DNA of 64,000 nt from Ureibacillus manganicus DSM 26584. Lineage in GTDB: Bacteria; Bacillota; Bacilli; Bacillales_A; Planococcaceae. The notes below the pieces were generated by a model. That model did not search any database, was not told the DNA's origin, and saw nothing but the letters and a program-made list of their open reading frames with translations. The DNA is taken from contig NZ_JPVN01000002.1 in the NCBI RefSeq assembly GCF_000772945.1, positions 62,001 through 126,000 on the forward strand. The letters run 5' to 3'. Shown piece after piece: positions 1-64,000 of the stretch; position 1 is the stretch's first letter, and the number at the start of each line of letters is the position of its first letter. Position numbers and translations under genes: made by a program.

Positions 1-974
1 TTGGTGCATTAGCATCCCTAGTGTACTTACGTGTCAAATATGCACGTTCTTCTATAAAAGTAGCATCTTCTAAGAAGTTTACATTTGGGGAATTCTCCAA
101 TTGGAGTAAAATTATTTTAAAATTGTCCATACCAATTGCAATTGGTTCTGTAATGATGGCCTTATTTAACTTCGTGGATTCATTTACAATTACTGCTGGT
201 TTGCGAAATACAGGAACTCCTGCAGATCAAATCAATTATTTATACGGAATATATGGTCGTGGCCTTACGCTTGTGCAAATCGCAACTGTTTTTGCAACAT
301 CCATCATCCTACCATTAATTCCTTTAATTACGAAAAAGCTTGCCGAAAAGGATTTACTTGGGACTCGTGCAGTTATTGAACGTACGCACAGAATGACCCA
401 TCTTATTTCATGGCCAGCTGCCTTCGGTTTACTAGCTTTAACTTTGCCTTTGAATTTAGCATTATTTACAAACTTAGAAGGAAGTTCAATGCTCGCCATT
501 ATTAACTTTAGTTCTGTTTTTACATCATTAACTATTTTAGGAACGGGAATCTTACAAGGGATGAATGTTGAAAGAATTGCTGCTCTCGTTATCCTTGGTG
601 GCGTTGTATTAAAAATAGTTTCAAACATCCTCTTTATCCAATTGTACGGGTTAGATGGAGCAGCGATTGCTACATTATTTGTATATGCAGTGTTATTTAT
701 TGTAAATTCTCTTTTTATTTTCAAGCGAATTCGATATTCTATAATAAATCGCCAGATAGTAATGATTATTATTTCTTCTATTGTAATGGGATGTATAATA
801 GGGCTTCCAACTTTACTATTTGATCTAACAAATTGGTCAAGAATTATTGCGTTAGCTTATGTGTTCATAGCAATAGTTGTTGGTGGGTTGATTTACTTTG
901 CCCTTTTATATGTGACGAAAACCATTACGAAGCAAGATTTAAAGCAACTTCCGATTATCGGGAAAAAACTCTGA
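1..974 (+). CDS. Polysaccharide/oligosaccharide flippase of the MATE/MVF superfamily (CsaA-like), 5'-truncated
   Basis: The reading frame is open from the left edge, so the N-terminus lies outside the window and about 323 C-terminal residues are visible. They form a chain of hydrophobic membrane helices with short polar loops, typical of SpoVB/YtgP/Wzx-type exporters that flip lipid-linked glycans across the membrane. The motif GLDGAAIAT near the C-terminus is typical of this superfamily. The gene is followed after 23 bases by a DUF5693 gene and then csaB. In Bacillus anthracis csaB is paired with csaA, a predicted polysaccharide transporter, so a role in exporting the wall polysaccharide that CsaB pyruvylates is likely. 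The family is clear; the exact substrate is inference from context. Confidence 0.8.
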   Translation, partial: GALASLVYLRVKYARSSIKVASSKKFTFGEFSNWSKIILKLSIPIAIGSVMMALFNFVDSFTITAGLRNTGTPADQINYLYGIYGRGLTLVQIATVFATSIILPLIPLITKKLAEKDLLGTRAVIERTHRMTHLISWPAAFGLLALTLPLNLALFTNLEGSSMLAIINFSSVFTSLTILGTGILQGMNVERIAALVILGGVVLKIVSNILFIQLYGLDGAAIATLFVYAVLFIVNSLFIFKRIRYSIINRQIVMIIISSIVMGCIIGLPTLLFDLTNWSRIIALAYVFIAIVVGGLIYFALLYVTKTITKQDLKQLPIIGKKL

Positions 975-997
975 AAACAGGAGAGGATGAACAGTAT

Positions 998-2917
998 ATG
1001 TTAAAACAGAAGTGGTTATGGTTAGTAGTCGTACTATTACTAATCGGCTCCATTCCAGGTCTCATTAGTAGATGGAATGTAGAAACAGCAAGCAATAATT
1101 ATGAAATTATTATTCCTTATCACGAAATTGTTGGAGTTGCTGATAATAGTGACCTTTCGATTGATGATGTCCTTGCTACTCTTAAGGAAGCAGGACTTAC
1201 AACTGTAAGTTTAGAGGTTTCCTCTCTAAAGGATATGGAGAAGCAAGGTACGATTGCAGTTTATGAGGAACATGAGCTTGCAAGTTTGTTACGATTTACA
1301 CCTTATATTGACGACTTTGATAAGGATAAGTTAGGTTTGTATATTAGCCTCCCTGAAGATCCTGAAACAGATCAATTCCTAAAGGAAACGATCCAACCAG
1401 AAGAAGTTGAAATTGGTGGCGAACGTTTCTATTTCCTACCGAAAGATAATGGAGAATACTTCTTCGAAACACCAATTGGTTATAACGGGTCAGCTACAAA
1501 GAAAATAAATAAACACGGTCTTTTACATGTTTTCCGTGTTGGAAATGACGAAGAACATGTAAATGAAACGATTGTAAATCAGTTAGTCGAGCTAAAAAAT
1601 GATTCCGTTTCAGGTATTCTAGGCTCGGGAGAACAAGTAATTGGAAATGGTCAAGAAAAACAAGTTGAACTCATCCAAAAACTACAAAATGCAGGCTATT
1701 TCTTTTATTCTATTGAGGGTAACACTCAAAAAGGTGAAGATAAGTTAGCTAGTATGACGAATTTTGACATGATCAGATTATTAAGTATGGATGTCAATAG
1801 AGAAACTACACTAAAAGTTGGTGATAGTGTTGACAGAACAGTCCGTGCCTTAAAAGAACGTAATATTAAATCGTTCTTCTACCACATAAAAACAAAGGGC
1901 GATGCAGAAGAAAATTTAAATGAAGCAGTTACTTATTTAAATGATGTTAAGGAAAAAGTACCTTCAGCATTTACTGCAGGAACACCTATATTGTTTGATA
2001 AGTTTGCAATTCCTGCTTGGGTAACAGCTCTTGTGTTACTATCAGGTATAATTTTCACGTATTTAATGTCTGAAATAGTAAAAAATTTGAAATTACGTTT
2101 AGCGATTACTGGATTTATGGGTTTAATAGCCATTGCTTACTTTGCGTTGGATTCAATTAAATTTACTCAAGCATTTGCATTAATTATCGCTTGCCTCGTG
2201 CCAATTTATGCTGTAATTAAGGCATCACATGGATCTACCCGTATTCGTGATATTTTAGTGCAGTACGCTAAAGCAATTGGGATTAGCTTAATCGGGATTG
2301 CCATTGTTATTGGATTATTGAATGGTAATGGATTTATTACAGGCTATTTTGAATTTAGAGGTGTAAAACTAGTTTATATCATTCCAATTGCAGGAATTTT
2401 ATTATATGTTTTATCAAAATGGACGGGCATTGGTTCTGGTGGTATTAAATCGAGTTTAAATCATACGTTTACTTTGTTGAATAAAGAAGTTAGATATTGG
2501 CATTTAGTGTTATTTATCATTGTTGCTGTGATCGGATTGTTCTATATAAGCAGAACTGGAAACACTGGTCCAGTTAGTAATTTAGAATTATCCTTTAGAC
2601 AGCTTCAAGAAGACTTATTATATGTACGACCAAGAACGAAGGAGTTTTTAATCGGCTTCCCATTCTTCATATTAGCATTGTATGCGATGGGAGTTAGTCG
2701 TAAGTGGGGTATGATTTTCTTAGTCCCTGGAGTCATTGGATTCTTATCGATTGTAAATACATTCACACATTTACACATACCAATTGGCATTTCCCTACTA
2801 CGTACATTATATAGTGTAGTTATTGGATTTATCGTAGGTTTACTATTTATATTGATTTTCAAAATTTTACGCCACTATTGGCAAAAAGCTAAAGTTAAGT
2901 GGGATTCCACACCATAA
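998..2917 (+). CDS. DUF5693 family multi-pass membrane protein
   Basis: This 639-residue protein begins with a single N-terminal membrane helix (about residues 7-24). A large soluble segment of roughly 300 residues follows, probably outside the membrane, and then a C-terminal half with about eight hydrophobic helices. This architecture fits DUF5693, whose members often sit beside csaB. The ATG at 998 was chosen because the Shine-Dalgarno sequence GGAGAGG lies just upstream; the longer frame back to 833 runs into the preceding gene. It lies between the flippase and csaB on the same strand, so it probably shares their transcript and works on wall polysaccharide export or modification. No biochemical function is established that I can name. 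Confidence 0.75.
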   Translation: MLKQKWLWLVVVLLLIGSIPGLISRWNVETASNNYEIIIPYHEIVGVADNSDLSIDDVLATLKEAGLTTVSLEVSSLKDMEKQGTIAVYEEHELASLLRFTPYIDDFDKDKLGLYISLPEDPETDQFLKETIQPEEVEIGGERFYFLPKDNGEYFFETPIGYNGSATKKINKHGLLHVFRVGNDEEHVNETIVNQLVELKNDSVSGILGSGEQVIGNGQEKQVELIQKLQNAGYFFYSIEGNTQKGEDKLASMTNFDMIRLLSMDVNRETTLKVGDSVDRTVRALKERNIKSFFYHIKTKGDAEENLNEAVTYLNDVKEKVPSAFTAGTPILFDKFAIPAWVTALVLLSGIIFTYLMSEIVKNLKLRLAITGFMGLIAIAYFALDSIKFTQAFALIIACLVPIYAVIKASHGSTRIRDILVQYAKAIGISLIGIAIVIGLLNGNGFITGYFEFRGVKLVYIIPIAGILLYVLSKWTGIGSGGIKSSLNHTFTLLNKEVRYWHLVLFIIVAVIGLFYISRTGNTGPVSNLELSFRQLQEDLLYVRPRTKEFLIGFPFFILALYAMGVSRKWGMIFLVPGVIGFLSIVNTFTHLHIPIGISLLRTLYSVVIGFIVGLLFILIFKILRHYWQKAKVKWDSTP

Positions 2918-2968
2918 TTTCAAAATAGTAATGATATTAAAAAATTAATTAGAACGGAGGTGGCTATT

Positions 2969-4063
2969 GTGCATATCGTTTTATCCGGTTATTACGGATT
3001 TGACAATGTTGGAGATGAAGCCATTCTATACTCTATTATTCAAGCATTTAGAAGGTTGAAACCAGAAATTAAAATTACCGTGTTATCCAATAATCCGGAA
3101 GCTACTGCAAAAACCTATCAAGTGAATGCAGTAAATAGATGGAAGTTTACAGAAGTAGGTGCTGTTTTAAAAAACGCTGATGGATTAGTCAGTGGTGGTG
3201 GTAGTTTGCTTCAAGATAAAACAGGTTTAAAATCAATTCCCTATTATACAGAAATTATGCGCATAGCAAAAAGGCTTAAAAAGCCTATCTTTATTTACGC
3301 ACAAGGTATGGGACCGATTGATAAATGGATTAGTAAGTTCATTACGAAGCAAATATTAAATAAAGTTGATGCGATTACTGTCAGAGATGAAGCATCACGC
3401 AAACTACTGCAAACGATTGGTGTTAAGAAGCAAATTAAAATCGTCCCTGATCCAGTAATTGGACTAGGCGGAAATGACTTTGAGAGTAATTGGTTGAATT
3501 CCCAAGTGTTTAAAGCTAGTTCTTATGTTACCGTGAGTGTACGTGACTGGCCGTCACCTGTACAGTTTATGGAGAAAATAGCAGCGGGCTTAGATTTACT
3601 TGTGAGAAATGGACAGACTGTTGTTTTTATCCCAATGCACGGTGAACATGATGATAAAGCATCTCAAACTGTTGCAAGCCTTATGAAAGAAAAAAGTGTC
3701 ATTGCACCTTTCGATTTGTCGATAGAAGAAAAAATTGCTGTGATTGGAAAGTCCGAATTATTAATTGGATTAAGACTTCATTCTCTAATATTTGGTGCGA
3801 TCCAATATACACCTTTTATTGCGTTATCTTATGATCCAAAAATTGATGCTTTTGCACAAATAGTTTCGCAACCAATACTTGGTCATGTGGAAAAGGATGA
3901 TTGGAACGCGCAACAGTTGTTTGAGTTATCCTCGGAGATCTTATCAAATCGCACCGAGATTGTAGCAGGAATTCGCTCTAAAGTTGAGAAACTACAAGGT
4001 GAAGCAGTTGAAACTGCAAAACTTGCTTTGGATGTTTTTGAAGGAAAATTACAAAAAGCTTAA
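2969..4063 (+). CDS. csaB: Polysaccharide pyruvyl transferase CsaB
   Basis: CsaB transfers pyruvate from phosphoenolpyruvate to secondary wall polysaccharide, creating the ketal recognised by SLH domains of S-layer proteins. The 364-residue product begins MHIVLSGYYGFDNVGDEAIL, a hallmark opening of the family. It also contains the SGGGSLLQD motif and a C-terminal GLRLHSL segment carrying the conserved histidine. GTG at 2969 is preferred because GGAGG ends at 2960; an in-frame GTG at 2960 overlaps that ribosome site. It is the last gene of the flippase-DUF5693-csaB set and is followed by a terminator. Its presence suggests that the host anchors SLH-domain proteins to a pyruvylated polymer. Confidence 0.93.
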   Translation: MHIVLSGYYGFDNVGDEAILYSIIQAFRRLKPEIKITVLSNNPEATAKTYQVNAVNRWKFTEVGAVLKNADGLVSGGGSLLQDKTGLKSIPYYTEIMRIAKRLKKPIFIYAQGMGPIDKWISKFITKQILNKVDAITVRDEASRKLLQTIGVKKQIKIVPDPVIGLGGNDFESNWLNSQVFKASSYVTVSVRDWPSPVQFMEKIAAGLDLLVRNGQTVVFIPMHGEHDDKASQTVASLMKEKSVIAPFDLSIEEKIAVIGKSELLIGLRLHSLIFGAIQYTPFIALSYDPKIDAFAQIVSQPILGHVEKDDWNAQQLFELSSEILSNRTEIVAGIRSKVEKLQGEAVETAKLALDVFEGKLQKA

Positions 4064-4080
4064 CGATAGTTCAGTTGAGA

Positions 4081-4115
4081 TGTCTTGAAAGTTTATCTTT
4101 CAGGGCATTTTTTTT
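4081..4115 (+). terminator. Intrinsic terminator after csaB
   Basis: An 11-bp stem (TGTCTTGAAAG with CTTTCAGGGCA, including G-U pairs) and a five-base loop are followed by a run of T residues, 18 bases after the csaB stop codon. Confidence 0.85.
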
Positions 4116-4236
4116 ATTGTCCAAAGGTATGCACTACTGTAATTTGCCTTTCCATTTTTTTATAAGTCTGATTTAAAATGTATATTCTTAAATACTATTG
4201 GTAATAATAGGGATAATCAAAGAAGGTGGTACACGC

Positions 4237-4338
4237 ATGAAAGATTCAAGATTTTACTCATTAAGTAAAGAAGATTGGCTATTCGGGGTAGTTGGTTCTG
4301 GTATAGTTGTTATCATTATCCATCTTTTTATCATTTAA
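4237..4338 (+). CDS. Small single-pass membrane protein, 33 residues
   Basis: A short frame begins with ATG at 4237 behind a good ribosome site (GAAGGTGG, about 7 bases upstream) and ends with TAA. The product starts MKDSRFYSLSKEDWLFG and then has a continuous hydrophobic stretch (about residues 15-33) long enough to span the membrane. It stands alone between the csaB terminator and another terminator, as an independent small gene would. I do not recognise a family. The ribosome site and the clean amphipathic-then-hydrophobic layout favour a real gene; its shortness keeps confidence moderate. Confidence 0.5.
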   Translation: MKDSRFYSLSKEDWLFGVVGSGIVVIIIHLFII

Positions 4339-4450
4339 CGAACTTTAAAATTTGTTTTTTGCCATCGAATTTTTTGTTTGCTTTCCCCTCCCTTAATAGA
4401 AACCGATTAGCCAATCCCACTTGAGAATCTTTACCACTCTCCATTGAAAT

Positions 4451-4494
4451 AACAAAAGGGTTCGACTTTTTAAGGAGAACTCTTTTGTTTTTTT
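4451..4494 (+). terminator. Intrinsic terminator
   Basis: A 13-bp stem (arms 4451-4463 and 4477-4489, one G-U pair) is followed by seven T residues on the + strand. It would end transcripts of the 33-residue ORF at 4237. Confidence 0.75.
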
Positions 4495-4560
4495 GATAAG
4501 ATTTTGAAATGACTATATAATCCTATTTTAGCGATTTTGATTCAATTAAACTCAAAAGCA

Positions 4561-4600
4561 AAAGCACCTACGATTTTGATAAATCGAGGTGCTTTCTATT
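4561..4600. terminator. Hairpin terminator, possibly bidirectional
   Basis: AAAGCACCT pairs with AGGTGCTTT and CGATTT with AAATCG around a TGAT loop. T-rich sequence follows on the + strand and a shorter T-rich run on the - strand. It lies 100 bases downstream of the - strand IDEAL-domain gene. Confidence 0.65.
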
Positions 4601-4699
4601 TTTGCAGAATCATGCTGTTTGTTCCTCCGTTAAATGCCAGTCATGAATAGATAAATCGTTTTTCAAGTATCTCTTGTTCAGCTTTAGTAATTGAACCAA

Positions 4700-5173
4700 T
4701 CAACTACTTTTCTGTTTATATTTCTCTCTCTTTTCAACTAAATCATAAAATAGTGCCTCATTACGTTCCTCTAATGCCTCGTCTATCAGCCTCTCAAGAT
4801 TTGTCACTTCAAGCAATGAGATAATATCTTCGATTTCGGATTCTTCCTTGCACGTAACAAGATTCACCGTTTCTTTTTGAGTGATAGCCTCATCGATAAT
4901 AGACATTAAATGATCGTGAACATCGGATTGTACTAGCAGTTGATACAGTGGGTAACGAACAAAACGGTTTCCCCGCTGGAACACGAAAATCTCAGAAAGA
5001 TTTTCAATTTGCATAGTGTTCAGGTTGATAATCATTTCTTTTCCATCCACTGGAATAAAGTGATATAACTCATCATCCTTCGTAATTGAGAAATATTGAT
5101 AAGCAAACACTAAACGCAAAGTGTTATCTGTCACTTTCGTGTAGAAAGGTTTCATATATTGAACATTAATCAT
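4700..5173 (-). CDS. IDEAL-domain protein of unknown function
   Basis: The 157-residue product ends with LIDEALEERNEALFYDLVEKR (motif IDEAL at about 130-134), the signature of the short IDEAL domain found at the C-terminus of several Bacillales proteins, including YpiB. The first 90 residues are hydrophobic/aromatic with alternating beta-like pattern and do not resemble anything I can name. The ATG at 5173 follows a strong AGGAGGGG ribosome site, so the upstream extension of the frame to 5347 is rejected. IDEAL domains are small helical modules thought to mediate protein interactions; the specific role here is unknown. Confidence 0.7.
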   Translation of the reverse strand: MINVQYMKPFYTKVTDNTLRLVFAYQYFSITKDDELYHFIPVDGKEMIINLNTMQIENLSEIFVFQRGNRFVRYPLYQLLVQSDVHDHLMSIIDEAITQKETVNLVTCKEESEIEDIISLLEVTNLERLIDEALEERNEALFYDLVEKREKYKQKSS

Positions 5174-5515
5174 CGTTCCCCTCCTAAATGTAAATTCTAA
5201 CAATTTTTTAATCGGACCTGATGTAAGCGATTGCACTTTAAAATTCCCTTTGCTTACAGCAACAGCTATTATCAAGTAAAAATTATCTGTATGTTTATTT
5301 ATACGATTGTTCGGTGGCGATAATGATAGGTTCTCCACACTTTTCATCTTTCAAACTTCAACAGAAGTTCGAATTTTGTATTATTATGGATTATCCCGGC
5401 ATCTTACCGAATAATTTTAGTTTTTCATAGGTGATGTGTATTTTTAAACATAGCGTTTACATTGCGGTCGTCTTTTGTAGTCATTACATTCATTGAGGAA
5501 AGTCATACAACTAAT

Positions 5516-5851
5516 TTATAGAACTCCATCGATTTTTTTAGAGTTGATAAAATATGTACGATTTGTAGATGATATGTTAATTGTAAAGAAGTTTAAAATT
5601 TTTAAAACTTTGTGCTTGTCCTTTTCTTTCGTTTCAATAATTAGTTTTCCTTGAATAAAGTCAAAAATAATACATTCGTACATTACGTCATCTACTCTAA
5701 TCTCATTAAATTTTTTGTATGTTTCCATAGATGAGTACTGTGCTCGATATTCGTCTACAAGATTCTCGTGAATCGTAAAAGTCCAATGAAATTTAGAATC
5801 TCGTAATTGGCCAAGAGTTGTCTGGGGTATTGTTATTTCATATCTCCTCAA
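5516..5851 (-). CDS. Hypothetical protein, 111 residues
   Basis: A modest frame encoding a charged soluble protein with no recognisable family. The in-frame ATG at 5866 has no ribosome site. The TTG at 5851 is preceded by GGAGG eight bases upstream, and that GGAGG is itself inside the longer frame, so TTG is the better start (MRRYEITIPQ). It is divergent from the XRE regulator gene beginning at 6019. The intergenic hairpin at 5919-5959 lies between the two, which could make the pair co-regulated; that is inference. Confidence 0.5.
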   Translation of the reverse strand: MRRYEITIPQTTLGQLRDSKFHWTFTIHENLVDEYRAQYSSMETYKKFNEIRVDDVMYECIIFDFIQGKLIIETKEKDKHKVLKILNFFTINISSTNRTYFINSKKIDGVL

Positions 5852-5918
5852 TTGCGTTTCCTCCATTTCATAATAGGTCTATTTAATTATATATTATTAG
5901 AAATTTATCAAATTTTGT

Positions 5919-5964
5919 AAATCCCCTCGTTGTGAATTTTTTTCGCTATGGGGGGATTTCATTT
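5919..5964 (+). terminator. Terminator-like hairpin in the leader of the XRE gene
   Basis: AAATCCCC (5919-5926) pairs perfectly with GGGGATTT (5952-5959), followed by CATTTTTCTC on the + strand, about 55 bases before the XRE start. It could be an attenuator, an operator dyad, or a terminator between the divergent genes. Confidence 0.4.
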
Positions 5965-6018
5965 TTCTCATGGGCATTTCGCTAAATTTAAAGAAAATAT
6001 TAGAAGTGGGTGAGAGAA

Positions 6019-6513
6019 ATGAAGAACGATATTTTGAAATTTGGGAAGCACCTTAAAGAATACCGTGAAGAATTGAATATCAATCAAAATGAAGCTGCAT
6101 ATATGCTAGGGATTGTTCCAAATACGTATTCAAATTATGAGCGCTGTGAACGGCCTATTCCAATGGTATACCTCCCAAAAATTAAAGAAGTATTTAAAAT
6201 ACCCGATGACCGTTTCTTGGACATGCTTCTAGATCGCCCTCGCAATAAAAAACGTGAATCTGTAGAAGATGCTGCTGTTAGGCTAAAAGACATGCGTGAA
6301 AAATATATTACAGGTGTAACGGACTCACTATACGAAGTAATTAACAATTCTGCAGAGTTACGCCAACTTTTAGGCTTTATACAAATGATGGATACAAAAA
6401 AACAACGACTCTACTTAAACGGATTAAGACAAATTTTAGTTGTATATGATGATTTACATCATGCACAATCTAAAGATAATAGGTACGAAGATGTTGATTT
6501 TGAGAAAGAGTAA
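6019..6513 (+). CDS. XRE-family transcriptional regulator
   Basis: The 164-residue product has an N-terminal helix-turn-helix of the Cro/CI type (about residues 5-65), with the characteristic pattern LKEYREELNINQNEAAYMLGI followed by NTYSNYERCERPIP. The C-terminal 90 residues are helical and polar, without an obvious sensor domain, and may dimerise. ATG at 6019 has GGGTGAG just upstream and is preferred over GTG at 6010. It is followed by an intrinsic terminator, so it is probably monocistronic. Its targets are unknown; the divergent hypothetical gene ending at 5851 and the downstream helicase pair are the nearest candidates. Confidence 0.8.
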   Translation: MKNDILKFGKHLKEYREELNINQNEAAYMLGIVPNTYSNYERCERPIPMVYLPKIKEVFKIPDDRFLDMLLDRPRNKKRESVEDAAVRLKDMREKYITGVTDSLYEVINNSAELRQLLGFIQMMDTKKQRLYLNGLRQILVVYDDLHHAQSKDNRYEDVDFEKE

Positions 6514-6525
6514 ATATAATTATGA

Positions 6526-6557
6526 AACTTCGCACTATCTAGATGCGGGGTTTTTTC
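6526..6557 (+). terminator. Intrinsic terminator after the XRE gene
   Basis: A nine-bp G-U-containing stem (AACTTCGCA with TGCGGGGTT) is followed by six T residues. Confidence 0.75.
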
Positions 6558-6718
6558 TTTAGGTCAAAGGTATTAGTTTTATTTGCGATAGATGATCATT
6601 TGTATCCGAATTCTGTGTGCTTATTTACGAGTTTCCTTACTTTATTTGAGTTTTCAAATTTTTATATCCTCACCTTACTCATACCATCGTTTTACTTATC
6701 ATTGCTTATTTTTCAAGG

Positions 6719-6724
6719 TATAAT
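6719..6724 (+). promoter_or_regulatory. Possible -10 box for the SWIM/SNF2 operon
   Basis: A perfect TATAAT lies 46 bases upstream of the start at 6770. I do not find a convincing -35 box at 16-18 bases, so this is a weak call. Confidence 0.35.
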
Positions 6725-6769
6725 GAAAGGAAGGACTTTTTCAGACAATAATTTTTTAGGAGCGATTAA

Positions 6770-8344
6770 ATGAGTTTGTCGGTTTCAGAAATTGCGCGAG
6801 AGTATTCGCCATTTATTTATGATCAAATTGACAAGATTGAACGAACTTTCCATCCTTCTGTAACAGAGGATGAGGAGCTTGTTCGTCGTGCCCTTTTCGC
6901 GGTGCGCAATCAATCTGTATTGTTTCAACGATATATACCATTGAAAAAGCGCCTTTACATATCAGTACAGGATGTACGTTCAACAGATGTAATGATTGAT
7001 TTTTATAACAAATTATTAGTATGTAGTTGTCCACAAGAAGGACTGTGTCGTCACAAAGTTAGCGTTATGCTATCGCTATATCAATACTTAGATTCTGTAC
7101 AGGATTGGGCTACTAAATGGCGTGAGAAAAAAAACGTGTCCCTGCATGTTTTGGCAAGTGATCGAAGCCCAGAAAGCTGGCAAGCTATGGTCGATGAAGT
7201 TATGTCCCATATATTAAAAGACAACACAACTATGGACACCTACTTAATATCAACAATGGCCGACAATGCGCTGACCAAATTGAAAAAGCATCTTCCTTTT
7301 GAACGTGAATGGCAGCCACTTTACAATATCTTCATGGAGCTTTCCGTATTAAATAAAATATGGGAATATCTATCAACAACAAATTCAAGGGTACATAGTG
7401 ACTATTTCGAGTATTTCTTTGATCGACGCTTTAATTCGCTACAGGATCAAATTCAAGAAATTACAGCAAAGTCTCGCCTATTTGCAATGGATCCTTTTTA
7501 TAATGCCCTTCAACTATTAGTGCGTGAGCTATTAACAGAGCGCGAAGGTCATATTAATCGCCGCATGAACCTTTATTTACTCTTTTGGGATACAATGTTT
7601 ATCGAACGAAGCCGCGCAATTCAGGAACTCGAAATACTAGAGAATACATTGGCCGATCAAGAAGATGTAACAGGGGAAATCATTAAAAACATGTTTTATA
7701 TTATCTTAAAGAATTATGATGCAATAAGAACGAATTTGAAGACCATTTATGAAGAACATCTATTATTATATTTTGGTTTAGCAAAGTTTGCTGTTTCAAA
7801 AAATGATTCCATCGCCACTGAATTACTATTAAAAGCAATCTTACCTTATTTAAACAAGTTCCTAAACAACTATTTACAGCCTGGCTATCGACAAACGTAT
7901 GTGAAAAAAGTGAATAAATTATATGAAAATCTTTCCCTTACTGAACAAGAAGAACAGACTTTATATTCAGCATTTGGAGTTTATGGAATTCAGCCGTTTT
8001 CAATGTACTTATTAAAAAATAAGCGCTATGAAGAATGGGCTGCGCTACATCAATTGCATCCTTCTTCAATTTCTTATTTAGAGTCATGTGGTTTGCGTGA
8101 AGTACTGGAAGAAGCCCCACAAACAACTCTACCCCTCTATCACTTTTATGCGATGGAAGAAGTTAGTCAAAAATCTAGGCTAAATTATAAACAGGCCGTT
8201 CGCATTTGGAAGATGATGAAATCTGCCGCTAAAAAAAGTGGCAAGCTTGGGTTTTGGGCAGACTATATTCAGTCAGTCAGTGAGCAATATAAACGTTTGC
8301 GCGCACTTCAAGAAGAGTTAGAGAAAGGAAATCTACTAGTATGA
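6770..8344 (+). CDS. ywqB: SWIM zinc-finger protein (YwqB-like), SNF2 partner
   Basis: The 524-residue product carries a SWIM-type zinc motif C-S-C-(5)-C-R-H at residues 85-95 (KLLVCSCPQEGLCRH). The rest is a long helical region with repeated Leu/Tyr-rich segments. SWIM domains bind DNA or protein partners, and in many Firmicutes this protein is encoded beside an SNF2 helicase. The gene overlaps the helicase start by four bases (ATGA), a sign of translational coupling and probably of a physical complex. ATG at 6770 follows AGGAGCGAT. In B. subtilis the equivalent pair is ywqA-ywqB; here the SWIM gene comes first. The biological role of the pair is not established. Confidence 0.82.
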   Translation: MSLSVSEIAREYSPFIYDQIDKIERTFHPSVTEDEELVRRALFAVRNQSVLFQRYIPLKKRLYISVQDVRSTDVMIDFYNKLLVCSCPQEGLCRHKVSVMLSLYQYLDSVQDWATKWREKKNVSLHVLASDRSPESWQAMVDEVMSHILKDNTTMDTYLISTMADNALTKLKKHLPFEREWQPLYNIFMELSVLNKIWEYLSTTNSRVHSDYFEYFFDRRFNSLQDQIQEITAKSRLFAMDPFYNALQLLVRELLTEREGHINRRMNLYLLFWDTMFIERSRAIQELEILENTLADQEDVTGEIIKNMFYIILKNYDAIRTNLKTIYEEHLLLYFGLAKFAVSKNDSIATELLLKAILPYLNKFLNNYLQPGYRQTYVKKVNKLYENLSLTEQEEQTLYSAFGVYGIQPFSMYLLKNKRYEEWAALHQLHPSSISYLESCGLREVLEEAPQTTLPLYHFYAMEEVSQKSRLNYKQAVRIWKMMKSAAKKSGKLGFWADYIQSVSEQYKRLRALQEELEKGNLLV

Positions 8345-11187
8345 TACAAAGTGGTCCATTAACTTCTCCTTTTACAAAAGCCATACAACTACAGTTAGTT
8401 GAACATCAGCCTGGAATATTAACTGTAGAGGCTGTTTCACAGGATAGAAACACTACGCTTCCAGTAGTCACTTGGGGACATCTTTTATTTTATAAATACG
8501 AAACAAACTTTTATGGTCTCCGTTCAACAATAGAGAATGACTCAATTATTTTAACTATGAGTGAATTTTTAGATGTATTATCACCAAAGTTTTCACACCC
8601 TTTTGTACATTTCCAAGGTGCAAATGATGAATCAGAAAAGCTAATTTGTGCAGCAAGAGCAGTTCAGCAACTTTGGAACAACACAGCACTTTGGGATTAT
8701 GCTGTATTTTCGGAAAAAGGCTTAGAATTCGATTTACCATCTTCGTTTAGTAAAGATGACCATGTAATCACTAGCTTCCAGCCTTTCACAGTCGACCTGC
8801 CAAAATGTGTAGAACTTTTAAATACAGCGACTAAACAAAAGTTACTATTTGCTGGTTTACCAAGTGAAGAAATTCCAAATTTAATTCCCTTCTTCAAAAA
8901 CGGCGGTTGGCCATTAAACAATGAGCGCACAATTGGGGATGTGAGGGTTTCACTGAGATTAAGTGAACCAGAGGATGGTCGTGAGATTTGGTTACTTGAA
9001 ACAGTGATTAGCTCGGTAAAATCTGCGAAACTATGGACACCACCTGTACGTAAACGACATTTATCCATTAAGCAGGTACTTCCTACTAAATGGGAAGCCT
9101 ATTCAGAGGAAATCGAATTAATACAAAAACAAATATTTGAATTGATTAAATTAGATCACCCTGGCCTTTCTACAGATGTCTTATTACATGTTGAGCTGGA
9201 AGATCCTGAAGTGCGAGAACTATTACGAAACGATTTCGTAAAATTACAAGCTCTAGGATTTGATGTTATTTTACCTGGTTGGTTAAAAGAACTTAAGCAA
9301 GCTAGAATGCGTGTACGTGTCAGTGCAACGAATCAATCAACGAGAAAAGTTGCTGGACTTGACGATATTTTAACTTTCAAATGGAATTTATCACTTGGAG
9401 GTTCTGAGATTTCTGAAGAACAATTCCGACAAATGGTAAATGAAAATCGCGAATTTATCCGGGTTGGGTCTGAATGGTTCCGCATAGACGCCGAGTGGAT
9501 GAACAGCATTCGTGAACTTATGGATAAAGCAGAAGAAGAAAATTGGACTGTTAAGGAACTATTATTCCGAGAGTTACCTGAAGAACTAGTCGCACCTGTT
9601 CAAGACGATGAGGACTTAGAAGATGCGGAACGGGACGATCCATTGTTTGCCTTTGAAATGCAGAGATCATTGAAAACATATGTGGAACAATTGCAGGATA
9701 AACAAGGTTTACCGCAAGTAACAGTTCCAGTTTCTTTACAGACTGAGTTACGACCATATCAACAAGAAGGTTTTGAATGGCTCGTATTCATGAGAGAGCA
9801 ACGATTTGGAGCCATTTTAGCAGACGATATGGGACTAGGAAAAACAGTGCAATTAATTAGTTATGTATTGCATACAGTAGAAACATTAGGTGATCCTGCT
9901 CCAACAATTATTGTCTGTCCAACATCCGTGTTAGGTAATTGGCAAAAAGAATTATCACGATTTGCTCCGATTTTACGAGTTCATACGCATTACAGTTCAT
10001 CCCGTTTGAAAGATGAAACTTTTAGAAATTATTTAGAAAATGAAAAACCCCATGTTGTGTTAACGACTTATGGTACAATTTCGCAGGATGTTGACTTTTT
10101 AGAGCATATTCACTGGTCTACCATTGTATTAGATGAGGCTCAAAATATAAAAAATATGCAAACCTTACAGTCAAAAGCAATTCGTAAATTGGATGGGACA
10201 CATAATATAGCTTTAACTGGTACACCAATTGAAAATCGATTATCTGAATTATGGGCTATTTTTGATTTTATCCATAAAGGTTATTTAGGTAGCTTTGGAA
10301 AATTCCAAGAACAATTTATTTTGCCCATTGAACGAGATGAATCTGAGCAGCATAAAGAAATATTACGTTCGAAGATCCGCCCATTCTTACTACGTAGAAC
10401 AAAAAATGATCCAAATTTAAATTTGGATTTACCAGATAAATTGGAAACAAAGAAATTCTGCCCACTAACGAATGAACAAGCAGCACTTTATGAGGGGTAT
10501 ATACAAGACACCTTATCTCAAATTGAAACAATGAATGGATTTGAAAAAAAGGGACGAGTCTTACAAATGTTAAGTAAGTTGAAGCAACTTTGTAATCATC
10601 CCGCTCTTTACTTAAAAGAATCCTTCGAAGATGCTCAATCAATGATGGAACGATCTGTTAAGTTAAAAAGTATAGTGGAGCTGGCAACTGAAATTGTTGA
10701 AAATGGTGAACAATGTTTAATATTTACCCAATACATTGGAATGGGTAATTTGTTACAACATTGCTTCAGTGAAATTCTTGATGTGGATGTACCGTTTTTA
10801 ACAGGGAGTATGCCAAAAAGTCAACGGGATTCGTTAGTTGATGCATTTCAAATGGGGGAATTCCCTATTTTCTTACTTTCCTTAAAAGCAGGTGGAACGG
10901 GCTTAAATTTAACTGCTGCTACTCACGTTTTACACGCTGATCGTTGGTGGAATCCCGCGGTGGAAAACCAAGCAACTGATCGGGCTTATCGAATCGGGCA
11001 AACTCAATTTGTGCAAGTTCATAAATTTATAACGATTGGTACAATTGAAGAAAAAGTTGATAAAATGATTGAATTAAAATCCGCACTTTCAGAAGAATTA
11101 ATTCAATCGAGTAACTGGTTAACAGAATTGCAGGATGAGGAACTAATGGATTTGTTAACACTTGATACAACTATGATAAGGTCTTAA
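8341..11187 (+). CDS. ywqA: SNF2-family ATP-dependent helicase/translocase (YwqA-like)
   Basis: The 948-residue protein has an N-terminal region of about 450 residues without helicase motifs, then the SNF2 ATPase core. The motifs are Walker A (DDMGLGKT, near residue 498), Walker B (VLDEAQ, near 597), the LTGTPIENR motif, and in the C-terminal lobe SLKAGGTGLNL and DRAYRIGQ with the arginine finger near 880. Such proteins translocate on double-stranded DNA and remodel bound protein. It overlaps the SWIM gene by four bases and is followed by an intrinsic terminator, so the two form a simple bicistronic operon. Function beyond DNA translocation is unknown. Confidence 0.93.
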   Translation: MIQSGPLTSPFTKAIQLQLVEHQPGILTVEAVSQDRNTTLPVVTWGHLLFYKYETNFYGLRSTIENDSIILTMSEFLDVLSPKFSHPFVHFQGANDESEKLICAARAVQQLWNNTALWDYAVFSEKGLEFDLPSSFSKDDHVITSFQPFTVDLPKCVELLNTATKQKLLFAGLPSEEIPNLIPFFKNGGWPLNNERTIGDVRVSLRLSEPEDGREIWLLETVISSVKSAKLWTPPVRKRHLSIKQVLPTKWEAYSEEIELIQKQIFELIKLDHPGLSTDVLLHVELEDPEVRELLRNDFVKLQALGFDVILPGWLKELKQARMRVRVSATNQSTRKVAGLDDILTFKWNLSLGGSEISEEQFRQMVNENREFIRVGSEWFRIDAEWMNSIRELMDKAEEENWTVKELLFRELPEELVAPVQDDEDLEDAERDDPLFAFEMQRSLKTYVEQLQDKQGLPQVTVPVSLQTELRPYQQEGFEWLVFMREQRFGAILADDMGLGKTVQLISYVLHTVETLGDPAPTIIVCPTSVLGNWQKELSRFAPILRVHTHYSSSRLKDETFRNYLENEKPHVVLTTYGTISQDVDFLEHIHWSTIVLDEAQNIKNMQTLQSKAIRKLDGTHNIALTGTPIENRLSELWAIFDFIHKGYLGSFGKFQEQFILPIERDESEQHKEILRSKIRPFLLRRTKNDPNLNLDLPDKLETKKFCPLTNEQAALYEGYIQDTLSQIETMNGFEKKGRVLQMLSKLKQLCNHPALYLKESFEDAQSMMERSVKLKSIVELATEIVENGEQCLIFTQYIGMGNLLQHCFSEILDVDVPFLTGSMPKSQRDSLVDAFQMGEFPIFLLSLKAGGTGLNLTAATHVLHADRWWNPAVENQATDRAYRIGQTQFVQVHKFITIGTIEEKVDKMIELKSALSEELIQSSNWLTELQDEELMDLLTLDTTMIRS

Positions 11188-11202
11188 GTAAAACGTAGTA
11201 AA

Positions 11203-11240
11203 TAGAGTCGAAGTTGAAGCTGCTTCGACTCTACATTTTG
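11203..11240 (+). terminator. Intrinsic terminator after the SNF2 gene
   Basis: A perfect 11-bp stem (TAGAGTCGAAG with CTTCGACTCTA) with a nine-base loop and a short T-rich tail. Confidence 0.75.
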
Positions 11241-11640
11241 CCTTGTCATTATATACTCTTACCTATTATTCAGTTGTCATATACTCAATACAAGTTCATT
11301 CTTTAGGATGAAATCTTGTAGAGTTAGGAAGAATGCCATCACTACTGTGCGGTCAGTCAGTAATGATTCTACTCTCACCTCCCTTATTTTCGAGGAAATA
11401 TATTTAGAGGGTTTTTTATGTAGCCCGAAAGCTAATTTGACTACTAATACTAAAAGGGTCATAAAACGTGGTTGATCATAAAAAATTATTTACATTTTGA
11501 ATACACTAAAGATTAACTCATTTTTGTTATGTTTCTTACCAAGTGAACAATTATTTTTAATGTTAGGGCTTAATTTACATTCTGTTTTGTATGGATTTAG
11601 TTGTGCTATCCTTCATTTCCTTCAACATTTACATCAGACA
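11241..11640. other. Gene-free stretch
   Basis: About 400 bases between two convergent genes. A 61-codon - strand frame (11277-11462) lacks a ribosome site and looks like chance. I see no promoter or RNA gene. Confidence 0.5.
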
Positions 11641-12138
11641 TTACCTTATTGGTAATACATTTTCTGTATGCGGTAATTCAAAATCGCTTAAAATTTCCTT
11701 CGAGCCAATCGATTTTTCATTAGCAGCCGATTGATTTTCCCCAAAATCAAAAGTTGCTGTTGTTTCTGCTACATGAGCACCTTCACTAAGAACCTTTTCA
11801 CTGGAACCTTTATTTCCAGGAGTTTTTAGTACGTAGAATCGGACATCATCAATCAATACCTCGGTTGAATACACTCTATTATTTTCCTTATTCGTATAAG
11901 ATCTTGTTTGTAATCTGCCATTCACACCTACAAGTGATCCCTTTCCGCAATACGCAGCGATTCGTTCTGCAAGTTTTCCCCATGCACTACATAGAACGAA
12001 ATCTGCTTCTACCGTACCTTCGTTATTACGGTAGTTCCTATTGATAGCCAGTGTAAAGCTAGTTAGTATTCGACCTTCTGATAACTTTTTTAACATTGGA
12101 TCTTTTGTTATTCGACCTACTAGTCCGACTTGATTCAT
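11641..12138 (-). CDS. ssbB: Single-stranded DNA-binding protein, SsbB/YwpH type
   Basis: The 165-residue protein has the OB fold of bacterial SSB over about residues 1-108 (opening MNQVGLVGRIT, then AINRNYRN, ADFVLCSAWGKLAERIAAY and VGVNGRLQTRSY). ATG at 12138 follows AAGGAGGTG. The position between the SNF2 gene and ywpF/fabZ matches B. subtilis ywpH (ssbB), the competence-linked SSB, rather than ssbA in the rpsF operon. The C-terminus ends ELPHTENVLPIR. The usual terminal acidic DDDLPF tip is absent and only an internal SDFELP resembles it, so recruitment of replication partners may be altered. The assignment to ssbB rests on synteny. Confidence 0.85.
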   Translation of the reverse strand: MNQVGLVGRITKDPMLKKLSEGRILTSFTLAINRNYRNNEGTVEADFVLCSAWGKLAERIAAYCGKGSLVGVNGRLQTRSYTNKENNRVYSTEVLIDDVRFYVLKTPGNKGSSEKVLSEGAHVAETTATFDFGENQSAANEKSIGSKEILSDFELPHTENVLPIR

Positions 12139-12342
12139 TATTAGCACCTCCTTTCGATACTATCTTACTTTGTGAGATGCAATATTAGCAAAACGCGAAA
12201 AATCACATATGGCTTAATATTTACATTTAAATATTGTTTTTATAAAGGGATAGATTTACTGAGAATTGGGGAGATTGTGATGATATATAAGGTTGTGTTC
12301 GTTTATTTTAAACATCCAAATAAAAAGTTTGGCAATTTTCTA

Positions 12343-12351
12343 TGTTATACT
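12343..12351 (+). promoter_or_regulatory. Possible extended -10 promoter for ywpF
   Basis: TG-T-TATACT forms an extended -10 element, 33 bases before the ywpF start. A TTGGCA hexamer at 12329 is too close to act as a standard -35. Confidence 0.35.
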
Positions 12352-12384
12352 TAATTTATCTATTTTTTGAAGGGAGAATGCGCA

Positions 12385-12810
12385 ATGAAGACATTTAAAA
12401 TGCTCTCTTTTGATCTAATTAAAGAAGATGGTAAGCTAAACTTTCCTTTAATCGATGGCATTGTCATTAATCAAGAAAATAGTCATAAATCATGGGTTTT
12501 AGAGCTATTTATTTCAAAAGAACATATAAAAACCTTTCATCAATTACATAATTCCGGAGAAGTATTTGACGTACATGTTGTTATTTCTTTCCCTGATAAT
12601 GAACCTGCACCATTTTCTGTTGTGGTGAACGAAATTCGTGAAATTCGGGGAAATTACTCAGTCTTGCTAAAAGGGGCTGTAAAACAATTAAGAAAAAAAT
12701 ATGCAGAACAACTTCTAAAGTTATTGCTTGAAGAAAATTTGCCTAAAGAAGAACTGATTACTCGTTTTGAACAAGGTATGAGAGAACGACCAAAGTTGAA
12801 GGAAATTTAA
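12385..12810 (+). CDS. ywpF: YwpF family protein
   Basis: The 141-residue product, beginning MKTFKMLSFDLIKEDGK, matches the small YwpF family, and its place between ssbB and fabZ matches B. subtilis ywpF. The ATG at 12385 has GAAGGGAG upstream; the alternative TTG at 12367 lies in the ribosome site. The C-terminal third is a charged helical segment (LRKKYAEQLLKLLLEENLP). It is convergent with neither neighbour: the next gene is on the opposite strand beyond a bidirectional terminator. The function is unknown. Confidence 0.8.
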   Translation: MKTFKMLSFDLIKEDGKLNFPLIDGIVINQENSHKSWVLELFISKEHIKTFHQLHNSGEVFDVHVVISFPDNEPAPFSVVVNEIREIRGNYSVLLKGAVKQLRKKYAEQLLKLLLEENLPKEELITRFEQGMRERPKLKEI

Positions 12811-12871
12811 ACTAGAAAGTAAATAATAAAGAAAGTTGCAGGTCTATACCACGACTTAACATTTCATAAAG

Positions 12872-12925
12872 AAAATCAGAAACGCGTTCTAGAGCCCTCT
12901 AGAAAATGCGTTTCTGATTTTTGTC
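12872..12925. terminator. Long bidirectional terminator between ywpF and the lipoprotein gene
   Basis: Outer arms AAAATCAGAAACGC and GCGTTTCTGATTTT pair perfectly, and inside them TTCTAGA pairs with TCTAGAA around GCCC. T-rich sequence follows on both strands, which suits the convergent gene pair. Confidence 0.85.
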
Positions 12926-12963
12926 CTGTCTTCGTGCTATTCAAATGATGGCATAACTAATGG

Positions 12964-13404
12964 TTATTTGTTGTCATCTACTATACGCTCGTCGTTATTA
13001 TTGATAACTCCAGAATTACCATTTTGGCCAGCACCGTTACTATTTTGTACCCCATCGCTAGTAGTTGTTCCGTCCATACCATTACCACCGTTGACAGTAC
13101 CGTTTAGACCGTTATTTGTAGTTCCTTCTAGCCCGCCGTTGTTAACTTCTGGGGTCATCCCATTGTTATCATTAACAGTGCCGTTGTTGTTGTTGTCCAA
13201 CAAACCGTCGTTGTTGTTGTTGCCATTGTTGTCTAACAAACCGTCATTATTGTTGTTCCCATCAAGAACATCATTAACGCCGTTCTCGACATCATTTGCT
13301 CCCTCTCGGACATCCTCTCCAAGATCGTTTGCTGCATTATCTGCAGTATTACACCCCACTAATAGAGCTGATCCTAAGATAAATGCGTACAATGGCTTTT
13401 TCAT
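12964..13404 (-). CDS. Asn/Gly/Asp-rich lipoprotein of unknown function
   Basis: The 146-residue protein has a lipoprotein signal peptide with lipobox LLVGC (Cys18). The mature part is almost wholly low complexity: runs of Asn mixed with Gly, Asp and Thr, including a repeated NNNNDGLLDNN unit around residues 52-75. Processing would leave a disordered hydrophilic chain tethered to the outer face of the membrane. AGGAGGG lies about 12 bases before the ATG. Similar short disordered lipoproteins occur around the spore and cell envelope of Bacillales, but I do not recognise a specific family. Asn codons make the DNA repetitive, so the length may vary between strains. Confidence 0.72.
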   Translation of the reverse strand: MKKPLYAFILGSALLVGCNTADNAANDLGEDVREGANDVENGVNDVLDGNNNNDGLLDNNGNNNNDGLLDNNNNGTVNDNNGMTPEVNNGGLEGTTNNGLNGTVNGGNGMDGTTTSDGVQNSNGAGQNGNSGVINNNDERIVDDNK

Positions 13405-13440
13405 ATAAAAAAGCTCCCTCCTCTCAAGTCAATCTAATTT

Positions 13441-13460
13441 ACATCACACACTTCTGATGT
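13441..13460. promoter_or_regulatory. Dyad upstream of the lipoprotein gene
   Basis: ACATCA and TGATGT are separated by eight bases, about 40 bases upstream of the lipoprotein start. It could be an operator; the binding protein is unknown. Confidence 0.3.
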
Positions 13461-13608
13461 GACTGTTCATAGATTGCCCGGTAAGAGTGGGAACTATCCT
13501 TGACTATTTTAATGCAACTTTCCAGTTTTTTTAAATTAGTTAAACAATAAAGGCTTTAACATTCTGATTACATTGAGTATGAAAGCCATTACTCTATAGT
13601 TAAGGCTT

Positions 13609-13995
13609 TTATTGATTTAACTGATTTTTTAACAACTGTTCTATATAGGCAGCTTCTGCTTTACAACTATAAGTATAATCAGTTCCAAGTTGTTTTTGCA
13701 TTTCATCAATTGATTCAATTTGCTTTTCCGTTGGTTCTTCGTTTAGAATTTTTGCAATTACTTCATCAATTTTTTGCGCAATTTCTTCATGGAATTGTGA
13801 GTTTGTTAAAATTTCATTAGGTATTTTTTCATACCAAGCAGCGTTTTCAGTAAAATATTCTTGCCAGTTTTTTATAAAATCTTCCATGGAAAATTTATCT
13901 TCATCCCAGCCTATACTTGCTAAATATGCTTCAAACGATTTCGAGATCGAACGCGTAATACTGATTTTTACGCCAGAAGACAAATCTTTATACAT
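13609..13995 (-). CDS. Hypothetical protein, 128 residues
   Basis: The product is an acidic, largely helical soluble protein (WDEDKFSMEDFIKNWQEYF, then a Glu/Gln-rich C-terminal half with one cysteine). AGGAGG lies seven to eight bases before the ATG at 13995, which makes the gene credible. It is isolated between the lipoprotein gene and fabZ, with about 160 bases on the fabZ side. I do not recognise a family and no cofactor or catalytic motif is visible. Confidence 0.6.
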   Translation of the reverse strand: MYKDLSSGVKISITRSISKSFEAYLASIGWDEDKFSMEDFIKNWQEYFTENAAWYEKIPNEILTNSQFHEEIAQKIDEVIAKILNEEPTEKQIESIDEMQKQLGTDYTYSCKAEAAYIEQLLKNQLNQ

Positions 13996-14160
13996 TATTT
14001 TATAACCTCCTACGTTTAAAAAAGCAAATTTTGACCGGATTTTCCTAGCCTTTAATAATTCACTCTTTCTATTGTATCTTTTATAAAATTTGATTTCAAT
14101 TAATTCATCTGTTTTCTAATATAAGAAGCCACATAGGAGAACATCAAATTTAGTCGCTAA

Positions 14161-14598
14161 TTATTTTGGTTGTGCTGGTCCGATAGCAAATAATATGTCA
14201 GCTTCACAAACTAACTCTCCATCTACTGTAGCAATAGCATGACCTTTTCCCATTTGCCCTCTCATTCTGACAAATTCAACTTCTAATCTTAATTGGTCAC
14301 CAGGAACAACTTGACGTTTAAAACGCGCGTTATCAATTCCTGTTAAAAAAGCTAGTCTACCTTTAAATTGCTCTGATTTAAGTAATGCTACTCCACCTAC
14401 TTGAGCTAGTGCTTCTATAATTAATACACCAGGCATTACTGGATAACCAGGGAAATGTCCATTGAAAAAGTCTTCATTTATGGAAACATTTTTCAGACCA
14501 ACTGCTCGCTTCCCTTCTTCAACTTCAATAATGCGGTCCACTAATAAGAATGGATAACGGTGTGGTAAAATTTCTTGAATTTGATCAGCATGTAACAT
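14161..14598 (-). CDS. fabZ: 3-hydroxyacyl-ACP dehydratase FabZ
   Basis: FabZ removes water from (3R)-hydroxyacyl-ACP in type II fatty acid elongation. The 145-residue product carries the hot-dog fold active-site segment [19 protein letters not shown], with catalytic His48 and Glu62, and the [14 protein letters not shown] opening typical of the family. The ATG at 14598 follows AGGAGG. An ATG seven codons upstream lies before the ribosome site and was rejected. Synteny with ywpB of B. subtilis supports the call. About 250 bases separate it from the next gene upstream, so it has its own promoter, which I could not identify. Confidence 0.96.
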
Positions 14599-14814
14599 TA
14601 TATATCCTCCTATTTTCAATTAATATGTATTAGTTTTTGTATATAAATAAACAAACTAAATATTTCCACTTAATTTATCATATCATAAAATTCAACATAT
14701 TTTTCCTTTGATGGATAACTTTCCATATTTTTACGACTTACATAACAAATGAGTACAAAGATAGTATGTCTCTAAAGTAGCTTTTATAGAAGAAAAAAGT
14801 GGGAAGAATATGTT

Positions 14815-14843
14815 TCAAAAATAAATGCAAAAAAGCATTTATT
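14815..14843 (-). terminator. Intrinsic terminator after the EpuA-like gene
   Basis: AATAAATGC pairs perfectly with GCATTTATT around six A residues. On the - strand it is followed by TTTTTG. Confidence 0.7.
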
Positions 14844-14852
14844 ATGAATGCA

Positions 14853-15173
14853 TTATTCTATCCCATTAATGATGTCTAACATATGTTGCCATGTAGCCCA
14901 GTTTAAAGCATCCATTGGATTTCCGTCGCCGATTACACCATAACCAATCATTAGACCAAGTATTGCAACAAAAAGAAGTACAGTAAAGAAAATTATTACT
15001 TTAATACTTGTTGCAAGAAGTCTAGATAAGAAAATCTCTTTTGTTGTTTGTGGTTGTTTTACTTCATTCTTTTTCTTTTGTTCTTCTTTTCGCATACGTC
15101 TTCGACTAGTTTTCTTTAGCCCTGATGTATCTTCGTTTGAGTTTGGTCTCTCACTTATTAATTCGTTCGTCAT
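14853..15173 (-). CDS. EpuA-like membrane protein (family annotated as DNA-directed RNA polymerase subunit beta)
   Basis: This 106-residue protein has a Lys/Arg-rich cytoplasmic N-terminus (about residues 19-40), one membrane helix (about 55-80) and a short outer tail ending GVIGDGNPMDALNWATWQHMLDIING. That tail matches the small EpuA family (Pfam EpuA). Databases often name it an RNA polymerase beta subunit although it is not related to RpoB. AGGAGT precedes the ATG. It follows flhP on the same strand by 128 bases, the same neighbourhood as in other Bacillales. Its function is unknown; a role at the cell envelope near MreB-type proteins is only suggested by context. Confidence 0.78.
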   Translation of the reverse strand: MTNELISERPNSNEDTSGLKKTSRRRMRKEEQKKKNEVKQPQTTKEIFLSRLLATSIKVIIFFTVLLFVAILGLMIGYGVIGDGNPMDALNWATWQHMLDIINGIE

Positions 15174-15300
15174 TTATTTGTACTCCTTTAAAATCACATA
15201 ACACATGGTATCAGGAGTTGATACCATGTGAAGTTAGTTTTTTATTATTATTAACGATTTCTTTATCTACTAAACATACTAGATTTAATAGTACTTTAAA

Positions 15301-16131
15301 TTATCTAATGCCATTTATCAGTCCAAGCATTTGATCTGCTAAAGTAATAGCACGAGATTGAAATTGATAAGATCTTTGGGCTGTAATAAGATTTGTCATT
15401 TCTTTAGAGATGTCTACATTGGACTGTTCTAGTGCGCCATTTCGAATCCCTATTTCAGAACGAGCCGGGCCCTGTAAGTTGATTAATATTACTTCTTCTA
15501 ACTCAGCAAAGTTTTCCGGAATTCCAATATATGTATCTGAAATATGTTCCATTGCTTGTGGTTTTTGAAGTTCAGTAATACCAAGTTCAACGGAAAGTGT
15601 CTCGCCATTTGGGTAATTAACACCTAGAATTCCATCTTCAGTTAAGCTGAAATTACTAAAATCTGATGGGAATAAAATTGCATTACCAGTTGAATCAGCA
15701 ACAGCATACCCATCACCATTCACTAGCATAACTTGGCCATTTTCAACAGGGGAAACATAGAAGTTACCTTGTCTTGAATAGGCAACGTTTACTTCATTTT
15801 CACCATTTGGCCTTAATATATTAAAATATTGCTTTTCTTTTGTAAGTGCAATATCTAAGTCACGATCAGTCTGTTGAATGTTCCCTTGTGAATGAATTGT
15901 TTGTATTTGGCTAATCCTCGCACCAACACCATATCGAATACCAGCTGGTGATTGTCGTTGTGCAGAGTCTAATTTATCGTTATTAAACTGTTGGTATAAA
16001 AGCTCTGAAAACTTTGCTTCTTTTGCTTTATAACCAGCTGTGGTACTGTTTGAAAGATTATTACTTATTGTGTCAATTTGTTGTTGCAACTGATTAAGAG
16101 TGTTTGTCGCTGTAATCATTGTACGAAGCAT
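15301..16131 (-). CDS. flhP: Flagellar hook-basal body protein FlhP
   Basis: The 276-residue product begins MLRTMITATNTLNQLQQQIDTISNNLSNSTTAGYK, the N-terminal coiled helix shared by flagellar rod and hook proteins (FlgG/FlgF/FlgE). It closes with the matching C-terminal helix (NVDISKEMTNLITAQRSYQFQSRAI). These ends assemble into the rod core. It directly follows flhO, as in B. subtilis, where FlhO and FlhP form the distal rod. GGAGGAG precedes the ATG. The pair is transcribed after mbl with small gaps, so the three may share a transcript. Confidence 0.9.
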   Translation of the reverse strand: MLRTMITATNTLNQLQQQIDTISNNLSNSTTAGYKAKEAKFSELLYQQFNNDKLDSAQRQSPAGIRYGVGARISQIQTIHSQGNIQQTDRDLDIALTKEKQYFNILRPNGENEVNVAYSRQGNFYVSPVENGQVMLVNGDGYAVADSTGNAILFPSDFSNFSLTEDGILGVNYPNGETLSVELGITELQKPQAMEHISDTYIGIPENFAELEEVILINLQGPARSEIGIRNGALEQSNVDISKEMTNLITAQRSYQFQSRAITLADQMLGLINGIR

Positions 16132-16202
16132 GTCAAAACTCCTCCATTCATTCGGATTAGATTAATACAAAAAGTTGCACATACAGAACCTGAATTTTTG
16201 TA

Positions 16203-17039
16203 TTAGACTCGTCCAATTTCATTTACTGCTTTTTCCATGCTTTTATCATAAGCTTGAAGTACTTTTTGGTTTGCTTCAAAGGCACGATATGCTGTCAGTA
16301 AATCTGTCATAGATTTTGCTGAGTCCACATTGGATCCTTCCAAAAAGTTTTGTTTAAACCCGAATGTAACGCCTTCTTGGTTAAAAGCAGATGCTAAATT
16401 CGTACCGTCTACTGTTTGAAATAAGCCGTTATCTTGTTTAACTAAAAGAGCAGGATTTAGTGAAAATGATACTCCTAATGTTGCTACTTCAACGTCATCC
16501 ACAGATACCGTTCCATCTCCTGAAACAACAAAATTATCATTTGGCACAATAATACGTTCCCCAGTATCTGATAGAACATAATAACCATTTCCATTAACAA
16601 GATAACCTTCTGGATCTAATGTGAAGTTCCCGTTACGAGTATAGGCCTCTCCACCATCTGGATGCTCTAATCTAAAGAAGATTGCGCCACTATTTCCTGA
16701 TTCTTCATCTATAGGGAATAATCCATCGATTAGAGCAATATCTGTCGTCTTATTCGTTTCTATTAATGACCCTTGCGCATGATTTGCAAGTGTTTCTTGT
16801 AAGTATATACCCGTGTTTACAGCGCCGATTTCTTGTATAAATGGAGCGTTGATTTTCTTATCTACTGGTATATTTGTATTTCCAACTGCAGATAGTAACA
16901 TATCTGGGAACGAGCGAATCGTTGACTGATCAGCTTTAAATCCAGGTGTGTTTGCATTTGCCATATTATTAGTAATTATTTCTGTTTTTCTTTGTTGAGC
17001 GATCATTCCTGTTGCTACAGTATAAAGTCCTTTAAACAA
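16203..17039 (-). CDS. flhO: Flagellar hook-basal body protein FlhO
   Basis: The 278-residue protein has the rod/hook N-terminal motif (GLYTVATGMIAQQRKTEIITNNMANANTPGFKAD) and the C-terminal partner helix (NVDSAKSMTDLLTAYRAFEANQKVLQAYD). It is paralogous to FlhP 71 bases downstream, and the order mbl-flhO-flhP is that of B. subtilis. Translation probably starts at TTG, with GAGGTGA nine or so bases upstream. Only 16 bases separate it from mbl. A product of the distal flagellar rod, it implies that the host is, or recently was, motile. Confidence 0.9.
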   Translation of the reverse strand: MFKGLYTVATGMIAQQRKTEIITNNMANANTPGFKADQSTIRSFPDMLLSAVGNTNIPVDKKINAPFIQEIGAVNTGIYLQETLANHAQGSLIETNKTTDIALIDGLFPIDEESGNSGAIFFRLEHPDGGEAYTRNGNFTLDPEGYLVNGNGYYVLSDTGERIIVPNDNFVVSGDGTVSVDDVEVATLGVSFSLNPALLVKQDNGLFQTVDGTNLASAFNQEGVTFGFKQNFLEGSNVDSAKSMTDLLTAYRAFEANQKVLQAYDKSMEKAVNEIGRV

Positions 17040-17055
17040 TGCGATTCACCTCTTT

Positions 17056-18054
17056 TTAATACTTAGATGATGCTGCCTTATCGATATTATTTAACATCAT
17101 TCCAGTACCAATTGCTACGCAATCAATAGGGTTTTCTGCAATAAACACCGGTACTTTTAACTCATCTATAAGTAACTGATCCATGCCGTGAAGTAATGCT
17201 CCGCCACCTGTTATAATAATTCCTCGATCGATAATATCTGCTGATAATTCTGGTGGTGTTCTTTCCAAAACATTTTTCGCTGCCTGTACAATCATATAAA
17301 CAGATTCATGAAGTGCTTTTTCAACTTCATTAGAGTGAATGGTAATTGTACGAGGTAATCCAGAAACTAGATCACGTCCACGAATTTCCATCTCGTCATT
17401 ACGTCCGCCTGAAAATACTGTACCAATGTTAATTTTTATTTGTTCTGCAGTACGTTCTCCGATTAACAACTTATACTGTTTCTTTATGTATTGTAATATA
17501 TCGTTATCAAAGACGTCTCCAGCTACTTTTATTGATTCGCTTGTTACGATATCACCCATTGATAGAACTGCAACATCTGTTGTACCGCCACCTATATCAA
17601 TGACCATATTTCCACTTGGTTGAAAAATATCCATACCTGCACCAATTGCAGCTACTTTTGGTTCTTCTTCTAAATAGACTTTCTTACCGCCTGATTTTTC
17701 GGCAGCTTCACGTATTGCTTTTTGTTCCACGCTAGTAATATTTGTTGGACAGCAAATTAGGATGCGTGGTTTAGATAAAAAGCCTTTAACGTTCAGTTTT
17801 GATAAAAAGTGTTTTAACATAGCCTCTGTGACATCAAAGTCAGCAATTACGCCATCTCTCATTGGACGAATGGCTACAATATTACCCGGAGTACGCCCTA
17901 CCATTTGTCTTGCTTCTTCACCTACAGCAAGTACACGGTTTGTATTCTTGTCAATTGCTACAACAGATGGCTCGTTTAAAACGACTCCTTTTCCTCTCAC
18001 ATAGATTAGGACATTTGCAGTTCCTAAATCGATACCAATATCTTTGGAAAACAT
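17056..18054 (-). CDS. mbl: MreB-like actin homologue Mbl
   Basis: Mbl polymerises under the membrane and directs cylindrical wall synthesis. The 332-residue product opens with the actin-fold phosphate-1 loop GIDLGTANVLIYV and has the ATP-binding segments VIDIGGGTTDVAVLS and ITGGGALLHGMDQLL expected for MreB-type proteins. GGAGATAT precedes the ATG. Its position between spoIIID and flhO matches B. subtilis mbl and separates it from mreB (mreBCD locus) and mreBH. It probably shares a transcript with flhO/flhP. Confidence 0.95.
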   Translation of the reverse strand: MFSKDIGIDLGTANVLIYVRGKGVVLNEPSVVAIDKNTNRVLAVGEEARQMVGRTPGNIVAIRPMRDGVIADFDVTEAMLKHFLSKLNVKGFLSKPRILICCPTNITSVEQKAIREAAEKSGGKKVYLEEEPKVAAIGAGMDIFQPSGNMVIDIGGGTTDVAVLSMGDIVTSESIKVAGDVFDNDILQYIKKQYKLLIGERTAEQIKINIGTVFSGGRNDEMEIRGRDLVSGLPRTITIHSNEVEKALHESVYMIVQAAKNVLERTPPELSADIIDRGIIITGGGALLHGMDQLLIDELKVPVFIAENPIDCVAIGTGMMLNNIDKAASSKY

Positions 18055-18212
18055 CTATGAAATATCTCCTTCCCGCCATTTCCAACATTTTTGTAACATT
18101 TTTCTAACATTTCTATATCATTATCTAGAATATTTTATCATATTCAAATTATAAATACATCTTTAATTTAGTGCATAGTAGTCTAACATATGGTATTATG
18201 CATTTATTTATG

Positions 18213-18263
18213 AAAAAAAGCATTTAGTTGGCCTTTGTGATAAGCCAAACTAAATGCTTTTTC
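18213..18263 (-). terminator. Intrinsic terminator overlapping the spoIIID stop
   Basis: An 18-bp stem (about 18215-18232 with 18244-18261), perfect on reading, with an 11-base loop. On the - strand the stem is followed by T residues. The upstream arm touches the spoIIID stop codon. Confidence 0.85.
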
Positions 18264-18519
18264 ATTGATTTTGTCGGGACTGCCACTTCTGGCGTGTAGC
18301 TTCGCCCCCTCGCAAATGACGAATTGATTTATGGTAAGCTAATACTTCTTTTACTTCATTAGCAAGTGTTTCATTTACAAGATATAATCTTTCCGTCAAG
18401 TCTTTATGAACAGTGCTTTTAGAATAGCCTGTCATTTTTGCAAGAACGCGGACCGTTTCACCAGTTTCAAGGAGCAGTTCACCTAGTCGAACGCAGCGAT
18501 GTCGAATGTGCTCGTGCAC
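18262..18519 (-). CDS. spoIIID: Sporulation transcription factor SpoIIID
   Basis: SpoIIID is the mother-cell DNA-binding regulator that reshapes the sigma-E regulon and helps to turn on sigK. The 85-residue product, starting at GTG (MHEHIRHRCVRLGELLLETG), has the helix-turn-helix VRVLAKMTGYSKSTVHKDLTERL (about residues 22-45) and the conserved basic tail HKSIRHLRGGEATRQKW. AAAGGAAG precedes the GTG; the longer frame to 18591 is not supported. The C-terminus is about eight residues shorter than the 93-residue B. subtilis protein. The gene follows spoIIQ on the same strand after a 311-base gap. Confidence 0.95.
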   Translation of the reverse strand: MHEHIRHRCVRLGELLLETGETVRVLAKMTGYSKSTVHKDLTERLYLVNETLANEVKEVLAYHKSIRHLRGGEATRQKWQSRQNQ

Positions 18520-18830
18520 GTTCTCTTCCTTTCTATCGGATATAAGAATGTGCCGTTTTGCTAACGATAAGCGTAAATTTGACGTGTTCATATTGCGATC
18601 ATTTCATAGACGTTTGCAACTAGCGATTTTAACGTTTATTCACAATATGATAATTCGACTGCATTCAGAACATCATTAGGTAAATAGTCTATGCCTTGTT
18701 GTGTTTGCTTGTGCGAGGCACCAATACAATTCTAATAGGAAGAATTGCTTGAGTGCCCGGCTCTGCCACTATACTATTTCATTTCGGAATTCTCCGAATT
18801 GAAGGAGTACCTAGTACCCAGTGTGTGACA
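18520..18830. other. spoIIQ-spoIIID intergenic region with degenerate GGCAC hairpin
   Basis: It should contain the spoIIID promoter, which I could not define. At 18713-18761 there is a nested dyad: CAATTCT/AGAATTG (perfect) inside GCGAGGCAC/GTGCCCGGC (imperfect). This resembles the hairpins at 36738 and 37360. A second small dyad around TTCGG/CCGAA follows at about 18783-18801. Confidence 0.45.
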
Positions 18831-19502
18831 TTAGAAAGCAAGGAAGTTTCTTGGGTTTACGTGTTCACCATCTTGCAACACTTCAAAGAATAAATGAACT
18901 CCTGCGTTTGGATTGTAGGAATTTTCCATTGTCGTTGCAAGTGATTGTCCTTGAACAACCTTGTCGCCTTCTTTAACAAGGATGTCCGTTACAGAACTAT
19001 AACGTGTTTCCATTCCGTTTGGATGTGTAATGATAATTTGATTACCTGTAAATGCATCCAATTTCACTTTTGTGACTTCACCACTCATTGCTGCTCTTAC
19101 TTCGAATGGTTCGCTGTTCATTGAAATTGACACACCTGAAGATGTTGAGAATGTTTGATTAAATACTAATAATGCTTTTTCTCTTGTAGCTTCATCAGCA
19201 CTTAAATCATAGAAATCCTGAAGTATTGCCACTTGATCTTTTTTAGTTTCATCGAATGGATACTTCACTGTCTCAACTTGAGCGTTAGTTTCTATTACTG
19301 TTTCCTCATTATTAGTTTGATTTTGCACAGTAACATTTTGCTCGTCTTCATTATTGCCAATTAATGCGTTATAACTAAAAATTAGACCGATTAGCGCAAC
19401 GGCAATAGCAGCATATACAGTTGGCCAAAACCAAGGTTTATTTTGTAAACCGTCTTTTTTGTTAGTTGGAGAAGGAATTTTAGATTTGTTATCTTCTCTC
19501 AT
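18831..19502 (-). CDS. spoIIQ: Forespore engulfment protein SpoIIQ
   Basis: SpoIIQ is made in the forespore and binds SpoIIIAH across the intermembrane space, anchoring the feeding-tube complex. The 223-residue product has one membrane helix (about 23-47, FWPTVYAAIAVALIGLIFSY), an Asn/Glu-rich linker and a C-terminal LytM-like domain (about 120-223). The zinc motif is degenerate: the family HLHFE reads HLFFE and the first-shell histidine is missing. That suggests a non-catalytic scaffold, as in B. subtilis and unlike clostridial SpoIIQ. ATG at 19502 follows AGAGGTG. It is downstream of spoIID on the same strand. Confidence 0.93.
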   Translation of the reverse strand: MREDNKSKIPSPTNKKDGLQNKPWFWPTVYAAIAVALIGLIFSYNALIGNNEDEQNVTVQNQTNNEETVIETNAQVETVKYPFDETKKDQVAILQDFYDLSADEATREKALLVFNQTFSTSSGVSISMNSEPFEVRAAMSGEVTKVKLDAFTGNQIIITHPNGMETRYSSVTDILVKEGDKVVQGQSLATTMENSYNPNAGVHLFFEVLQDGEHVNPRNFLAF

Positions 19503-19565
19503 GTTCATCACCTCTAAAAGCAGTGTGAACAGTTTATTCCATTTTTAATCATAAATTTTCCAAAT

Positions 19566-20531
19566 TTATTTCCACAAACAACTTTTTTTCTCAATTTTTG
19601 TATTTTTGTAATAGTGATTAAGGATTTGATGTGCTGTTGAACCCTGTTTTGCCATTGCATCTGCACCGTATTGACTCATACCAACACCATGTCCAAAACC
19701 TTCTGTTGTCACAATAATCGTTTCTCCACTTACATCAATATTAAAGTCAGTTGAACGCAAATCTAATAATGTACGAAACTCGCGTCCTGTCCAAACTTTA
19801 TTTTGTAATGAAACTGTATCTACCCTCCCCGTATTATTTCTAGTCAGTTTTAGCTGATCCACCTGTTTAAGTGTCCAATTAACACCTAGTCTTTCATTCC
19901 ATTCATTGATAGTAAACGTTTTTGTCACTTCATAATTTGTTGCATATTGGAAATCTGTACTTGCAACAGGTTGTAAATATGGTAAGTCATTTCCGCTGTA
20001 GTTTTTTGCACTTTCTGTCATACCGTTACTCATTGAATGGAACATAGCCGTGATCAACTCATCATTGTAAACAATTACTTCGCCTTCTGTATTTTTCACT
20101 GCTTCTCGTATTTTTTGTTCATTTTCTAAATAAGCACTTTGCCAATTGTTTTGACGTACTGTTTGATCGTAGTAAACTTGTCTAGCTACTGTAGGCTCTA
20201 TTTCACTTTCTCCATAATTCGTCGTCTGTAACACATACGTTCTTGCAGCAATAGCTTGGGCTTTTAATGCCTCTGGGTGGAAATTGGCAGGCATTTCTGC
20301 AGCCACTACCCCTACCACGTATTCTTCAAGTGAAATTGGTGCATCTGCATCCGCAACTTTAATAGTAATTTCACATACTTTTTCACTGCTAGGTATTTCT
20401 ACAGTAGTTGACGTTTGAACGGGTGATCGAAACAATAATGGCATAATAAATAATACAAGGATAAAAGCACCTATTAGTATGAATGGAATCCATTTACTCA
20501 TATAGTTTATATTTTTCATACTACTATTCAT
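19566..20531 (-). CDS. spoIID: Stage II sporulation peptidoglycan lytic transglycosylase SpoIID
   Basis: SpoIID cleaves glycan strands to drive forespore engulfment with SpoIIM and SpoIIP. The 321-residue product has an N-terminal membrane anchor (about 14-34) and the SpoIID fold, including LEEYVVGVVAAEMPANFHPEALKAQAIAARTY. Glu79 in AAEMP is the expected catalytic acid. It also has the C-terminal GFGHGVGMSQYGADAMAKQG motif. No strong ribosome site precedes the ATG at 20531, and an in-frame ATG four codons later is possible. It lies between murAA and spoIIQ, as in B. subtilis. Confidence 0.95.
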   Translation of the reverse strand: MNSSMKNINYMSKWIPFILIGAFILVLFIMPLLFRSPVQTSTTVEIPSSEKVCEITIKVADADAPISLEEYVVGVVAAEMPANFHPEALKAQAIAARTYVLQTTNYGESEIEPTVARQVYYDQTVRQNNWQSAYLENEQKIREAVKNTEGEVIVYNDELITAMFHSMSNGMTESAKNYSGNDLPYLQPVASTDFQYATNYEVTKTFTINEWNERLGVNWTLKQVDQLKLTRNNTGRVDTVSLQNKVWTGREFRTLLDLRSTDFNIDVSGETIIVTTEGFGHGVGMSQYGADAMAKQGSTAHQILNHYYKNTKIEKKSCLWK

Positions 20532-20570
20532 ATGTATGAAGTTAGCAATTTAGTAGTAACAAAAGGTAAG

Positions 20571-20613
20571 AAAAAACGACAACTAGCTTTTTTGAGCAAA
20601 TTGTCGTTTTTCA
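20571..20613. terminator. Terminator between murAA and spoIID
   Basis: AAAAACGACAA pairs with TTGTCGTTTTT around an 18-base loop. A- and T-tracts on both sides would allow it to work in either direction; it probably ends murAA transcripts. Confidence 0.75.
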
Positions 20614-20771
20614 CTGGATTTTATTAAATTATCGTTCAGTTGTGGGATATTAAAAATTCAGTATCTCAGTAATTATTTCGAATTATTTCCAAAAAAAATT
20701 TATAAGAAAATTACTTTTAACTGTACATAATTATATATTGGTTTACATACTTTAAAAATAGGAATCAAGGA

Positions 20772-22091
20772 TTAGACTAATTGATTTAAAGTTGAATGAT
20801 TCGTATTGATTTCCTTTTTAAGTTGATCATCGTTAACACGTTCAATGTTAGCGCCTAATGATTTAAGTTTTTCATGGAAATTCACATAACCACGATCTAA
20901 ATGATGTAAATTTGTAACTCGAGTAATACCTTCTGAAACTAATCCAGCCAAGATTAAAGCAGCCGTAGCCCTTAAATCTGTACCTGCAACCTCAGCACCT
21001 TGAAGTTTTGTTGGACCATCAATAAACACAGTTCTTCCTTCAATTTTAATCTCCGCGTTCATACGACGGAATTCCTCAACATGCATAAAGCGATTTTCAA
21101 ATACTGTTTCTGTAATGATACTTGCGCCATTGGCTGTTAGCAATAATGCCATCATTTGCGCTTGCATATCAGTTGGGAAACCAGGGTGAGGCATCGTTTT
21201 AATATCTATCGCTTTTAGTGGGTCTATTGCACGTACACGAACACCATTGTCTTCTTCAATTATTTCAACACCCATTTCACGAAGTTTTGCAATTAAAGCT
21301 GACATGTGTTCTGGAACTGCATTTTCTATCAATACATCGCCACGTGTAATCGCCGCTGCAACCATAAACGTTCCAGACTCAATTCGGTCTGGAATTACAT
21401 GATGAGTTGTTCCATGTAGTTCTTCCACACCTTCAATCCGAATTGTGTCTGTTCCAGCACCTTTTACACGTCCACCCATACTATTGATAAAATTCGCTAA
21501 ATCAACAATTTCTGGTTCTTTAGCCGCATTTTCGATAATTGTTGTACCTCTAGCAAGTGCTGCTGCAGACATAATATTTTCTGTTGCCCCTACACTTGGG
21601 AAATCCAAATAAATATCTGCGCCTTTTAATCGATCTTCAACAATTGCTTCAACATAGCCATGGCCAAAAGTTATTTTTGCTCCCATAGCCTCGAAGCCTT
21701 TTAAATGTAGTTCTATTGGTCGTGAACCAATTGCACACCCACCTGGAAGTGCAACTCTAGCATAGCCATTACGTCCTAATAATGAACCCATTACTAAAAT
21801 CGAAGCACGCATTTTACTAACAAACTCAAATTGAGCTTCACTATTTAATGTATTTGTAGCATTTATATTAATTTCATTTTTATCTACGTCATATTGTACA
21901 TCCACATTTAAACTTTTAAGTACTTCGTTGATAATGTGAACATCTGCTAAATTTGGAACATCCTTTATTGTTGTACGATCTTTGGATGCTAATAAAGATG
22001 CCGTAAGGATTGGCAACACTGCATTCTTTGCACCTTCTACTTTTACGGACCCTCTTAATTTTTGGCCTCCCGTAACAATAATTTTCTCCAC
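20772..22091 (-). CDS. murAA: UDP-N-acetylglucosamine 1-carboxyvinyltransferase MurAA
   Basis: MurA transfers enolpyruvate from PEP to UDP-GlcNAc, the first committed step of peptidoglycan synthesis and the fosfomycin target. The 439-residue product starts at GTG ([27 protein letters not shown]) with GGAGGG upstream. It has the active-site loop [16 protein letters not shown], with Cys119 as the PEP-adduct residue. A paralogue, MurAB, is encoded at 48497. Position between ywzB/atp and spoIID identifies this copy as murAA, the essential one in B. subtilis. Confidence 0.96.
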
Positions 22092-22112
22092 AATTCGTCC
22101 CTCCGAATTCAA

Positions 22113-22597
22113 TTGTCCGTAACTACTAATCTAATTTCTAGTATTAATCTATTTAAAAATAACTAACAATCAATATGTTACAGTTTTTAAGCTATATAAA
22201 CAAGCTCTCAACTAACTATTTTACGTTATTTTTAAATATTAATCTACAATTTATATTACGCAAAACAATACACTTTGGTGAATTTTCAGATGCTTTTACC
22301 AATAATACAAATAATGTTAATTTGTGGTTCAACAAAATTCGGAAAATTTCCCAGGGAATATCGACTTTTTATGTATTATGACGACAAACAAGTCGTCTTA
22401 TTTTACATTTCCATATATATATAGAAATAAAACATCAGATTTGTTTCATTTATTATTGAAAGTTATCATTTTTGTTACAAGGTTAAAAAAGTAATAGTTT
22501 ATGTTTTTATGCTATTTTTATTGAATTTATTGCAATAATTAAGACATTTTACATATTTGAGGACTAGTAAAACATAGTTTTAATTCTCTATTATTAA
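22113..22597. other. Intergenic region murAA-ywzB
   Basis: About 485 AT-rich bases. The only structure I see is a six-bp hairpin, GACGAC/GTCGTC around AAACAA at 22380-22397, 200 bases downstream of ywzB. It has weak T-tracts and may be a terminator. A 68-codon + strand frame at 22175 looks like chance. Confidence 0.4.
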
Positions 22598-22840
22598 TTA
22601 TGTAAATATGTATGGTAATTGCTTTGACCAATTAGATATATCAAGAATAAAGTTAGATACGCTTGAACCTATTGCAATACTTAATAGTATATAAATAAGC
22701 TGTATTTGGATAGTACGACCTTTCTTGAACAATTGATCTAATCGAAACGCTTGTAAAGCATAGAATGTAATCCCAATAAAAAATATATGAGAAAAAATAC
22801 TAATCCCAGCTTGGATTCCTAATGAACTGTATATTTCCAT
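22598..22840 (-). CDS. ywzB: DUF1146 family membrane protein YwzB
   Basis: The 80-residue protein has two membrane helices (about 14-32 and 46-68) joined by a basic loop (LFKKGRTIQIQ), the layout of DUF1146/YwzB. AGGAGG lies a few bases before the ATG at 22840. The longer frame to 23026 is an artefact of the repeat array lying upstream and was rejected. Its place between atpC and murAA is the same as in B. subtilis. Function unknown. The 21-bp repeat array begins 25 bases upstream of its start codon, so any promoter must be inside or beyond that array. Confidence 0.85.
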   Translation of the reverse strand: MEIYSSLGIQAGISIFSHIFFIGITFYALQAFRLDQLFKKGRTIQIQLIYILLSIAIGSSVSNFILDISNWSKQLPYIFT

Positions 22841-22864
22841 AGAGTATTTCCTCCTGATTTTTTT

Positions 22865-23138
22865 ACTTGCGAATTTATTATATTTATCTGCGTTAGTAAG
22901 ATGGTTATTTGCGAATCCAGGTGTCTTATTTGCGTTGGAATATAATATTTGCGATTTCATAATACTTATTTGCGATAGTAAGTGAATATTTGCGAATTCC
23001 AGAACGATATTTGTGAATTCAAGCAAGATATTTGCGAGATCTCGTTTACTTGTGAATTCAGATTGTTTAGTTGCGATATTTAAGTAAATATTTGCGTTTT
23101 CTCGTTTTTACTTGCAATTTAAGACTATTTACTTGCGG
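22865..23138. repeat. Array of 14 ATTTGCGA-like octamers at about 21-bp spacing
   Basis: Octamers start at 22865, 22886, 22907, 22928, 22947, 22968, 22988, 23009, 23030, 23048, 23069, 23090, 23110 and 23131. Successive gaps are 21, 21, 21, 19, 21, 20, 21, 21, 18, 21, 21, 20 and 21. The consensus is A(T/C)TTGCGA; most differ from it at one position or none. The intervening 10-13 bases are not conserved, though several units continue with ATTC. The spacing is close to two helical turns, so all sites face the same side of the DNA. The one- to three-base shifts break any reading frame, so the array is not coding. It resembles plasmid iterons in form, but no replication gene is near. Confidence 0.85.
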
Positions 23139-23270
23139 GTTAATTTTAACGTTCTATTTTACGTTGATTAACCTGCTCAATAATGTAAATTCTTCCGCAA
23201 AATCTCAAGCAATTCAACTCAACAGCACTCATTCTTCGAAAGAATACCTTAAATCGAAAAAACTTACTAA

Positions 23271-23300
23271 CAAAAAAGCGGACAGGCTGTCTGTCCGCTT
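23271..23300 (-). terminator. Intrinsic terminator of the atp operon
   Basis: AAGCGGACAG pairs perfectly with CTGTCCGCTT around GCTGT, 13 bases after the atpC stop. On the - strand it is followed by a run of T residues. Confidence 0.9.
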
Positions 23301-23312
23301 CTTACTTTTTTA

Positions 23313-23738
<426 letters not shown>

Positions 23739-23744
23739 CTAATA

Positions 23745-25241
<1,497 letters not shown>

Positions 25242-25270
25242 TCACCTTATACGGACATTGGGAAGCGAGC

Positions 25271-26158
<888 letters not shown>

Positions 26159-26184
26159 TTATTCACATTGACTTACGACTGGAA

Positions 26185-27705
<1,521 letters not shown>

Positions 27706-27719
27706 TCACATTTCTTTTA

Positions 27720-28256
27720 TTAACCAACTAACGTACGTTTTAATCCCGCAAGCTTACTAGCTACAGTGTTATCAAAAATGTAGTTGCCGATTTGAACGCG
27801 AACTCCACCTAAAAGTGATGGATCGATTTCGTTTGTTATGTTTAATTTTTGTTTTCCAACACGAACTGCAAATGCAGATGAGATTTCGTTTAATTCTGCA
27901 TCTGTAAGTGCACGAGTTGAGAATACTTTTGCATCAGCTGCACCTTCTGCAGCCGCAGCTAATACTGAAAATTCTTCAGCTAAATTTGTTAGTTCATTAA
28001 CTCTTTTCTTATCAATTAAAAGTTCAAGAGTATTAACTACAATTTTATTAGCATTTGAGAAAATTTCAGATACGATTTGCTTCTTACGTTCAATAGAGAA
28101 CTTTGGATTAGATAGTAATGAAAGTAACTCTGGGTTAGCTATAATTACTTTTACTAATTCCTTTAAGTCACTACTTACTTCAGCAAGAGCCTTTTTTTCT
28201 TGAGCTAGTTGAAAAAGAGCTTCTGCATAACGTTTTGCTACTTGCGATCTACTCAT
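27720..28256 (-). CDS. atpH: ATP synthase delta subunit
   Basis: The 178-residue delta subunit joins F1 to the peripheral stalk. It begins [20 protein letters not shown], a typical opening, and ends with the conserved segment [35 protein letters not shown]. The start overlaps the atpF stop by four bases (ATGA), so the two stalk proteins are translationally coupled. Confidence 0.96.
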
Positions 28257-28771
28257 TTCGCTTCGCCCGCCTTCGCAATCGTTTCTTTAATTAATGCGCT
28301 ATTGTCCTCTTCTGAAATTTCTTTACCAAGAACTTTAGATGCCGCAAGAACTGATAGTGAAACGACTTCTTCACGAACAGCAAGAATTGCTTTTTCTTTT
28401 TCTGTTTCGATTTCACGAACAGCAGATTCTTTCAAGCGGTTTGCTTCCGCACGAGCTGCTGAGATAATTTCTTCACGTTGAATATCGCCTTGTTTTTTCG
28501 CACTTTCAACAATTGTTTGAGCTTCTGTGCGAGCTTCTTTTAATAATGCTTTTTGTTCTTCTAATGTTTTCGCTGCTTCTTTGCGAGCGTTTTCAGCTGC
28601 ATCGATTTCACTAGCTACTAATTCTTCACGTTGTCTCATGATGCCCATTAATGGACCCCAAGCGAATTTTTTAAGAAGTATCATTAATACTAAGAAAATA
28701 ATCAGTGTAGCTAATACGTCACCGCCGTTAAAGCTGACTTCCGCATTCAGTACAAAATTATCTAAAAACAC
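28253..28771 (-). CDS. atpF: ATP synthase b subunit
   Basis: The 172-residue b subunit has one N-terminal membrane helix (about residues 17-36, [20 protein letters not shown]). A long charged helix ([26 protein letters not shown] and onward) follows and dimerises to make the peripheral stalk. Translation starts at GTG with AAGGGAG upstream. A 250-base gap with a strong hairpin separates it from atpE. It overlaps atpH by four bases. Confidence 0.96.
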
Positions 28772-28961
28772 GATTGTTTCACTCCCTTCAAGAGCTTGAA
28801 TTCACTTTACGCCAATAGTAACTTTTAAGGGTATATAGGACTATCTAGAATCATAGAATAACCTTATTAACCAAACTGCATGATGGCGCTAATTCTATTT
28901 AAAAAAATCACATTTCATTCATTTTCATATGAATAGACAGTTGCCTATTCTCAATAAAATG

Positions 28962-28999
28962 AATGGCGAAGTTTCTTTATGGAAATACTCTTCGCCATT
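28962..28999. other. Strong hairpin between atpE and atpF
   Basis: AATGGCGAAG (28962-28971) pairs perfectly with CTTCGCCATT (28990-28999); the 18-base loop can fold further (TTTC with GGAAA). It lies 23 bases after the atpE stop inside the operon, and no T-run follows on the - strand. It may stabilise or process the upstream mRNA, helping to make more c subunit than b subunit. Confidence 0.65.
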
Positions 29000-29021
29000 C
29001 TTAGTAAGTAAAGAACAACAA

Positions 29022-29279
<258 letters not shown>

Positions 29280-29325
29280 TTAATTTTTTAAGCATCTTAA
29301 TGTGATACACTAAAAGCTTTTATTA

Positions 29326-30051
<726 letters not shown>

Positions 30052-30056
30052 TCACC

Positions 30057-30440
30057 TCACTTTCCATTGCTACTTTTTTTAACTAAAGATACGAAAGCTC
30101 CTACAAAGAGGAATACGTATGGAATCATTAGCCCAACAATTGTGCTAATCAAGTGAAAATATTGTGGCAACGTAAGAGCGACAGCTGCTGCTGCAACACC
30201 TGATCCAAAGCGTAATGCTGTTCCAAGAGAAGCAGTTTTCTTCCCCACTTCAAGGTTCCGATCAAACCTGTCCATACGTCGAGTAAGTATCCAAAAGTTA
30301 TATGTACCAAAGAATGCACCTAAACCTAATCCCAGGAAAATGGATCCATACGGTGTAATTCCCCAACCTAATACACAGAGAGCTAGCAAAAAAAATAGCG
30401 CTTTCTTCTGCATAATAAAAATCTGATGCAAATCTAGCAT
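30057..30440 (-). CDS. atpI: ATP synthase protein I
   Basis: AtpI is a small membrane protein that assists c-ring assembly in some species. The 127-residue product has four hydrophobic segments (for example KALFFLLALCVLGWGITPYGSIFLGLGLGAFFGTYNFW, read in segments). ATG at 30440 follows CAGGAGAT; the longer frame to 30461 is not supported. It is the first gene of the operon, with a leader of about 320 bases from the best promoter candidate. Confidence 0.85.
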   Translation of the reverse strand: MLDLHQIFIMQKKALFFLLALCVLGWGITPYGSIFLGLGLGAFFGTYNFWILTRRMDRFDRNLEVGKKTASLGTALRFGSGVAAAAVALTLPQYFHLISTIVGLMIPYVFLFVGAFVSLVKKSSNGK

Positions 30441-30763
30441 TGGACTATATCTCCTGAACATTTTTTCGAGTAAACATGGTATCGGCTATCACATAATAAG
30501 TGATATCAAGTGAACGTTTACATTAGGATACAAATAGTGTAGGAATTAGAAAATATTTGCTCTTTTGTATCGAAATTTCTCGAATAAACAAACATCCTAA
30601 TTCTCTTTGTAAACTTTGAACAATACACATAGCAATTTTACGCTAGATGACGTTGCAAATTGACATTAAAAAGTTTTTACTGTCAATCTAGTAGAAACTT
30701 GATATAACAAGTGTTCAGAGGCTGTATAACCTGTCAAAACCCTTATCATACTTACCCTTTGTA

Positions 30764-30792
30764 AGCATACAATAGTGAAAAAATGATGTCAA
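30764..30792 (-). promoter_or_regulatory. Candidate sigma-A promoter of the atp operon
   Basis: On the - strand a perfect -35 TTGACA (30792-30787) is separated by 17 bases from TATGCT (30769-30764). Transcription would start near 30757, giving a leader of about 317 bases before atpI. Confidence 0.55.
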
Positions 30793-30828
30793 TTGGTTAA
30801 AGTGAAAAACTTCACAACTTCAAAAAGA

Positions 30829-30846
30829 TTGTCAATTTGTTGACAA
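30829..30846. promoter_or_regulatory. TTGTCAA-TTTG-TTGACAA dyad
   Basis: A perfect inverted repeat of two seven-base arms, 37 bases upstream of the candidate atp promoter -35. It has the form of an operator for a dimeric regulator; no regulator can be named. Confidence 0.45.
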
Positions 30847-30906
30847 AAACAATGATACGTTGACATTTTCATTCTTTGTCACTTTTGTCCATTGGATTGG
30901 TTAGTA

Positions 30907-32028
30907 TTATTTACTTCTATTCAAAAAATTAATCAATGCTTCTACAATTCTACGGGATGCGAATCCATCACCATATGGATTCGAGGCTTTTGCCATATTT
31001 TCGTAAGCATTTGAATCTTCTATTAATTCTTTTGCCAAAGTATAAATCGTTTCTTCATCTGTTCCTGCAAGCTTTAATGTTCCAGCAGCAATTCCTTCTG
31101 GACGTTCTGTTGTATCTCGTAATACAAGTACAGGCTTTCCTAAAGACGGCGCTTCTTCTTGCACACCACCTGAGTCTGTTAGAATCATGTATGATCTTGC
31201 AGCAAAGTTATGGAAGTCTAAAACTTCTAAAGGTTCGATTAAATGAATTCTTTCGTCATTTCCTAGTATTTCATCTGCAACTTCACGGACAGCAGGGTTT
31301 AAATGAACAGGATAGACTACTTGTAAATCATCATGTTCCGATAGTAATCTTTTAATCGCACGGAACATATTGCGCATAGGTTCACCTAAATTTTCACGTC
31401 GGTGAGCAGTTAATAAAATCATACGATCATCACCTATTTTATCTAAAACCGGATGACTATATTGATCACGAACCGTTGTTTTCAAGGCGTCGATTGCTGT
31501 ATTACCCGTTACAAAAATCGTTTCAGGATTTTTATTTTCAATTAAAAGATTTTCTTTTGATTGTTCTGTAGGTGAAAAATGAAGGTCGGCAAGAACTCCT
31601 GTTAACTGGCGATTCATTTCTTCAGGATATGGTGAATATTTATTGCCTGTGCGAAGTCCTGCCTCAACATGTCCAATCGCAATTTGGTTATAGAAAGCAG
31701 CTAAACTTCCTACAAATGTCGTAGATGTATCTCCATGTACAAGGACAATATCTGGTTTTGCTTCTTTCATTACTTCATCAAGGCCTTTTAACGCATTTGT
31801 TGTTACATCAATAAGCGTTTGACGATCCTTCATTATATTTAGATCGTAATCTGGAGTAATTTCAAACGTTTCTAGTACCTGGTCAAGCATTTGACGATGT
31901 TGCGCCGTAACAGCAACTATGGATTCGATTGTATCCGTATTCTTTTGAAGTTCTAATACAAGAGGAGCCATTTTAATAGCTTCTGGTCTTGTACCAAAAA
32001 TGGTCATGACTTTCCACTTTTTACTCAT
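30907..32028 (-). CDS. mnaA: UDP-N-acetylglucosamine 2-epimerase (non-hydrolysing)
   Basis: MnaA interconverts UDP-GlcNAc and UDP-ManNAc, a precursor of wall teichoic acid linkage units and of secondary wall polysaccharides. The 373-residue product has the family landmarks IFGTRPEAIKMAPLVLEL at the N-terminus, AQHRQMLDQVLETF, VHGDTSTTF, GHVEAGLRT and DSGGVQEEAPSLGKPVLVLRDTTERPEG. AAAGGTGG precedes the ATG. The upp-mnaA-atp order occurs in other Bacillales and Listeria. In this strain it may feed the polymer pyruvylated by CsaB (inference). Confidence 0.96.
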   Translation of the reverse strand: MSKKWKVMTIFGTRPEAIKMAPLVLELQKNTDTIESIVAVTAQHRQMLDQVLETFEITPDYDLNIMKDRQTLIDVTTNALKGLDEVMKEAKPDIVLVHGDTSTTFVGSLAAFYNQIAIGHVEAGLRTGNKYSPYPEEMNRQLTGVLADLHFSPTEQSKENLLIENKNPETIFVTGNTAIDALKTTVRDQYSHPVLDKIGDDRMILLTAHRRENLGEPMRNMFRAIKRLLSEHDDLQVVYPVHLNPAVREVADEILGNDERIHLIEPLEVLDFHNFAARSYMILTDSGGVQEEAPSLGKPVLVLRDTTERPEGIAAGTLKLAGTDEETIYTLAKELIEDSNAYENMAKASNPYGDGFASRRIVEALINFLNRSK

Positions 32029-32153
32029 GACACTTGCACCACCTTTTTATTTTCATAGAGAAACGCCCTTTTCAAAAAAGGACGCTTTACACTATGTTTT
32101 TTCAAACTTTTTCTAAACATCAGATATATCTTAACATAAAATACAAGTTACTT

Positions 32154-32783
32154 TTATTTCGTTCCAAATAAACGATCCCCAGCATCTCCTAATCCTGGAA
32201 CAATATATCCATGGTCATTTAGTTTTTCGTCTAATGCTGCAATGTAAATATCTACATCAGGATGTGCCTCTTGCATTGCTTCTACCCCAACAGGAGCAGC
32301 AACTAAACACATGAACTTAATATTCTTCGCACCACGTTTTTTCAGTGCATTTATAGCTTCAACAGCAGATCCCCCAGTGGCAAGCATTGGGTCAACTACA
32401 ATAAATTCACGTTCTTCCACATCAGCAGGTAATTTCACGTAATATTCAACCGGTTTTAAAGTTTGCGGATCTCGGTATAAACCAACGTGTCCTACTTTCG
32501 CAGCTGGAATTAGTTTTAAAACACCTTCTACCATTCCAAGACCTGCTCTTAATATAGGAACAATTGCTAATTTCTTTCCTGATAACACTTTTGTTTTCGC
32601 TTTTTGAATCGGTGTGTCAATTTCTATTTCTTCTAGCGGCATATCACGTGTAATTTCGAATGCCATTAATGTGCCGACTTCATCTACCAATTCTCTAAAT
32701 TCTTTAGTTCCAGTATTTTTATCGCGAATATACGTTAACTTATGCTGGATTAATGGATGATCAAATACATAAACTTTGCCCAT
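32154..32783 (-). CDS. upp: Uracil phosphoribosyltransferase
   Basis: Upp makes UMP from uracil and PRPP. The 209-residue product is of standard length, with the PRPP loop [24 protein letters not shown] and the uracil-binding C-terminal region ([25 protein letters not shown]). TAGGAGAG precedes the ATG, and a plausible promoter lies at 32820-32848. It is followed on the same strand by mnaA. Confidence 0.97.
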
Positions 32784-32819
32784 TTTGGGATCTCTCCTAT
32801 CTGTTGTTAAATCTTACTT

Positions 32820-32848
32820 AGTATAACAAAAATGTATTCATCTCTAAA
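32820..32848 (-). promoter_or_regulatory. Candidate upp promoter
   Basis: On the - strand TTTAGA, a 17-base spacer and TATACT with an upstream TG (extended -10). The start of transcription would be about 30 bases before the upp ATG. Confidence 0.5.
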
Positions 32849-32915
32849 GTACAGAATCCGACACATTTTTTACAACATATTGAGTTTTATTTCATTTGCT
32901 ATTTTTTTGCAAATT

Positions 32916-32999
32916 AGAAAAACACAACTCGACCCAAATAGGTCGAGTTGATGTCTTTTCTTATGCGGATTTCCGAAAAACTTATACTTTCCTATCCGC
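32916..32999. repeat. Expandable-loop hairpin element, copy A (84 bp, minimal form)
   Basis: Arms AGAAAA-ACA-CAACTCGACC and GGTCGAGTTG-A-TGT-C-TTTTCT pair over 19 bp with two single-base bulges and a six-base loop. A second stem follows, GCGGAT (32965-32970) with ATCCGC (32994-32999). The same two stems frame copies B (40740-40887) and C (55749-56005), where the loop is filled by extra hairpins. It lies between upp and the terminator of the EAL-domain gene. Confidence 0.85.
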
Positions 33000-33001
33000 T
33001 A

Positions 33002-33039
33002 AAAAAGATGTGACCAATTCTAATATGCCACACCTTTTT
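33002..33039 (-). terminator. Terminator after the EAL-domain gene
   Basis: AAAAAGATGTG pairs with CACACCTTTTT (one mismatch), four bases past the stop codon, followed by T residues on the - strand. It abuts repeat copy A. Confidence 0.75.
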
Positions 33040-33043
33040 ATAA

Positions 33044-35218
33044 TCATTCGAATTTGCGATTAAATTCCTCAACTGGTATCGGTTTATCAAACAAATACCC
33101 TTGACCTGTGTTACATCCAAGTTCTTTTAAAATTCTTGCCTGTTCTTCTGTTTCCACACCTTCAGCAACTGTTTCAATATTTAACGCATCGGCAATCTGT
33201 AAAATTGCTTTGACAATCGCATAAGTTCCTGAATCATGAAGTTTCATTGTAAAATTACGATCTATTTTCAGTTCAGAAATAGGTAGCTCTTGCAAATAAT
33301 TTAGAGACGAATAACCCATTCCAAAGTCATCAACACTAGAACTAAATCCCTTAGCATTTAGTTCATTGATAATTTGTCTAGCTTTCGGCAAATCAACAAG
33401 ACTCATGTTTTCTGTAATTTCTATAATTATATTTGTTGGGTCTGCATCATATTTTTTTACTAAATCTGAAAGTTGATCTATAAATCTAGGATGATAGAAA
33501 TGCTCTGGTGATATGTTAACTGCCACTGGTATAACTTTCTTTGAATCTTTTTTTCTATTTTGAAACCACTGTAATACTAATTCGATTACTTGTAAGTCAA
33601 TATCTCTTACTAGTCCCGTTTTCTCGGCTACCGCCATAAAATCTTGGGGTGAAATAAATCCAAGAGTTGGAGAATTCCATCTTGCTAGAGCCTCTATACT
33701 ACTAACTGTTCTATTCTTCAAATTAATTTTTGGTTGAAAATAGACTTGGATTTCCTTATTTTTAACTGCCTCTGTTAAATGACTACTAATTAATAAATTT
33801 TGTTTTAAGTTCCTATCCATCTCATTTTTATATTCCATAACTACGTTTCCAGCTTTACTTTTCGCCTTTCTAAATGCATTTTCAGCAAAACGGATTGAGT
33901 CATTATATGAAACTTTTTCATTAAATGGGGATGTCCCATTTTTTAAGGTTATATAGACTTGGTTGTTTTGAACGATAAATGGTGTTTCCACTAAAATTTC
34001 CATGATCGCTTCAAAATCCGGAATTTTTTCACCAACAATGCAATTAGTAAATGCGATGATTTTCGAACTAGAAAACCTTCCAATAAAATCTTCTTCTTTT
34101 CTGCGCATCATATTCATTTTTCTGCAAAGTTGTTTAAGTAATTCATCCCCCGCATCTCGACCATATAACTCTACAATTTCCGAGAACTCTGTTGGCTCAA
34201 TTATATGAATAAAACCAAATATTTGTCGTTGTTCTAATTCTCTTAATTTCTCGGTAAAGCCTAATCGATTAGGGATTCCTGTTGGCACATCATTATATGC
34301 AAGGTAAGAAATTTCCCTTAACTTTTGATCATATATATAGGCTAATGAAATTAAATCATTGATTTTATGTATAAATTCTTTGTATACAAAATCTTCTTGA
34401 GAAATGTTTCCGCTAAAGTGCATAAAAATAACGCCTATTCGATCATTTGCATGATTTTTTATAGGTACTATTAAGCTCTTTAATAATTGTTTTCCTTCAA
34501 CTATCTTTTTATGGTAAGCGTGTACTCTAATGTCTTTTGTGTCTTTAATCTCATAGGACTCCGACTGTAATATGTATTGTTTGTAATATTCAATTTCGGC
34601 CTTTCTTTCGATAATTATTGGTTCACTCAGCTCATTATTGTGTGACATAACCATTTGTAAACTATTAATATCATTATCATTTTTTATAATTATGGTAGAT
34701 ACTGTATTAAAATGGAACGCTTCATTTAAACCATTACATATCATTTGTAACTTTTTAAATAATGAACTTTCCTTTTCGATGGCTGTATAAATTTGTTCTT
34801 CTATAAAATGCAATGTATGGTCAAGGTGAAATTTTGAAAATTCTTCAAAAAGTAATAAGACTAAAATATTATTATCATTCTCAACGTGAAAGGGAATAGA
34901 TGTAACATCAACTAAAGAAGGTAATCCTCTTTTATGATTTAATAATATATCCACCTTTATAAGTTTACCGCTATGTATCATTTCTTCAAAAGTTTTTAAT
35001 TTTTTATTATTCTCATAAGAAAATAGTAAATTATATGTTTGATTTAACAATTCATTTTTTTCAAAGCCTGTCATATGGCAAAACGAGTCATTGACAAATA
35101 GTATTGAGAATTTGTCATTATTAACCTCTAAAAGTACATAACTTTTTTTGGACTGATCTCCTAGTAACTTAATTGATTGAAAGAGGGCCATTCTGTTTTT
35201 ATCAATTAGTTGTAGCAC
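33044..35218 (-). CDS. PAS-GGDEF(degenerate)-EAL cyclic-di-GMP phosphodiesterase
   Basis: The 724-residue soluble protein has, in order, a PAS domain (about 20-125, with FVNDSFCHMTGFEKNELLNQ), a GAF-like sensor (about 140-295), a GGDEF-like domain (about 300-455) and an EAL domain (about 470-720). The GGDEF active-site loop reads RFSSSKI where an active cyclase has GGDEF, so no diguanylate cyclase activity is expected; it may bind GTP as a regulator. The EAL domain keeps SIEALARW, VNISPEHF, ITEN, VDDFGMGYSSL, LKIDR and AEGVET, so c-di-GMP hydrolysis is likely. It starts at GTG with GGGAGGG upstream. It is an insertion relative to B. subtilis, between upp and glyA. Confidence 0.88.
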   Translation of the reverse strand: MLQLIDKNRMALFQSIKLLGDQSKKSYVLLEVNNDKFSILFVNDSFCHMTGFEKNELLNQTYNLLFSYENNKKLKTFEEMIHSGKLIKVDILLNHKRGLPSLVDVTSIPFHVENDNNILVLLLFEEFSKFHLDHTLHFIEEQIYTAIEKESSLFKKLQMICNGLNEAFHFNTVSTIIIKNDNDINSLQMVMSHNNELSEPIIIERKAEIEYYKQYILQSESYEIKDTKDIRVHAYHKKIVEGKQLLKSLIVPIKNHANDRIGVIFMHFSGNISQEDFVYKEFIHKINDLISLAYIYDQKLREISYLAYNDVPTGIPNRLGFTEKLRELEQRQIFGFIHIIEPTEFSEIVELYGRDAGDELLKQLCRKMNMMRRKEEDFIGRFSSSKIIAFTNCIVGEKIPDFEAIMEILVETPFIVQNNQVYITLKNGTSPFNEKVSYNDSIRFAENAFRKAKSKAGNVVMEYKNEMDRNLKQNLLISSHLTEAVKNKEIQVYFQPKINLKNRTVSSIEALARWNSPTLGFISPQDFMAVAEKTGLVRDIDLQVIELVLQWFQNRKKDSKKVIPVAVNISPEHFYHPRFIDQLSDLVKKYDADPTNIIIEITENMSLVDLPKARQIINELNAKGFSSSVDDFGMGYSSLNYLQELPISELKIDRNFTMKLHDSGTYAIVKAILQIADALNIETVAEGVETEEQARILKELGCNTGQGYLFDKPIPVEEFNRKFE

Positions 35219-35330
35219 ACATTTCCCTCCCTAAAATAAACATATTCATGAATATTTTACCTTCTTTAGTTCATATAAGTAAATACGTATTATGTAATAG
35301 AGCAAATGATACTTTTATATCTAGTAAAAT

Positions 35331-35388
35331 AATAAAAGGGTGTTCTCATAACGTTATTTATAATAACAATTTGAGTCACCCTTTTATT
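35331..35388 (-). terminator. Terminator after glyA
   Basis: AATAAAAGGGTG pairs perfectly with CACCCTTTTATT over 12 bp, and the 34-base loop has smaller pairs inside. T-rich sequence follows on the - strand. Confidence 0.75.
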
Positions 35389-35465
35389 AATCTAGCAGAA
35401 TGTTCAATTAAGTTTTTAATAGATTTAAAAATATCTAGCTAAATAAATAGCTGTATATTTATTGA

Positions 35466-36710
35466 TTAAGCATATAATGGGTATTTATCAGTTAGTGCTT
35501 TAACACGTTCTGCGGCTTCTTGTTTTGTTGCTTCATCTTCAGGATTTTTAAGAAGTTTTGCAATAATTAATCCAACTTCTTTTAATTCTTCTTCTTTGAA
35601 ACCACGGCTCGTAACAGCAGCTGTACCTAAACGGATACCAGAAGTTACAAATGGTTTTTCCTCATCATAAGGAATTGTGTTTTTGTTACATGTAATTCCA
35701 ACTTCGTCCAGAACATGTTCTGCCACTTTTCCTGTTAAGCCAACTGATTTAACGTTTACTAGTAATAAGTGATTATCTGTTCCGTCTGAAACAATTTTTA
35801 AACCTTCAGCAATTAACGTTTCAGCTAAAGCTTTTGCATTTTTCTTCAATTGAATTGTATATTCTTTGAATTCAGGTTGTAATGCTTCGCCAAATGCTAC
35901 AGCTTTTGCAGCGATTACGTGCATTAATGGACCACCTTGAATTCCAGGGAATACAGACTTATCAATTTTCTTCGCTAATTCTTCGTCATTAGTTAAAATT
36001 AATCCACCACGTGGTCCACGTAATGTTTTATGTGTTGTTGATGTAGTAAAATGTGCGTAAGGTACTGGAGATGGATGTTCACCAGTTGCTACAAGTCCAG
36101 CAATGTGAGCCATATCAACCATAAAGTAAGCACCAATTTCATCAGCAATTTCGCGGAATTTTGCAAAGTCAATTTCACGTGGGTAAGCTGATGCACCTGC
36201 AACGATTAACTTTGGTTTATGTTCTAATGCTTTCGCACGAACATCCTCGTAATCTATTACATTCGTATCTTTAGTTACACCATACTCTACAAAATTATAT
36301 AGAACACCTGAGAAGTTTACAGGTGAACCGTGTGTTAAGTGACCACCATGAGAAAGATTCATCCCTAGAACTGTATCCCCTGGTTGTAAAAGTGTGTGGT
36401 ATACAGCCATATTTGCTTGTGCACCTGAGTGAGCTTGCACGTTTGCAAATTTTGCACCAAATAATTCTTTTACACGATCACGAGCGATATTTTCTACAAC
36501 GTCAACGTGTTCACAACCACCATAGTAGCGTCTACCTGGATAACCTTCAGCGTATTTGTTTGTTAGAACTGATCCTTGTGCTTCCATTACTGCTTCTGAA
36601 ACAAAGTTTTCAGATGCGATCAATTCGATGTTTGCTTGTTGGCGTTTTTTCTCTGCTAAAATTCCTTCAAGTACAGCTTTGTCTTGCACCGCTAATTTTT
36701 CATAAGCCAT
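35466..36710 (-). CDS. glyA: Serine hydroxymethyltransferase
   Basis: GlyA interconverts serine and glycine with tetrahydrofolate and is the main source of one-carbon units. The 414-residue PLP enzyme has the lysine segment [15 protein letters not shown] (the Schiff-base Lys), the N-terminal SENFVSEAV and [15 protein letters not shown] motifs. ATG at 36710 (MAYEKL) is the normal family start; GGGGG lies about 12 bases upstream and the longer frame enters a hairpin repeat. It follows ywlG and is ended by a terminator. Confidence 0.96.
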
Positions 36711-36737
36711 TTTCACAATTTCCCCCTTTTTTGTATG

Positions 36738-36789
36738 TGCCTGGCACTCAAACAATTCGGAATTTTCCAAATCGCTTGAGTGCCAGGCA
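36738..36789. repeat. GGCAC hairpin between ywlG and glyA
   Basis: TGCCTGGCACTCAA (36738-36751) pairs perfectly with TTGAGTGCCAGGCA (36776-36789) over 14 bp; the 24-base loop contains AATTCGGAATT. It starts one base after the ywlG stop and ends 28 bases before the glyA start. Related hairpins occur at 37360, 38318 and 18713. Confidence 0.8.
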
Positions 36790-36790
36790 G

Positions 36791-37336
36791 CTATTCATAA
36801 ATAGCTCTTGGCCCACCAATAAGTTTCGGGCGAGTTTTCGCAACCGTTACAATTGCTTCACCAATCTGTTTCACCGAAGTTCTTAGTGGAATAGCAACCT
36901 CTTTTAAATGCATACCAATCAGTGTTTGTCCAATATCAATACCTGCATGAGCACGAATATGTTCAACCACGACAGGTTGATGCAATTGTGTATATGCATA
37001 GGCAGACATTGAACCACCAGCCTTTTTAACTGGAACCACTGTTACTGGTTCATAGCCATATTTCTCTGCAGCTTCATATTCTAATGTTAATGCTCGATTT
37101 ATGTGCTCGCACCCTTGAAATGCTAAGTAGATGTTATGTTTTTTTGCAAATTGTTGAAGTTCTTTATATAGAATTTCTGCAACTTCCATTGCACCTGCAG
37201 TCCCAATTTTTGAACCTAGCACTTCAGAAGTAGAACAACCAACGATAAAAAGCTGTTTTGGTTTAAGCTCCACTTGTTGTTCTAGTTCAGTTAATAGAAG
37301 TGCTATTTCATTTTGAATTACATCTAACGTTGCCAA
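36791..37336 (-). CDS. ywlG: TIGR01440/UPF0340 family protein YwlG
   Basis: The 181-residue protein contains the family segments [34 protein letters not shown] and [14 protein letters not shown], typical of YwlG, whose function is not established. It starts at TTG with AAGGAGGA upstream. The order rpiB-ywlG-glyA is that of B. subtilis. Hairpin repeats flank the gene on both sides. Confidence 0.9.
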
Positions 37337-37359
37337 TTTAACACTTCCTCCTTATGTGG

Positions 37360-37411
37360 TGCCAGGCACTCGAAGAATTCGCAATATCTGTAATTGTTTA
37401 AGTGCCTAGCA
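37360..37411. repeat. GGCAC hairpin between rpiB and ywlG
   Basis: TGCCAGGCACT (37360-37370) pairs with AGTGCCTAGCA (37401-37411) with one mismatch. Compared with the hairpin at 36738, the fifth pair is A-T instead of T-A. The loop contains GAATTCGC. Confidence 0.7.
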
Positions 37412-37417
37412 ATATAA

Positions 37418-37855
37418 TTAATCTTCTAGTTTTGAAATTTTCTCTACTCGGCGTGTATGACGTCCACCTTCAAAGTCTGTGTTTAGCCAAGTGGAAACAA
37501 TTTCACGGGCTAATCCAGGGCCGATTACTCGTTCACCCATTGCTAGAATGTTGGAATCATTATGATTTCTCGTTGCTTTCGCACTAAAAACATCATGAAC
37601 TAAAGCACAACGAATTCCTTTTACTTTGTTTGCAGCTATGGACATTCCAATTCCTGTACCACAAATTAAAATTCCACGTTCAAATTCTCCACTTGCAACT
37701 CCTTCTGCAACTGGTTTAGCAAAATCTGGATAGTCAACAGAATCTGTCGTTTGCGGACCGAAGTCTTCATATTGTATTTGAAGCTCGTCTAAAAGCTCCA
37801 TAATTTCTCTTCTTAAATTATTTCCACCATGATCCGATGAAATGGCTATTTTCAC
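37418..37855 (-). CDS. rpiB: Ribose-5-phosphate isomerase B
   Basis: RpiB interconverts ribose 5-phosphate and ribulose 5-phosphate. The 145-residue product has the N-terminal ISSDHGGNNLR, the catalytic-loop segment GILICGTGIGMSIAANKVKGIRCALVHD and the C-terminal NDSNILAMGERVIG typical of the RpiB/LacAB family. It starts at GTG with AGAGGT upstream. Position corresponds to B. subtilis ywlF. Confidence 0.95.
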   Translation of the reverse strand: MKIAISSDHGGNNLRREIMELLDELQIQYEDFGPQTTDSVDYPDFAKPVAEGVASGEFERGILICGTGIGMSIAANKVKGIRCALVHDVFSAKATRNHNDSNILAMGERVIGPGLAREIVSTWLNTDFEGGRHTRRVEKISKLED

Positions 37856-38317
37856 AAAGATTACCTCTTTTCATTCTATTTCTTCCTATAAGACTAATTC
37901 TTACATAAATAGAACTGTCTAAACATGAATTATTATATTCTAACGATGAAATAGATAAAAATTTTATACTATTATCAACAACAGTGTACCACTTTTTAAA
38001 TAAGATTAACATGAAATTCCGTTCTTTTTCTGAAAATATTTGAACAAAATCCGAATGTTATTTAACAACCTATATTAATCGTTCACTTTTTAGGCGAATA
38101 ATACTGCCTAACTGTACTGTTAATTCGGTTTTTACCCTTTTCAATCCTTTTTATATACATTGTTGAATTTAGGATTTGATTTAGAATCGCCTTCGAAAGC
38201 AGTACTTACTTTTATCTTAATTATAACATGTGATTTTTGTGAAATTGGATAAATTGAGATTTCACAAGGTTATCCGTATGCATTTACTGCCTGAATACTC
38301 AATATTATTTGAGTCCC

Positions 38318-38360
38318 TGGCACCAAATAAAAAAGCACCCAAGCTTAAAGTCGGGTGCCA
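38318..38360. repeat. Partial GGCAC-type dyad overlapping the chemoreceptor terminator
   Basis: TGGCACC (38318-38324) pairs perfectly with GGTGCCA (38354-38360). The terminator stem GCACCC/GGGTGC lies partly inside it, so the two structures are mutually exclusive. Confidence 0.5.
38325..38358 (-). terminator. Intrinsic terminator after the chemoreceptor gene
   Basis: GCACCC pairs with GGGTGC around a 12-base loop, and T residues follow on the - strand, 12 bases past the stop codon. Confidence 0.65.
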
Positions 38361-38369
38361 TGCATTTCT

Positions 38370-39677
38370 TTAGTTATTTCGGTCAAATTGTTGAATTACT
38401 TTGTAAAGTTGTTCTGATTGTAGTTTTAAATCACGTGATAGTGTTTCTATTTGTTCAATTGCATAAGCTTGTTCTTCTGTGGAACTGCGCACTTCTTGTG
38501 CACCTGCTGATGTTTCTTCTGCTATTGCTGCAACTTCTTGAGATTGATGGGCAGTTGTTTGAATATTTTCCATTTGCTTTTCGATTAGTCCTGAGATATC
38601 AACAACTGCATCCGCCATACCGTGAACATTTGTTGCCATACTTTCTACTAATCTCGTAGTCTCAGATACTTTAGCAGATTCTTTTACAGCAAACGAAACT
38701 TGCTCATTCATTTGTCTTACTACAATATTAACATTCTCTTGCATTGTCTTAATTAATGAAGTGATTCCCTGCACAGCTTTTGCACTTTCATCTGCCAAGC
38801 TACGAACTTCTTCTGCAACTACAGCAAAACCTTTACCATGTTCACCAGCACGAGCTGCTTCGATTGACGCATTTAAAGCTAAAAGGTTTGTTTGGGCTGC
38901 AATATCACCTACTAAACCAATAATTCTCTCAATCTGCTCTGCATTTTTCTCTAATTGATGTATATTTTTCAATGCTTCTTCATTGCCTGTTACGATTTGA
39001 CGAATACTATTGACTAAACCTTGAATCGATCCTATTGTTGTCTCTAACTCTTGAATAATTTGTTTAGATTGTGTCGCAGAGTTTAATGCTCGGGAATTTA
39101 CCTCACTAGCTAATTCCCGCACATCCTCAATTGCTTCTACTGTTTCTTGCACTGCGTCAGCTGACTGTTCAGCACCCAGTGAAATTTGACTAACTGTTGT
39201 TGCAATACCCTCTGCTTGTCTAGATGCTGCTTCAGTTTGTTCAGATAGATCAATAATTGTTGCATTTGTCTTTTGGAAATTTGTATCAATACTTTCTACC
39301 ATTTGACGCAAGTTTACTAGCATTAATTGAAATGCCTCGGCTACAGATTGAATCTCATCGCGTGTTTTAGGCATCTCAACATCTTGTCCAATTTTACCTT
39401 CAGCAACACTTTTGGCAGTAGCTTCTAATCGTTGTAATGGTTTCGTTATTACCACAGCTAAAATTGCAGCTAAGATACCAGACCATGCAATTCCCAATAC
39501 ATATGTAAGAATTTCAAATATTATCTTATTGGATAGAAAATCAAATTGAGCAAAAATATATGGATGTAAATAATGTATAAATACAAAACTAGTTGAGTAC
39601 GTTATTAGAGCTAATAGTGTTACAAATAAAACAAGTTTTTTCCTTAAACTAAATGTTTTATTACTATTGTGATTCAT
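38370..39677 (-). CDS. Methyl-accepting chemotaxis protein without a large sensor domain
   Basis: The 435-residue receptor has two membrane helices (about 14-34 and 48-72) separated by only a short loop, then a HAMP linker (about 73-127) and the cytoplasmic signalling coiled coil. The hairpin tip contains [43 protein letters not shown] (read in segments), which binds CheA and CheW. With no extracellular ligand-binding domain, it may sense a membrane or energy-state signal, or a partner protein. GGAGG precedes the ATG. It starts four bases after the ywlE stop, so it may be co-transcribed with ywlE. Confidence 0.92.
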
Positions 39678-39681
39678 TCGT

Positions 39682-40122
39682 TTAGCCTCCAGTGATTTTC
39701 GTTTCTAGTTCATCGATTAACTTCTTTAATTCTTGATAGGTTTGTGTGTACGTGTAAATATCTCCACCGAAAGGATCTGATACATCTTTTGAACTGTATG
39801 GAGTAACGTATTCTTTCAATGTAAATGTTTTTCCTACTGCAATTGGAAAACTACGTAGAATCATCTCTTTATGAGCTAATGTCATTGTTAAAATTAGGTC
39901 CGCCCATTCAATATCTTCAGGATTAACTTGACTAGTTTTATGATTAGTAAAGATACCTTCGTTAGCCAAAACTGCTCCTGAATTTTCTGAGATTTCCCCT
40001 CCCTCTAATGCGTATATTCCCGCAGATTTCACTTCGATTCCCTCAATATTTTTATGTTTTAAAATTGCTTCTGCCATCGGGCTTCGACAAGTATTTCCAG
40101 TGCAAACAAAATAAATGTTCAT
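39682..40122 (-). CDS. ywlE: Low-molecular-weight protein-arginine phosphatase YwlE
   Basis: The 146-residue enzyme has the phosphatase loop CTGNTCRS at residues 7-14, with nucleophile Cys7, and the general-acid segment SDPFGGD. The Thr between Cys and Gly (C-T-G-N) is the signature that favours phosphoarginine over phosphotyrosine in YwlE. It counteracts the protein-arginine kinase McsB, which marks proteins for ClpCP. The neighbours mntP and ywlC match B. subtilis. Confidence 0.92.
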
Positions 40123-40158
40123 GCTGCTATCTCACTCTTTCTCTCTTGTATATTTTGT

Positions 40159-40665
40159 TTATTGATAGTTAAGTAAGGCATAAATACTAAAAGCCATTAA
40201 TGATATCCCCGCGACCCACTTTAAGGATTTCCCTTTATATTTACGATGACCTTTTCTTGCTAGGGTTAAAGATATATAAGATAAGAAGAATGTCCAAATC
40301 CCTGCACTTACAATAAATAAATATTTTTGTAAATTAAGCATACCAAAAGAAATGCTTACTGAAAAGGTATCTAAACTAGCAGAAATAGCCAAAATTGAGA
40401 CAGGAATTGGATTTATTTGTCTATTTTGTGTAGAAAGAATTAAGTGTAATCCAATAAAAAACAATAGAATGCTCGAAATAATATTCGACCATTGCGTTAA
40501 AAATGCAACCATCATATTCCCTATTGTAAAACCAATAATCGGGAATATCATATGTAATAGGGCTGTCCAAAGTGCTAATAAAAATCGTTGCTTTACAGAT
40601 GGAAGCAATAAGTATAGTGCTACCACATCAAGTGCTACTATGAGGCCAATTAGTATCTCCTGCAA
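40159..40665 (-). CDS. mntP: MntP-type manganese efflux pump (YwlD)
   Basis: The 168-residue protein has about six membrane helices and a basic C-terminal loop (LARKGHRKYKGKSLKW), the layout of MntP. The second-half motif SLDTFSVSISFGM keeps the metal-binding Asp; in the first half only ALD is conserved and the rest of the usual MDAFAVSLG motif has drifted. Translation probably starts at TTG 40665, with AGAGG seven bases upstream. The location between ywlC and ywlE matches ywlD of B. subtilis. Confidence 0.8.
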   Translation of the reverse strand: MQEILIGLIVALDVVALYLLLPSVKQRFLLALWTALLHMIFPIIGFTIGNMMVAFLTQWSNIISSILLFFIGLHLILSTQNRQINPIPVSILAISASLDTFSVSISFGMLNLQKYLFIVSAGIWTFFLSYISLTLARKGHRKYKGKSLKWVAGISLMAFSIYALLNYQ

Positions 40666-40739
40666 ACTCGTCCTCTTTCCTTTGGTTTTATTATTACCAT
40701 ATTATGCGAAAAGGACATGCAATATCAGTAATTGAACTT

Positions 40740-40887
40740 AGAAAAACACAACTCGACCCGAATATTAATGAACAGAGCCTAAGTGCGCCACGTCGTGTGG
40801 CAACGGCTCTGTGACCAACGTCGTGTTGGCCTGAGTTGATGTCTTTTCTTATGCGGATTTCTGATAAACCTATACTTTCCTATCCGC
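40740..40887. repeat. Expandable-loop hairpin element, copy B (148 bp)
   Basis: The outer arms (AGAAAAACACAACTC at the left, GAGTTGATGTCTTTTCT at 40833-40849) match copy A, and the distal GCGGAT/ATCCGC stem is kept. The loop is expanded. ACAGAGCC (40772-40779) pairs with GGCTCTGT (40805-40812) and encloses GCCAC-GTCGT-GTGGC (40787-40801). A separate hairpin CCAAC-GTCGT-GTTGG follows (40815-40829). Both small hairpins share the loop GTCGT. It lies between mntP and ywlC. Confidence 0.88.
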
Positions 40888-40888
40888 C

Positions 40889-40924
40889 AAAGAAAAACCC
40901 CACCAGATTAATTATGGTGGAGTT
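40889..40924 (-). terminator. Intrinsic terminator after ywlC
   Basis: AACCCCACCA pairs with TGGTGGAGTT (one mismatch), followed by T-rich sequence on the - strand. It abuts repeat copy B. Confidence 0.75.
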
Positions 40925-40940
40925 AAAAATTTTTAACACA

Positions 40941-41981
40941 TTATTCATGAATTTGAAACCATTTTTGTCCAGCGGCTTTTTCTAGACGATTCATAATGGC
41001 TGCTCCAACACCATCAGTTGATGTTGCAGTTGCTAATATTATTGTAGCGTTCGTTTTATCACAAGCACGTAAATCATCATAAAGCTTCGCACCAATTTCT
41101 TCCATAATCAAATTACTTCCAAGAGAAAAGAAAAAGTTAGCTTTTAAATCTTCAAACTTACTTGGCGCTATTAAAGCAACAATCTCACCATCTAGTTGTA
41201 ATTGTCTAATTGCTTTTTTCACAGTTTCTCTATCTTGTTGAATTAAAAATACAGGTGCATTTGGTGCATAATGAGTATATTTCATCCCCGGTGCTTTAGG
41301 TGTTTCTTTCTGATTTAGTTCGGACAATGATGGTTGGAGTACTTCGCCAATTACATTTTCTAGCATTTCTCTTGTTACACCCCCTGGTCTTAATATCGCG
41401 GGTGGTGTAACCGTTACATCCAATACAGTTGATTCTAAACCAATTCCTGTTGTTCCTCCATCAAGTATTAATGGAATTCTTCCTTGTAAATCTTCTTCTA
41501 CATGGTTTGCTTTAGTAGGACTTGGCTTTCCACTTTTGTTTGCACTTGGCGCTGCAACAGGTTTTTTTAATTCTTTTAAGAGATTTAATGCTACTGGATG
41601 ATCGGGCATTCGTAAACCAACCGTTGAAAGTCCTGCAGTAACACTTGGTGCTAAAATACCCTTTTTTGCTTTCATGACAATTGTTAATGGACCTGGCCAA
41701 AATTTTTCCATGCATAGTTTTGCAGTTTCTGGAACTTCTTCAATATAATATGATACTTCTTCAATCGAACCAATATGTACGATGAGTGGATTATCTGAAG
41801 GACGGCCTTTTGCAGCAAAAATTTTTTTTACAGCCTCATCATCTGTTGCGACTGCCCCCAACCCATAAACAGTTTCGGTTGGAAATGCGACAACTTCTCC
41901 TTCATTTAACAAATCCACAGCTTGTGAATAAATTTCTGAATTATCCACCGAATTGCGCACAGAAATACAAGACGTTTTCAT
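40941..41981 (-). CDS. ywlC: L-threonylcarbamoyladenylate synthase (Sua5/YwlC)
   Basis: The 346-residue enzyme makes threonylcarbamoyl-AMP, the activated intermediate for the tRNA t6A37 modification. The N-terminal YrdC domain (about 1-210) has FPTETVYGLGA, AAKGRPSDNPLIVHI, SGLSTVGLRMPDHP-like and APSANKSGKPSPT segments. The C-terminal Sua5 domain (about 225-346) includes APGMKYTHYAP. AAGGAAG precedes the ATG. Synteny with B. subtilis ywlC is preserved. Confidence 0.95.
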   Translation of the reverse strand: MKTSCISVRNSVDNSEIYSQAVDLLNEGEVVAFPTETVYGLGAVATDDEAVKKIFAAKGRPSDNPLIVHIGSIEEVSYYIEEVPETAKLCMEKFWPGPLTIVMKAKKGILAPSVTAGLSTVGLRMPDHPVALNLLKELKKPVAAPSANKSGKPSPTKANHVEEDLQGRIPLILDGGTTGIGLESTVLDVTVTPPAILRPGGVTREMLENVIGEVLQPSLSELNQKETPKAPGMKYTHYAPNAPVFLIQQDRETVKKAIRQLQLDGEIVALIAPSKFEDLKANFFFSLGSNLIMEEIGAKLYDDLRACDKTNATIILATATSTDGVGAAIMNRLEKAAGQKWFQIHE

Positions 41982-42095
41982 ACTGACACTTCCTTATTTC
42001 AATCGAGTTCACTCATACTTATTCACAACTTGTGGATAGATTATTCTGAAATGTGAATAAGTTTTTAATTCTTTGAATTTTCCAACTATTTAGAT

Positions 42096-42704
42096 TTAGA
42101 ATCCAAACAAACTTAAGATCCATTCCCAAATAACAAATACAACTTCTTTTTCTTCTTTTTCTTCTACAGTTTTATTGTCATTTTGTGCACTACTTGGCCC
42201 TTCGCAAACATCTGGAAATATACTGCACCAGAAATTATCCCCACGTCCGCTTCCGATTGTCACAACTAATGAATTATACAAGCTTTGTGGATAGAAATAA
42301 TTCACATCTACTTTTGCAGGGATGACATGCTTGCCTAATGTGATTTTCACATCATGCTGTGCGTAGTTTTGTTCAATCGCTGTAGACAATTTGGATAACG
42401 CTTCTTCATTACTAAGAGATAGCAATTCATTTTGTTTTATTTCATGAAAAAGTGGAGATAAGTCTTCAACCATTGTTTCTTTTAACTTTTGATCTGCAAC
42501 TGTATTACTGTTCGCAACTACACGAATTTTCAAAGAATCATCTACAAAGCTTCCACGAGTTTCATAGATTTGTTCCATTACTTGTGGAGCCATTAAAATC
42601 ACACAATATACTGCAATAGCACTAGCTATTAATCTTAAAACACTAATGATTGGATGGTACTTTATAGGATTTTCTTCTCTTGTAATCTCGTAATCATTTA
42701 ACAT
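42096..42704 (-). CDS. spoIIR: Stage II sporulation protein R
   Basis: SpoIIR is made in the forespore under sigma-F and secreted to the intermembrane space. There it activates SpoIIGA to process pro-sigma-E in the mother cell. The 202-residue product has an N-terminal membrane/signal segment (about 25-43) and the family hallmark SGRGDNFWCSIFPDVC. A charged stretch and a hydrophobic tail (VVFVIWEWILSLFGF) follow. ATG at 42704 is preceded by AGGGAGG. It lies between prmC and ywlC as in B. subtilis. Confidence 0.94.
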   Translation of the reverse strand: MLNDYEITREENPIKYHPIISVLRLIASAIAVYCVILMAPQVMEQIYETRGSFVDDSLKIRVVANSNTVADQKLKETMVEDLSPLFHEIKQNELLSLSNEEALSKLSTAIEQNYAQHDVKITLGKHVIPAKVDVNYFYPQSLYNSLVVTIGSGRGDNFWCSIFPDVCEGPSSAQNDNKTVEEKEEKEVVFVIWEWILSLFGF

Positions 42705-42749
42705 AGTTTCATTCCTCCCTGACACCATGATTGTCAGAAAGGAATGTTT

Positions 42750-43613
42750 TTATTCATTTATTTCACAAAAAATCATTCTATTTTTTTTGTTAATATCTTT
42801 TACAATGTCAATTTTCGCTTGGGGGAAACTATTTTTAAAGAAACTCGCAACCGCTTCTCCCTGTGTATAACCTATTTCCACCCCAATTATTGCAGGTTTG
42901 TTTACTAGTTTTGGAAGGTTTTCTGCTAGTTTACGATAGAGAATCAGTCCGTTTTCTTCAGCAAAAAGAGCTGTATGCGGTTCGTGGTCCAAAACAACAT
43001 CAGACATGTCAGTTGCTTCATCAAAAGCTATATACGGTGGGTTGGATAATATAACATCCCACTTTTCATTTTGAATTGGTTCCGTTAAGTCACCTTGCCT
43101 AAAATTAATGTCAGCATTTAATATCTTTGCATTTTGCCTAGCAGTTTGTAGGGCATCTGCCGAAATATCTGTTGCAGTAACACTTGCAGAAGGATGTTCA
43201 AGTTTCATAGTAATCGCTATTGCCCCACTACCAGTTCCGATATCAGCTAAGTTAATGCTCTTAGTAGTTCCAAACATACGGTAAATTCGTTCTAACATTC
43301 CATGTACTAATTCTTCTGTTTCAGGACGAGGAATTAGTACAGTCTCGTCAACAAGGAACTTCCTTCCATAAAACTCCTCAACCCCAGTAATATATTGTAC
43401 TGGGCGACCTTTTGCATGCTCATAAACATATTGTTCAAATTGCAGACCATGGTTTTGTGATATTTCATCGTGCATTCGCATCATTAATCCAGAATAGTTT
43501 GTTTCGAGAACGTGTTGCATTAATAGTCTTGCTGCATTCTCATCACGACCCTTTTCTACTAAAAAAGAAGAAGCCCAATTAAGGGCCTCGAAAATCGTTC
43601 TATGCTTAATCAT
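42750..43613 (-). CDS. prmC: Peptide chain release factor N5-glutamine methyltransferase PrmC
   Basis: PrmC methylates the glutamine of the GGQ motif in release factors. The 287-residue product has a helical N-terminal domain, the SAM-binding motif [15 protein letters not shown] and the catalytic NPPY motif ([11 protein letters not shown]). It overlaps the end of prfA, its substrate, by eight bases, so the two are translationally coupled. Confidence 0.95.
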
Positions 43614-44676
43614 TTAGGTGAGCTAGTTTTGCAGATTGGTCTTCTAATATTAATGCATCAAAGACTTCATCAAGCTTACCTTCCATAATTTGGTCTAACT
43701 TTTGGATTGTTAAGCCAATGCGATGGTCTGTAACACGGTTTTGTGGGTAATTATATGTGCGAATACGTTCAGAGCGATCACCTGTACCAACAGCAGATTT
43801 ACGCGTTGCGTCGATTTCTTTCTGTGCTTCTTGCATATACATATCAGCAACACGAGCACGTAAGATTTTCATCGCTTTTTCACGGTTTTTAATTTGCGAA
43901 CGTTCATCTTGCATGGAAACAACAACACCTGTTGGAAGATGGGTCATACGTACCGCGGACATTGTTGTATTTACAGATTGACCACCTGCACCTGATGATG
44001 CAAATGTATCGACACGAATATCTTTTTCATGAATATCTACATCTACTTCTTCTACTTCTGGTAAACAAGCAACAGTTGCTGTAGAAGTATGAATTCGACC
44101 TTGAGATTCTGTAGCTGGAACTCGTTGTACACGGTGTGCACCATTTTCATATTTGAATCGAGAGTATGCTCCTTGACCATTAATCATAAAGATTACTTCT
44201 TTATAACCACCTGCTGGGTTTGGTGATGCTTCCATAATGTCAATTTTCCACCCTTGTGCTTCTGCGTACCGAGTGTACATACGGAATAAGTCACCTGCGA
44301 AAATATTCGCCTCATCCCCGCCTGCTGCTCCACGTATTTCCATAATAACGTTTTTATCATCGTTAGGATCTTTTGGAATTAAAAGGATTTTTAAACGTTC
44401 TTCTAATTCTGGAATTCGATCGTTCAACTCATTAAATTCTTCTTTTACAAGTTCATGCATTTCTGGATCTTTTTCGATATCAAGCATTTCCCTTGCATCA
44501 GCTAATTGTTGTTTTACTTGTTTATATTCACGATAAACCTCAACCATATCTTGAATATCTGATTGTTCTTTTGAATATTCACGAAGTTTTTTACTATCGC
44601 TAACGATGTCTGGATCGCTTAATAATTCGTTCAGTCGTTCATAACGATCTTCAACCGCCTGCAGTCGATCAAACAT
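43606..44676 (-). CDS. prfA: Peptide chain release factor 1
   Basis: RF1 recognises UAA and UAG and triggers peptide release. The 356-residue product has the GGQ motif in [15 protein letters not shown] (near residue 230) and the expected C-terminal domain. ATG at 44676 ([15 protein letters not shown]) follows AGAGGTGA; the three extra codons of the longer frame are not used. It is followed by prmC in overlap. Confidence 0.97.
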
Positions 44677-44859
44677 GTACTTCACCTCTATTGTTCTCTC
44701 TAGTTTTGTTTATTTTATAATCGGCATAATACCGTGTATCTATTGAAAAACCACTACATTAGTATATAGAAAAATGTGCTATACCGCTAGTGTTATGGTA
44801 AAAATGTGTATTATGGAATGGCACTTTTCGGGGCCTTTTTTTAAAAATCTGCACTTAGT

Positions 44860-45441
44860 TTACAGTGGCGGGTTCCCATGACATCTTCTACAAACAGGAT
44901 AATATGTATCATTGCCACCGATTTGAATTTGTTCACCTGTATAAACAGGTTTGTTATTTTCATCTACTCTTAAATTCATAGTTGCTTTTTTATGACAGAA
45001 CCAACAAATTGTTTTCATTTCTTCAATTTTATCTGCATAAATAAGCATGTAACGGCTACCTTCAAAAAGTTCATTTTGGAAATCGTTTTTTAATCCAAAG
45101 CCCATTACGGGGATATTTAGTTCATCAACGATATTTGTTAATTGTAAAACTTGTTCTTTCTTTAAAAATTGAACTTCGTCGATGAGAACACAATAGAGTT
45201 GTTCATTTTGTTCGTGATGATGCTTTACATACTCAAAGATGTTTGTATGGTCAAAAACTGGAATTACCTTACGTCTAAGTCCAATTCGACTTGAAACATA
45301 ACCAACCTCATCACGATCATCAATACCAGAAGTGAAGAGTAATACTGGTTTATTCTGTTCTTCATAATTATGTGCAACTTTAAGAATTTCAATTGATTTT
45401 CCACTATTCATTGCACCATGTTTGAAAAATAATTGTGCCAT
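44860..45441 (-). CDS. tdk: Thymidine kinase
   Basis: The 193-residue type II thymidine kinase salvages thymidine. It has the P-loop GAMNSGKS (about 9-16), the Walker B-like VLIDEVQFL, the lasso-loop tyrosine region and four zinc-binding cysteines in CWFC and CRRC. ATG at 45441 (MAQLFFKHG) follows AGAGGTAG. It lies between rpmE and prfA, as in B. subtilis. Confidence 0.96.
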
Positions 45442-45610
45442 TAAAACTACCTCTTTCCCTATCATGAACTTTCTCTATCTATTTTATCCTGTAATAATTT
45501 TGTCTTTTGTTAACCATTTTCGGAATGGAAAATTATATTAACATTATGTGTTATATGACTCAAATTCGATCGAGTCAGTTTAGTTTATAAAATTTTAAGT
45601 GTTTTAAGCT

Positions 45611-45640
45611 AAAAAATGCCTGCCATTAGTATGGCAGGCA
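45611..45640 (-). terminator. Intrinsic terminator after rpmE
   Basis: TGCCTGCCAT pairs perfectly with ATGGCAGGCA around TAGT, 15 bases past the rpmE stop, with six T residues following on the - strand. Confidence 0.9.
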
Positions 45641-45654
45641 CTTTAAACTTCATC

Positions 45655-45855
45655 TTATTTAATACCGTATTTTTTGTTGAAACGATCAACACGTCCGTCA
45701 GCAGACGCGAATTTTTGACGGCCAGTATAGAATGGGTGACATTCATTGCAAAACTCAATTGCAATTTTTTCTTTTACTGAACCAGTTTCAAAAGTGTTAC
45801 CGCAAGAGCAAGTTACTGTTGCAGTTTTGTAATCTGGATGAATTCCTTGTTTCAT
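45655..45855 (-). CDS. rpmE: 50S ribosomal protein L31, zinc-binding form
   Basis: The 66-residue protein has the CxC...CxxC pattern (Cys16, Cys18, Cys36, Cys39) of zinc-containing L31, as in B. subtilis RpmE, rather than the cysteine-free YtiA type used under zinc limitation. A ribosome site GAGGAG precedes the ATG. It follows rho and has its own terminator. Confidence 0.97.
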
Positions 45856-46036
45856 ATTCGTTTTCTCCTCTCGCCCTGAACCATCCGGAACAGAGTTTAT
45901 TATTCCAACTGTGCCTTACATAACCCGAATATGCCAGTTACATATGCACACGTTACATACTTGAAAGATTATAGCAAGAATTATTTATTAATGCAAGATT
46001 AAATCCAATTGTAGATTTAACCAATTTCAATAGTTC

Positions 46037-47320
46037 TTAGATTAGACCTTTTCCTTTAGTAGCTTTTTTCATTTCTTCATTTAGCTTTTCAAAAAATTCT
46101 TCATTTGTTTTTGAAACGCGAAGCTTCCTTAAGAAACGCTCAGTAAAGTCAGGTGCATCAGTAAATGTTTTACGAATTGCCCATAACTTTTCTAACTGTT
46201 CACTTGGGATTAATAACTCTTCTTTTCGCGTTCCAGAGCGACGAATATCTAACGCTGGGAATACTCGACGTTCTGATAAATGGCGGTCTAAATGCAGTTC
46301 AAGGTTACCTGTACCTTTAAATTCTTCGTAAATAACCTCATCCATTCGCGAGCCAGTGTCGACTAATGCAGTTGCTAATATTGTTAAACTTCCACCGTCT
46401 TCAATATTTCTTGCGGAACCGAAGAAACGTTTTGGTCTATGGAATGCAGCAGGGTCAATACCACCCGAAAGCGTTCTTCCACTTGGTGGAATAACAAGGT
46501 TATATGCACGTGCAAGACGTGTAATAGAATCCATTAAAATAATAACATCTCTTTTATGCTCAACTAAGCGGCGTGCACGTTCTAAAACTAGCTCAGCTAC
46601 TTTAACATGGTTTTCAGGTAATTCATCAAACGTTGAACTTACTACATCTGCATTTACAGAACGTTCAATATCTGTAACTTCCTCAGGTCGTTCATCGATT
46701 AATAGAACAATTAGTTCAGCTTCCGGGTAATTTGTTGTAATTGCATTTGCAATCTCTTTTAATAATGACGTTTTCCCTGCTTTTGGTGGTGCTACGATTA
46801 ATCCACGTTGTCCAAATCCTACAGGAGCAATTAAATCCATTATACGAGTAGATAATTTGGTTGGTACTGTTTCAAGTTTAATATGACGGTCAGGATAAAG
46901 TGGAGTTAATGCAGGAAAATGCACTCGTTCTTTAGCTATTTCTGGATCCTCACCATTGACAGCATCCACTTGTAATAAACCAAAATAACGTTCATTTTCT
47001 TTTGGCGGTCTTACTTTTCCAGATACCTTGTCCCCATTTCGAAGATCGAAACGACGGATTTGTGAAGCAGAAATATAAATATCCTCTTTTGATGGAGAAT
47101 AGTTAATCGGACGGAGGAAACCAAAACCTTCGCTTGATACAATTTCTAGAACACCTTCCATAAAGAAAAAGCCTTCTTGTTCCGAACGAGATTTTAAAAT
47201 AGCAAATATTAATTCTTTTTTTGTTAATTTACTATAATATGAAATTTTATAATCGCGAGCTAAAGAATATAATTCTTTTAAGGTCATATTCTCTAGTTGA
47301 GCTATTGTTAGTGCTGACAT
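46037..47320 (-). CDS. rho: Transcription termination factor Rho
   Basis: The 427-residue hexameric RNA helicase ends transcripts in an RNA- and ATP-dependent manner. It has the N-terminal Rho helix-extended-loop region (LKELYSLARDYKI), the cold-shock-like RNA-binding domain (EGFGFLRPINYSPSKEDIYIS), Walker A APPKAGKTSLL and Walker B VIILMDSITRLARAYN. GGAG precedes the ATG. A hairpin at 47405-47437 lies in the glpX-rho gap. Confidence 0.97.
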   Translation of the reverse strand: MSALTIAQLENMTLKELYSLARDYKISYYSKLTKKELIFAILKSRSEQEGFFFMEGVLEIVSSEGFGFLRPINYSPSKEDIYISASQIRRFDLRNGDKVSGKVRPPKENERYFGLLQVDAVNGEDPEIAKERVHFPALTPLYPDRHIKLETVPTKLSTRIMDLIAPVGFGQRGLIVAPPKAGKTSLLKEIANAITTNYPEAELIVLLIDERPEEVTDIERSVNADVVSSTFDELPENHVKVAELVLERARRLVEHKRDVIILMDSITRLARAYNLVIPPSGRTLSGGIDPAAFHRPKRFFGSARNIEDGGSLTILATALVDTGSRMDEVIYEEFKGTGNLELHLDRHLSERRVFPALDIRRSGTRKEELLIPSEQLEKLWAIRKTFTDAPDFTERFLRKLRVSKTNEEFFEKLNEEMKKATKGKGLI

Positions 47321-47404
47321 TGCATGACTCCAGTCTTTTATTTTTTTGTTTTCTACACATTGGAATGTTCTAATTGTAGGGTTAAATGAAAGTTTTGTAG
47401 GAAG

Positions 47405-47437
47405 GATGTCTGATAACTATATATATTACCAGACATC
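47405..47437. other. Hairpin between glpX and rho
   Basis: GATGTCTG pairs perfectly with CAGACATC around a 17-base AT-rich loop, 13 bases after the glpX stop. It lacks a T-run on the - strand, so it may be a weak terminator or part of the rho leader. Confidence 0.4.
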
Positions 47438-47449
47438 ATATTTTAGAAG

Positions 47450-48412
47450 TTATTTGTCATATCTAGGTTTCTTATCGATATTGTGACGACCTTCGATAAA
47501 ACGAACTGTGCCCGTTTTTGCACGCATAACTAAGGAATTAGTTAAACAATATGCACCTTTATATTGAACACCTTTAAGTAATTCGCTATCAGTTACTGCA
47601 GTAGCAGCAAAAATAGCATCATCACCTTTTACTAAGTCTTCTAAGTAAAGAACTTTAGATACATCAATACCCATTTTTACGCAACGTTCAAGTTGTGCAT
47701 CATCTTCTGGAACTAATTTCGCTTGGAAATCGCCACCTAAACATTTTAAGGCAACCGCTGAAATGACTCCTTCTGGGGCTCCACCCATACCAAACATAAT
47801 ATCAATTCCTGTTTCATCAAAGGCTGTATTAATCGCGGCACTTACGTCACCATCTTGAATGAATTTGATACGTGCACCAGCTGCTCGTATTTCATCAACA
47901 ATTTTTTGGTGACGAGGGCGATCAAGAAGAACAGCTACTACGTCTGAAATGTTTTTATTTTTTGCTTTAGCTACTGCATGCAAATTCTCTGTAACTGAAT
48001 TGTTAATATCTACTTTTCCAGCTGCTTCAGGTCCAACTGCTAACTTATCCATATACATATCAGGTGCATTTAATAAGTTTCCACTGTCAGCAATTGCAAG
48101 TACTGTCATCGCGCCATTTGTACCTTTTGCAACGATATTCGTCCCTTCAAGCGGATCTACTGCAATATCAACATGTGGGCCACCATTACGAAGACCTAAT
48201 TCTTCACCGATGTAAAGCATCGGAGCTTCGTCCATTTCACCTTCACCAATTACAACTGTCCCGTGCATTGGTATAGTATCAAATAATGCACGCATCGCTG
48301 CGGTTGCTGCTTCGTCTGCTTCGTCTTTCAATCCACGTCCCATCCATTTTGCAGATGCAATTGCTGCTGCTTCAGTGACGCGGACAACTTCCATTGTTAA
48401 ACTGCGTTCCAT
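47450..48412 (-). CDS. glpX: Class II fructose-1,6-bisphosphatase GlpX
   Basis: GlpX hydrolyses fructose 1,6-bisphosphate in gluconeogenesis. The 320-residue product has the metal- and phosphate-binding motifs [22 protein letters not shown] and [14 protein letters not shown] of the class II family. GGGAGG precedes the ATG. It sits with fbaA, tal and murAB, so several genes here serve hexose- and pentose-phosphate supply. Confidence 0.95.
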
Positions 48413-48496
48413 GCTATATTTCCTCCCGATTCGGTGACCCGAATGTTTATGTCACACTCTATTGTAACATAAAACATTTTTAGAGATTATACAATT

Positions 48497-49777
48497 TTAT
48501 TCCTGTAATTCAAGGGAGCTAACCGCAATCGTTTCACGTCTAATGTTAGCACCTAAAGAATTTAACTTTTCGATTAAAGAGCTATATCCACGTTCGATAT
48601 GATGAATGTCGTGAATTACTGTCTCTCCTTCTGCAAGCAATCCAGCTAAAACTAGTGCAGCACCAGCTCTTAAATCAGTTGCAGTAACAGACGAACCATG
48701 TAGTATTGCTGGTCCTTGAATAATGGCAGTATTACCTTCTACTCTCGCATTTGCATTCATACGACGTAATTCATCGATATGTTTAAATCTTGCTGAATAG
48801 ATTGTATCTGTAACTTTTGATGTTCCGACTGCTTGAGTCATTAAAACGGAAAGTGGTTGTTGAATGTCTGTGGGGATTCCTGGATATACTAGTGTTTTTA
48901 CATCAACGGCCTGCAAAGAATCTGCTTTTGGAATGAAGACACTTTCTTCACCTTCAATTACCTTTACACCCATTTCTCGAAGTTTTGCAATTACTGCTTC
49001 TAAATGTAAAGGAATAATATTATCAATCGTAATACCATCTCCAATTGCAGCAGCCATAATCATAAATGTAGCAGCTTCAATACGGTCAGGAATGATCGTA
49101 TGTTTTGTCCCGTGAAGTTCATCTACTCCATCGATTCGAATGACACTCGTACCAGCACCTTTAATGTTCGCTCCCATATTTGTAAGGAGGGTTGCAACAT
49201 CAATAATCTCTGGTTCCTTTGCTGCATTTTCAATAACTGTACGACCTTTTGCTCGAACTGCTGCGAGCATAATATTAATCGTAGCACCAACACTTGCCAC
49301 GTCCAAATAAATTTTAGCACCTTTTAACTCTTCTGCACGCAAATAGATGGCACCGTGTTCATTCGTCACTTTTGCACCTAACGCCTCAAAGCCCTTAATA
49401 TGTTGATCAATTGGGCGTGGTCCTAAGAAACATCCACCCGGTAATCCTACAACTGCTTTTTTGAAACGCCCAAGCATTGCTCCCATTAAGTAATAAGAAG
49501 CTCGCAGCTTCTTAACGTTACCGTTTGGTAAAGGAATTGCAAGCATATTAGTTGGATCAACAATCATTTGTCCATTTTCAAATGTTACCTCTCCACCTAT
49601 TTCTTCCAATAATGCCTTCAACGTCCATGCATCAGCAATTTCAGGTATTCCCCCAATAGTAACTGAGGAATTTGCCAGAATTGATGCTGGAATTAACGCT
49701 ACCGCACTATTTTTGGCACCGCTGACTTTGATTGTACCCTTTAGACGATTTTCGCCAATGATTTTATATACATCCAT
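48497..49777 (-). CDS. murAB: UDP-N-acetylglucosamine 1-carboxyvinyltransferase MurAB (MurZ)
   Basis: Second MurA paralogue. The 426-residue product has the catalytic-cysteine loop [15 protein letters not shown] and the substrate-binding [14 protein letters not shown] near the N-terminus. It is clearly diverged from MurAA at 20772. The location between tal/fbaA and glpX/rho matches murAB (murZ) of B. subtilis, which is the dispensable copy there. A GAGGGAG ribosome site precedes the ATG. Confidence 0.95.
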
Positions 49778-50117
49778 AACGCGTTCTCCCTCGTAATTGG
49801 AAAGTTTCCCTTATTATAGTCAACTTCGGCAATTTTTGTATGTGTACCTACTAGTGAAAATTAGTGAATTGCCACAAAAATTTAGGTACGAAACGAGATT
49901 TCCTTACAATAGAAATACGAAATACATTTTCCAACTAAATTAGCTTGAAAGATGTGTCCCTTGACTATTTTCTTAGAGAATGTTACGACTAATCACCGGA
50001 GTTTGGTGATTAGTCTACTTCTCACTTATGCAGGTTAGAAAGTTGTAAACTTTTTAATCTACAATTAAATCCTCCTCATATCAGCTAAAAAATATGAGCA
50101 TAATCATTTTAACATTA
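49778..50117. other. Intergenic region tal-murAB with a perfect dyad
   Basis: The only feature I see is an 11-bp inverted repeat, GACTAATCACC/GGTGATTAGTC, around GGAGTTT at 49987-50015. It has no T-run on the - strand, so it looks like an operator or an mRNA hairpin rather than a terminator. Confidence 0.5.
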
Positions 50118-50768
50118 TTATTGACCTTCGCGCTTTTTCCAATCCGCTAAAAAGCCTTCAATACCTTTGTCAGTTAGTGGATGATGGAATAATTGTTTCA
50201 ATACCTTATATGGTGTAGTAGCGATGTCAGCTCCTGCTAAAGCAACATCAGTAATGTGTGCTGGATGACGAATTGAAGCGGCAATAATCTCTGTTTGGAT
50301 ATCATGAATCGCAAAAATGTCGGCAATAGTAGAAATTAGTTCAACTCCACTTTGACCTAAGTCATCTAAACGACCAACAAATGGTGAAACATACGTTGCT
50401 CCAGCACGAGCTGCCATTAAAGCTTGGTTTGCACTAAAAATTAACGTAACATTTGTTTTGATACCTTTTTCAGCAAAAAACTTACATGCTTTTAATCCAT
50501 CCGGAGTCATTGGTAATTTCACTGTAATATTAGGGGAAATAGCCGCAAGTTCAAGTCCTTCTTTAATCATCCCTTCTGCATCTAGCGAGATTACTTCACC
50601 ACTTACAGAACCATTTACAAGTTCTGCAATTTCACGCAGACGATCATGAAAAGAGATATTTTGTTCTTTTGCAACCAATGATGGATTTGTTGTTACTCCA
50701 GAAATAATCCCCCATGAGTGTGCTTCTTGTATTTCTTCAAAATTTGCTGTATCAATAAAAAATTTCAT
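50118..50768 (-). CDS. tal: Transaldolase, small TalC/FSA-type
   Basis: The 216-residue product has the Schiff-base lysine in [12 protein letters not shown], plus [13 protein letters not shown] at the start and [10 protein letters not shown] in the middle, typical of the short transaldolase/fructose-6-phosphate aldolase subfamily. Members of this size in Bacillales act as transaldolase. AGGAGG precedes the ATG. It corresponds to B. subtilis ywjH, between fbaA and murAB. Confidence 0.94.
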
Positions 50769-51095
50769 TTCGTATTTCCTCCTGCATATTATTGGAAAAC
50801 CTTACCTAAAAGAATAGAGAAGGCTGATTATTCTACCAGACACTTCTCCTCCAGAACATTCACCTTGATAAAAATGAATTTAGAAAAGCAGTGTATACGT
50901 ATCACATATTATTTACTTAATTGGATAAAATTATTAAGATAATTCGGCTTCTTTTTTCAGTTTAACCATTTTTATGGTTATACGTACATATGTGTGCAAG
51001 ATTTATATTAATACTGCTACTTGTATTTTAAATATAACATATGCTTACTAGGCCCTTTGTGTCAAAAGCCCACCGATTGTATTCCTTTTTATCAA
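50769..51095. other. Intergenic region fbaA-tal
   Basis: About 330 bases without a credible gene. A short perfect hairpin TAACCAT-TTTT-ATGGTTA lies at 50963-50980; nothing else stands out. Confidence 0.4.
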
Positions 51096-51950
51096 TTAAG
51101 CTTTTTGAGAGCTTCCAAATTCACGCATTTTGCCAATAACTGTTGCTTTTATTGCATCACGTGCAGGAGCTAAATATTTACGTGGATCGTATACTTTTTT
51201 GTCACTCTCTAATACTTCACGAATGACTTTTGTTGCTGCAATTTGGTTTTCTGTATTTACGTTAATTTTAGCTGTACCTAAAGAAATTGAACGTTGAATA
51301 TCTTTTGTTGGGATTCCTGTACCACCATGAAGTACTAGTGGAATATCAGTTAAATTTGAGATTTCTTCCATTTCAGCAAAACCTAAATTAGGTTCACCTT
51401 TGTATGGCCCATGAACAGACCCTAATGCTGGTGCTAAGCAATCAATTCCTGTTTGTTCCACAAGCGCTTTACATTCGTTAGGATTTGCATAGATAATACC
51501 ACCAATTACTCCGTCTTCTTCTCCGCCAACAGTACCTAATTCTGCTTCTACAGAAACGCCATTTGCATGTGCATATTCAACAACTTCTTTAGTAATTTTT
51601 ACATTTTCCTCAAATGAGTGGTGAGAAGCATCAATCATTACTGAAGTAAAACCTGCATCAACTGCTTCTTTACATTTATCAAAACTTGAACCGTGGTCTA
51701 AATGAATCGCAACAGGAACTGTAATTTTATAGCTTTCCATTAAACCTTTAACCATATGAACTACAGATATAAATCCGCCCATATATTTTCCTGCGCCTTC
51801 AGAGACACCAAGAATCACCGGAGACTTTTCTTCTTCTGCCGCTTGTAAAATTGCTTGAGTAAATTCTAAATTATTAATATTGAATTGACCAACCGCATAT
51901 CCTTCATTTTTTGCTTTAATTAACATTTCTTTCATTGATACTAATGGCAT
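51096..51950 (-). CDS. fbaA: Class II fructose-bisphosphate aldolase
   Basis: FbaA cleaves fructose 1,6-bisphosphate to the triose phosphates using zinc. The 284-residue product has the zinc ligands in [22 protein letters not shown] and [18 protein letters not shown] at 51950 ([14 protein letters not shown]) follows CAGGAGG; the 15-codon extension of the longer frame is rejected. It lies between spo0F and tal as in B. subtilis. A hairpin-repeat array occupies the spo0F-fbaA gap. Confidence 0.97.
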
Positions 51951-52007
51951 TATGAAAATCCTCCTGAAGATTGTTTTTTTTATTAAATATTCCATTTAAT
52001 ATTAGCA

Positions 52008-52278
52008 AAATCCCTCCACACTCACAAGTGTGGAGGGATTTCTGTGGCGAAAGCTTGCGACAGCCACAAAAAGAACCTTGTTAGTATTTTCAAAGAATTA
52101 GAACGATTATGTTTTGTCAGTCTCACAAGCCAAGAGACAACAGCCTTTCCTGTGGCGAAAGCATGCGACAGCCACAAAAAAAACTTTATTAGATTTTCCC
52201 AATATTTAGTATCATTTATCCTTTATCACACTCACAAGTGTGGAGGGATTTCTGCACCGAAAGTTTGCGACAGGTGCA
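52008..52278. repeat. Three-unit double-hairpin repeat with invariant loop
   Basis: Each unit has a CACAC/GTGTG-type stem and then a second stem. The second stems are TGTGGC/GCCACA at 52043-52068, the same at 52151-52176, and TGCACC/GGTGCA at 52253-52278. The 14-base loop is GAAAGCTTGCGACA, GAAAGCATGCGACA and GAAAGTTTGCGACA. In unit 3 three consecutive pairs are exchanged compensatorily. The first stem is a perfect 14 bp in unit 1 (52008-52041), GTCTC/GAGAC in unit 2 (52119-52137) and short in unit 3. Units are 108 and 102 bases apart, with unrelated sequence between. Confidence 0.88.
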
Positions 52279-52311
52279 AAAATACTTTTCAATATTACTT
52301 ATTTGCAATAA

Positions 52312-52686
52312 TTAGGTCATATCACTTTTTATCAAAACATTGTTCCTCACACTATCTATTAAATCATGTATATTAAATGGTTTTGTAAAAAAACATGAAG
52401 CGCCACGTTCAATAGCTTCTCGAATTACAGTCTGCTCAGAAAAACCAGACATCATAATAACAGGTATGTCACACTTTATAGCCTTTATTTTTCTTATAAT
52501 TTCTAGACCATCCATATCTGGAATTTTCATATCAAGTATCACACAATCAATTTCTTTACTTTCAGCTATACTGATTGCTTCAGCCCCATTAGTTGCAAGA
52601 TGAACTAGATATCCCTCTTTATTAAAAATTTCTTTTAATAAAATTCTTATACCTTGATGGTCATCTACAATTAATAGTTCTTTCAT
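52312..52686 (-). CDS. spo0F: Sporulation response regulator Spo0F
   Basis: A single-domain receiver of 124 residues, the length of B. subtilis Spo0F, the phosphorelay intermediate between sensor kinases and Spo0B. It has the acidic pair in LLIVDDHQGIRILL, the phosphorylated Asp in CVILDMKIPDMDG and the lysine in FFTKPFNIHD. The switch Thr is Ser (IMMSGFSEQ), and the segment after it differs from the B. subtilis TAYGELD. The Spo0F identity therefore rests on synteny (fbaA, ywjG, pyrG) and the first half. ATG at 52686 follows AGGTGATG. Confidence 0.82.
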   Translation of the reverse strand: MKELLIVDDHQGIRILLKEIFNKEGYLVHLATNGAEAISIAESKEIDCVILDMKIPDMDGLEIIRKIKAIKCDIPVIMMSGFSEQTVIREAIERGASCFFTKPFNIHDLIDSVRNNVLIKSDMT

Positions 52687-52916
52687 TACAATCATCACCT
52701 ATTCCCATTAATTATCAAGTTATTTATCTATTCACTTCCCTCAAAATTTGCATTTGAAACATTTATTTGTATATTTATAAATCTAGTTGTATTTCTTGTA
52801 GGTATTTGCACCCTATTTAATATTCTTTAATAGAATTACGATAGTACCGTAATACTTAATATGTTGATAGCCAAAATATATTGTTACTACAAATTGGTCA
52901 ATTATATCTAAACAAT

Positions 52917-52945
52917 TTTCCATTTTACTAATATATCTTTATAAT
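52917..52945 (+). promoter_or_regulatory. Candidate ywjG promoter
   Basis: TTTCCA, 17 bases and a perfect TATAAT, 21 bases before the ywjG start. Confidence 0.45.
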
Positions 52946-52965
52946 ACGGTTTAGAGGTGACGGAA

Positions 52966-53496
52966 TTGAAAATACTTACAACACAATTATCAGGTTTACT
53001 ACAGAGAATAGCTCAAAGTGAAGAAGAAGCAATTGAAGAAACAGCACGATTACTAGCTCAAGCATCAGTTGGTGAAGGAAAAGTTTACCTTGCTTGCTTT
53101 GATGAGTTAGAAGGTGTTGAGTTAAATGCGTTAAATGGTTCTGAACCATTTCATAAATTAGCAAAATGGACACCTGAAACCGTTATAAGCGACGTTGATC
53201 GAGTTTGTATTTTCACAAAAAGTTGTGAAAATGAGGCCGCACTTGCATTTGCAAAAAAGTTATCTGAAGAATTCATTCCTTTTGCAGCTGTTGCAAGTGA
53301 AAAAGCAGATGAAAATAATCCATTAAGTGAATTAGCATACACTTATATTTCTATGAAAATAAGAGGTGGTATTTTACCACATCCTACAAAATTAGGTGAA
53401 CGAACATTAATACCTCATTTACTTGGTGCGCTTTTTGTTTACGAAGCGATTAAATTGAACTATGATGAAATCATTTTTGATGATGACGAATTGTAA
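52966..53496 (+). CDS. ywjG: DUF2529 family protein YwjG
   Basis: The 176-residue product matches the DUF2529/YwjG family, whose fold resembles SIS sugar-isomerase domains. It has TTQLSGLLQRIAQSEEEAIEETARLL near the start and an ILPHPTKLGERTLIPHLLG segment. It is most likely started at TTG 52966 with AGAGGTGA upstream; a GTG at 52957 lies in that ribosome site. It is divergent from spo0F and next to pyrG as in B. subtilis. Substrate unknown. Confidence 0.85.
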   Translation: MKILTTQLSGLLQRIAQSEEEAIEETARLLAQASVGEGKVYLACFDELEGVELNALNGSEPFHKLAKWTPETVISDVDRVCIFTKSCENEAALAFAKKLSEEFIPFAAVASEKADENNPLSELAYTYISMKIRGGILPHPTKLGERTLIPHLLGALFVYEAIKLNYDEIIFDDDEL

Positions 53497-53530
53497 GTTC
53501 GATTCAATCATTCAATCTAGTAACAAGTAT

Positions 53531-53571
53531 GAAGGACATTTGAATTCGTTTCTCGGATTTGAATGTCTTTC
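53531..53571 (+). terminator. Terminator-like hairpin after ywjG
   Basis: An 18-bp stem (arms 53531-53548 and 53554-53571, with several G-U pairs) and a five-base loop. The T-run comes only at 53590, so termination efficiency is uncertain. It may be a degenerate relative of the 52-bp hairpin array that follows. Confidence 0.5.
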
Positions 53572-53614
53572 ATTGCGGAAATGTAGACTTTTTTTTAACA
53601 AGATCTTCATCCCG

Positions 53615-53939
53615 AAAAGGTCTTCATAAAGGCGATGAAGACCTTTTGAGCAGGAAAATCCACTAGAAATGGTCTTCATAACGGCGATGAAGACCTTTTA
53701 AGCCGGAATATCCACTAGAAAAGGTCTTCATAACGGCGATGAAGACCTTTTAAGCCGGAAACTTCACTAGAAAATGTCCTCATACGGATGATGAAGACAT
53801 TTTGAGCAAAAAAATCCACTAGAAAAGGTCTTCATAAAGGCGATGAAGACCTTTTGAGCGGGAAATTTCACTATAACAGGTCTGCATATTGATGATGAAG
53901 ACCTTTTGAGCTGGAAATTCTACTAGAAAACGCCTTCAT
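53615..53939. repeat. Exact 52-bp tandem array of hairpins (six full units and a partial seventh)
   Basis: Units begin at 53615, 53667, 53719, 53771, 53823, 53875 and 53927, always 52 bases apart. Each unit is a 13-base arm (AAAAGGTCTTCAT), a seven-base loop (such as AACGGCG), the complementary arm (ATGAAGACCTTTT) and a 19-base linker ending in CACTAG. Units 1, 3 and 5 have perfect stems. In unit 4 a G-C pair has become T-A, a compensatory exchange. Unit 6 has two mismatches and unit 7 loses its second arm. No spacers vary, so it is not a CRISPR array. Confidence 0.92.
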
Positions 53940-54065
53940 TAATATGCCTTTAAAATACATTGTGTCCGTAACCATAACCCTTCGCACTTGTTCTTTAGAA
54001 TGTCGTTCATCACTTTATCCAACCATATTTGATAAATTTCTTACCACTTAATCAAGTGATCAATA

Positions 54066-54099
54066 TAAAAAACCTCCAAGCACAGTACACTTGGAGGTT
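54066..54099 (-). terminator. Intrinsic terminator after pyrG
   Basis: AACCTCCAAG pairs perfectly with CTTGGAGGTT around a nine-base loop, followed by T residues on the - strand. Confidence 0.85.
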
Positions 54100-54115
54100 C
54101 TCTCGTATAACTAAA

Positions 54116-55717
54116 TTATTGCTTATTATTAAATGCAGCACCTACGAACTCACGGAATAATGGTTGTGGACGTTGTGGGCGAGATACAAGTTCTGGATGG
54201 AATTGACATGCTATAAAGAACTTTTTCTCAGGTAATTCAATAATTTCTACTAAACGATTATCTGGGCTTGTACCAGAGAATACTAGTCCTTCTGCTTCCA
54301 TAGCTTCACGGAATTCATTATTGAACTCGTAACGGTGACGGTGACGCTCGTAAACTAACTCATCATTATAAGCTTCCATCGCGCGAGAACCGTCTTTTAA
54401 TTTACATGGATATAACCCTAAACGCAATGTTCCACCTAGGTCTATCTCATCGCTTTGATCTGGTAAGAAGTCAATAATTGGGTAAGGTGTTTCTTTGTTT
54501 AACTCTGTTGAATGTGCTCCTTGTAGCCCAAGTACATTACGTGCAAATTCAATTGTTGCTAATTGCATACCTAAACAAATACCAAGGAACGGGATGTCGT
54601 TTTCACGAGCATATTGGATTGCAGAAATCTTCCCTTCTATTCCACGATCACCGAAGCCACCAGGAACTAAAATTCCATCTGCTCCTTGCAATAACTCACT
54701 CACGTTTTCCGCATTCACATGTTCTGCATTAATCCAATCTACTTCAATATCAGAATCATATACATAACCAGCATGTTTTAATGCTTCTACTACTGAGATG
54801 TATGCATCTTGAAGTTCAACGTATTTTCCAACAAGTGCAATACGAGTTTTATTTGAAAGATTTTTCACCTTATGAACAAGTTCTTTCCAATCTGACATAT
54901 CCGCTTCAGGTGCTTCAATCCCAAAATGTTCTAAAACAATATCATCAAAATCTTGAGCATGTAAGTTCAATGGAATTTCATATAAATGTTCAGCATCAGC
55001 AGATTCAATAATATCGCGAGCTGTTACGTCACAGAATAATGCTAATTTTTCTCTCATTTCTTCTGAAACTGGTTGTTCAGTGCGCACTACTAATATATTT
55101 GGTTGAATTCCTAAAGAACGTAATTCTTTAACAGAATGTTGTGTTGGTTTAGTTTTTAATTCACCTGCAGCTGCGATATATGGAATTAACGTACAGTGAA
55201 TGTACATTACATTTTTATGTCCTAAATCTGATCTCATTTGACGAATTGCTTCAAGGAAAGGTAGTGACTCGATATCACCAACAGTACCGCCAACCTCTGT
55301 AATTACGATATCTGCATTTGTTTCACGACCTGCTCGTTGAATGCGGTCTTTAATTTCGTTTGTTACGTGTGGAATTACTTGAACTGTTTTTCCGTTGTAA
55401 TCGCCACGACGTTCTTTTGCAAGTACTGATTGATATACACGTCCAGAAGTAACCGTAGAATGTTTCCCTAAGTTAATGTCAATAAAGCGTTCATAGTGAC
55501 CTAAGTCTAAATCCGCTTCAGCACCATCATCTGTTACGAAAACTTCACCATGTTGATATGGACTCATTGTACCTGGGTCAATATTTAAATATGGATCGAA
55601 TTTTTGAATTGTTACCTGTAAACCACGATTTTTTAGCAATCTCCCTAATGAAGATGCGACAATTCCCTTCCCTAATGATGAAACTACTCCACCTGTAACA
55701 AAAATATACTTTGTCAT
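54116..55717 (-). CDS. pyrG: CTP synthase
   Basis: PyrG aminates UTP to CTP with glutamine-derived ammonia. The 533-residue product has the N-terminal synthase domain ([35 protein letters not shown]) and the C-terminal class I glutamine amidotransferase domain ([17 protein letters not shown], with the catalytic Cys, and FHPEL). GAGGAGG precedes the ATG. In B. subtilis pyrG is controlled by a CTP-sensitive attenuator in its leader; here I see no canonical terminator close to the start, and the leader contains repeat copy C. Confidence 0.97.
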
Positions 55718-55748
55718 TTATTTTTTCCTCCTCTTATACGAATAAACT

Positions 55749-56005
55749 AGAAAGACACAACTCGACCCAAATTAATGAACAAAGCCAAAAAGCGCCACTT
55801 GTCGCTGAGAACGCTACTTATCCCCGAAAACGCCACGTCCTGTGGCATCGGTGATATGACCAACTTCCTGTTGGCCTCTGTAGCATCAGCGACATGACCA
55901 ACTTCCTGTTGGCCTCTGTGGCAATGGCTTTGTGACCAACATCCTGTTGGCCTGAGTTGATGTCTTTCTTATGCGGATTTCCAAAACCGATACAATAGAA
56001 TCCGC
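55749..56005. repeat. Expandable-loop hairpin element, copy C (257 bp)
   Basis: Outer arms AGAAAGACACAACTC and GAGTTGATGTCTTTCT. The distal stem GCGGATT/AATCCGC is one pair longer than in A and B. In the loop ACAAAGCC (55779-55786) pairs with GGCTTTGT (55926-55933); in copy B the same stem is ACAGAGCC/GGCTCTGT, a compensatory change. Enclosed are GCCAC-GTCCT-GTGGC and three copies, at exactly 38-bp spacing (55856, 55894, 55932), of a module with ACCAAC-(T/A)TCCT-GTTGGC. It lies in the pyrG-rpoE gap. Confidence 0.88.
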
Positions 56006-56424
56006 GAAGAAAAGCCTTGAGATTCTCGTTCAAATTTCACCTTATATGCAACTTTCCACGAGTTCTTCATAGCTATACATAAATATTTCTATTTACTTTT
56101 CTTTTTATTTTTCTTTGATGTGAATGGAAGGGTATTTGGCAAATCGTACACATCTGATTTATGTAGGATTATCTATAGCACACCGAATCTTTAAAAAAGA
56201 GTGTCAATGTTATAAAAAACAAAAAAGCCCCACCTGCATATCATTTGCAGGGGGAGCAATTAATAATCACGGCCATTCTCCTTTTTCAAGGAGCCCAAGT
56301 AAAAGATTAAACGGAACGATAATAGAAGTCAAGATGTTTTCTAATACAATTTTCCGAAGAACTCCTACTTTTCAGTCGCGAAATTTAATAAATACAATGA
56401 TTCATCTGTAGCTTTTAGATGTTT
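56006..56424. other. Remainder of the pyrG-rpoE gap
   Basis: Apart from repeat copy C and the rpoE terminator, I see no gene. A 95-codon + strand frame (56124-56411) runs through the terminator and lacks a ribosome site. Confidence 0.5.
56212..56257 (-). terminator. Intrinsic terminator after rpoE
   Basis: GCCCCACCTGCA pairs with TGCAGGGGGAGC (one mismatch) around a short loop, followed on the - strand by six T residues and a further T-rich run. Confidence 0.75.
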
Positions 56425-57033
56425 TTATTTTTCTTCGTCATCTTCTTCTAAAGCTTCATCTTCATCTTCATCAATTATGAACGCATCTTCTTCGTCGATG
56501 AGATCTTCATCAATTTCTGTATCGACATCAACATCAACGTCAACGTCTACATCTACGTCTGCATCCACATCATCGATATCTTCATCAAAATCAAGATCTT
56601 CATCTACATCTAAATCTTCTTCATCTTCGTCAACAAATTCATCTAGGTCTTCTTCAAATACTAAATCGTCTTCATCAATTTCGATTTCTTCTTCATCTTC
56701 ATCAAGAAGAGCAGATTTAGTTTTTCTTTTACGAGATTTAACAGTAGGTGCTGTTTCTTCTTCAATTGTTTCAATTTTGTACCACTCGCGAAGACCCCAA
56801 GTGTTGTCATTGTTTAGTAAAAAACGTCCATCAACGTTCATATCTGTATAAAACTGAACTAAGCGCTTTTGGATTTCTTCGTCTGAAAAACCATTCAGGT
56901 TTTGGATTTCTTTTAAAAGATCTAAAAATGCTAGAGGAGATTTTCTTTCTTCAAGTAGTGCGTACGCTAGATCTATTAATGATTCTTCCACTAATTGATC
57001 TTTTGTTAATTCACGAAGGTTCAATTCGTGCAC
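56425..57033 (-). CDS. rpoE: RNA polymerase delta subunit
   Basis: Delta is the Firmicute-specific RNA polymerase subunit that increases recycling and sensitivity to initiating-NTP levels. The 202-residue product has the globular N-terminal HARE-type domain (about 1-95) and a very acidic, disordered C-terminal tail. The tail includes a run of alternating Asp-Val (about residues 160-173). GTG at 57033 with AAGGA six bases upstream is used; TTG at 57024 is an alternative. Its position next to pyrG matches B. subtilis. The Asp-Val repeat makes the DNA repetitive, so tail length may vary. Confidence 0.93.
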   Translation of the reverse strand: MHELNLRELTKDQLVEESLIDLAYALLEERKSPLAFLDLLKEIQNLNGFSDEEIQKRLVQFYTDMNVDGRFLLNNDNTWGLREWYKIETIEEETAPTVKSRKRKTKSALLDEDEEEIEIDEDDLVFEEDLDEFVDEDEEDLDVDEDLDFDEDIDDVDADVDVDVDVDVDVDTEIDEDLIDEEDAFIIDEDEDEALEEDDEEK

Positions 57034-57112
57034 GTCCTTTCCTTAATACATTACTCACACGGCAAACAAGTTTGCAATAATAACCATTATATACAAAGTA
57101 CTATAATCTATG

Positions 57113-57277
57113 CTAGTTTGATTTACTGTTTTTTATATTATTAACTTCAATCGATGCTAGAAAGAAAAAATATGCAGATAAAACCAATAACGGAATCGCA
57201 CCTTTTCCAAAATTATACAAAAGAAAAGTTGTAATCACACAAGAAATAATAATGAAATAGTGTACGAATCGCCCCAT
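57113..57277 (-). CDS. Small membrane protein, 54 residues
   Basis: A short frame starts with ATG at 57277 behind GGAAGG and ends with TAG at 57113. The product (opening MGRFVHYFIIISCVITTFLL) has two hydrophobic segments (about 5-22 and 26-42) separated by NFGKG, then a polar tail EVNNIKNSKSN. It lies between icmF and rpoE on the same strand. I do not recognise a family. The ribosome site, hydrophobic pattern and lack of overlap with other genes make it a plausible real gene. Confidence 0.55.
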   Translation of the reverse strand: MGRFVHYFIIISCVITTFLLYNFGKGAIPLLVLSAYFFFLASIEVNNIKNSKSN

Positions 57278-57401
57278 CGATGTAACCTTCCTTCAAGTCA
57301 TGTTCATAAACGCCTAATGAGTTCTTTCATTTCATCAATAAACATACCACTGAAAACAATCTTTTGCTTGATTTTTTTTTAATTCTTCTATTACATTTTC
57401 A

Positions 57402-60400
57402 TTACATATTTCTTCGATATTGTCCTCCCACTTCGTAAAGGGCACTTGTTATTTGACCTAAGCTTGCAAACCTTACAGTTTCCATTAGTTGGGCGAAGAT
57501 ATTTCCACCAGAAAGGGCAACTTGTTTTAGTTTTTCAAGTTCTAAATCAATGTGATCTTCATTACGTTTTTGGAATTCTCTTAAATTATAGATTTGAAGT
57601 TCTTTTTCTTCTTTTGTCGCTCGAGCAACTTGTAAATTATCAATATCGAGAGTATTTTGTGCGTTTGGATTTAAATAAGTATTTACTCCGATAATTGGCA
57701 GCTGGCCTGAATGTTTTAGGTGCTCATAATACATGGATTCTTCTTGAATTTTCCCTCGTTGATATTGGGTTTCCATCGCTCCAAGAACTCCACCACGATC
57801 ATTGATTCGTTCAAATTCTTCTAGAATGGCATCTTCTACTAAATCCGTTAACTCCTCAATAATAAAAGAACCTTGCAGCGGGTTTTCATTTTTTGATAGT
57901 CCGTGTTCTTTTGTAATAATGAGTTGTATCGCCATTGCTCTACGAACTGATTCTTCTGTTGGTGTTGTAATAGCTTCATCATAAGCATTTGTGTGTAATG
58001 AATTACAATTATCTTGCAATGCCATCAATGCTTGAAGTGTTGTTCGAATATCATTGAAATCTATTTCTTGTGCATGAAGGGATCTGCCAGATGTTTGTAC
58101 ATGATATTTCAATTTTTGTGAACGCTCATTTGCTCCGTATTTATCTCTCATAACAATGGACCAAATTCTTCGCGCAACACGACCAATTACTGTGTACTCA
58201 GGATCCAAACCATTAGAGAAGAAGAATGATAAATTTGGCGCAAAATCATCAATATGCATTCCTCTGCTTAAATAATACTCAACATAAGTAAACCCATTTG
58301 CTAGTGTAAATGCAAGTTGTGAGATTGGATTTGCACCAGCTTCTGCAATATGGTAACCAGAAATTGATACAGAATAATAATTTCGCACTTTTTGATCGAT
58401 GAAATATTGTTGGATATCACCCATCATTCTCAGAGCAAATTCTGTTGAGAAAACACAAGTATTTTGCCCCTGGTCTTCTTTTAAAATATCCGCCTGTACA
58501 GTTCCGCGCACTACTTGTAAGGTTTTTTCCCTCACCTCTGTAAATTCCTCTAATGTTAAAGTACGGCCAAGTTCTTCTTCTTTTTTCTTCACTTGCTGAT
58601 CAATCGCTGTATTTAAGAACATAGCCAATATAATAGGTGCAGGTCCATTGATTGTCATGGATACAGATGTACTTGGAGCACATAAGTCAAAACCTGCATA
58701 TAACTTTTTCATGTCATCTAATGTACAAACATTCACACCTGACTCTCCTACTTTTCCGAAGATATCTGGTCGATAGTCTGGGTCTTCTCCATAAAGTGTT
58801 ACTGAGTCGAAGGCAGTGGAAAGTCGTTTCGCATCATCATCCTTAGATAAATAATGGAATCGTTTATTTGTGCGTTCTGGTGTTCCTTCTCCAGCAAACT
58901 GACGTTTAGGGTCTTCTCCTTCTCGCTTGAATGGGAATACACCAGCTGTATATGGAAACTCACCAGGTACGTTTTCTGTGTATACCCAGCGTAGGATTTC
59001 TCCATAATCTTTGAACTTTGGTAATGCAATTTTTGGAATTTTCGTTCCCGATAGTGATGTTGTTTTTAATATAGTCCGAATTTCTTTATCTCGAACTTTT
59101 GTAATGAATTCATCCCCAGAATAAGCTTCCTTAAGTTTCTCCCAATTTTCAATAATGCGAATGGATTCGTTGGTTAATTGCCCTTTAATACCATCTGCTA
59201 GTGATGTAAGAGAGGCAATTAAGGCATCCGCATCTGTATTTTGTGTTCGAACTGTTTCAATTGTACCTTCAAGCTGATATAACTTTCGAGCAAGTTCTAC
59301 TTGCTGCTGTGCATGTTTGTGATAATGACGTACTGTATCAACAATTTCTCTTAAGTAATATCTACGATTAGAAGGAATGATAATATCTTGTTTTTGTGTT
59401 TTAACGAATTGCTCATAAGAAGTTTGCCAATTGAAACCAAATTTCTCATTTACTTTCGCTACTAACGCCGCGAACAGCGAGTTTGTACCTTTATCATTAA
59501 ATTGACTTGCTATTGTCCCGAAAACTGGCATATTGTCAAGATTTTCTGACCATAATCCATGGGATCTTTGGTATTGCTTTTGTACTTGTTTTAACGCATC
59601 TTCAGAGCCTTTTCGTTCGAATTTGTTGATAACGATTAAATCTGCATAGTCAATCATGTCTATCTTTTCAAGTTGTGTTGGAGCTCCGAATTCACTTGTC
59701 ATTACATACATTGATAAATCGGTATATTTTGTAATTTCAGCATCACCTTGACCAATTCCACTTGTTTCAACAATGATTAAGTCAAAACCTGCCGCTTTTA
59801 CAACTGAAAGCACATCCCCAATTGATGCTGATAGTTCGGTTCTAGATCCACGTGTTGCTAAACTACGCATATATACTCTTTTATCAAAAATTGCGTTCAT
59901 TCGGATGCGATCACCTAATAGTGCTCCACCTGTCTTTTGTTTTGTCGGATCCACAGATAGGATTGCAACAGTTTTTTCTGGGAACTCTCTAAGGTATCTG
60001 CGGATTAATTCATCGGTTAGTGAGGATTTTCCTGCCCCACCAGTTCCAGTAATACCAAGGACTGGTGTATTTTTATTTTTCTTTTTGGCTTGTTGTATTA
60101 GTTCATTTATTTCTTGTGTTCCACCAATTTCCGCTGCGGTAATTAAATTCGCTAGTACCTCTGGCTTATCTGTTGATAATTGGTTAAGTAATTCTATATA
60201 GTTTCCTTTTAGTGTCGAGAAGTCTGAACCTTCAAGCTGTTTATTAATCATTCCTTGAAGTCCCAGCTTCATACCATCTTCCGGAGAGAAGATTCCAGCA
60301 ATCCCGTATTCATGAAGCTCTTTAATTTCACGAGGGAGAATAACCCCCCCACCCCCACCATAAATTTTGATGTGAGGAGCACCTTTTTCGTGAAGTAGGT

Positions 60401-60671
60401 CATACATATATTTGAAGTACTCCAAATGCCCACCTTGGTAAGAAGAAACCGCAATCGCCTGAGCATCTTCCTGTATCGCAGCAGTGACCACTTCCTCTAC
60501 AGAACGATTATGTCCGAGATGAATGACCTCCGCGCCACTTGCTTGTAATATTCTTCTCATTATATTTACTGAAACATCATGACCATCAAATAAACTAGAT
60601 GCTGTCACAAATCGTACGTGATGCTTCGCTTTATATACCCCATTTTCCACTTGATTTTCAAGTTTCACCAT
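57402..60671 (-). CDS. icmF: Fused isobutyryl-CoA mutase IcmF
   Basis: IcmF uses adenosylcobalamin to interconvert isobutyryl-CoA and n-butyryl-CoA and carries its own G-protein chaperone. The 1089-residue product has an N-terminal cobalamin-binding domain (about 15-150, [21 protein letters not shown], with the axial-ligand His). A MeaB-like GTPase domain (about 200-420, P-loop GTGGAGKSS) follows. The C-terminal mutase domain is the large substrate-binding barrel (for example [16 protein letters not shown] and [12 protein letters not shown]). AAAGGGG precedes the ATG. It lies downstream of a TetR regulator and acyl-CoA dehydrogenases, consistent with acyl-CoA catabolism. A cobalamin supply is required. 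Confidence 0.95.
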
Positions 60672-60717
60672 ACGACTAACCCCTTTCTAGAACATAAACT
60701 GCTTTTCTTATAAATAA

Positions 60718-60762
60718 ACACCGCTAATGCACAATCGTTAAACGTATGCTACTTAGCGGTGT
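60718..60762 (-). terminator. Hairpin between the TetR gene and icmF
   Basis: ACACCGCTAA pairs perfectly with TTAGCGGTGT around a 25-base loop with further internal symmetry. T-rich sequence follows on the - strand. It could terminate the TetR transcript or serve as an operator upstream of icmF. Confidence 0.55.
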
Positions 60763-60813
60763 CAATTTTTGAACTTCTAAAAGTGTGTTCTTCTAAACTA
60801 GCTATATTTCATT

Positions 60814-61452
60814 TCACTTTTCATGAAAATTTAGAATACCAGAGAGAAATAGTTTCGTTTGGTCTTCTACATATTCTTCAATTGTGTATCGCTTTTTTAA
60901 TGCCCATTTTCTAAAAGCCCATGCTTGCCCTTGGACAACGATATGATTGGCAGCTAAAAAGACCTCTTTATCCGTTAATCTATTTTCCAAAGAAGGTAAA
61001 CAGTTTTTAATAATCCCCTCGAATATTCGAACCATTTCTAGTTCTTTATCAAATATATAGTGCATGGCTTCTTTGGAAAGTGACTTTGTTTCTTGATACA
61101 TAATGGTAAATTCATCAATCATGCGATCTATTAAGTAAAAATATTGCTTAATGGCTTCTTTTAACTCCTTAACTGTTCCAGTATCTGAAAGTATCATGCT
61201 AAGTTGTTGTTTCACTTTGTCGTAAATGTGATCACATACTAAATAGAGGACATCTTCTTTCGTCCGGATGTATTCATACAATGTCCCTATACTAAATCCA
61301 GCAGCTTTTGCGATTTCTCTTGTCGTAGCCCGATGAAATCCTTTTTCTTTAAAAAGGTTGACTGCTCCATTTATAATTTGGAGTCGTCTAATTTCAATAA
61401 GGCTTTCATCCTTGACAGATGTTTTAACAACAATTTTCTCTTTTTCTGTCAT
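60814..61452 (-). CDS. TetR/AcrR family transcriptional regulator
   Basis: The 212-residue product has the TetR DNA-binding domain (about 20-75; INGAVNLFKEKGFHRATTREIAKAAGFSIGTLYEYIRTKEDVLYL) and an all-helical ligand-binding C-terminal domain. It starts three bases after the acyl-CoA dehydrogenase stop, so it is co-transcribed with it. By context it probably senses acyl-CoA and controls the acd-hbd-icmF genes, as FadR-type TetR regulators do in Bacillus; the ligand is inference. Confidence 0.9.
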   Translation of the reverse strand: MTEKEKIVVKTSVKDESLIEIRRLQIINGAVNLFKEKGFHRATTREIAKAAGFSIGTLYEYIRTKEDVLYLVCDHIYDKVKQQLSMILSDTGTVKELKEAIKQYFYLIDRMIDEFTIMYQETKSLSKEAMHYIFDKELEMVRIFEGIIKNCLPSLENRLTDKEVFLAANHIVVQGQAWAFRKWALKKRYTIEEYVEDQTKLFLSGILNFHEK

Positions 61453-61455
61453 ACA

Positions 61456-62595
61456 TTATTTCGTTATCATTCGAGAAATCACAAGACGTTGAATTTCTTG
61501 TGTACCCTCGTAAATTTGAGTAATTTTTGCATCGCGCATAAAACGTTCTACTGGATATTCTTTTGTATAGCCGTAGCCTCCAAAAATTTGAACAGCATCT
61601 GTTGTTACTGACATCGCAGTATCTCCAGCCATTAATTTTGCCATTGCAGAAGCTTTACCATAAGGAAGGTTATTTGTTTCTAACCATGCAGCTTGATATG
61701 TCAATAGTCTAGATGCTTCAACTGCTGTTGCCATATCTGCTAATTTGAAGGATACCCCTTGATTTGCAACAATTGGCTTCCCAAATTGGACACGTTCCTT
61801 AGCATAGCCTATCGCCGCATCTAACGCACCTTGTGCAATTCCAACTGCTTGAGCTGCAATTCCATTTCGTCCACCATCTAATGTTTTCATCGCAATGATG
61901 AATCCATCACCTTCATTACCTAGTAGGTTTTCTTTTGGTACTCGGCAATTTTCAAAGATGATTTCTGTTGTTGGAGATGAACGAATACCCATTTTCTTTT
62001 CTTTTTTCCCAACTTTAAATCCTGGGAAGTTAGATTCAACAATAAAAGCACTTGTTCCTTTATGTTTTGAAGTTGGATCCGTTACAGCGAAAACAACGTA
62101 AATTTCAGCTTCTCCACCGTTTGTAATGAAAATTTTCGATCCGTTAAGGACATATTCATCACCTTCAAGTTTTGCTGTTGTTCTCATACCACCAGCATCA
62201 CTACCAGAACCTGATTCCGTTAAACAATAAGCACCCATTTTTTTACCTTCTGCCATTGGACGTAGATATTGTTGCTTTTGTTCTTCCGTTCCAAACTTAT
62301 AAACTGGCCATCCAGCAAGTGAGGTATGGGCAGATAAAGTTACACCAGTAGAAGCGCAGACACGTGAAAGTTCTTCGACAGCAATACAATAAGCTAAATA
62401 GTCAAAACCAGCTCCGCCATATTCTTCTGGCCAAGGAATCCCCGTTAAACCTAGTTCTGCCATTTTATCCCATATCGAACGATCAAAAGATTCATTTTCA
62501 TCGCGTTCTGCTGCTGAAGGTGCTACTTCATTTACCGCAAAATCTCTTATCATTTCTCGTAATTGCTCATGTTCTTCAGAAAGTTGAAAGTTCAT
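61456..62595 (-). CDS. acdA: Acyl-CoA dehydrogenase (AcdA-like)
   Basis: The 379-residue FAD enzyme oxidises acyl-CoA to the trans-2-enoyl-CoA. It has [20 protein letters not shown] (the FAD/substrate signature), [14 protein letters not shown], and the C-terminal [15 protein letters not shown]. The catalytic Glu lies in the EGTQ segment. GGGGGG precedes the tandem ATGs; the second is used. It is followed directly by the TetR gene and preceded by a second dehydrogenase. The closest type is AcdA; chain-length preference cannot be read from sequence. Confidence 0.93.
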
Positions 62596-62630
62596 CATTT
62601 TCCCCCCGATTGTTTAAATGCCTAGTACTA

Positions 62631-63761
62631 TTAAAGATTTTTGCTTATAACAATTCTTTGAATCTCACTTGTACCTTCATATATTTCGGTTATTTTGGCA
62701 TCTCTGAAGTATCGTTCTACTGGATAGTCTTTTGTGTAACCGTAACCTCCGAATACTTGTATTGCTTCTGTCGTCACCTGTACTGCAGCTCTAGAAGCTA
62801 ACAGTTTCGCCATTGATGCTTCTTTACTACAATCTTTACCCCTATTATTTAAATCAGTCGCCTTATAAACTAGTAATTTAGCAGCCTCGACCATCGTAGC
62901 CATATCTGCTAATTTAAAGCCTACACCTTGTTGTTGTGCAATTGGCTTTCCAAACTGGACGCGCTGTTTAGCATATTCGATTGAAGCATCTAAAGCCGCC
63001 TCTGCAATGCCAAGCGCTTGAGCAGCAATACCGATCCGTCCAACGTCAAGGTTAGCCATTGCAATTTTAAATCCGTGGTTTTCCTCACCTAACAATTGAC
63101 TAGCTGGTATTTTCATATTTTCAAAGGTAATTTGCACCGTTTTTGAGCCGTGAAGTCCCATCTTTTCTTCATTCTTACCTACAATAAAACCAGGTGTATC
63201 CTTTTCTACGATAAAAGCGGAAATGCCACGTGCGCCTTTTTCAGGATTCGTGGAAGCAAACACGATATTAACCTCAGCCTCACCACCATTAGTAATAAAT
63301 ACTTTTGAACCATTTAATACATAATTGTCTGCTGATTTTACAGCTCGTGTTCTAATAGATGCTGCATCTGACCCAGCTTCTGCCTCCGTTAAACAAAATG
63401 CACCTAAATACTCCCCACGAGCTAACTTAGGAATATATTTTTTCTTTTGCTCATCCGTTCCAAAATAGAGTATGGGATTAGTTCCAACAGAGGTGTGAAC
63501 AGCTAAAATGACAGCCACAACTGGGCTTACTTTTGAAAGCTCATTGATCGCTAATATATAGGATGTAAAATCCATTCCGGCACCACCTAATTCTTCTGGT
63601 GTCGTCATCCCCATTAGACCTAAATCTCCCATTTTCTTTAAGATTTCTCTTGGAAATTCGCCTTCTTCCATCTTTTCGATGAATGGTGTAATTTCAGATT
63701 GAGCAAAGTCTCTAACCATGTCTTGAACCATCAGTTGTTCTTCAGTAAATTGCAAGTTCAT
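62631..63761 (-). CDS. Acyl-CoA dehydrogenase (butyryl-CoA/MmgC-like)
   Basis: The 376-residue protein is a paralogue of the dehydrogenase that follows it. It has the signature [37 protein letters not shown] and the C-terminal IYEGTSEIQRIVISKNL with the catalytic Glu. It is similar in type to short-chain acyl-CoA dehydrogenases. AAAAGGGGAG precedes the ATG. The gap to the dehydrogenase downstream is 35 bases, and the hbd gene lies 15 bases upstream, so the three form one operon. Confidence 0.93.
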   Translation of the reverse strand: MNLQFTEEQLMVQDMVRDFAQSEITPFIEKMEEGEFPREILKKMGDLGLMGMTTPEELGGAGMDFTSYILAINELSKVSPVVAVILAVHTSVGTNPILYFGTDEQKKKYIPKLARGEYLGAFCLTEAEAGSDAASIRTRAVKSADNYVLNGSKVFITNGGEAEVNIVFASTNPEKGARGISAFIVEKDTPGFIVGKNEEKMGLHGSKTVQITFENMKIPASQLLGEENHGFKIAMANLDVGRIGIAAQALGIAEAALDASIEYAKQRVQFGKPIAQQQGVGFKLADMATMVEAAKLLVYKATDLNNRGKDCSKEASMAKLLASRAAVQVTTEAIQVFGGYGYTKDYPVERYFRDAKITEIYEGTSEIQRIVISKNL

Positions 63762-63776
63762 CGGAAATCTCCCCTT

Positions 63777-64000
63777 TTAGTCATACACATAGAAGCCGCG
63801 ACCTGATTTCTTTCCTAACCAACCTGCCGCTACATACTTACGAAGCAAAGGACATGGACGGTATTTACTATCTCCAAATCCTTCATATAAAATTTCCATT
63901 ATAGATAAACAAGTATCTAGACCGATAAAATCGGCTAAAGTTAAAGGACCCATTGGATGATTCATTCCTAGCTTCATCACACTATCAATGGCTTCCTTAG
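63777..64000 (-). CDS. hbd: 3-hydroxybutyryl-CoA dehydrogenase, 3' part only
   Basis: The frame is open past the right edge, so only the C-terminal 74 or so residues are visible. They read [33 protein letters not shown]... and end [23 protein letters not shown]. This is the C-terminal domain of 3-hydroxyacyl-CoA dehydrogenases of the Hbd type. It makes acetoacetyl-CoA from 3-hydroxybutyryl-CoA and is the first gene seen of the hbd-acd-acdA-tetR operon. Confidence 0.9.

Follow-up and report, generated by a model that had tools for sequence, protein, structure and literature searches.

A short two-hairpin repeat that probably targets terminators and carries nested RF01690 modules in one of its loops

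The window, a stretch of 64,000 nucleotides analysed here as a whole, contains three copies of a small repeat, hereafter the frame (82-86 bp, two hairpins), which is probably a short, non-autonomous mobile repeat that targets terminators and offers a cargo site in a loop. The frame belongs to a family with covarying pairs, a preference for terminators, exact empty sites and near-identical copies, and the inserts found in its loop are modules of a known RNA family, RF01690, nested in one another.

The copies reported in the initial annotation at 32916-32999, 40740-40887 and 55749-56005 were all present and are here called A, B and C; all three lie on the plus strand. With a covariance model built from 11 simple copies, A (32914-32999, 114.4 bits) was recovered as a simple frame with no insert and B (40738-40887, 78.8 bits) as a frame whose hairpin 1 holds a single RF01690 module in its loop, the left end being placed by the model at TTAG (32914 in A, 40738 in B). 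Copy C (55747-56006) holds three nested modules of the RF01690 type; because this insert splits the frame, C reached only 26.7 bits (55931-56005) and was therefore outside the alignment of 88 copies described below. The stems proposed earlier proved to pair over their full length (100%), namely CAACTCGACC/GGTCGAGTTG of A (10 nt), ACAGAGCC/GGCTCTGT of B (8 nt), and AGAAAGACA/TGTCTTTCT and ACAAAGCCA/TGGCTTTGT of C (9 nt each), and GCGGAT/ATCCGC was found in A, B and C within longer imperfect arms. Folding of the plus strand as single-stranded DNA gave z = -7.0 for A and z = -5.1 for B, and RNA folding of C gave z = -8.7. A frame pattern allowing up to 3 mismatches occurred 12 times in the genome, versus 0 times for the reversed control. 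A weak match at 20530-20615 of the window (29.7 bits) was rejected as a copy and reads as an ordinary terminator.

We then determined the spread of the frame. The covariance search recovered many further copies, with matches in 19 of 25 genomes of the genus and 44 of 200 of the family; under the stricter filters applied to the class sample, the frame was found in 2/398 genomes, its own and one of the same family. Over the 88 copies, 20 of the 25 frame pairs change on both sides, whereas slid controls reach 13, and the covarying pairs stand far above the shuffled and slid controls. Neither of the two outcomes that the initial annotation had named as refuting it was thus obtained. The 88 rows were drawn from 96 chosen sources, themselves a selection of the genome matches, and a threshold of 1e-6 excluded opposite-strand rows of the palindrome. 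Several frame copies occupy shared sites of sister species and are therefore not independent. The absence of a named RNA, as first noted, held for the frame, for which there was no Rfam match above the gathering score (best permissive match 30.1 bits, cut-off 55), but not for the inserts. The literature searched for such repeats, at the level of titles, abstracts and passages, does not describe the frame.

Selection on folding, the interpretation given originally, is a possible reading of the covariation, but other readings stand beside it, as the copies look like mobile DNA: the frame hairpins may be kept for mobility, and the arms of a palindrome can also become alike when one serves as the template for the other. 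A role of the frame as functional RNA, for instance as a back-up terminator or in stabilising 3' ends, with the frame spreading and persisting on account of its fold, seems unlikely. The strong covariation, the fixed position and orientation beside terminators and the occupied sites common to sister species (e.g., L196/L215/L228, by flank) would agree with such a role, while the patchy occupancy, the restriction to one family in the sample, the usual location in the gap separating a terminator from the next gene, which read-through should seldom reach, and the young, near-identical copies in genome G038 speak against it.

The preference for terminators was one-sided. A terminator-like hairpin abuts the GCGGAT end in 49 of 84 copies, as against 0/84 at the other end and 11/252 in shuffled sequence. 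Both A and B adjoin, at their GCGGAT ends, a minus-strand terminator-like hairpin with a T-run, that of an EAL/GGDEF gene beside A (33001-33040, -11.3 kcal/mol) and that of a Sua5-type gene beside B (40888-40922, -13.1 kcal/mol; both genes by Pfam). The threshold of -10 kcal/mol was missed by 35/84 copies, C included, and four copies (L084, L092, L213, and L226) adjoin, by eye, a ribosome-binding site instead of a terminator. The 84 copies are the 88 alignment rows minus 7 array units (two arrays) and L051, which is the same match as L033, plus four (C, L012, L013, and L017) added by hand because their inserts lower their score. Of two cruder detectors, superseded by the -10 kcal/mol test, one gave 23/82 versus 2/82 on the other side at a score of 14, and the second 26/84, with 2/84 on the other side and 27/252 in shuffled sequence, at -6. 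Frames also form arrays of 5 and 3 units with no spacer between the units. Among the matches listed, the orientation relative to the replichore was the same in 61/70 frame positions, a bias for which the direction of the genes could be mostly responsible (P = 0.01 if 75% is assumed); one of six genomes had a dif-like site.

Comparison of sites between genomes points to recent mobility. Site C was empty in all five sister genomes compared base by base (G001, G022, G016, G011, and G015, out of 24), and at one and the same locus the frame is simple in G001 but carries two modules in G000. Site A lacks the frame in G001 and keeps TTTTAGGAAAACA, which resembles the left end of the frame, so that the frame may have been deleted there, with a remnant left, instead of never having been present; site B is too diverged in the relatives for a clean empty site to be placed. 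A frame was also found inserted exactly inside an IS200-type element (L268, compared with the empty L261) with at most 1 duplicated base. The genome of a relative, G038, offers a young, testable case of frame mobility: four of its copies are identical over 82 bp, although the left flanks of two of them resemble each other, which may mean that a second repeat is concealed at that boundary. Over 21 of its 22 listed places (3447349 was left out), a terminator-like hairpin lies at the GCGGAT end in 19/21 copies versus 1/21 at the other end, flank repeats of 3-8 nt occur in 0/21, and those of 2 nt in 4/21, versus 79/420 mismatched pairings.

Both ends of C carry AGAAA, which suggested a target-site duplication; we rejected this reading because copies with different right flanks keep the same AGAAA(A/G) on the left, and because no duplication is seen in G038. 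As to the hallmarks of a classical MITE, no target-site duplication was seen in the G038 copies or in the L268/L261 pair, and the ends, TTAGAAAAACAC and ..CCTATCCGC, are by eye not complementary. Judged from these comparisons of sequence, the frame behaves like mobile DNA.

We propose that the frame inserts in one orientation, immediately behind the hairpin and T-run of an intrinsic terminator, and duplicates no target site. Its far end on the terminator strand (TTTTTCTAA) is likewise T-rich, so that a new copy could land behind an old one and give rise to head-to-tail arrays. The loop of the longer hairpin would serve as a permissive cargo site, in which one subfamily carries an RF01690 module, with further modules then entering the P2 loop of the first one, as would have happened in C. 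The substrate of the enzyme would be a folded single strand, with the replication fork as the probable place of action, and the modules may grow via insertion into RTCCT loops, with slippage helping.

A search for PF01797 (Y1_Tnp) brought to light no enzyme that would mobilise the frame. The domain was present in 14/25 genus genomes, though absent from G000 and G008, and in 5/8 further high- or middle-copy genomes, though absent from G133, G138, and G101; the five genomes named are rich in frame copies. An origin of the frame from an IS200/IS605 or REP-like element that was stripped down and is mobilised in trans by a Y1 (HUH) transposase would fit the missing target duplication, the two hairpins, the single T-rich flank, the replichore bias and the three full-length-looking Y1 genes of G038. 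We nevertheless hold it to be improbable, given the absence of Y1_Tnp from these high-copy genomes and the fact that a frame copy was present at just one (L268) of the 20 Y1 loci compared, where it interrupts the element rather than forming its ends. REP and other IS200-IS605-derived repeats, as presented in the passages cited (PMC3733652), share with the frame the character of small extragenic palindromes, the frame being free of target duplication; unlike REP, it has no constant GTAG or CGTC tag and no consistent Y1 transposase. Two ORFs between two G038 copies 3 kb apart, considered as transposase candidates, were rejected, since they resemble by eye a carbonic anhydrase and an ATPase.

Still less probable, in our view, is insertion of the frame by a reverse transcriptase of the group IIC type or by intron machinery, which also targets terminators. 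The 5' end of group II introns is GUGYG, which the GCGGAT/GTGGAT of the frame does not fit; no Rfam group II intron matched at the gathering level, no intron family exceeded its Rfam cut-off, and the sole intron match in a permissive search of copy A was to a plastid family (13.0 bits versus 140). The frame also differs from such introns in its size of 82-86 bp, with no ORF and no recognisable intron domain. Its target class is nevertheless the same, since group IIC introns are described, in the passages cited, as inserting after intrinsic terminators with fork-primed mobility (PMC4424553), and the frame likewise lies behind terminators (49/84; 19/21 in G038) without duplication.

The inserts of B and C turned out to be RF01690 (Bacillaceae-1 RNA; positions 1-67 of 67, cut-off 35), an RNA with two hairpins with RUCCU loops. 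In B the module spans 40763-40829 (72.5 bits). In C, stem checks and folding delimited an outer module at 55779-55933 (P1 arms 55779-55787 and 55925-55933) and a middle one at 55800-55894 (P1 arms 55800-55808 and 55886-55894), while the RF01690 match itself (55809-55874, 38.7 bits) lies over the innermost module (P1 arms 55820-55826 and 55849-55855, by fold); all are on the plus strand. The 38-bp tandem modules noticed in C at the outset are real (three direct repeats, 55840-55953, plus strand, 82-100% identity), but by repeat search and folding they are the right, 3' halves (P2', P1', and the P3 hairpin) of the three nested modules rather than modules in themselves. The loops read GTCCT, TTCCT, TTCCT, and ATCCT in C and GTCGT twice in B, the latter departing from RUCCU.

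The number of modules per frame was none (A), one (B and L234), two (L017), or three (C), i.e., fixed ends enclose a variable number of inner modules. This architecture is like that of BOX of streptococci, also a composite small repeat, and in Streptococcus suis the same boxB modules lie between two kinds of ends; in the passages cited, boxB copies are tandem, whereas RF01690 modules are nested, and BOX has terminal inverted repeats, of which none were seen in the frame (PMC3049150). Bcr1, Bant-1 (72 bp), and Bhal-1 (74 bp) of Bacillus, likened here by their description in part of the source (PMC2267715), are dispersed stem-loop repeats, the latter two similar in size to the frame; in the class sample, matches to the frame model were confined to its own family.

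RF01690 occurs in many hosts, including the frame, a 5S rRNA flank and, apparently, a T-box leader; its presence in several unrelated hosts and its nesting within its own P2 loop are new here. Among 17 regions examined, 12 held junctions, and the counts of left and right junctions agree in 9 of these, with one fixed junction type across different hosts. The nested appearance might also have arisen from replication slippage or template switching among small hairpins instead of insertion of whole modules, and we give this appreciable weight while judging it the less probable course. It would account for the unbalanced halves of L040 (4 interrupted left arms, 1 right junction), the mismatched counts of L015 and L042 and the imperfect tandem repeats of C; it would not account for the agreeing counts and the fixed junction, and it cannot produce RF01690 in unrelated hosts.

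We put forward a broader reading tentatively and with somewhat less than even confidence: RF01690 may be a self-nesting mobile module that colonises loops (of a terminator-homing repeat, of a T-box leader, at a 5S flank and then of itself) rather than a stand-alone sRNA, and the frame may be a terminator-homing mini-element that duplicates no target and is mobilised by an enzyme so far undescribed in this role. RF01690 entered the catalogues as an sRNA in 2010 and, to our knowledge, has had no function assigned since. Were it a module that invades loops, its spread and conserved loops would have a simple explanation, and its place inside a T-box leader would illustrate one means by which structured RNAs acquire domains. 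Another route to harmless insertion would be offered by a tiny terminator-homing element with no target duplication.

RF01690 is listed as an sRNA gene (Weinberg et al. 2010, PMC2864571), whereas in the present case the loops of the frame and of other hosts carry it as cargo, nested in itself. Its reverse strand has been proposed as a CsrA-binding sRNA (PMC4333381). RF01690 shares its strand with the T-box and 5S hosts, and that RNA therefore has the RUCCU sense. A CsrA-binding sRNA would be expected to show GGA in the loops of the transcribed strand; the predicted loops on the reverse strand of B read ACGAC.

Rereading of the sequences and their stems confirmed the three copies claimed in the initial annotation. 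They share a frame, a two-hairpin repeat of 82 to 86 bp, and are placed here at 32914..32999 (A, no insert), 40738..40887 (B, one module of the Bacillaceae-1 RNA, RF01690), and 55747..56006 (C, three nested modules), all on the plus strand. The frame pattern (up to 3 mismatches) occurred 12 times in the U. manganicus genome and its reversed control 0 times, and exact matches were found in Lysinibacillus yapensis, Ureibacillus chungkukjangi, and U. acetophenoni; the alignment to locus L017 was the same for L035 (U. acetophenoni) and L046 (sister genome G001, from the window's genus). The covariance-model search suggested by the same annotation, performed with a model (R1) built on an alignment of 11 simple frame copies, gave many further copies, with matches in 19 of 25 genus genomes (E <= 0.01), in 44 of 200 family genomes from 7 of 19 genera (E <= 1e-5), and in 2 of 398 genomes of a class sample, U. 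manganicus itself and one from the same family. The family and class searches used stricter filters and had lower sensitivity, returning 18 and 11 rows, respectively, for the U. manganicus genome vs 39 in the genus search, some of which are one place counted on both strands.

The covarying pairs proposed from the sequence alone held up in an alignment of 88 copies, fitted to the model in a way that favors the structure, in which 91.9% of the cells were paired. Both sides had changed in 20 of 25 pairs, compared with a mean of 11.6 in shuffled and 8 to 13 in slid controls, and the covariation score was 0.263 vs 0.121 (shuffled) and at most 0.062 (slid). The signal was weak (2/25 pairs) in the 11 seed copies alone. 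Copy C was left out of the 88, as its insert lowers its score with the frame model to only 26.7 bits.

Read on the terminator-sense strand, the element starts with G(C/T)GGAT directly 3' of a T-run. A single hairpin plus T-run of -10 kcal/mol or better adjoined this side in 49 of 84 copies, a set partly non-independent through flanks common to sister species (e.g., L196, L215, and L228), and the other side in none; with flanks shuffled and the T-run kept, it appeared in 11 of 252 controls. In G038, which belongs to a different genus, the counts at -8 kcal/mol were 19/21 on the terminator side and 1/21 on the other. The hairpins beside A and B reached -11.3 and -13.1 kcal/mol, and that beside C (-0.9 kcal/mol) was too weak to count; by eye, a ribosome-binding site, not a terminator, adjoins four copies (L084, L092, L213, and L226). 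Among the copies listed for five genomes, 61 of 70 had the orientation expected from the replichore. The terminus was taken as a dif-like site in G013 and as the middle of the contig in the four other genomes, and the start of the contig was assumed to be the origin. The orientation bias may come largely from gene orientation (P = 0.01 against an assumed 75%).

At site C, the left flank runs straight into the AAGAAAAGC tract, and the frame is absent, in all five sister genomes examined (G001, G022, G016, G011, and G015); four were aligned to the two window flanks joined end to end, with the fifth (L167) set beside them. Site A is less clean: G001 has no frame there but carries TTTTAGGAAAACA, which resembles the frame's left end. 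Of the 22 frame places listed for G038 in the family search, 21 were fetched, and four copies were identical over 82 bp. Their right flanks all differ, as do the left ones except those of L242 and L244, which are similar to each other and may represent a second repeat. Another G038 copy lies inside an IS200-type element (L268), a second copy of which (L261) is empty, with an exact junction and at most 1 duplicated base; a flank repeat of 3 to 8 nt was found in 0 of the 21 copies. Head-to-tail arrays without a spacer contained five (L075) or three (L090) units. In two identical G038 copies, L245 and L246, the second hairpin shows paired changes relative to the consensus that perfect the palindrome, which may reflect hairpin-templated repair.

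Frame insertion has exact junctions, no duplication, a fixed orientation, and a preference for terminators. The best explanation, which we consider reasonably probable, is that the frame is a short non-autonomous mobile repeat that inserts after intrinsic terminators and whose loop is a cargo site. In the favored view, an enzyme would insert a folded single strand of the frame 3' of terminators, probably at the replication fork; the strand used there and the type of enzyme are inferred. The junctions are compatible with both IS200/IS605-type and group IIC-type mobilization, but neither assignment held up when tested. The nearest elements in working plan are the BOX elements, described in PMC3049150 as composites with exchangeable inner modules. 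The open-access literature (titles, abstracts, and some passages, with many journals outside it) yielded no description of the frame or of nested Bacillaceae-1.

RF01690 matched B with 72.5 and C with 38.7 bits. The U. manganicus genome contained 26 matches, every one above the cut-off, and 18 of 25 genus genomes had at least one. The surroundings vary between loci. By our own reading, the hosts include the frame described above, together with a second repeat around GCCTCCGGCGGATGCCACAGATTTT (L001, L002, L004, L008, L009, and L020), a third around AAAAGCGGAGAACGC (L014, L016, L018, L019, L041, and L042), a fourth (L015 and L043), and the surroundings of L003/L007. In addition, RF01690 lies immediately 5' of a 5S rRNA gene that shares its strand (L010) and, at 1501-1567 of L005, within a T-box leader match (1269-1671) that scored 59.5 bits, below the cut-off of 93 (E = 2.3e-12 over 701 bases searched), and is absent from the gathering-level listing. 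Across eight hosts, the 60-nt flanks averaged 48% identity, the level of shuffled flanks, and the cores 68%; only the flank figure is independent, the cores having been chosen by the model. Genome G023 (L299) has two near-identical RF01690 copies, spaced by about 185 nt, within leader-like sequence that is itself duplicated, with a T-box-like GGTGGAACCGCGGG, seen by eye, after the second. Five equal-score copies in G022 (306816, 378128, 652251, 1152035, and 3209301) sit in a longer, closely similar repeat. A separate match in the window, to the L31-Firmicutes ribosomal protein leader (45865-45895, minus strand), scored 34.7 bits (cut-off, 33.3).

CsrA has been proposed to be bound by the reverse complement of RF01690 (PMC4333381). 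Where the host is a T-box or 5S RNA, RF01690 is on the strand of that RNA, and the loops of B read ACGAC on the reverse strand; judged from these sequences, the proposal appears weakened for the T-box, 5S, and B copies.

Copy C folds as three concentric modules, each inner one within the P2 loop of the next outer one, so that their right halves (P2', P1', and the P3 hairpin) form three 38-nt repeats. A literal-pattern scan found a nested junction in 12 of 17 regions, with equal left and right counts in 9 of the 12; the counts were unequal in L015 (0 and 1), L040 (4 and 1), and L042 (1 and 0). The unbalanced nest of L040 (G000:C5:124000-125300), four interrupted left half-modules with one right junction, points to slippage. 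One junction type, with GCNNCTT as its left and GG(C/T)CTCT(G/T)TNGC as its right sequence, recurs across different hosts. The interrupted arms are complementary in L016 (GCGAC/GTCGC), L041 (GCAAC/GTTGC), and C (GCCAC/GTGGC and GCTAC/GTAGC) and mismatched in L013 (GCGAC, GTGGC). Loops without interruption usually have the sequence RTCCT or RTCGT; TTCCT occurs in some and ATCAT in one. The P3 hairpin loop also accepts inserts, since a different one, CTCCTGCGGTGC(G/C)GTAGCTCCTCGTCGCAAAA..., sits there in L008, L009, and L020.

At L017, a frame with two modules stands against a simple frame in sister G001; the change may have gone in either direction, or the two frames may have inserted separately at a single favored target. 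The composite frame may spread as a unit, as suggested by junctions shared between different loci and between two species (B, C, L012, L234, and L036). The composite copy in L036 (U. acetophenoni, about 2640-2850) has additional sequence, CATCTGTCGCTTCTCTTTCGATGCA, in the 3' arm of P1.
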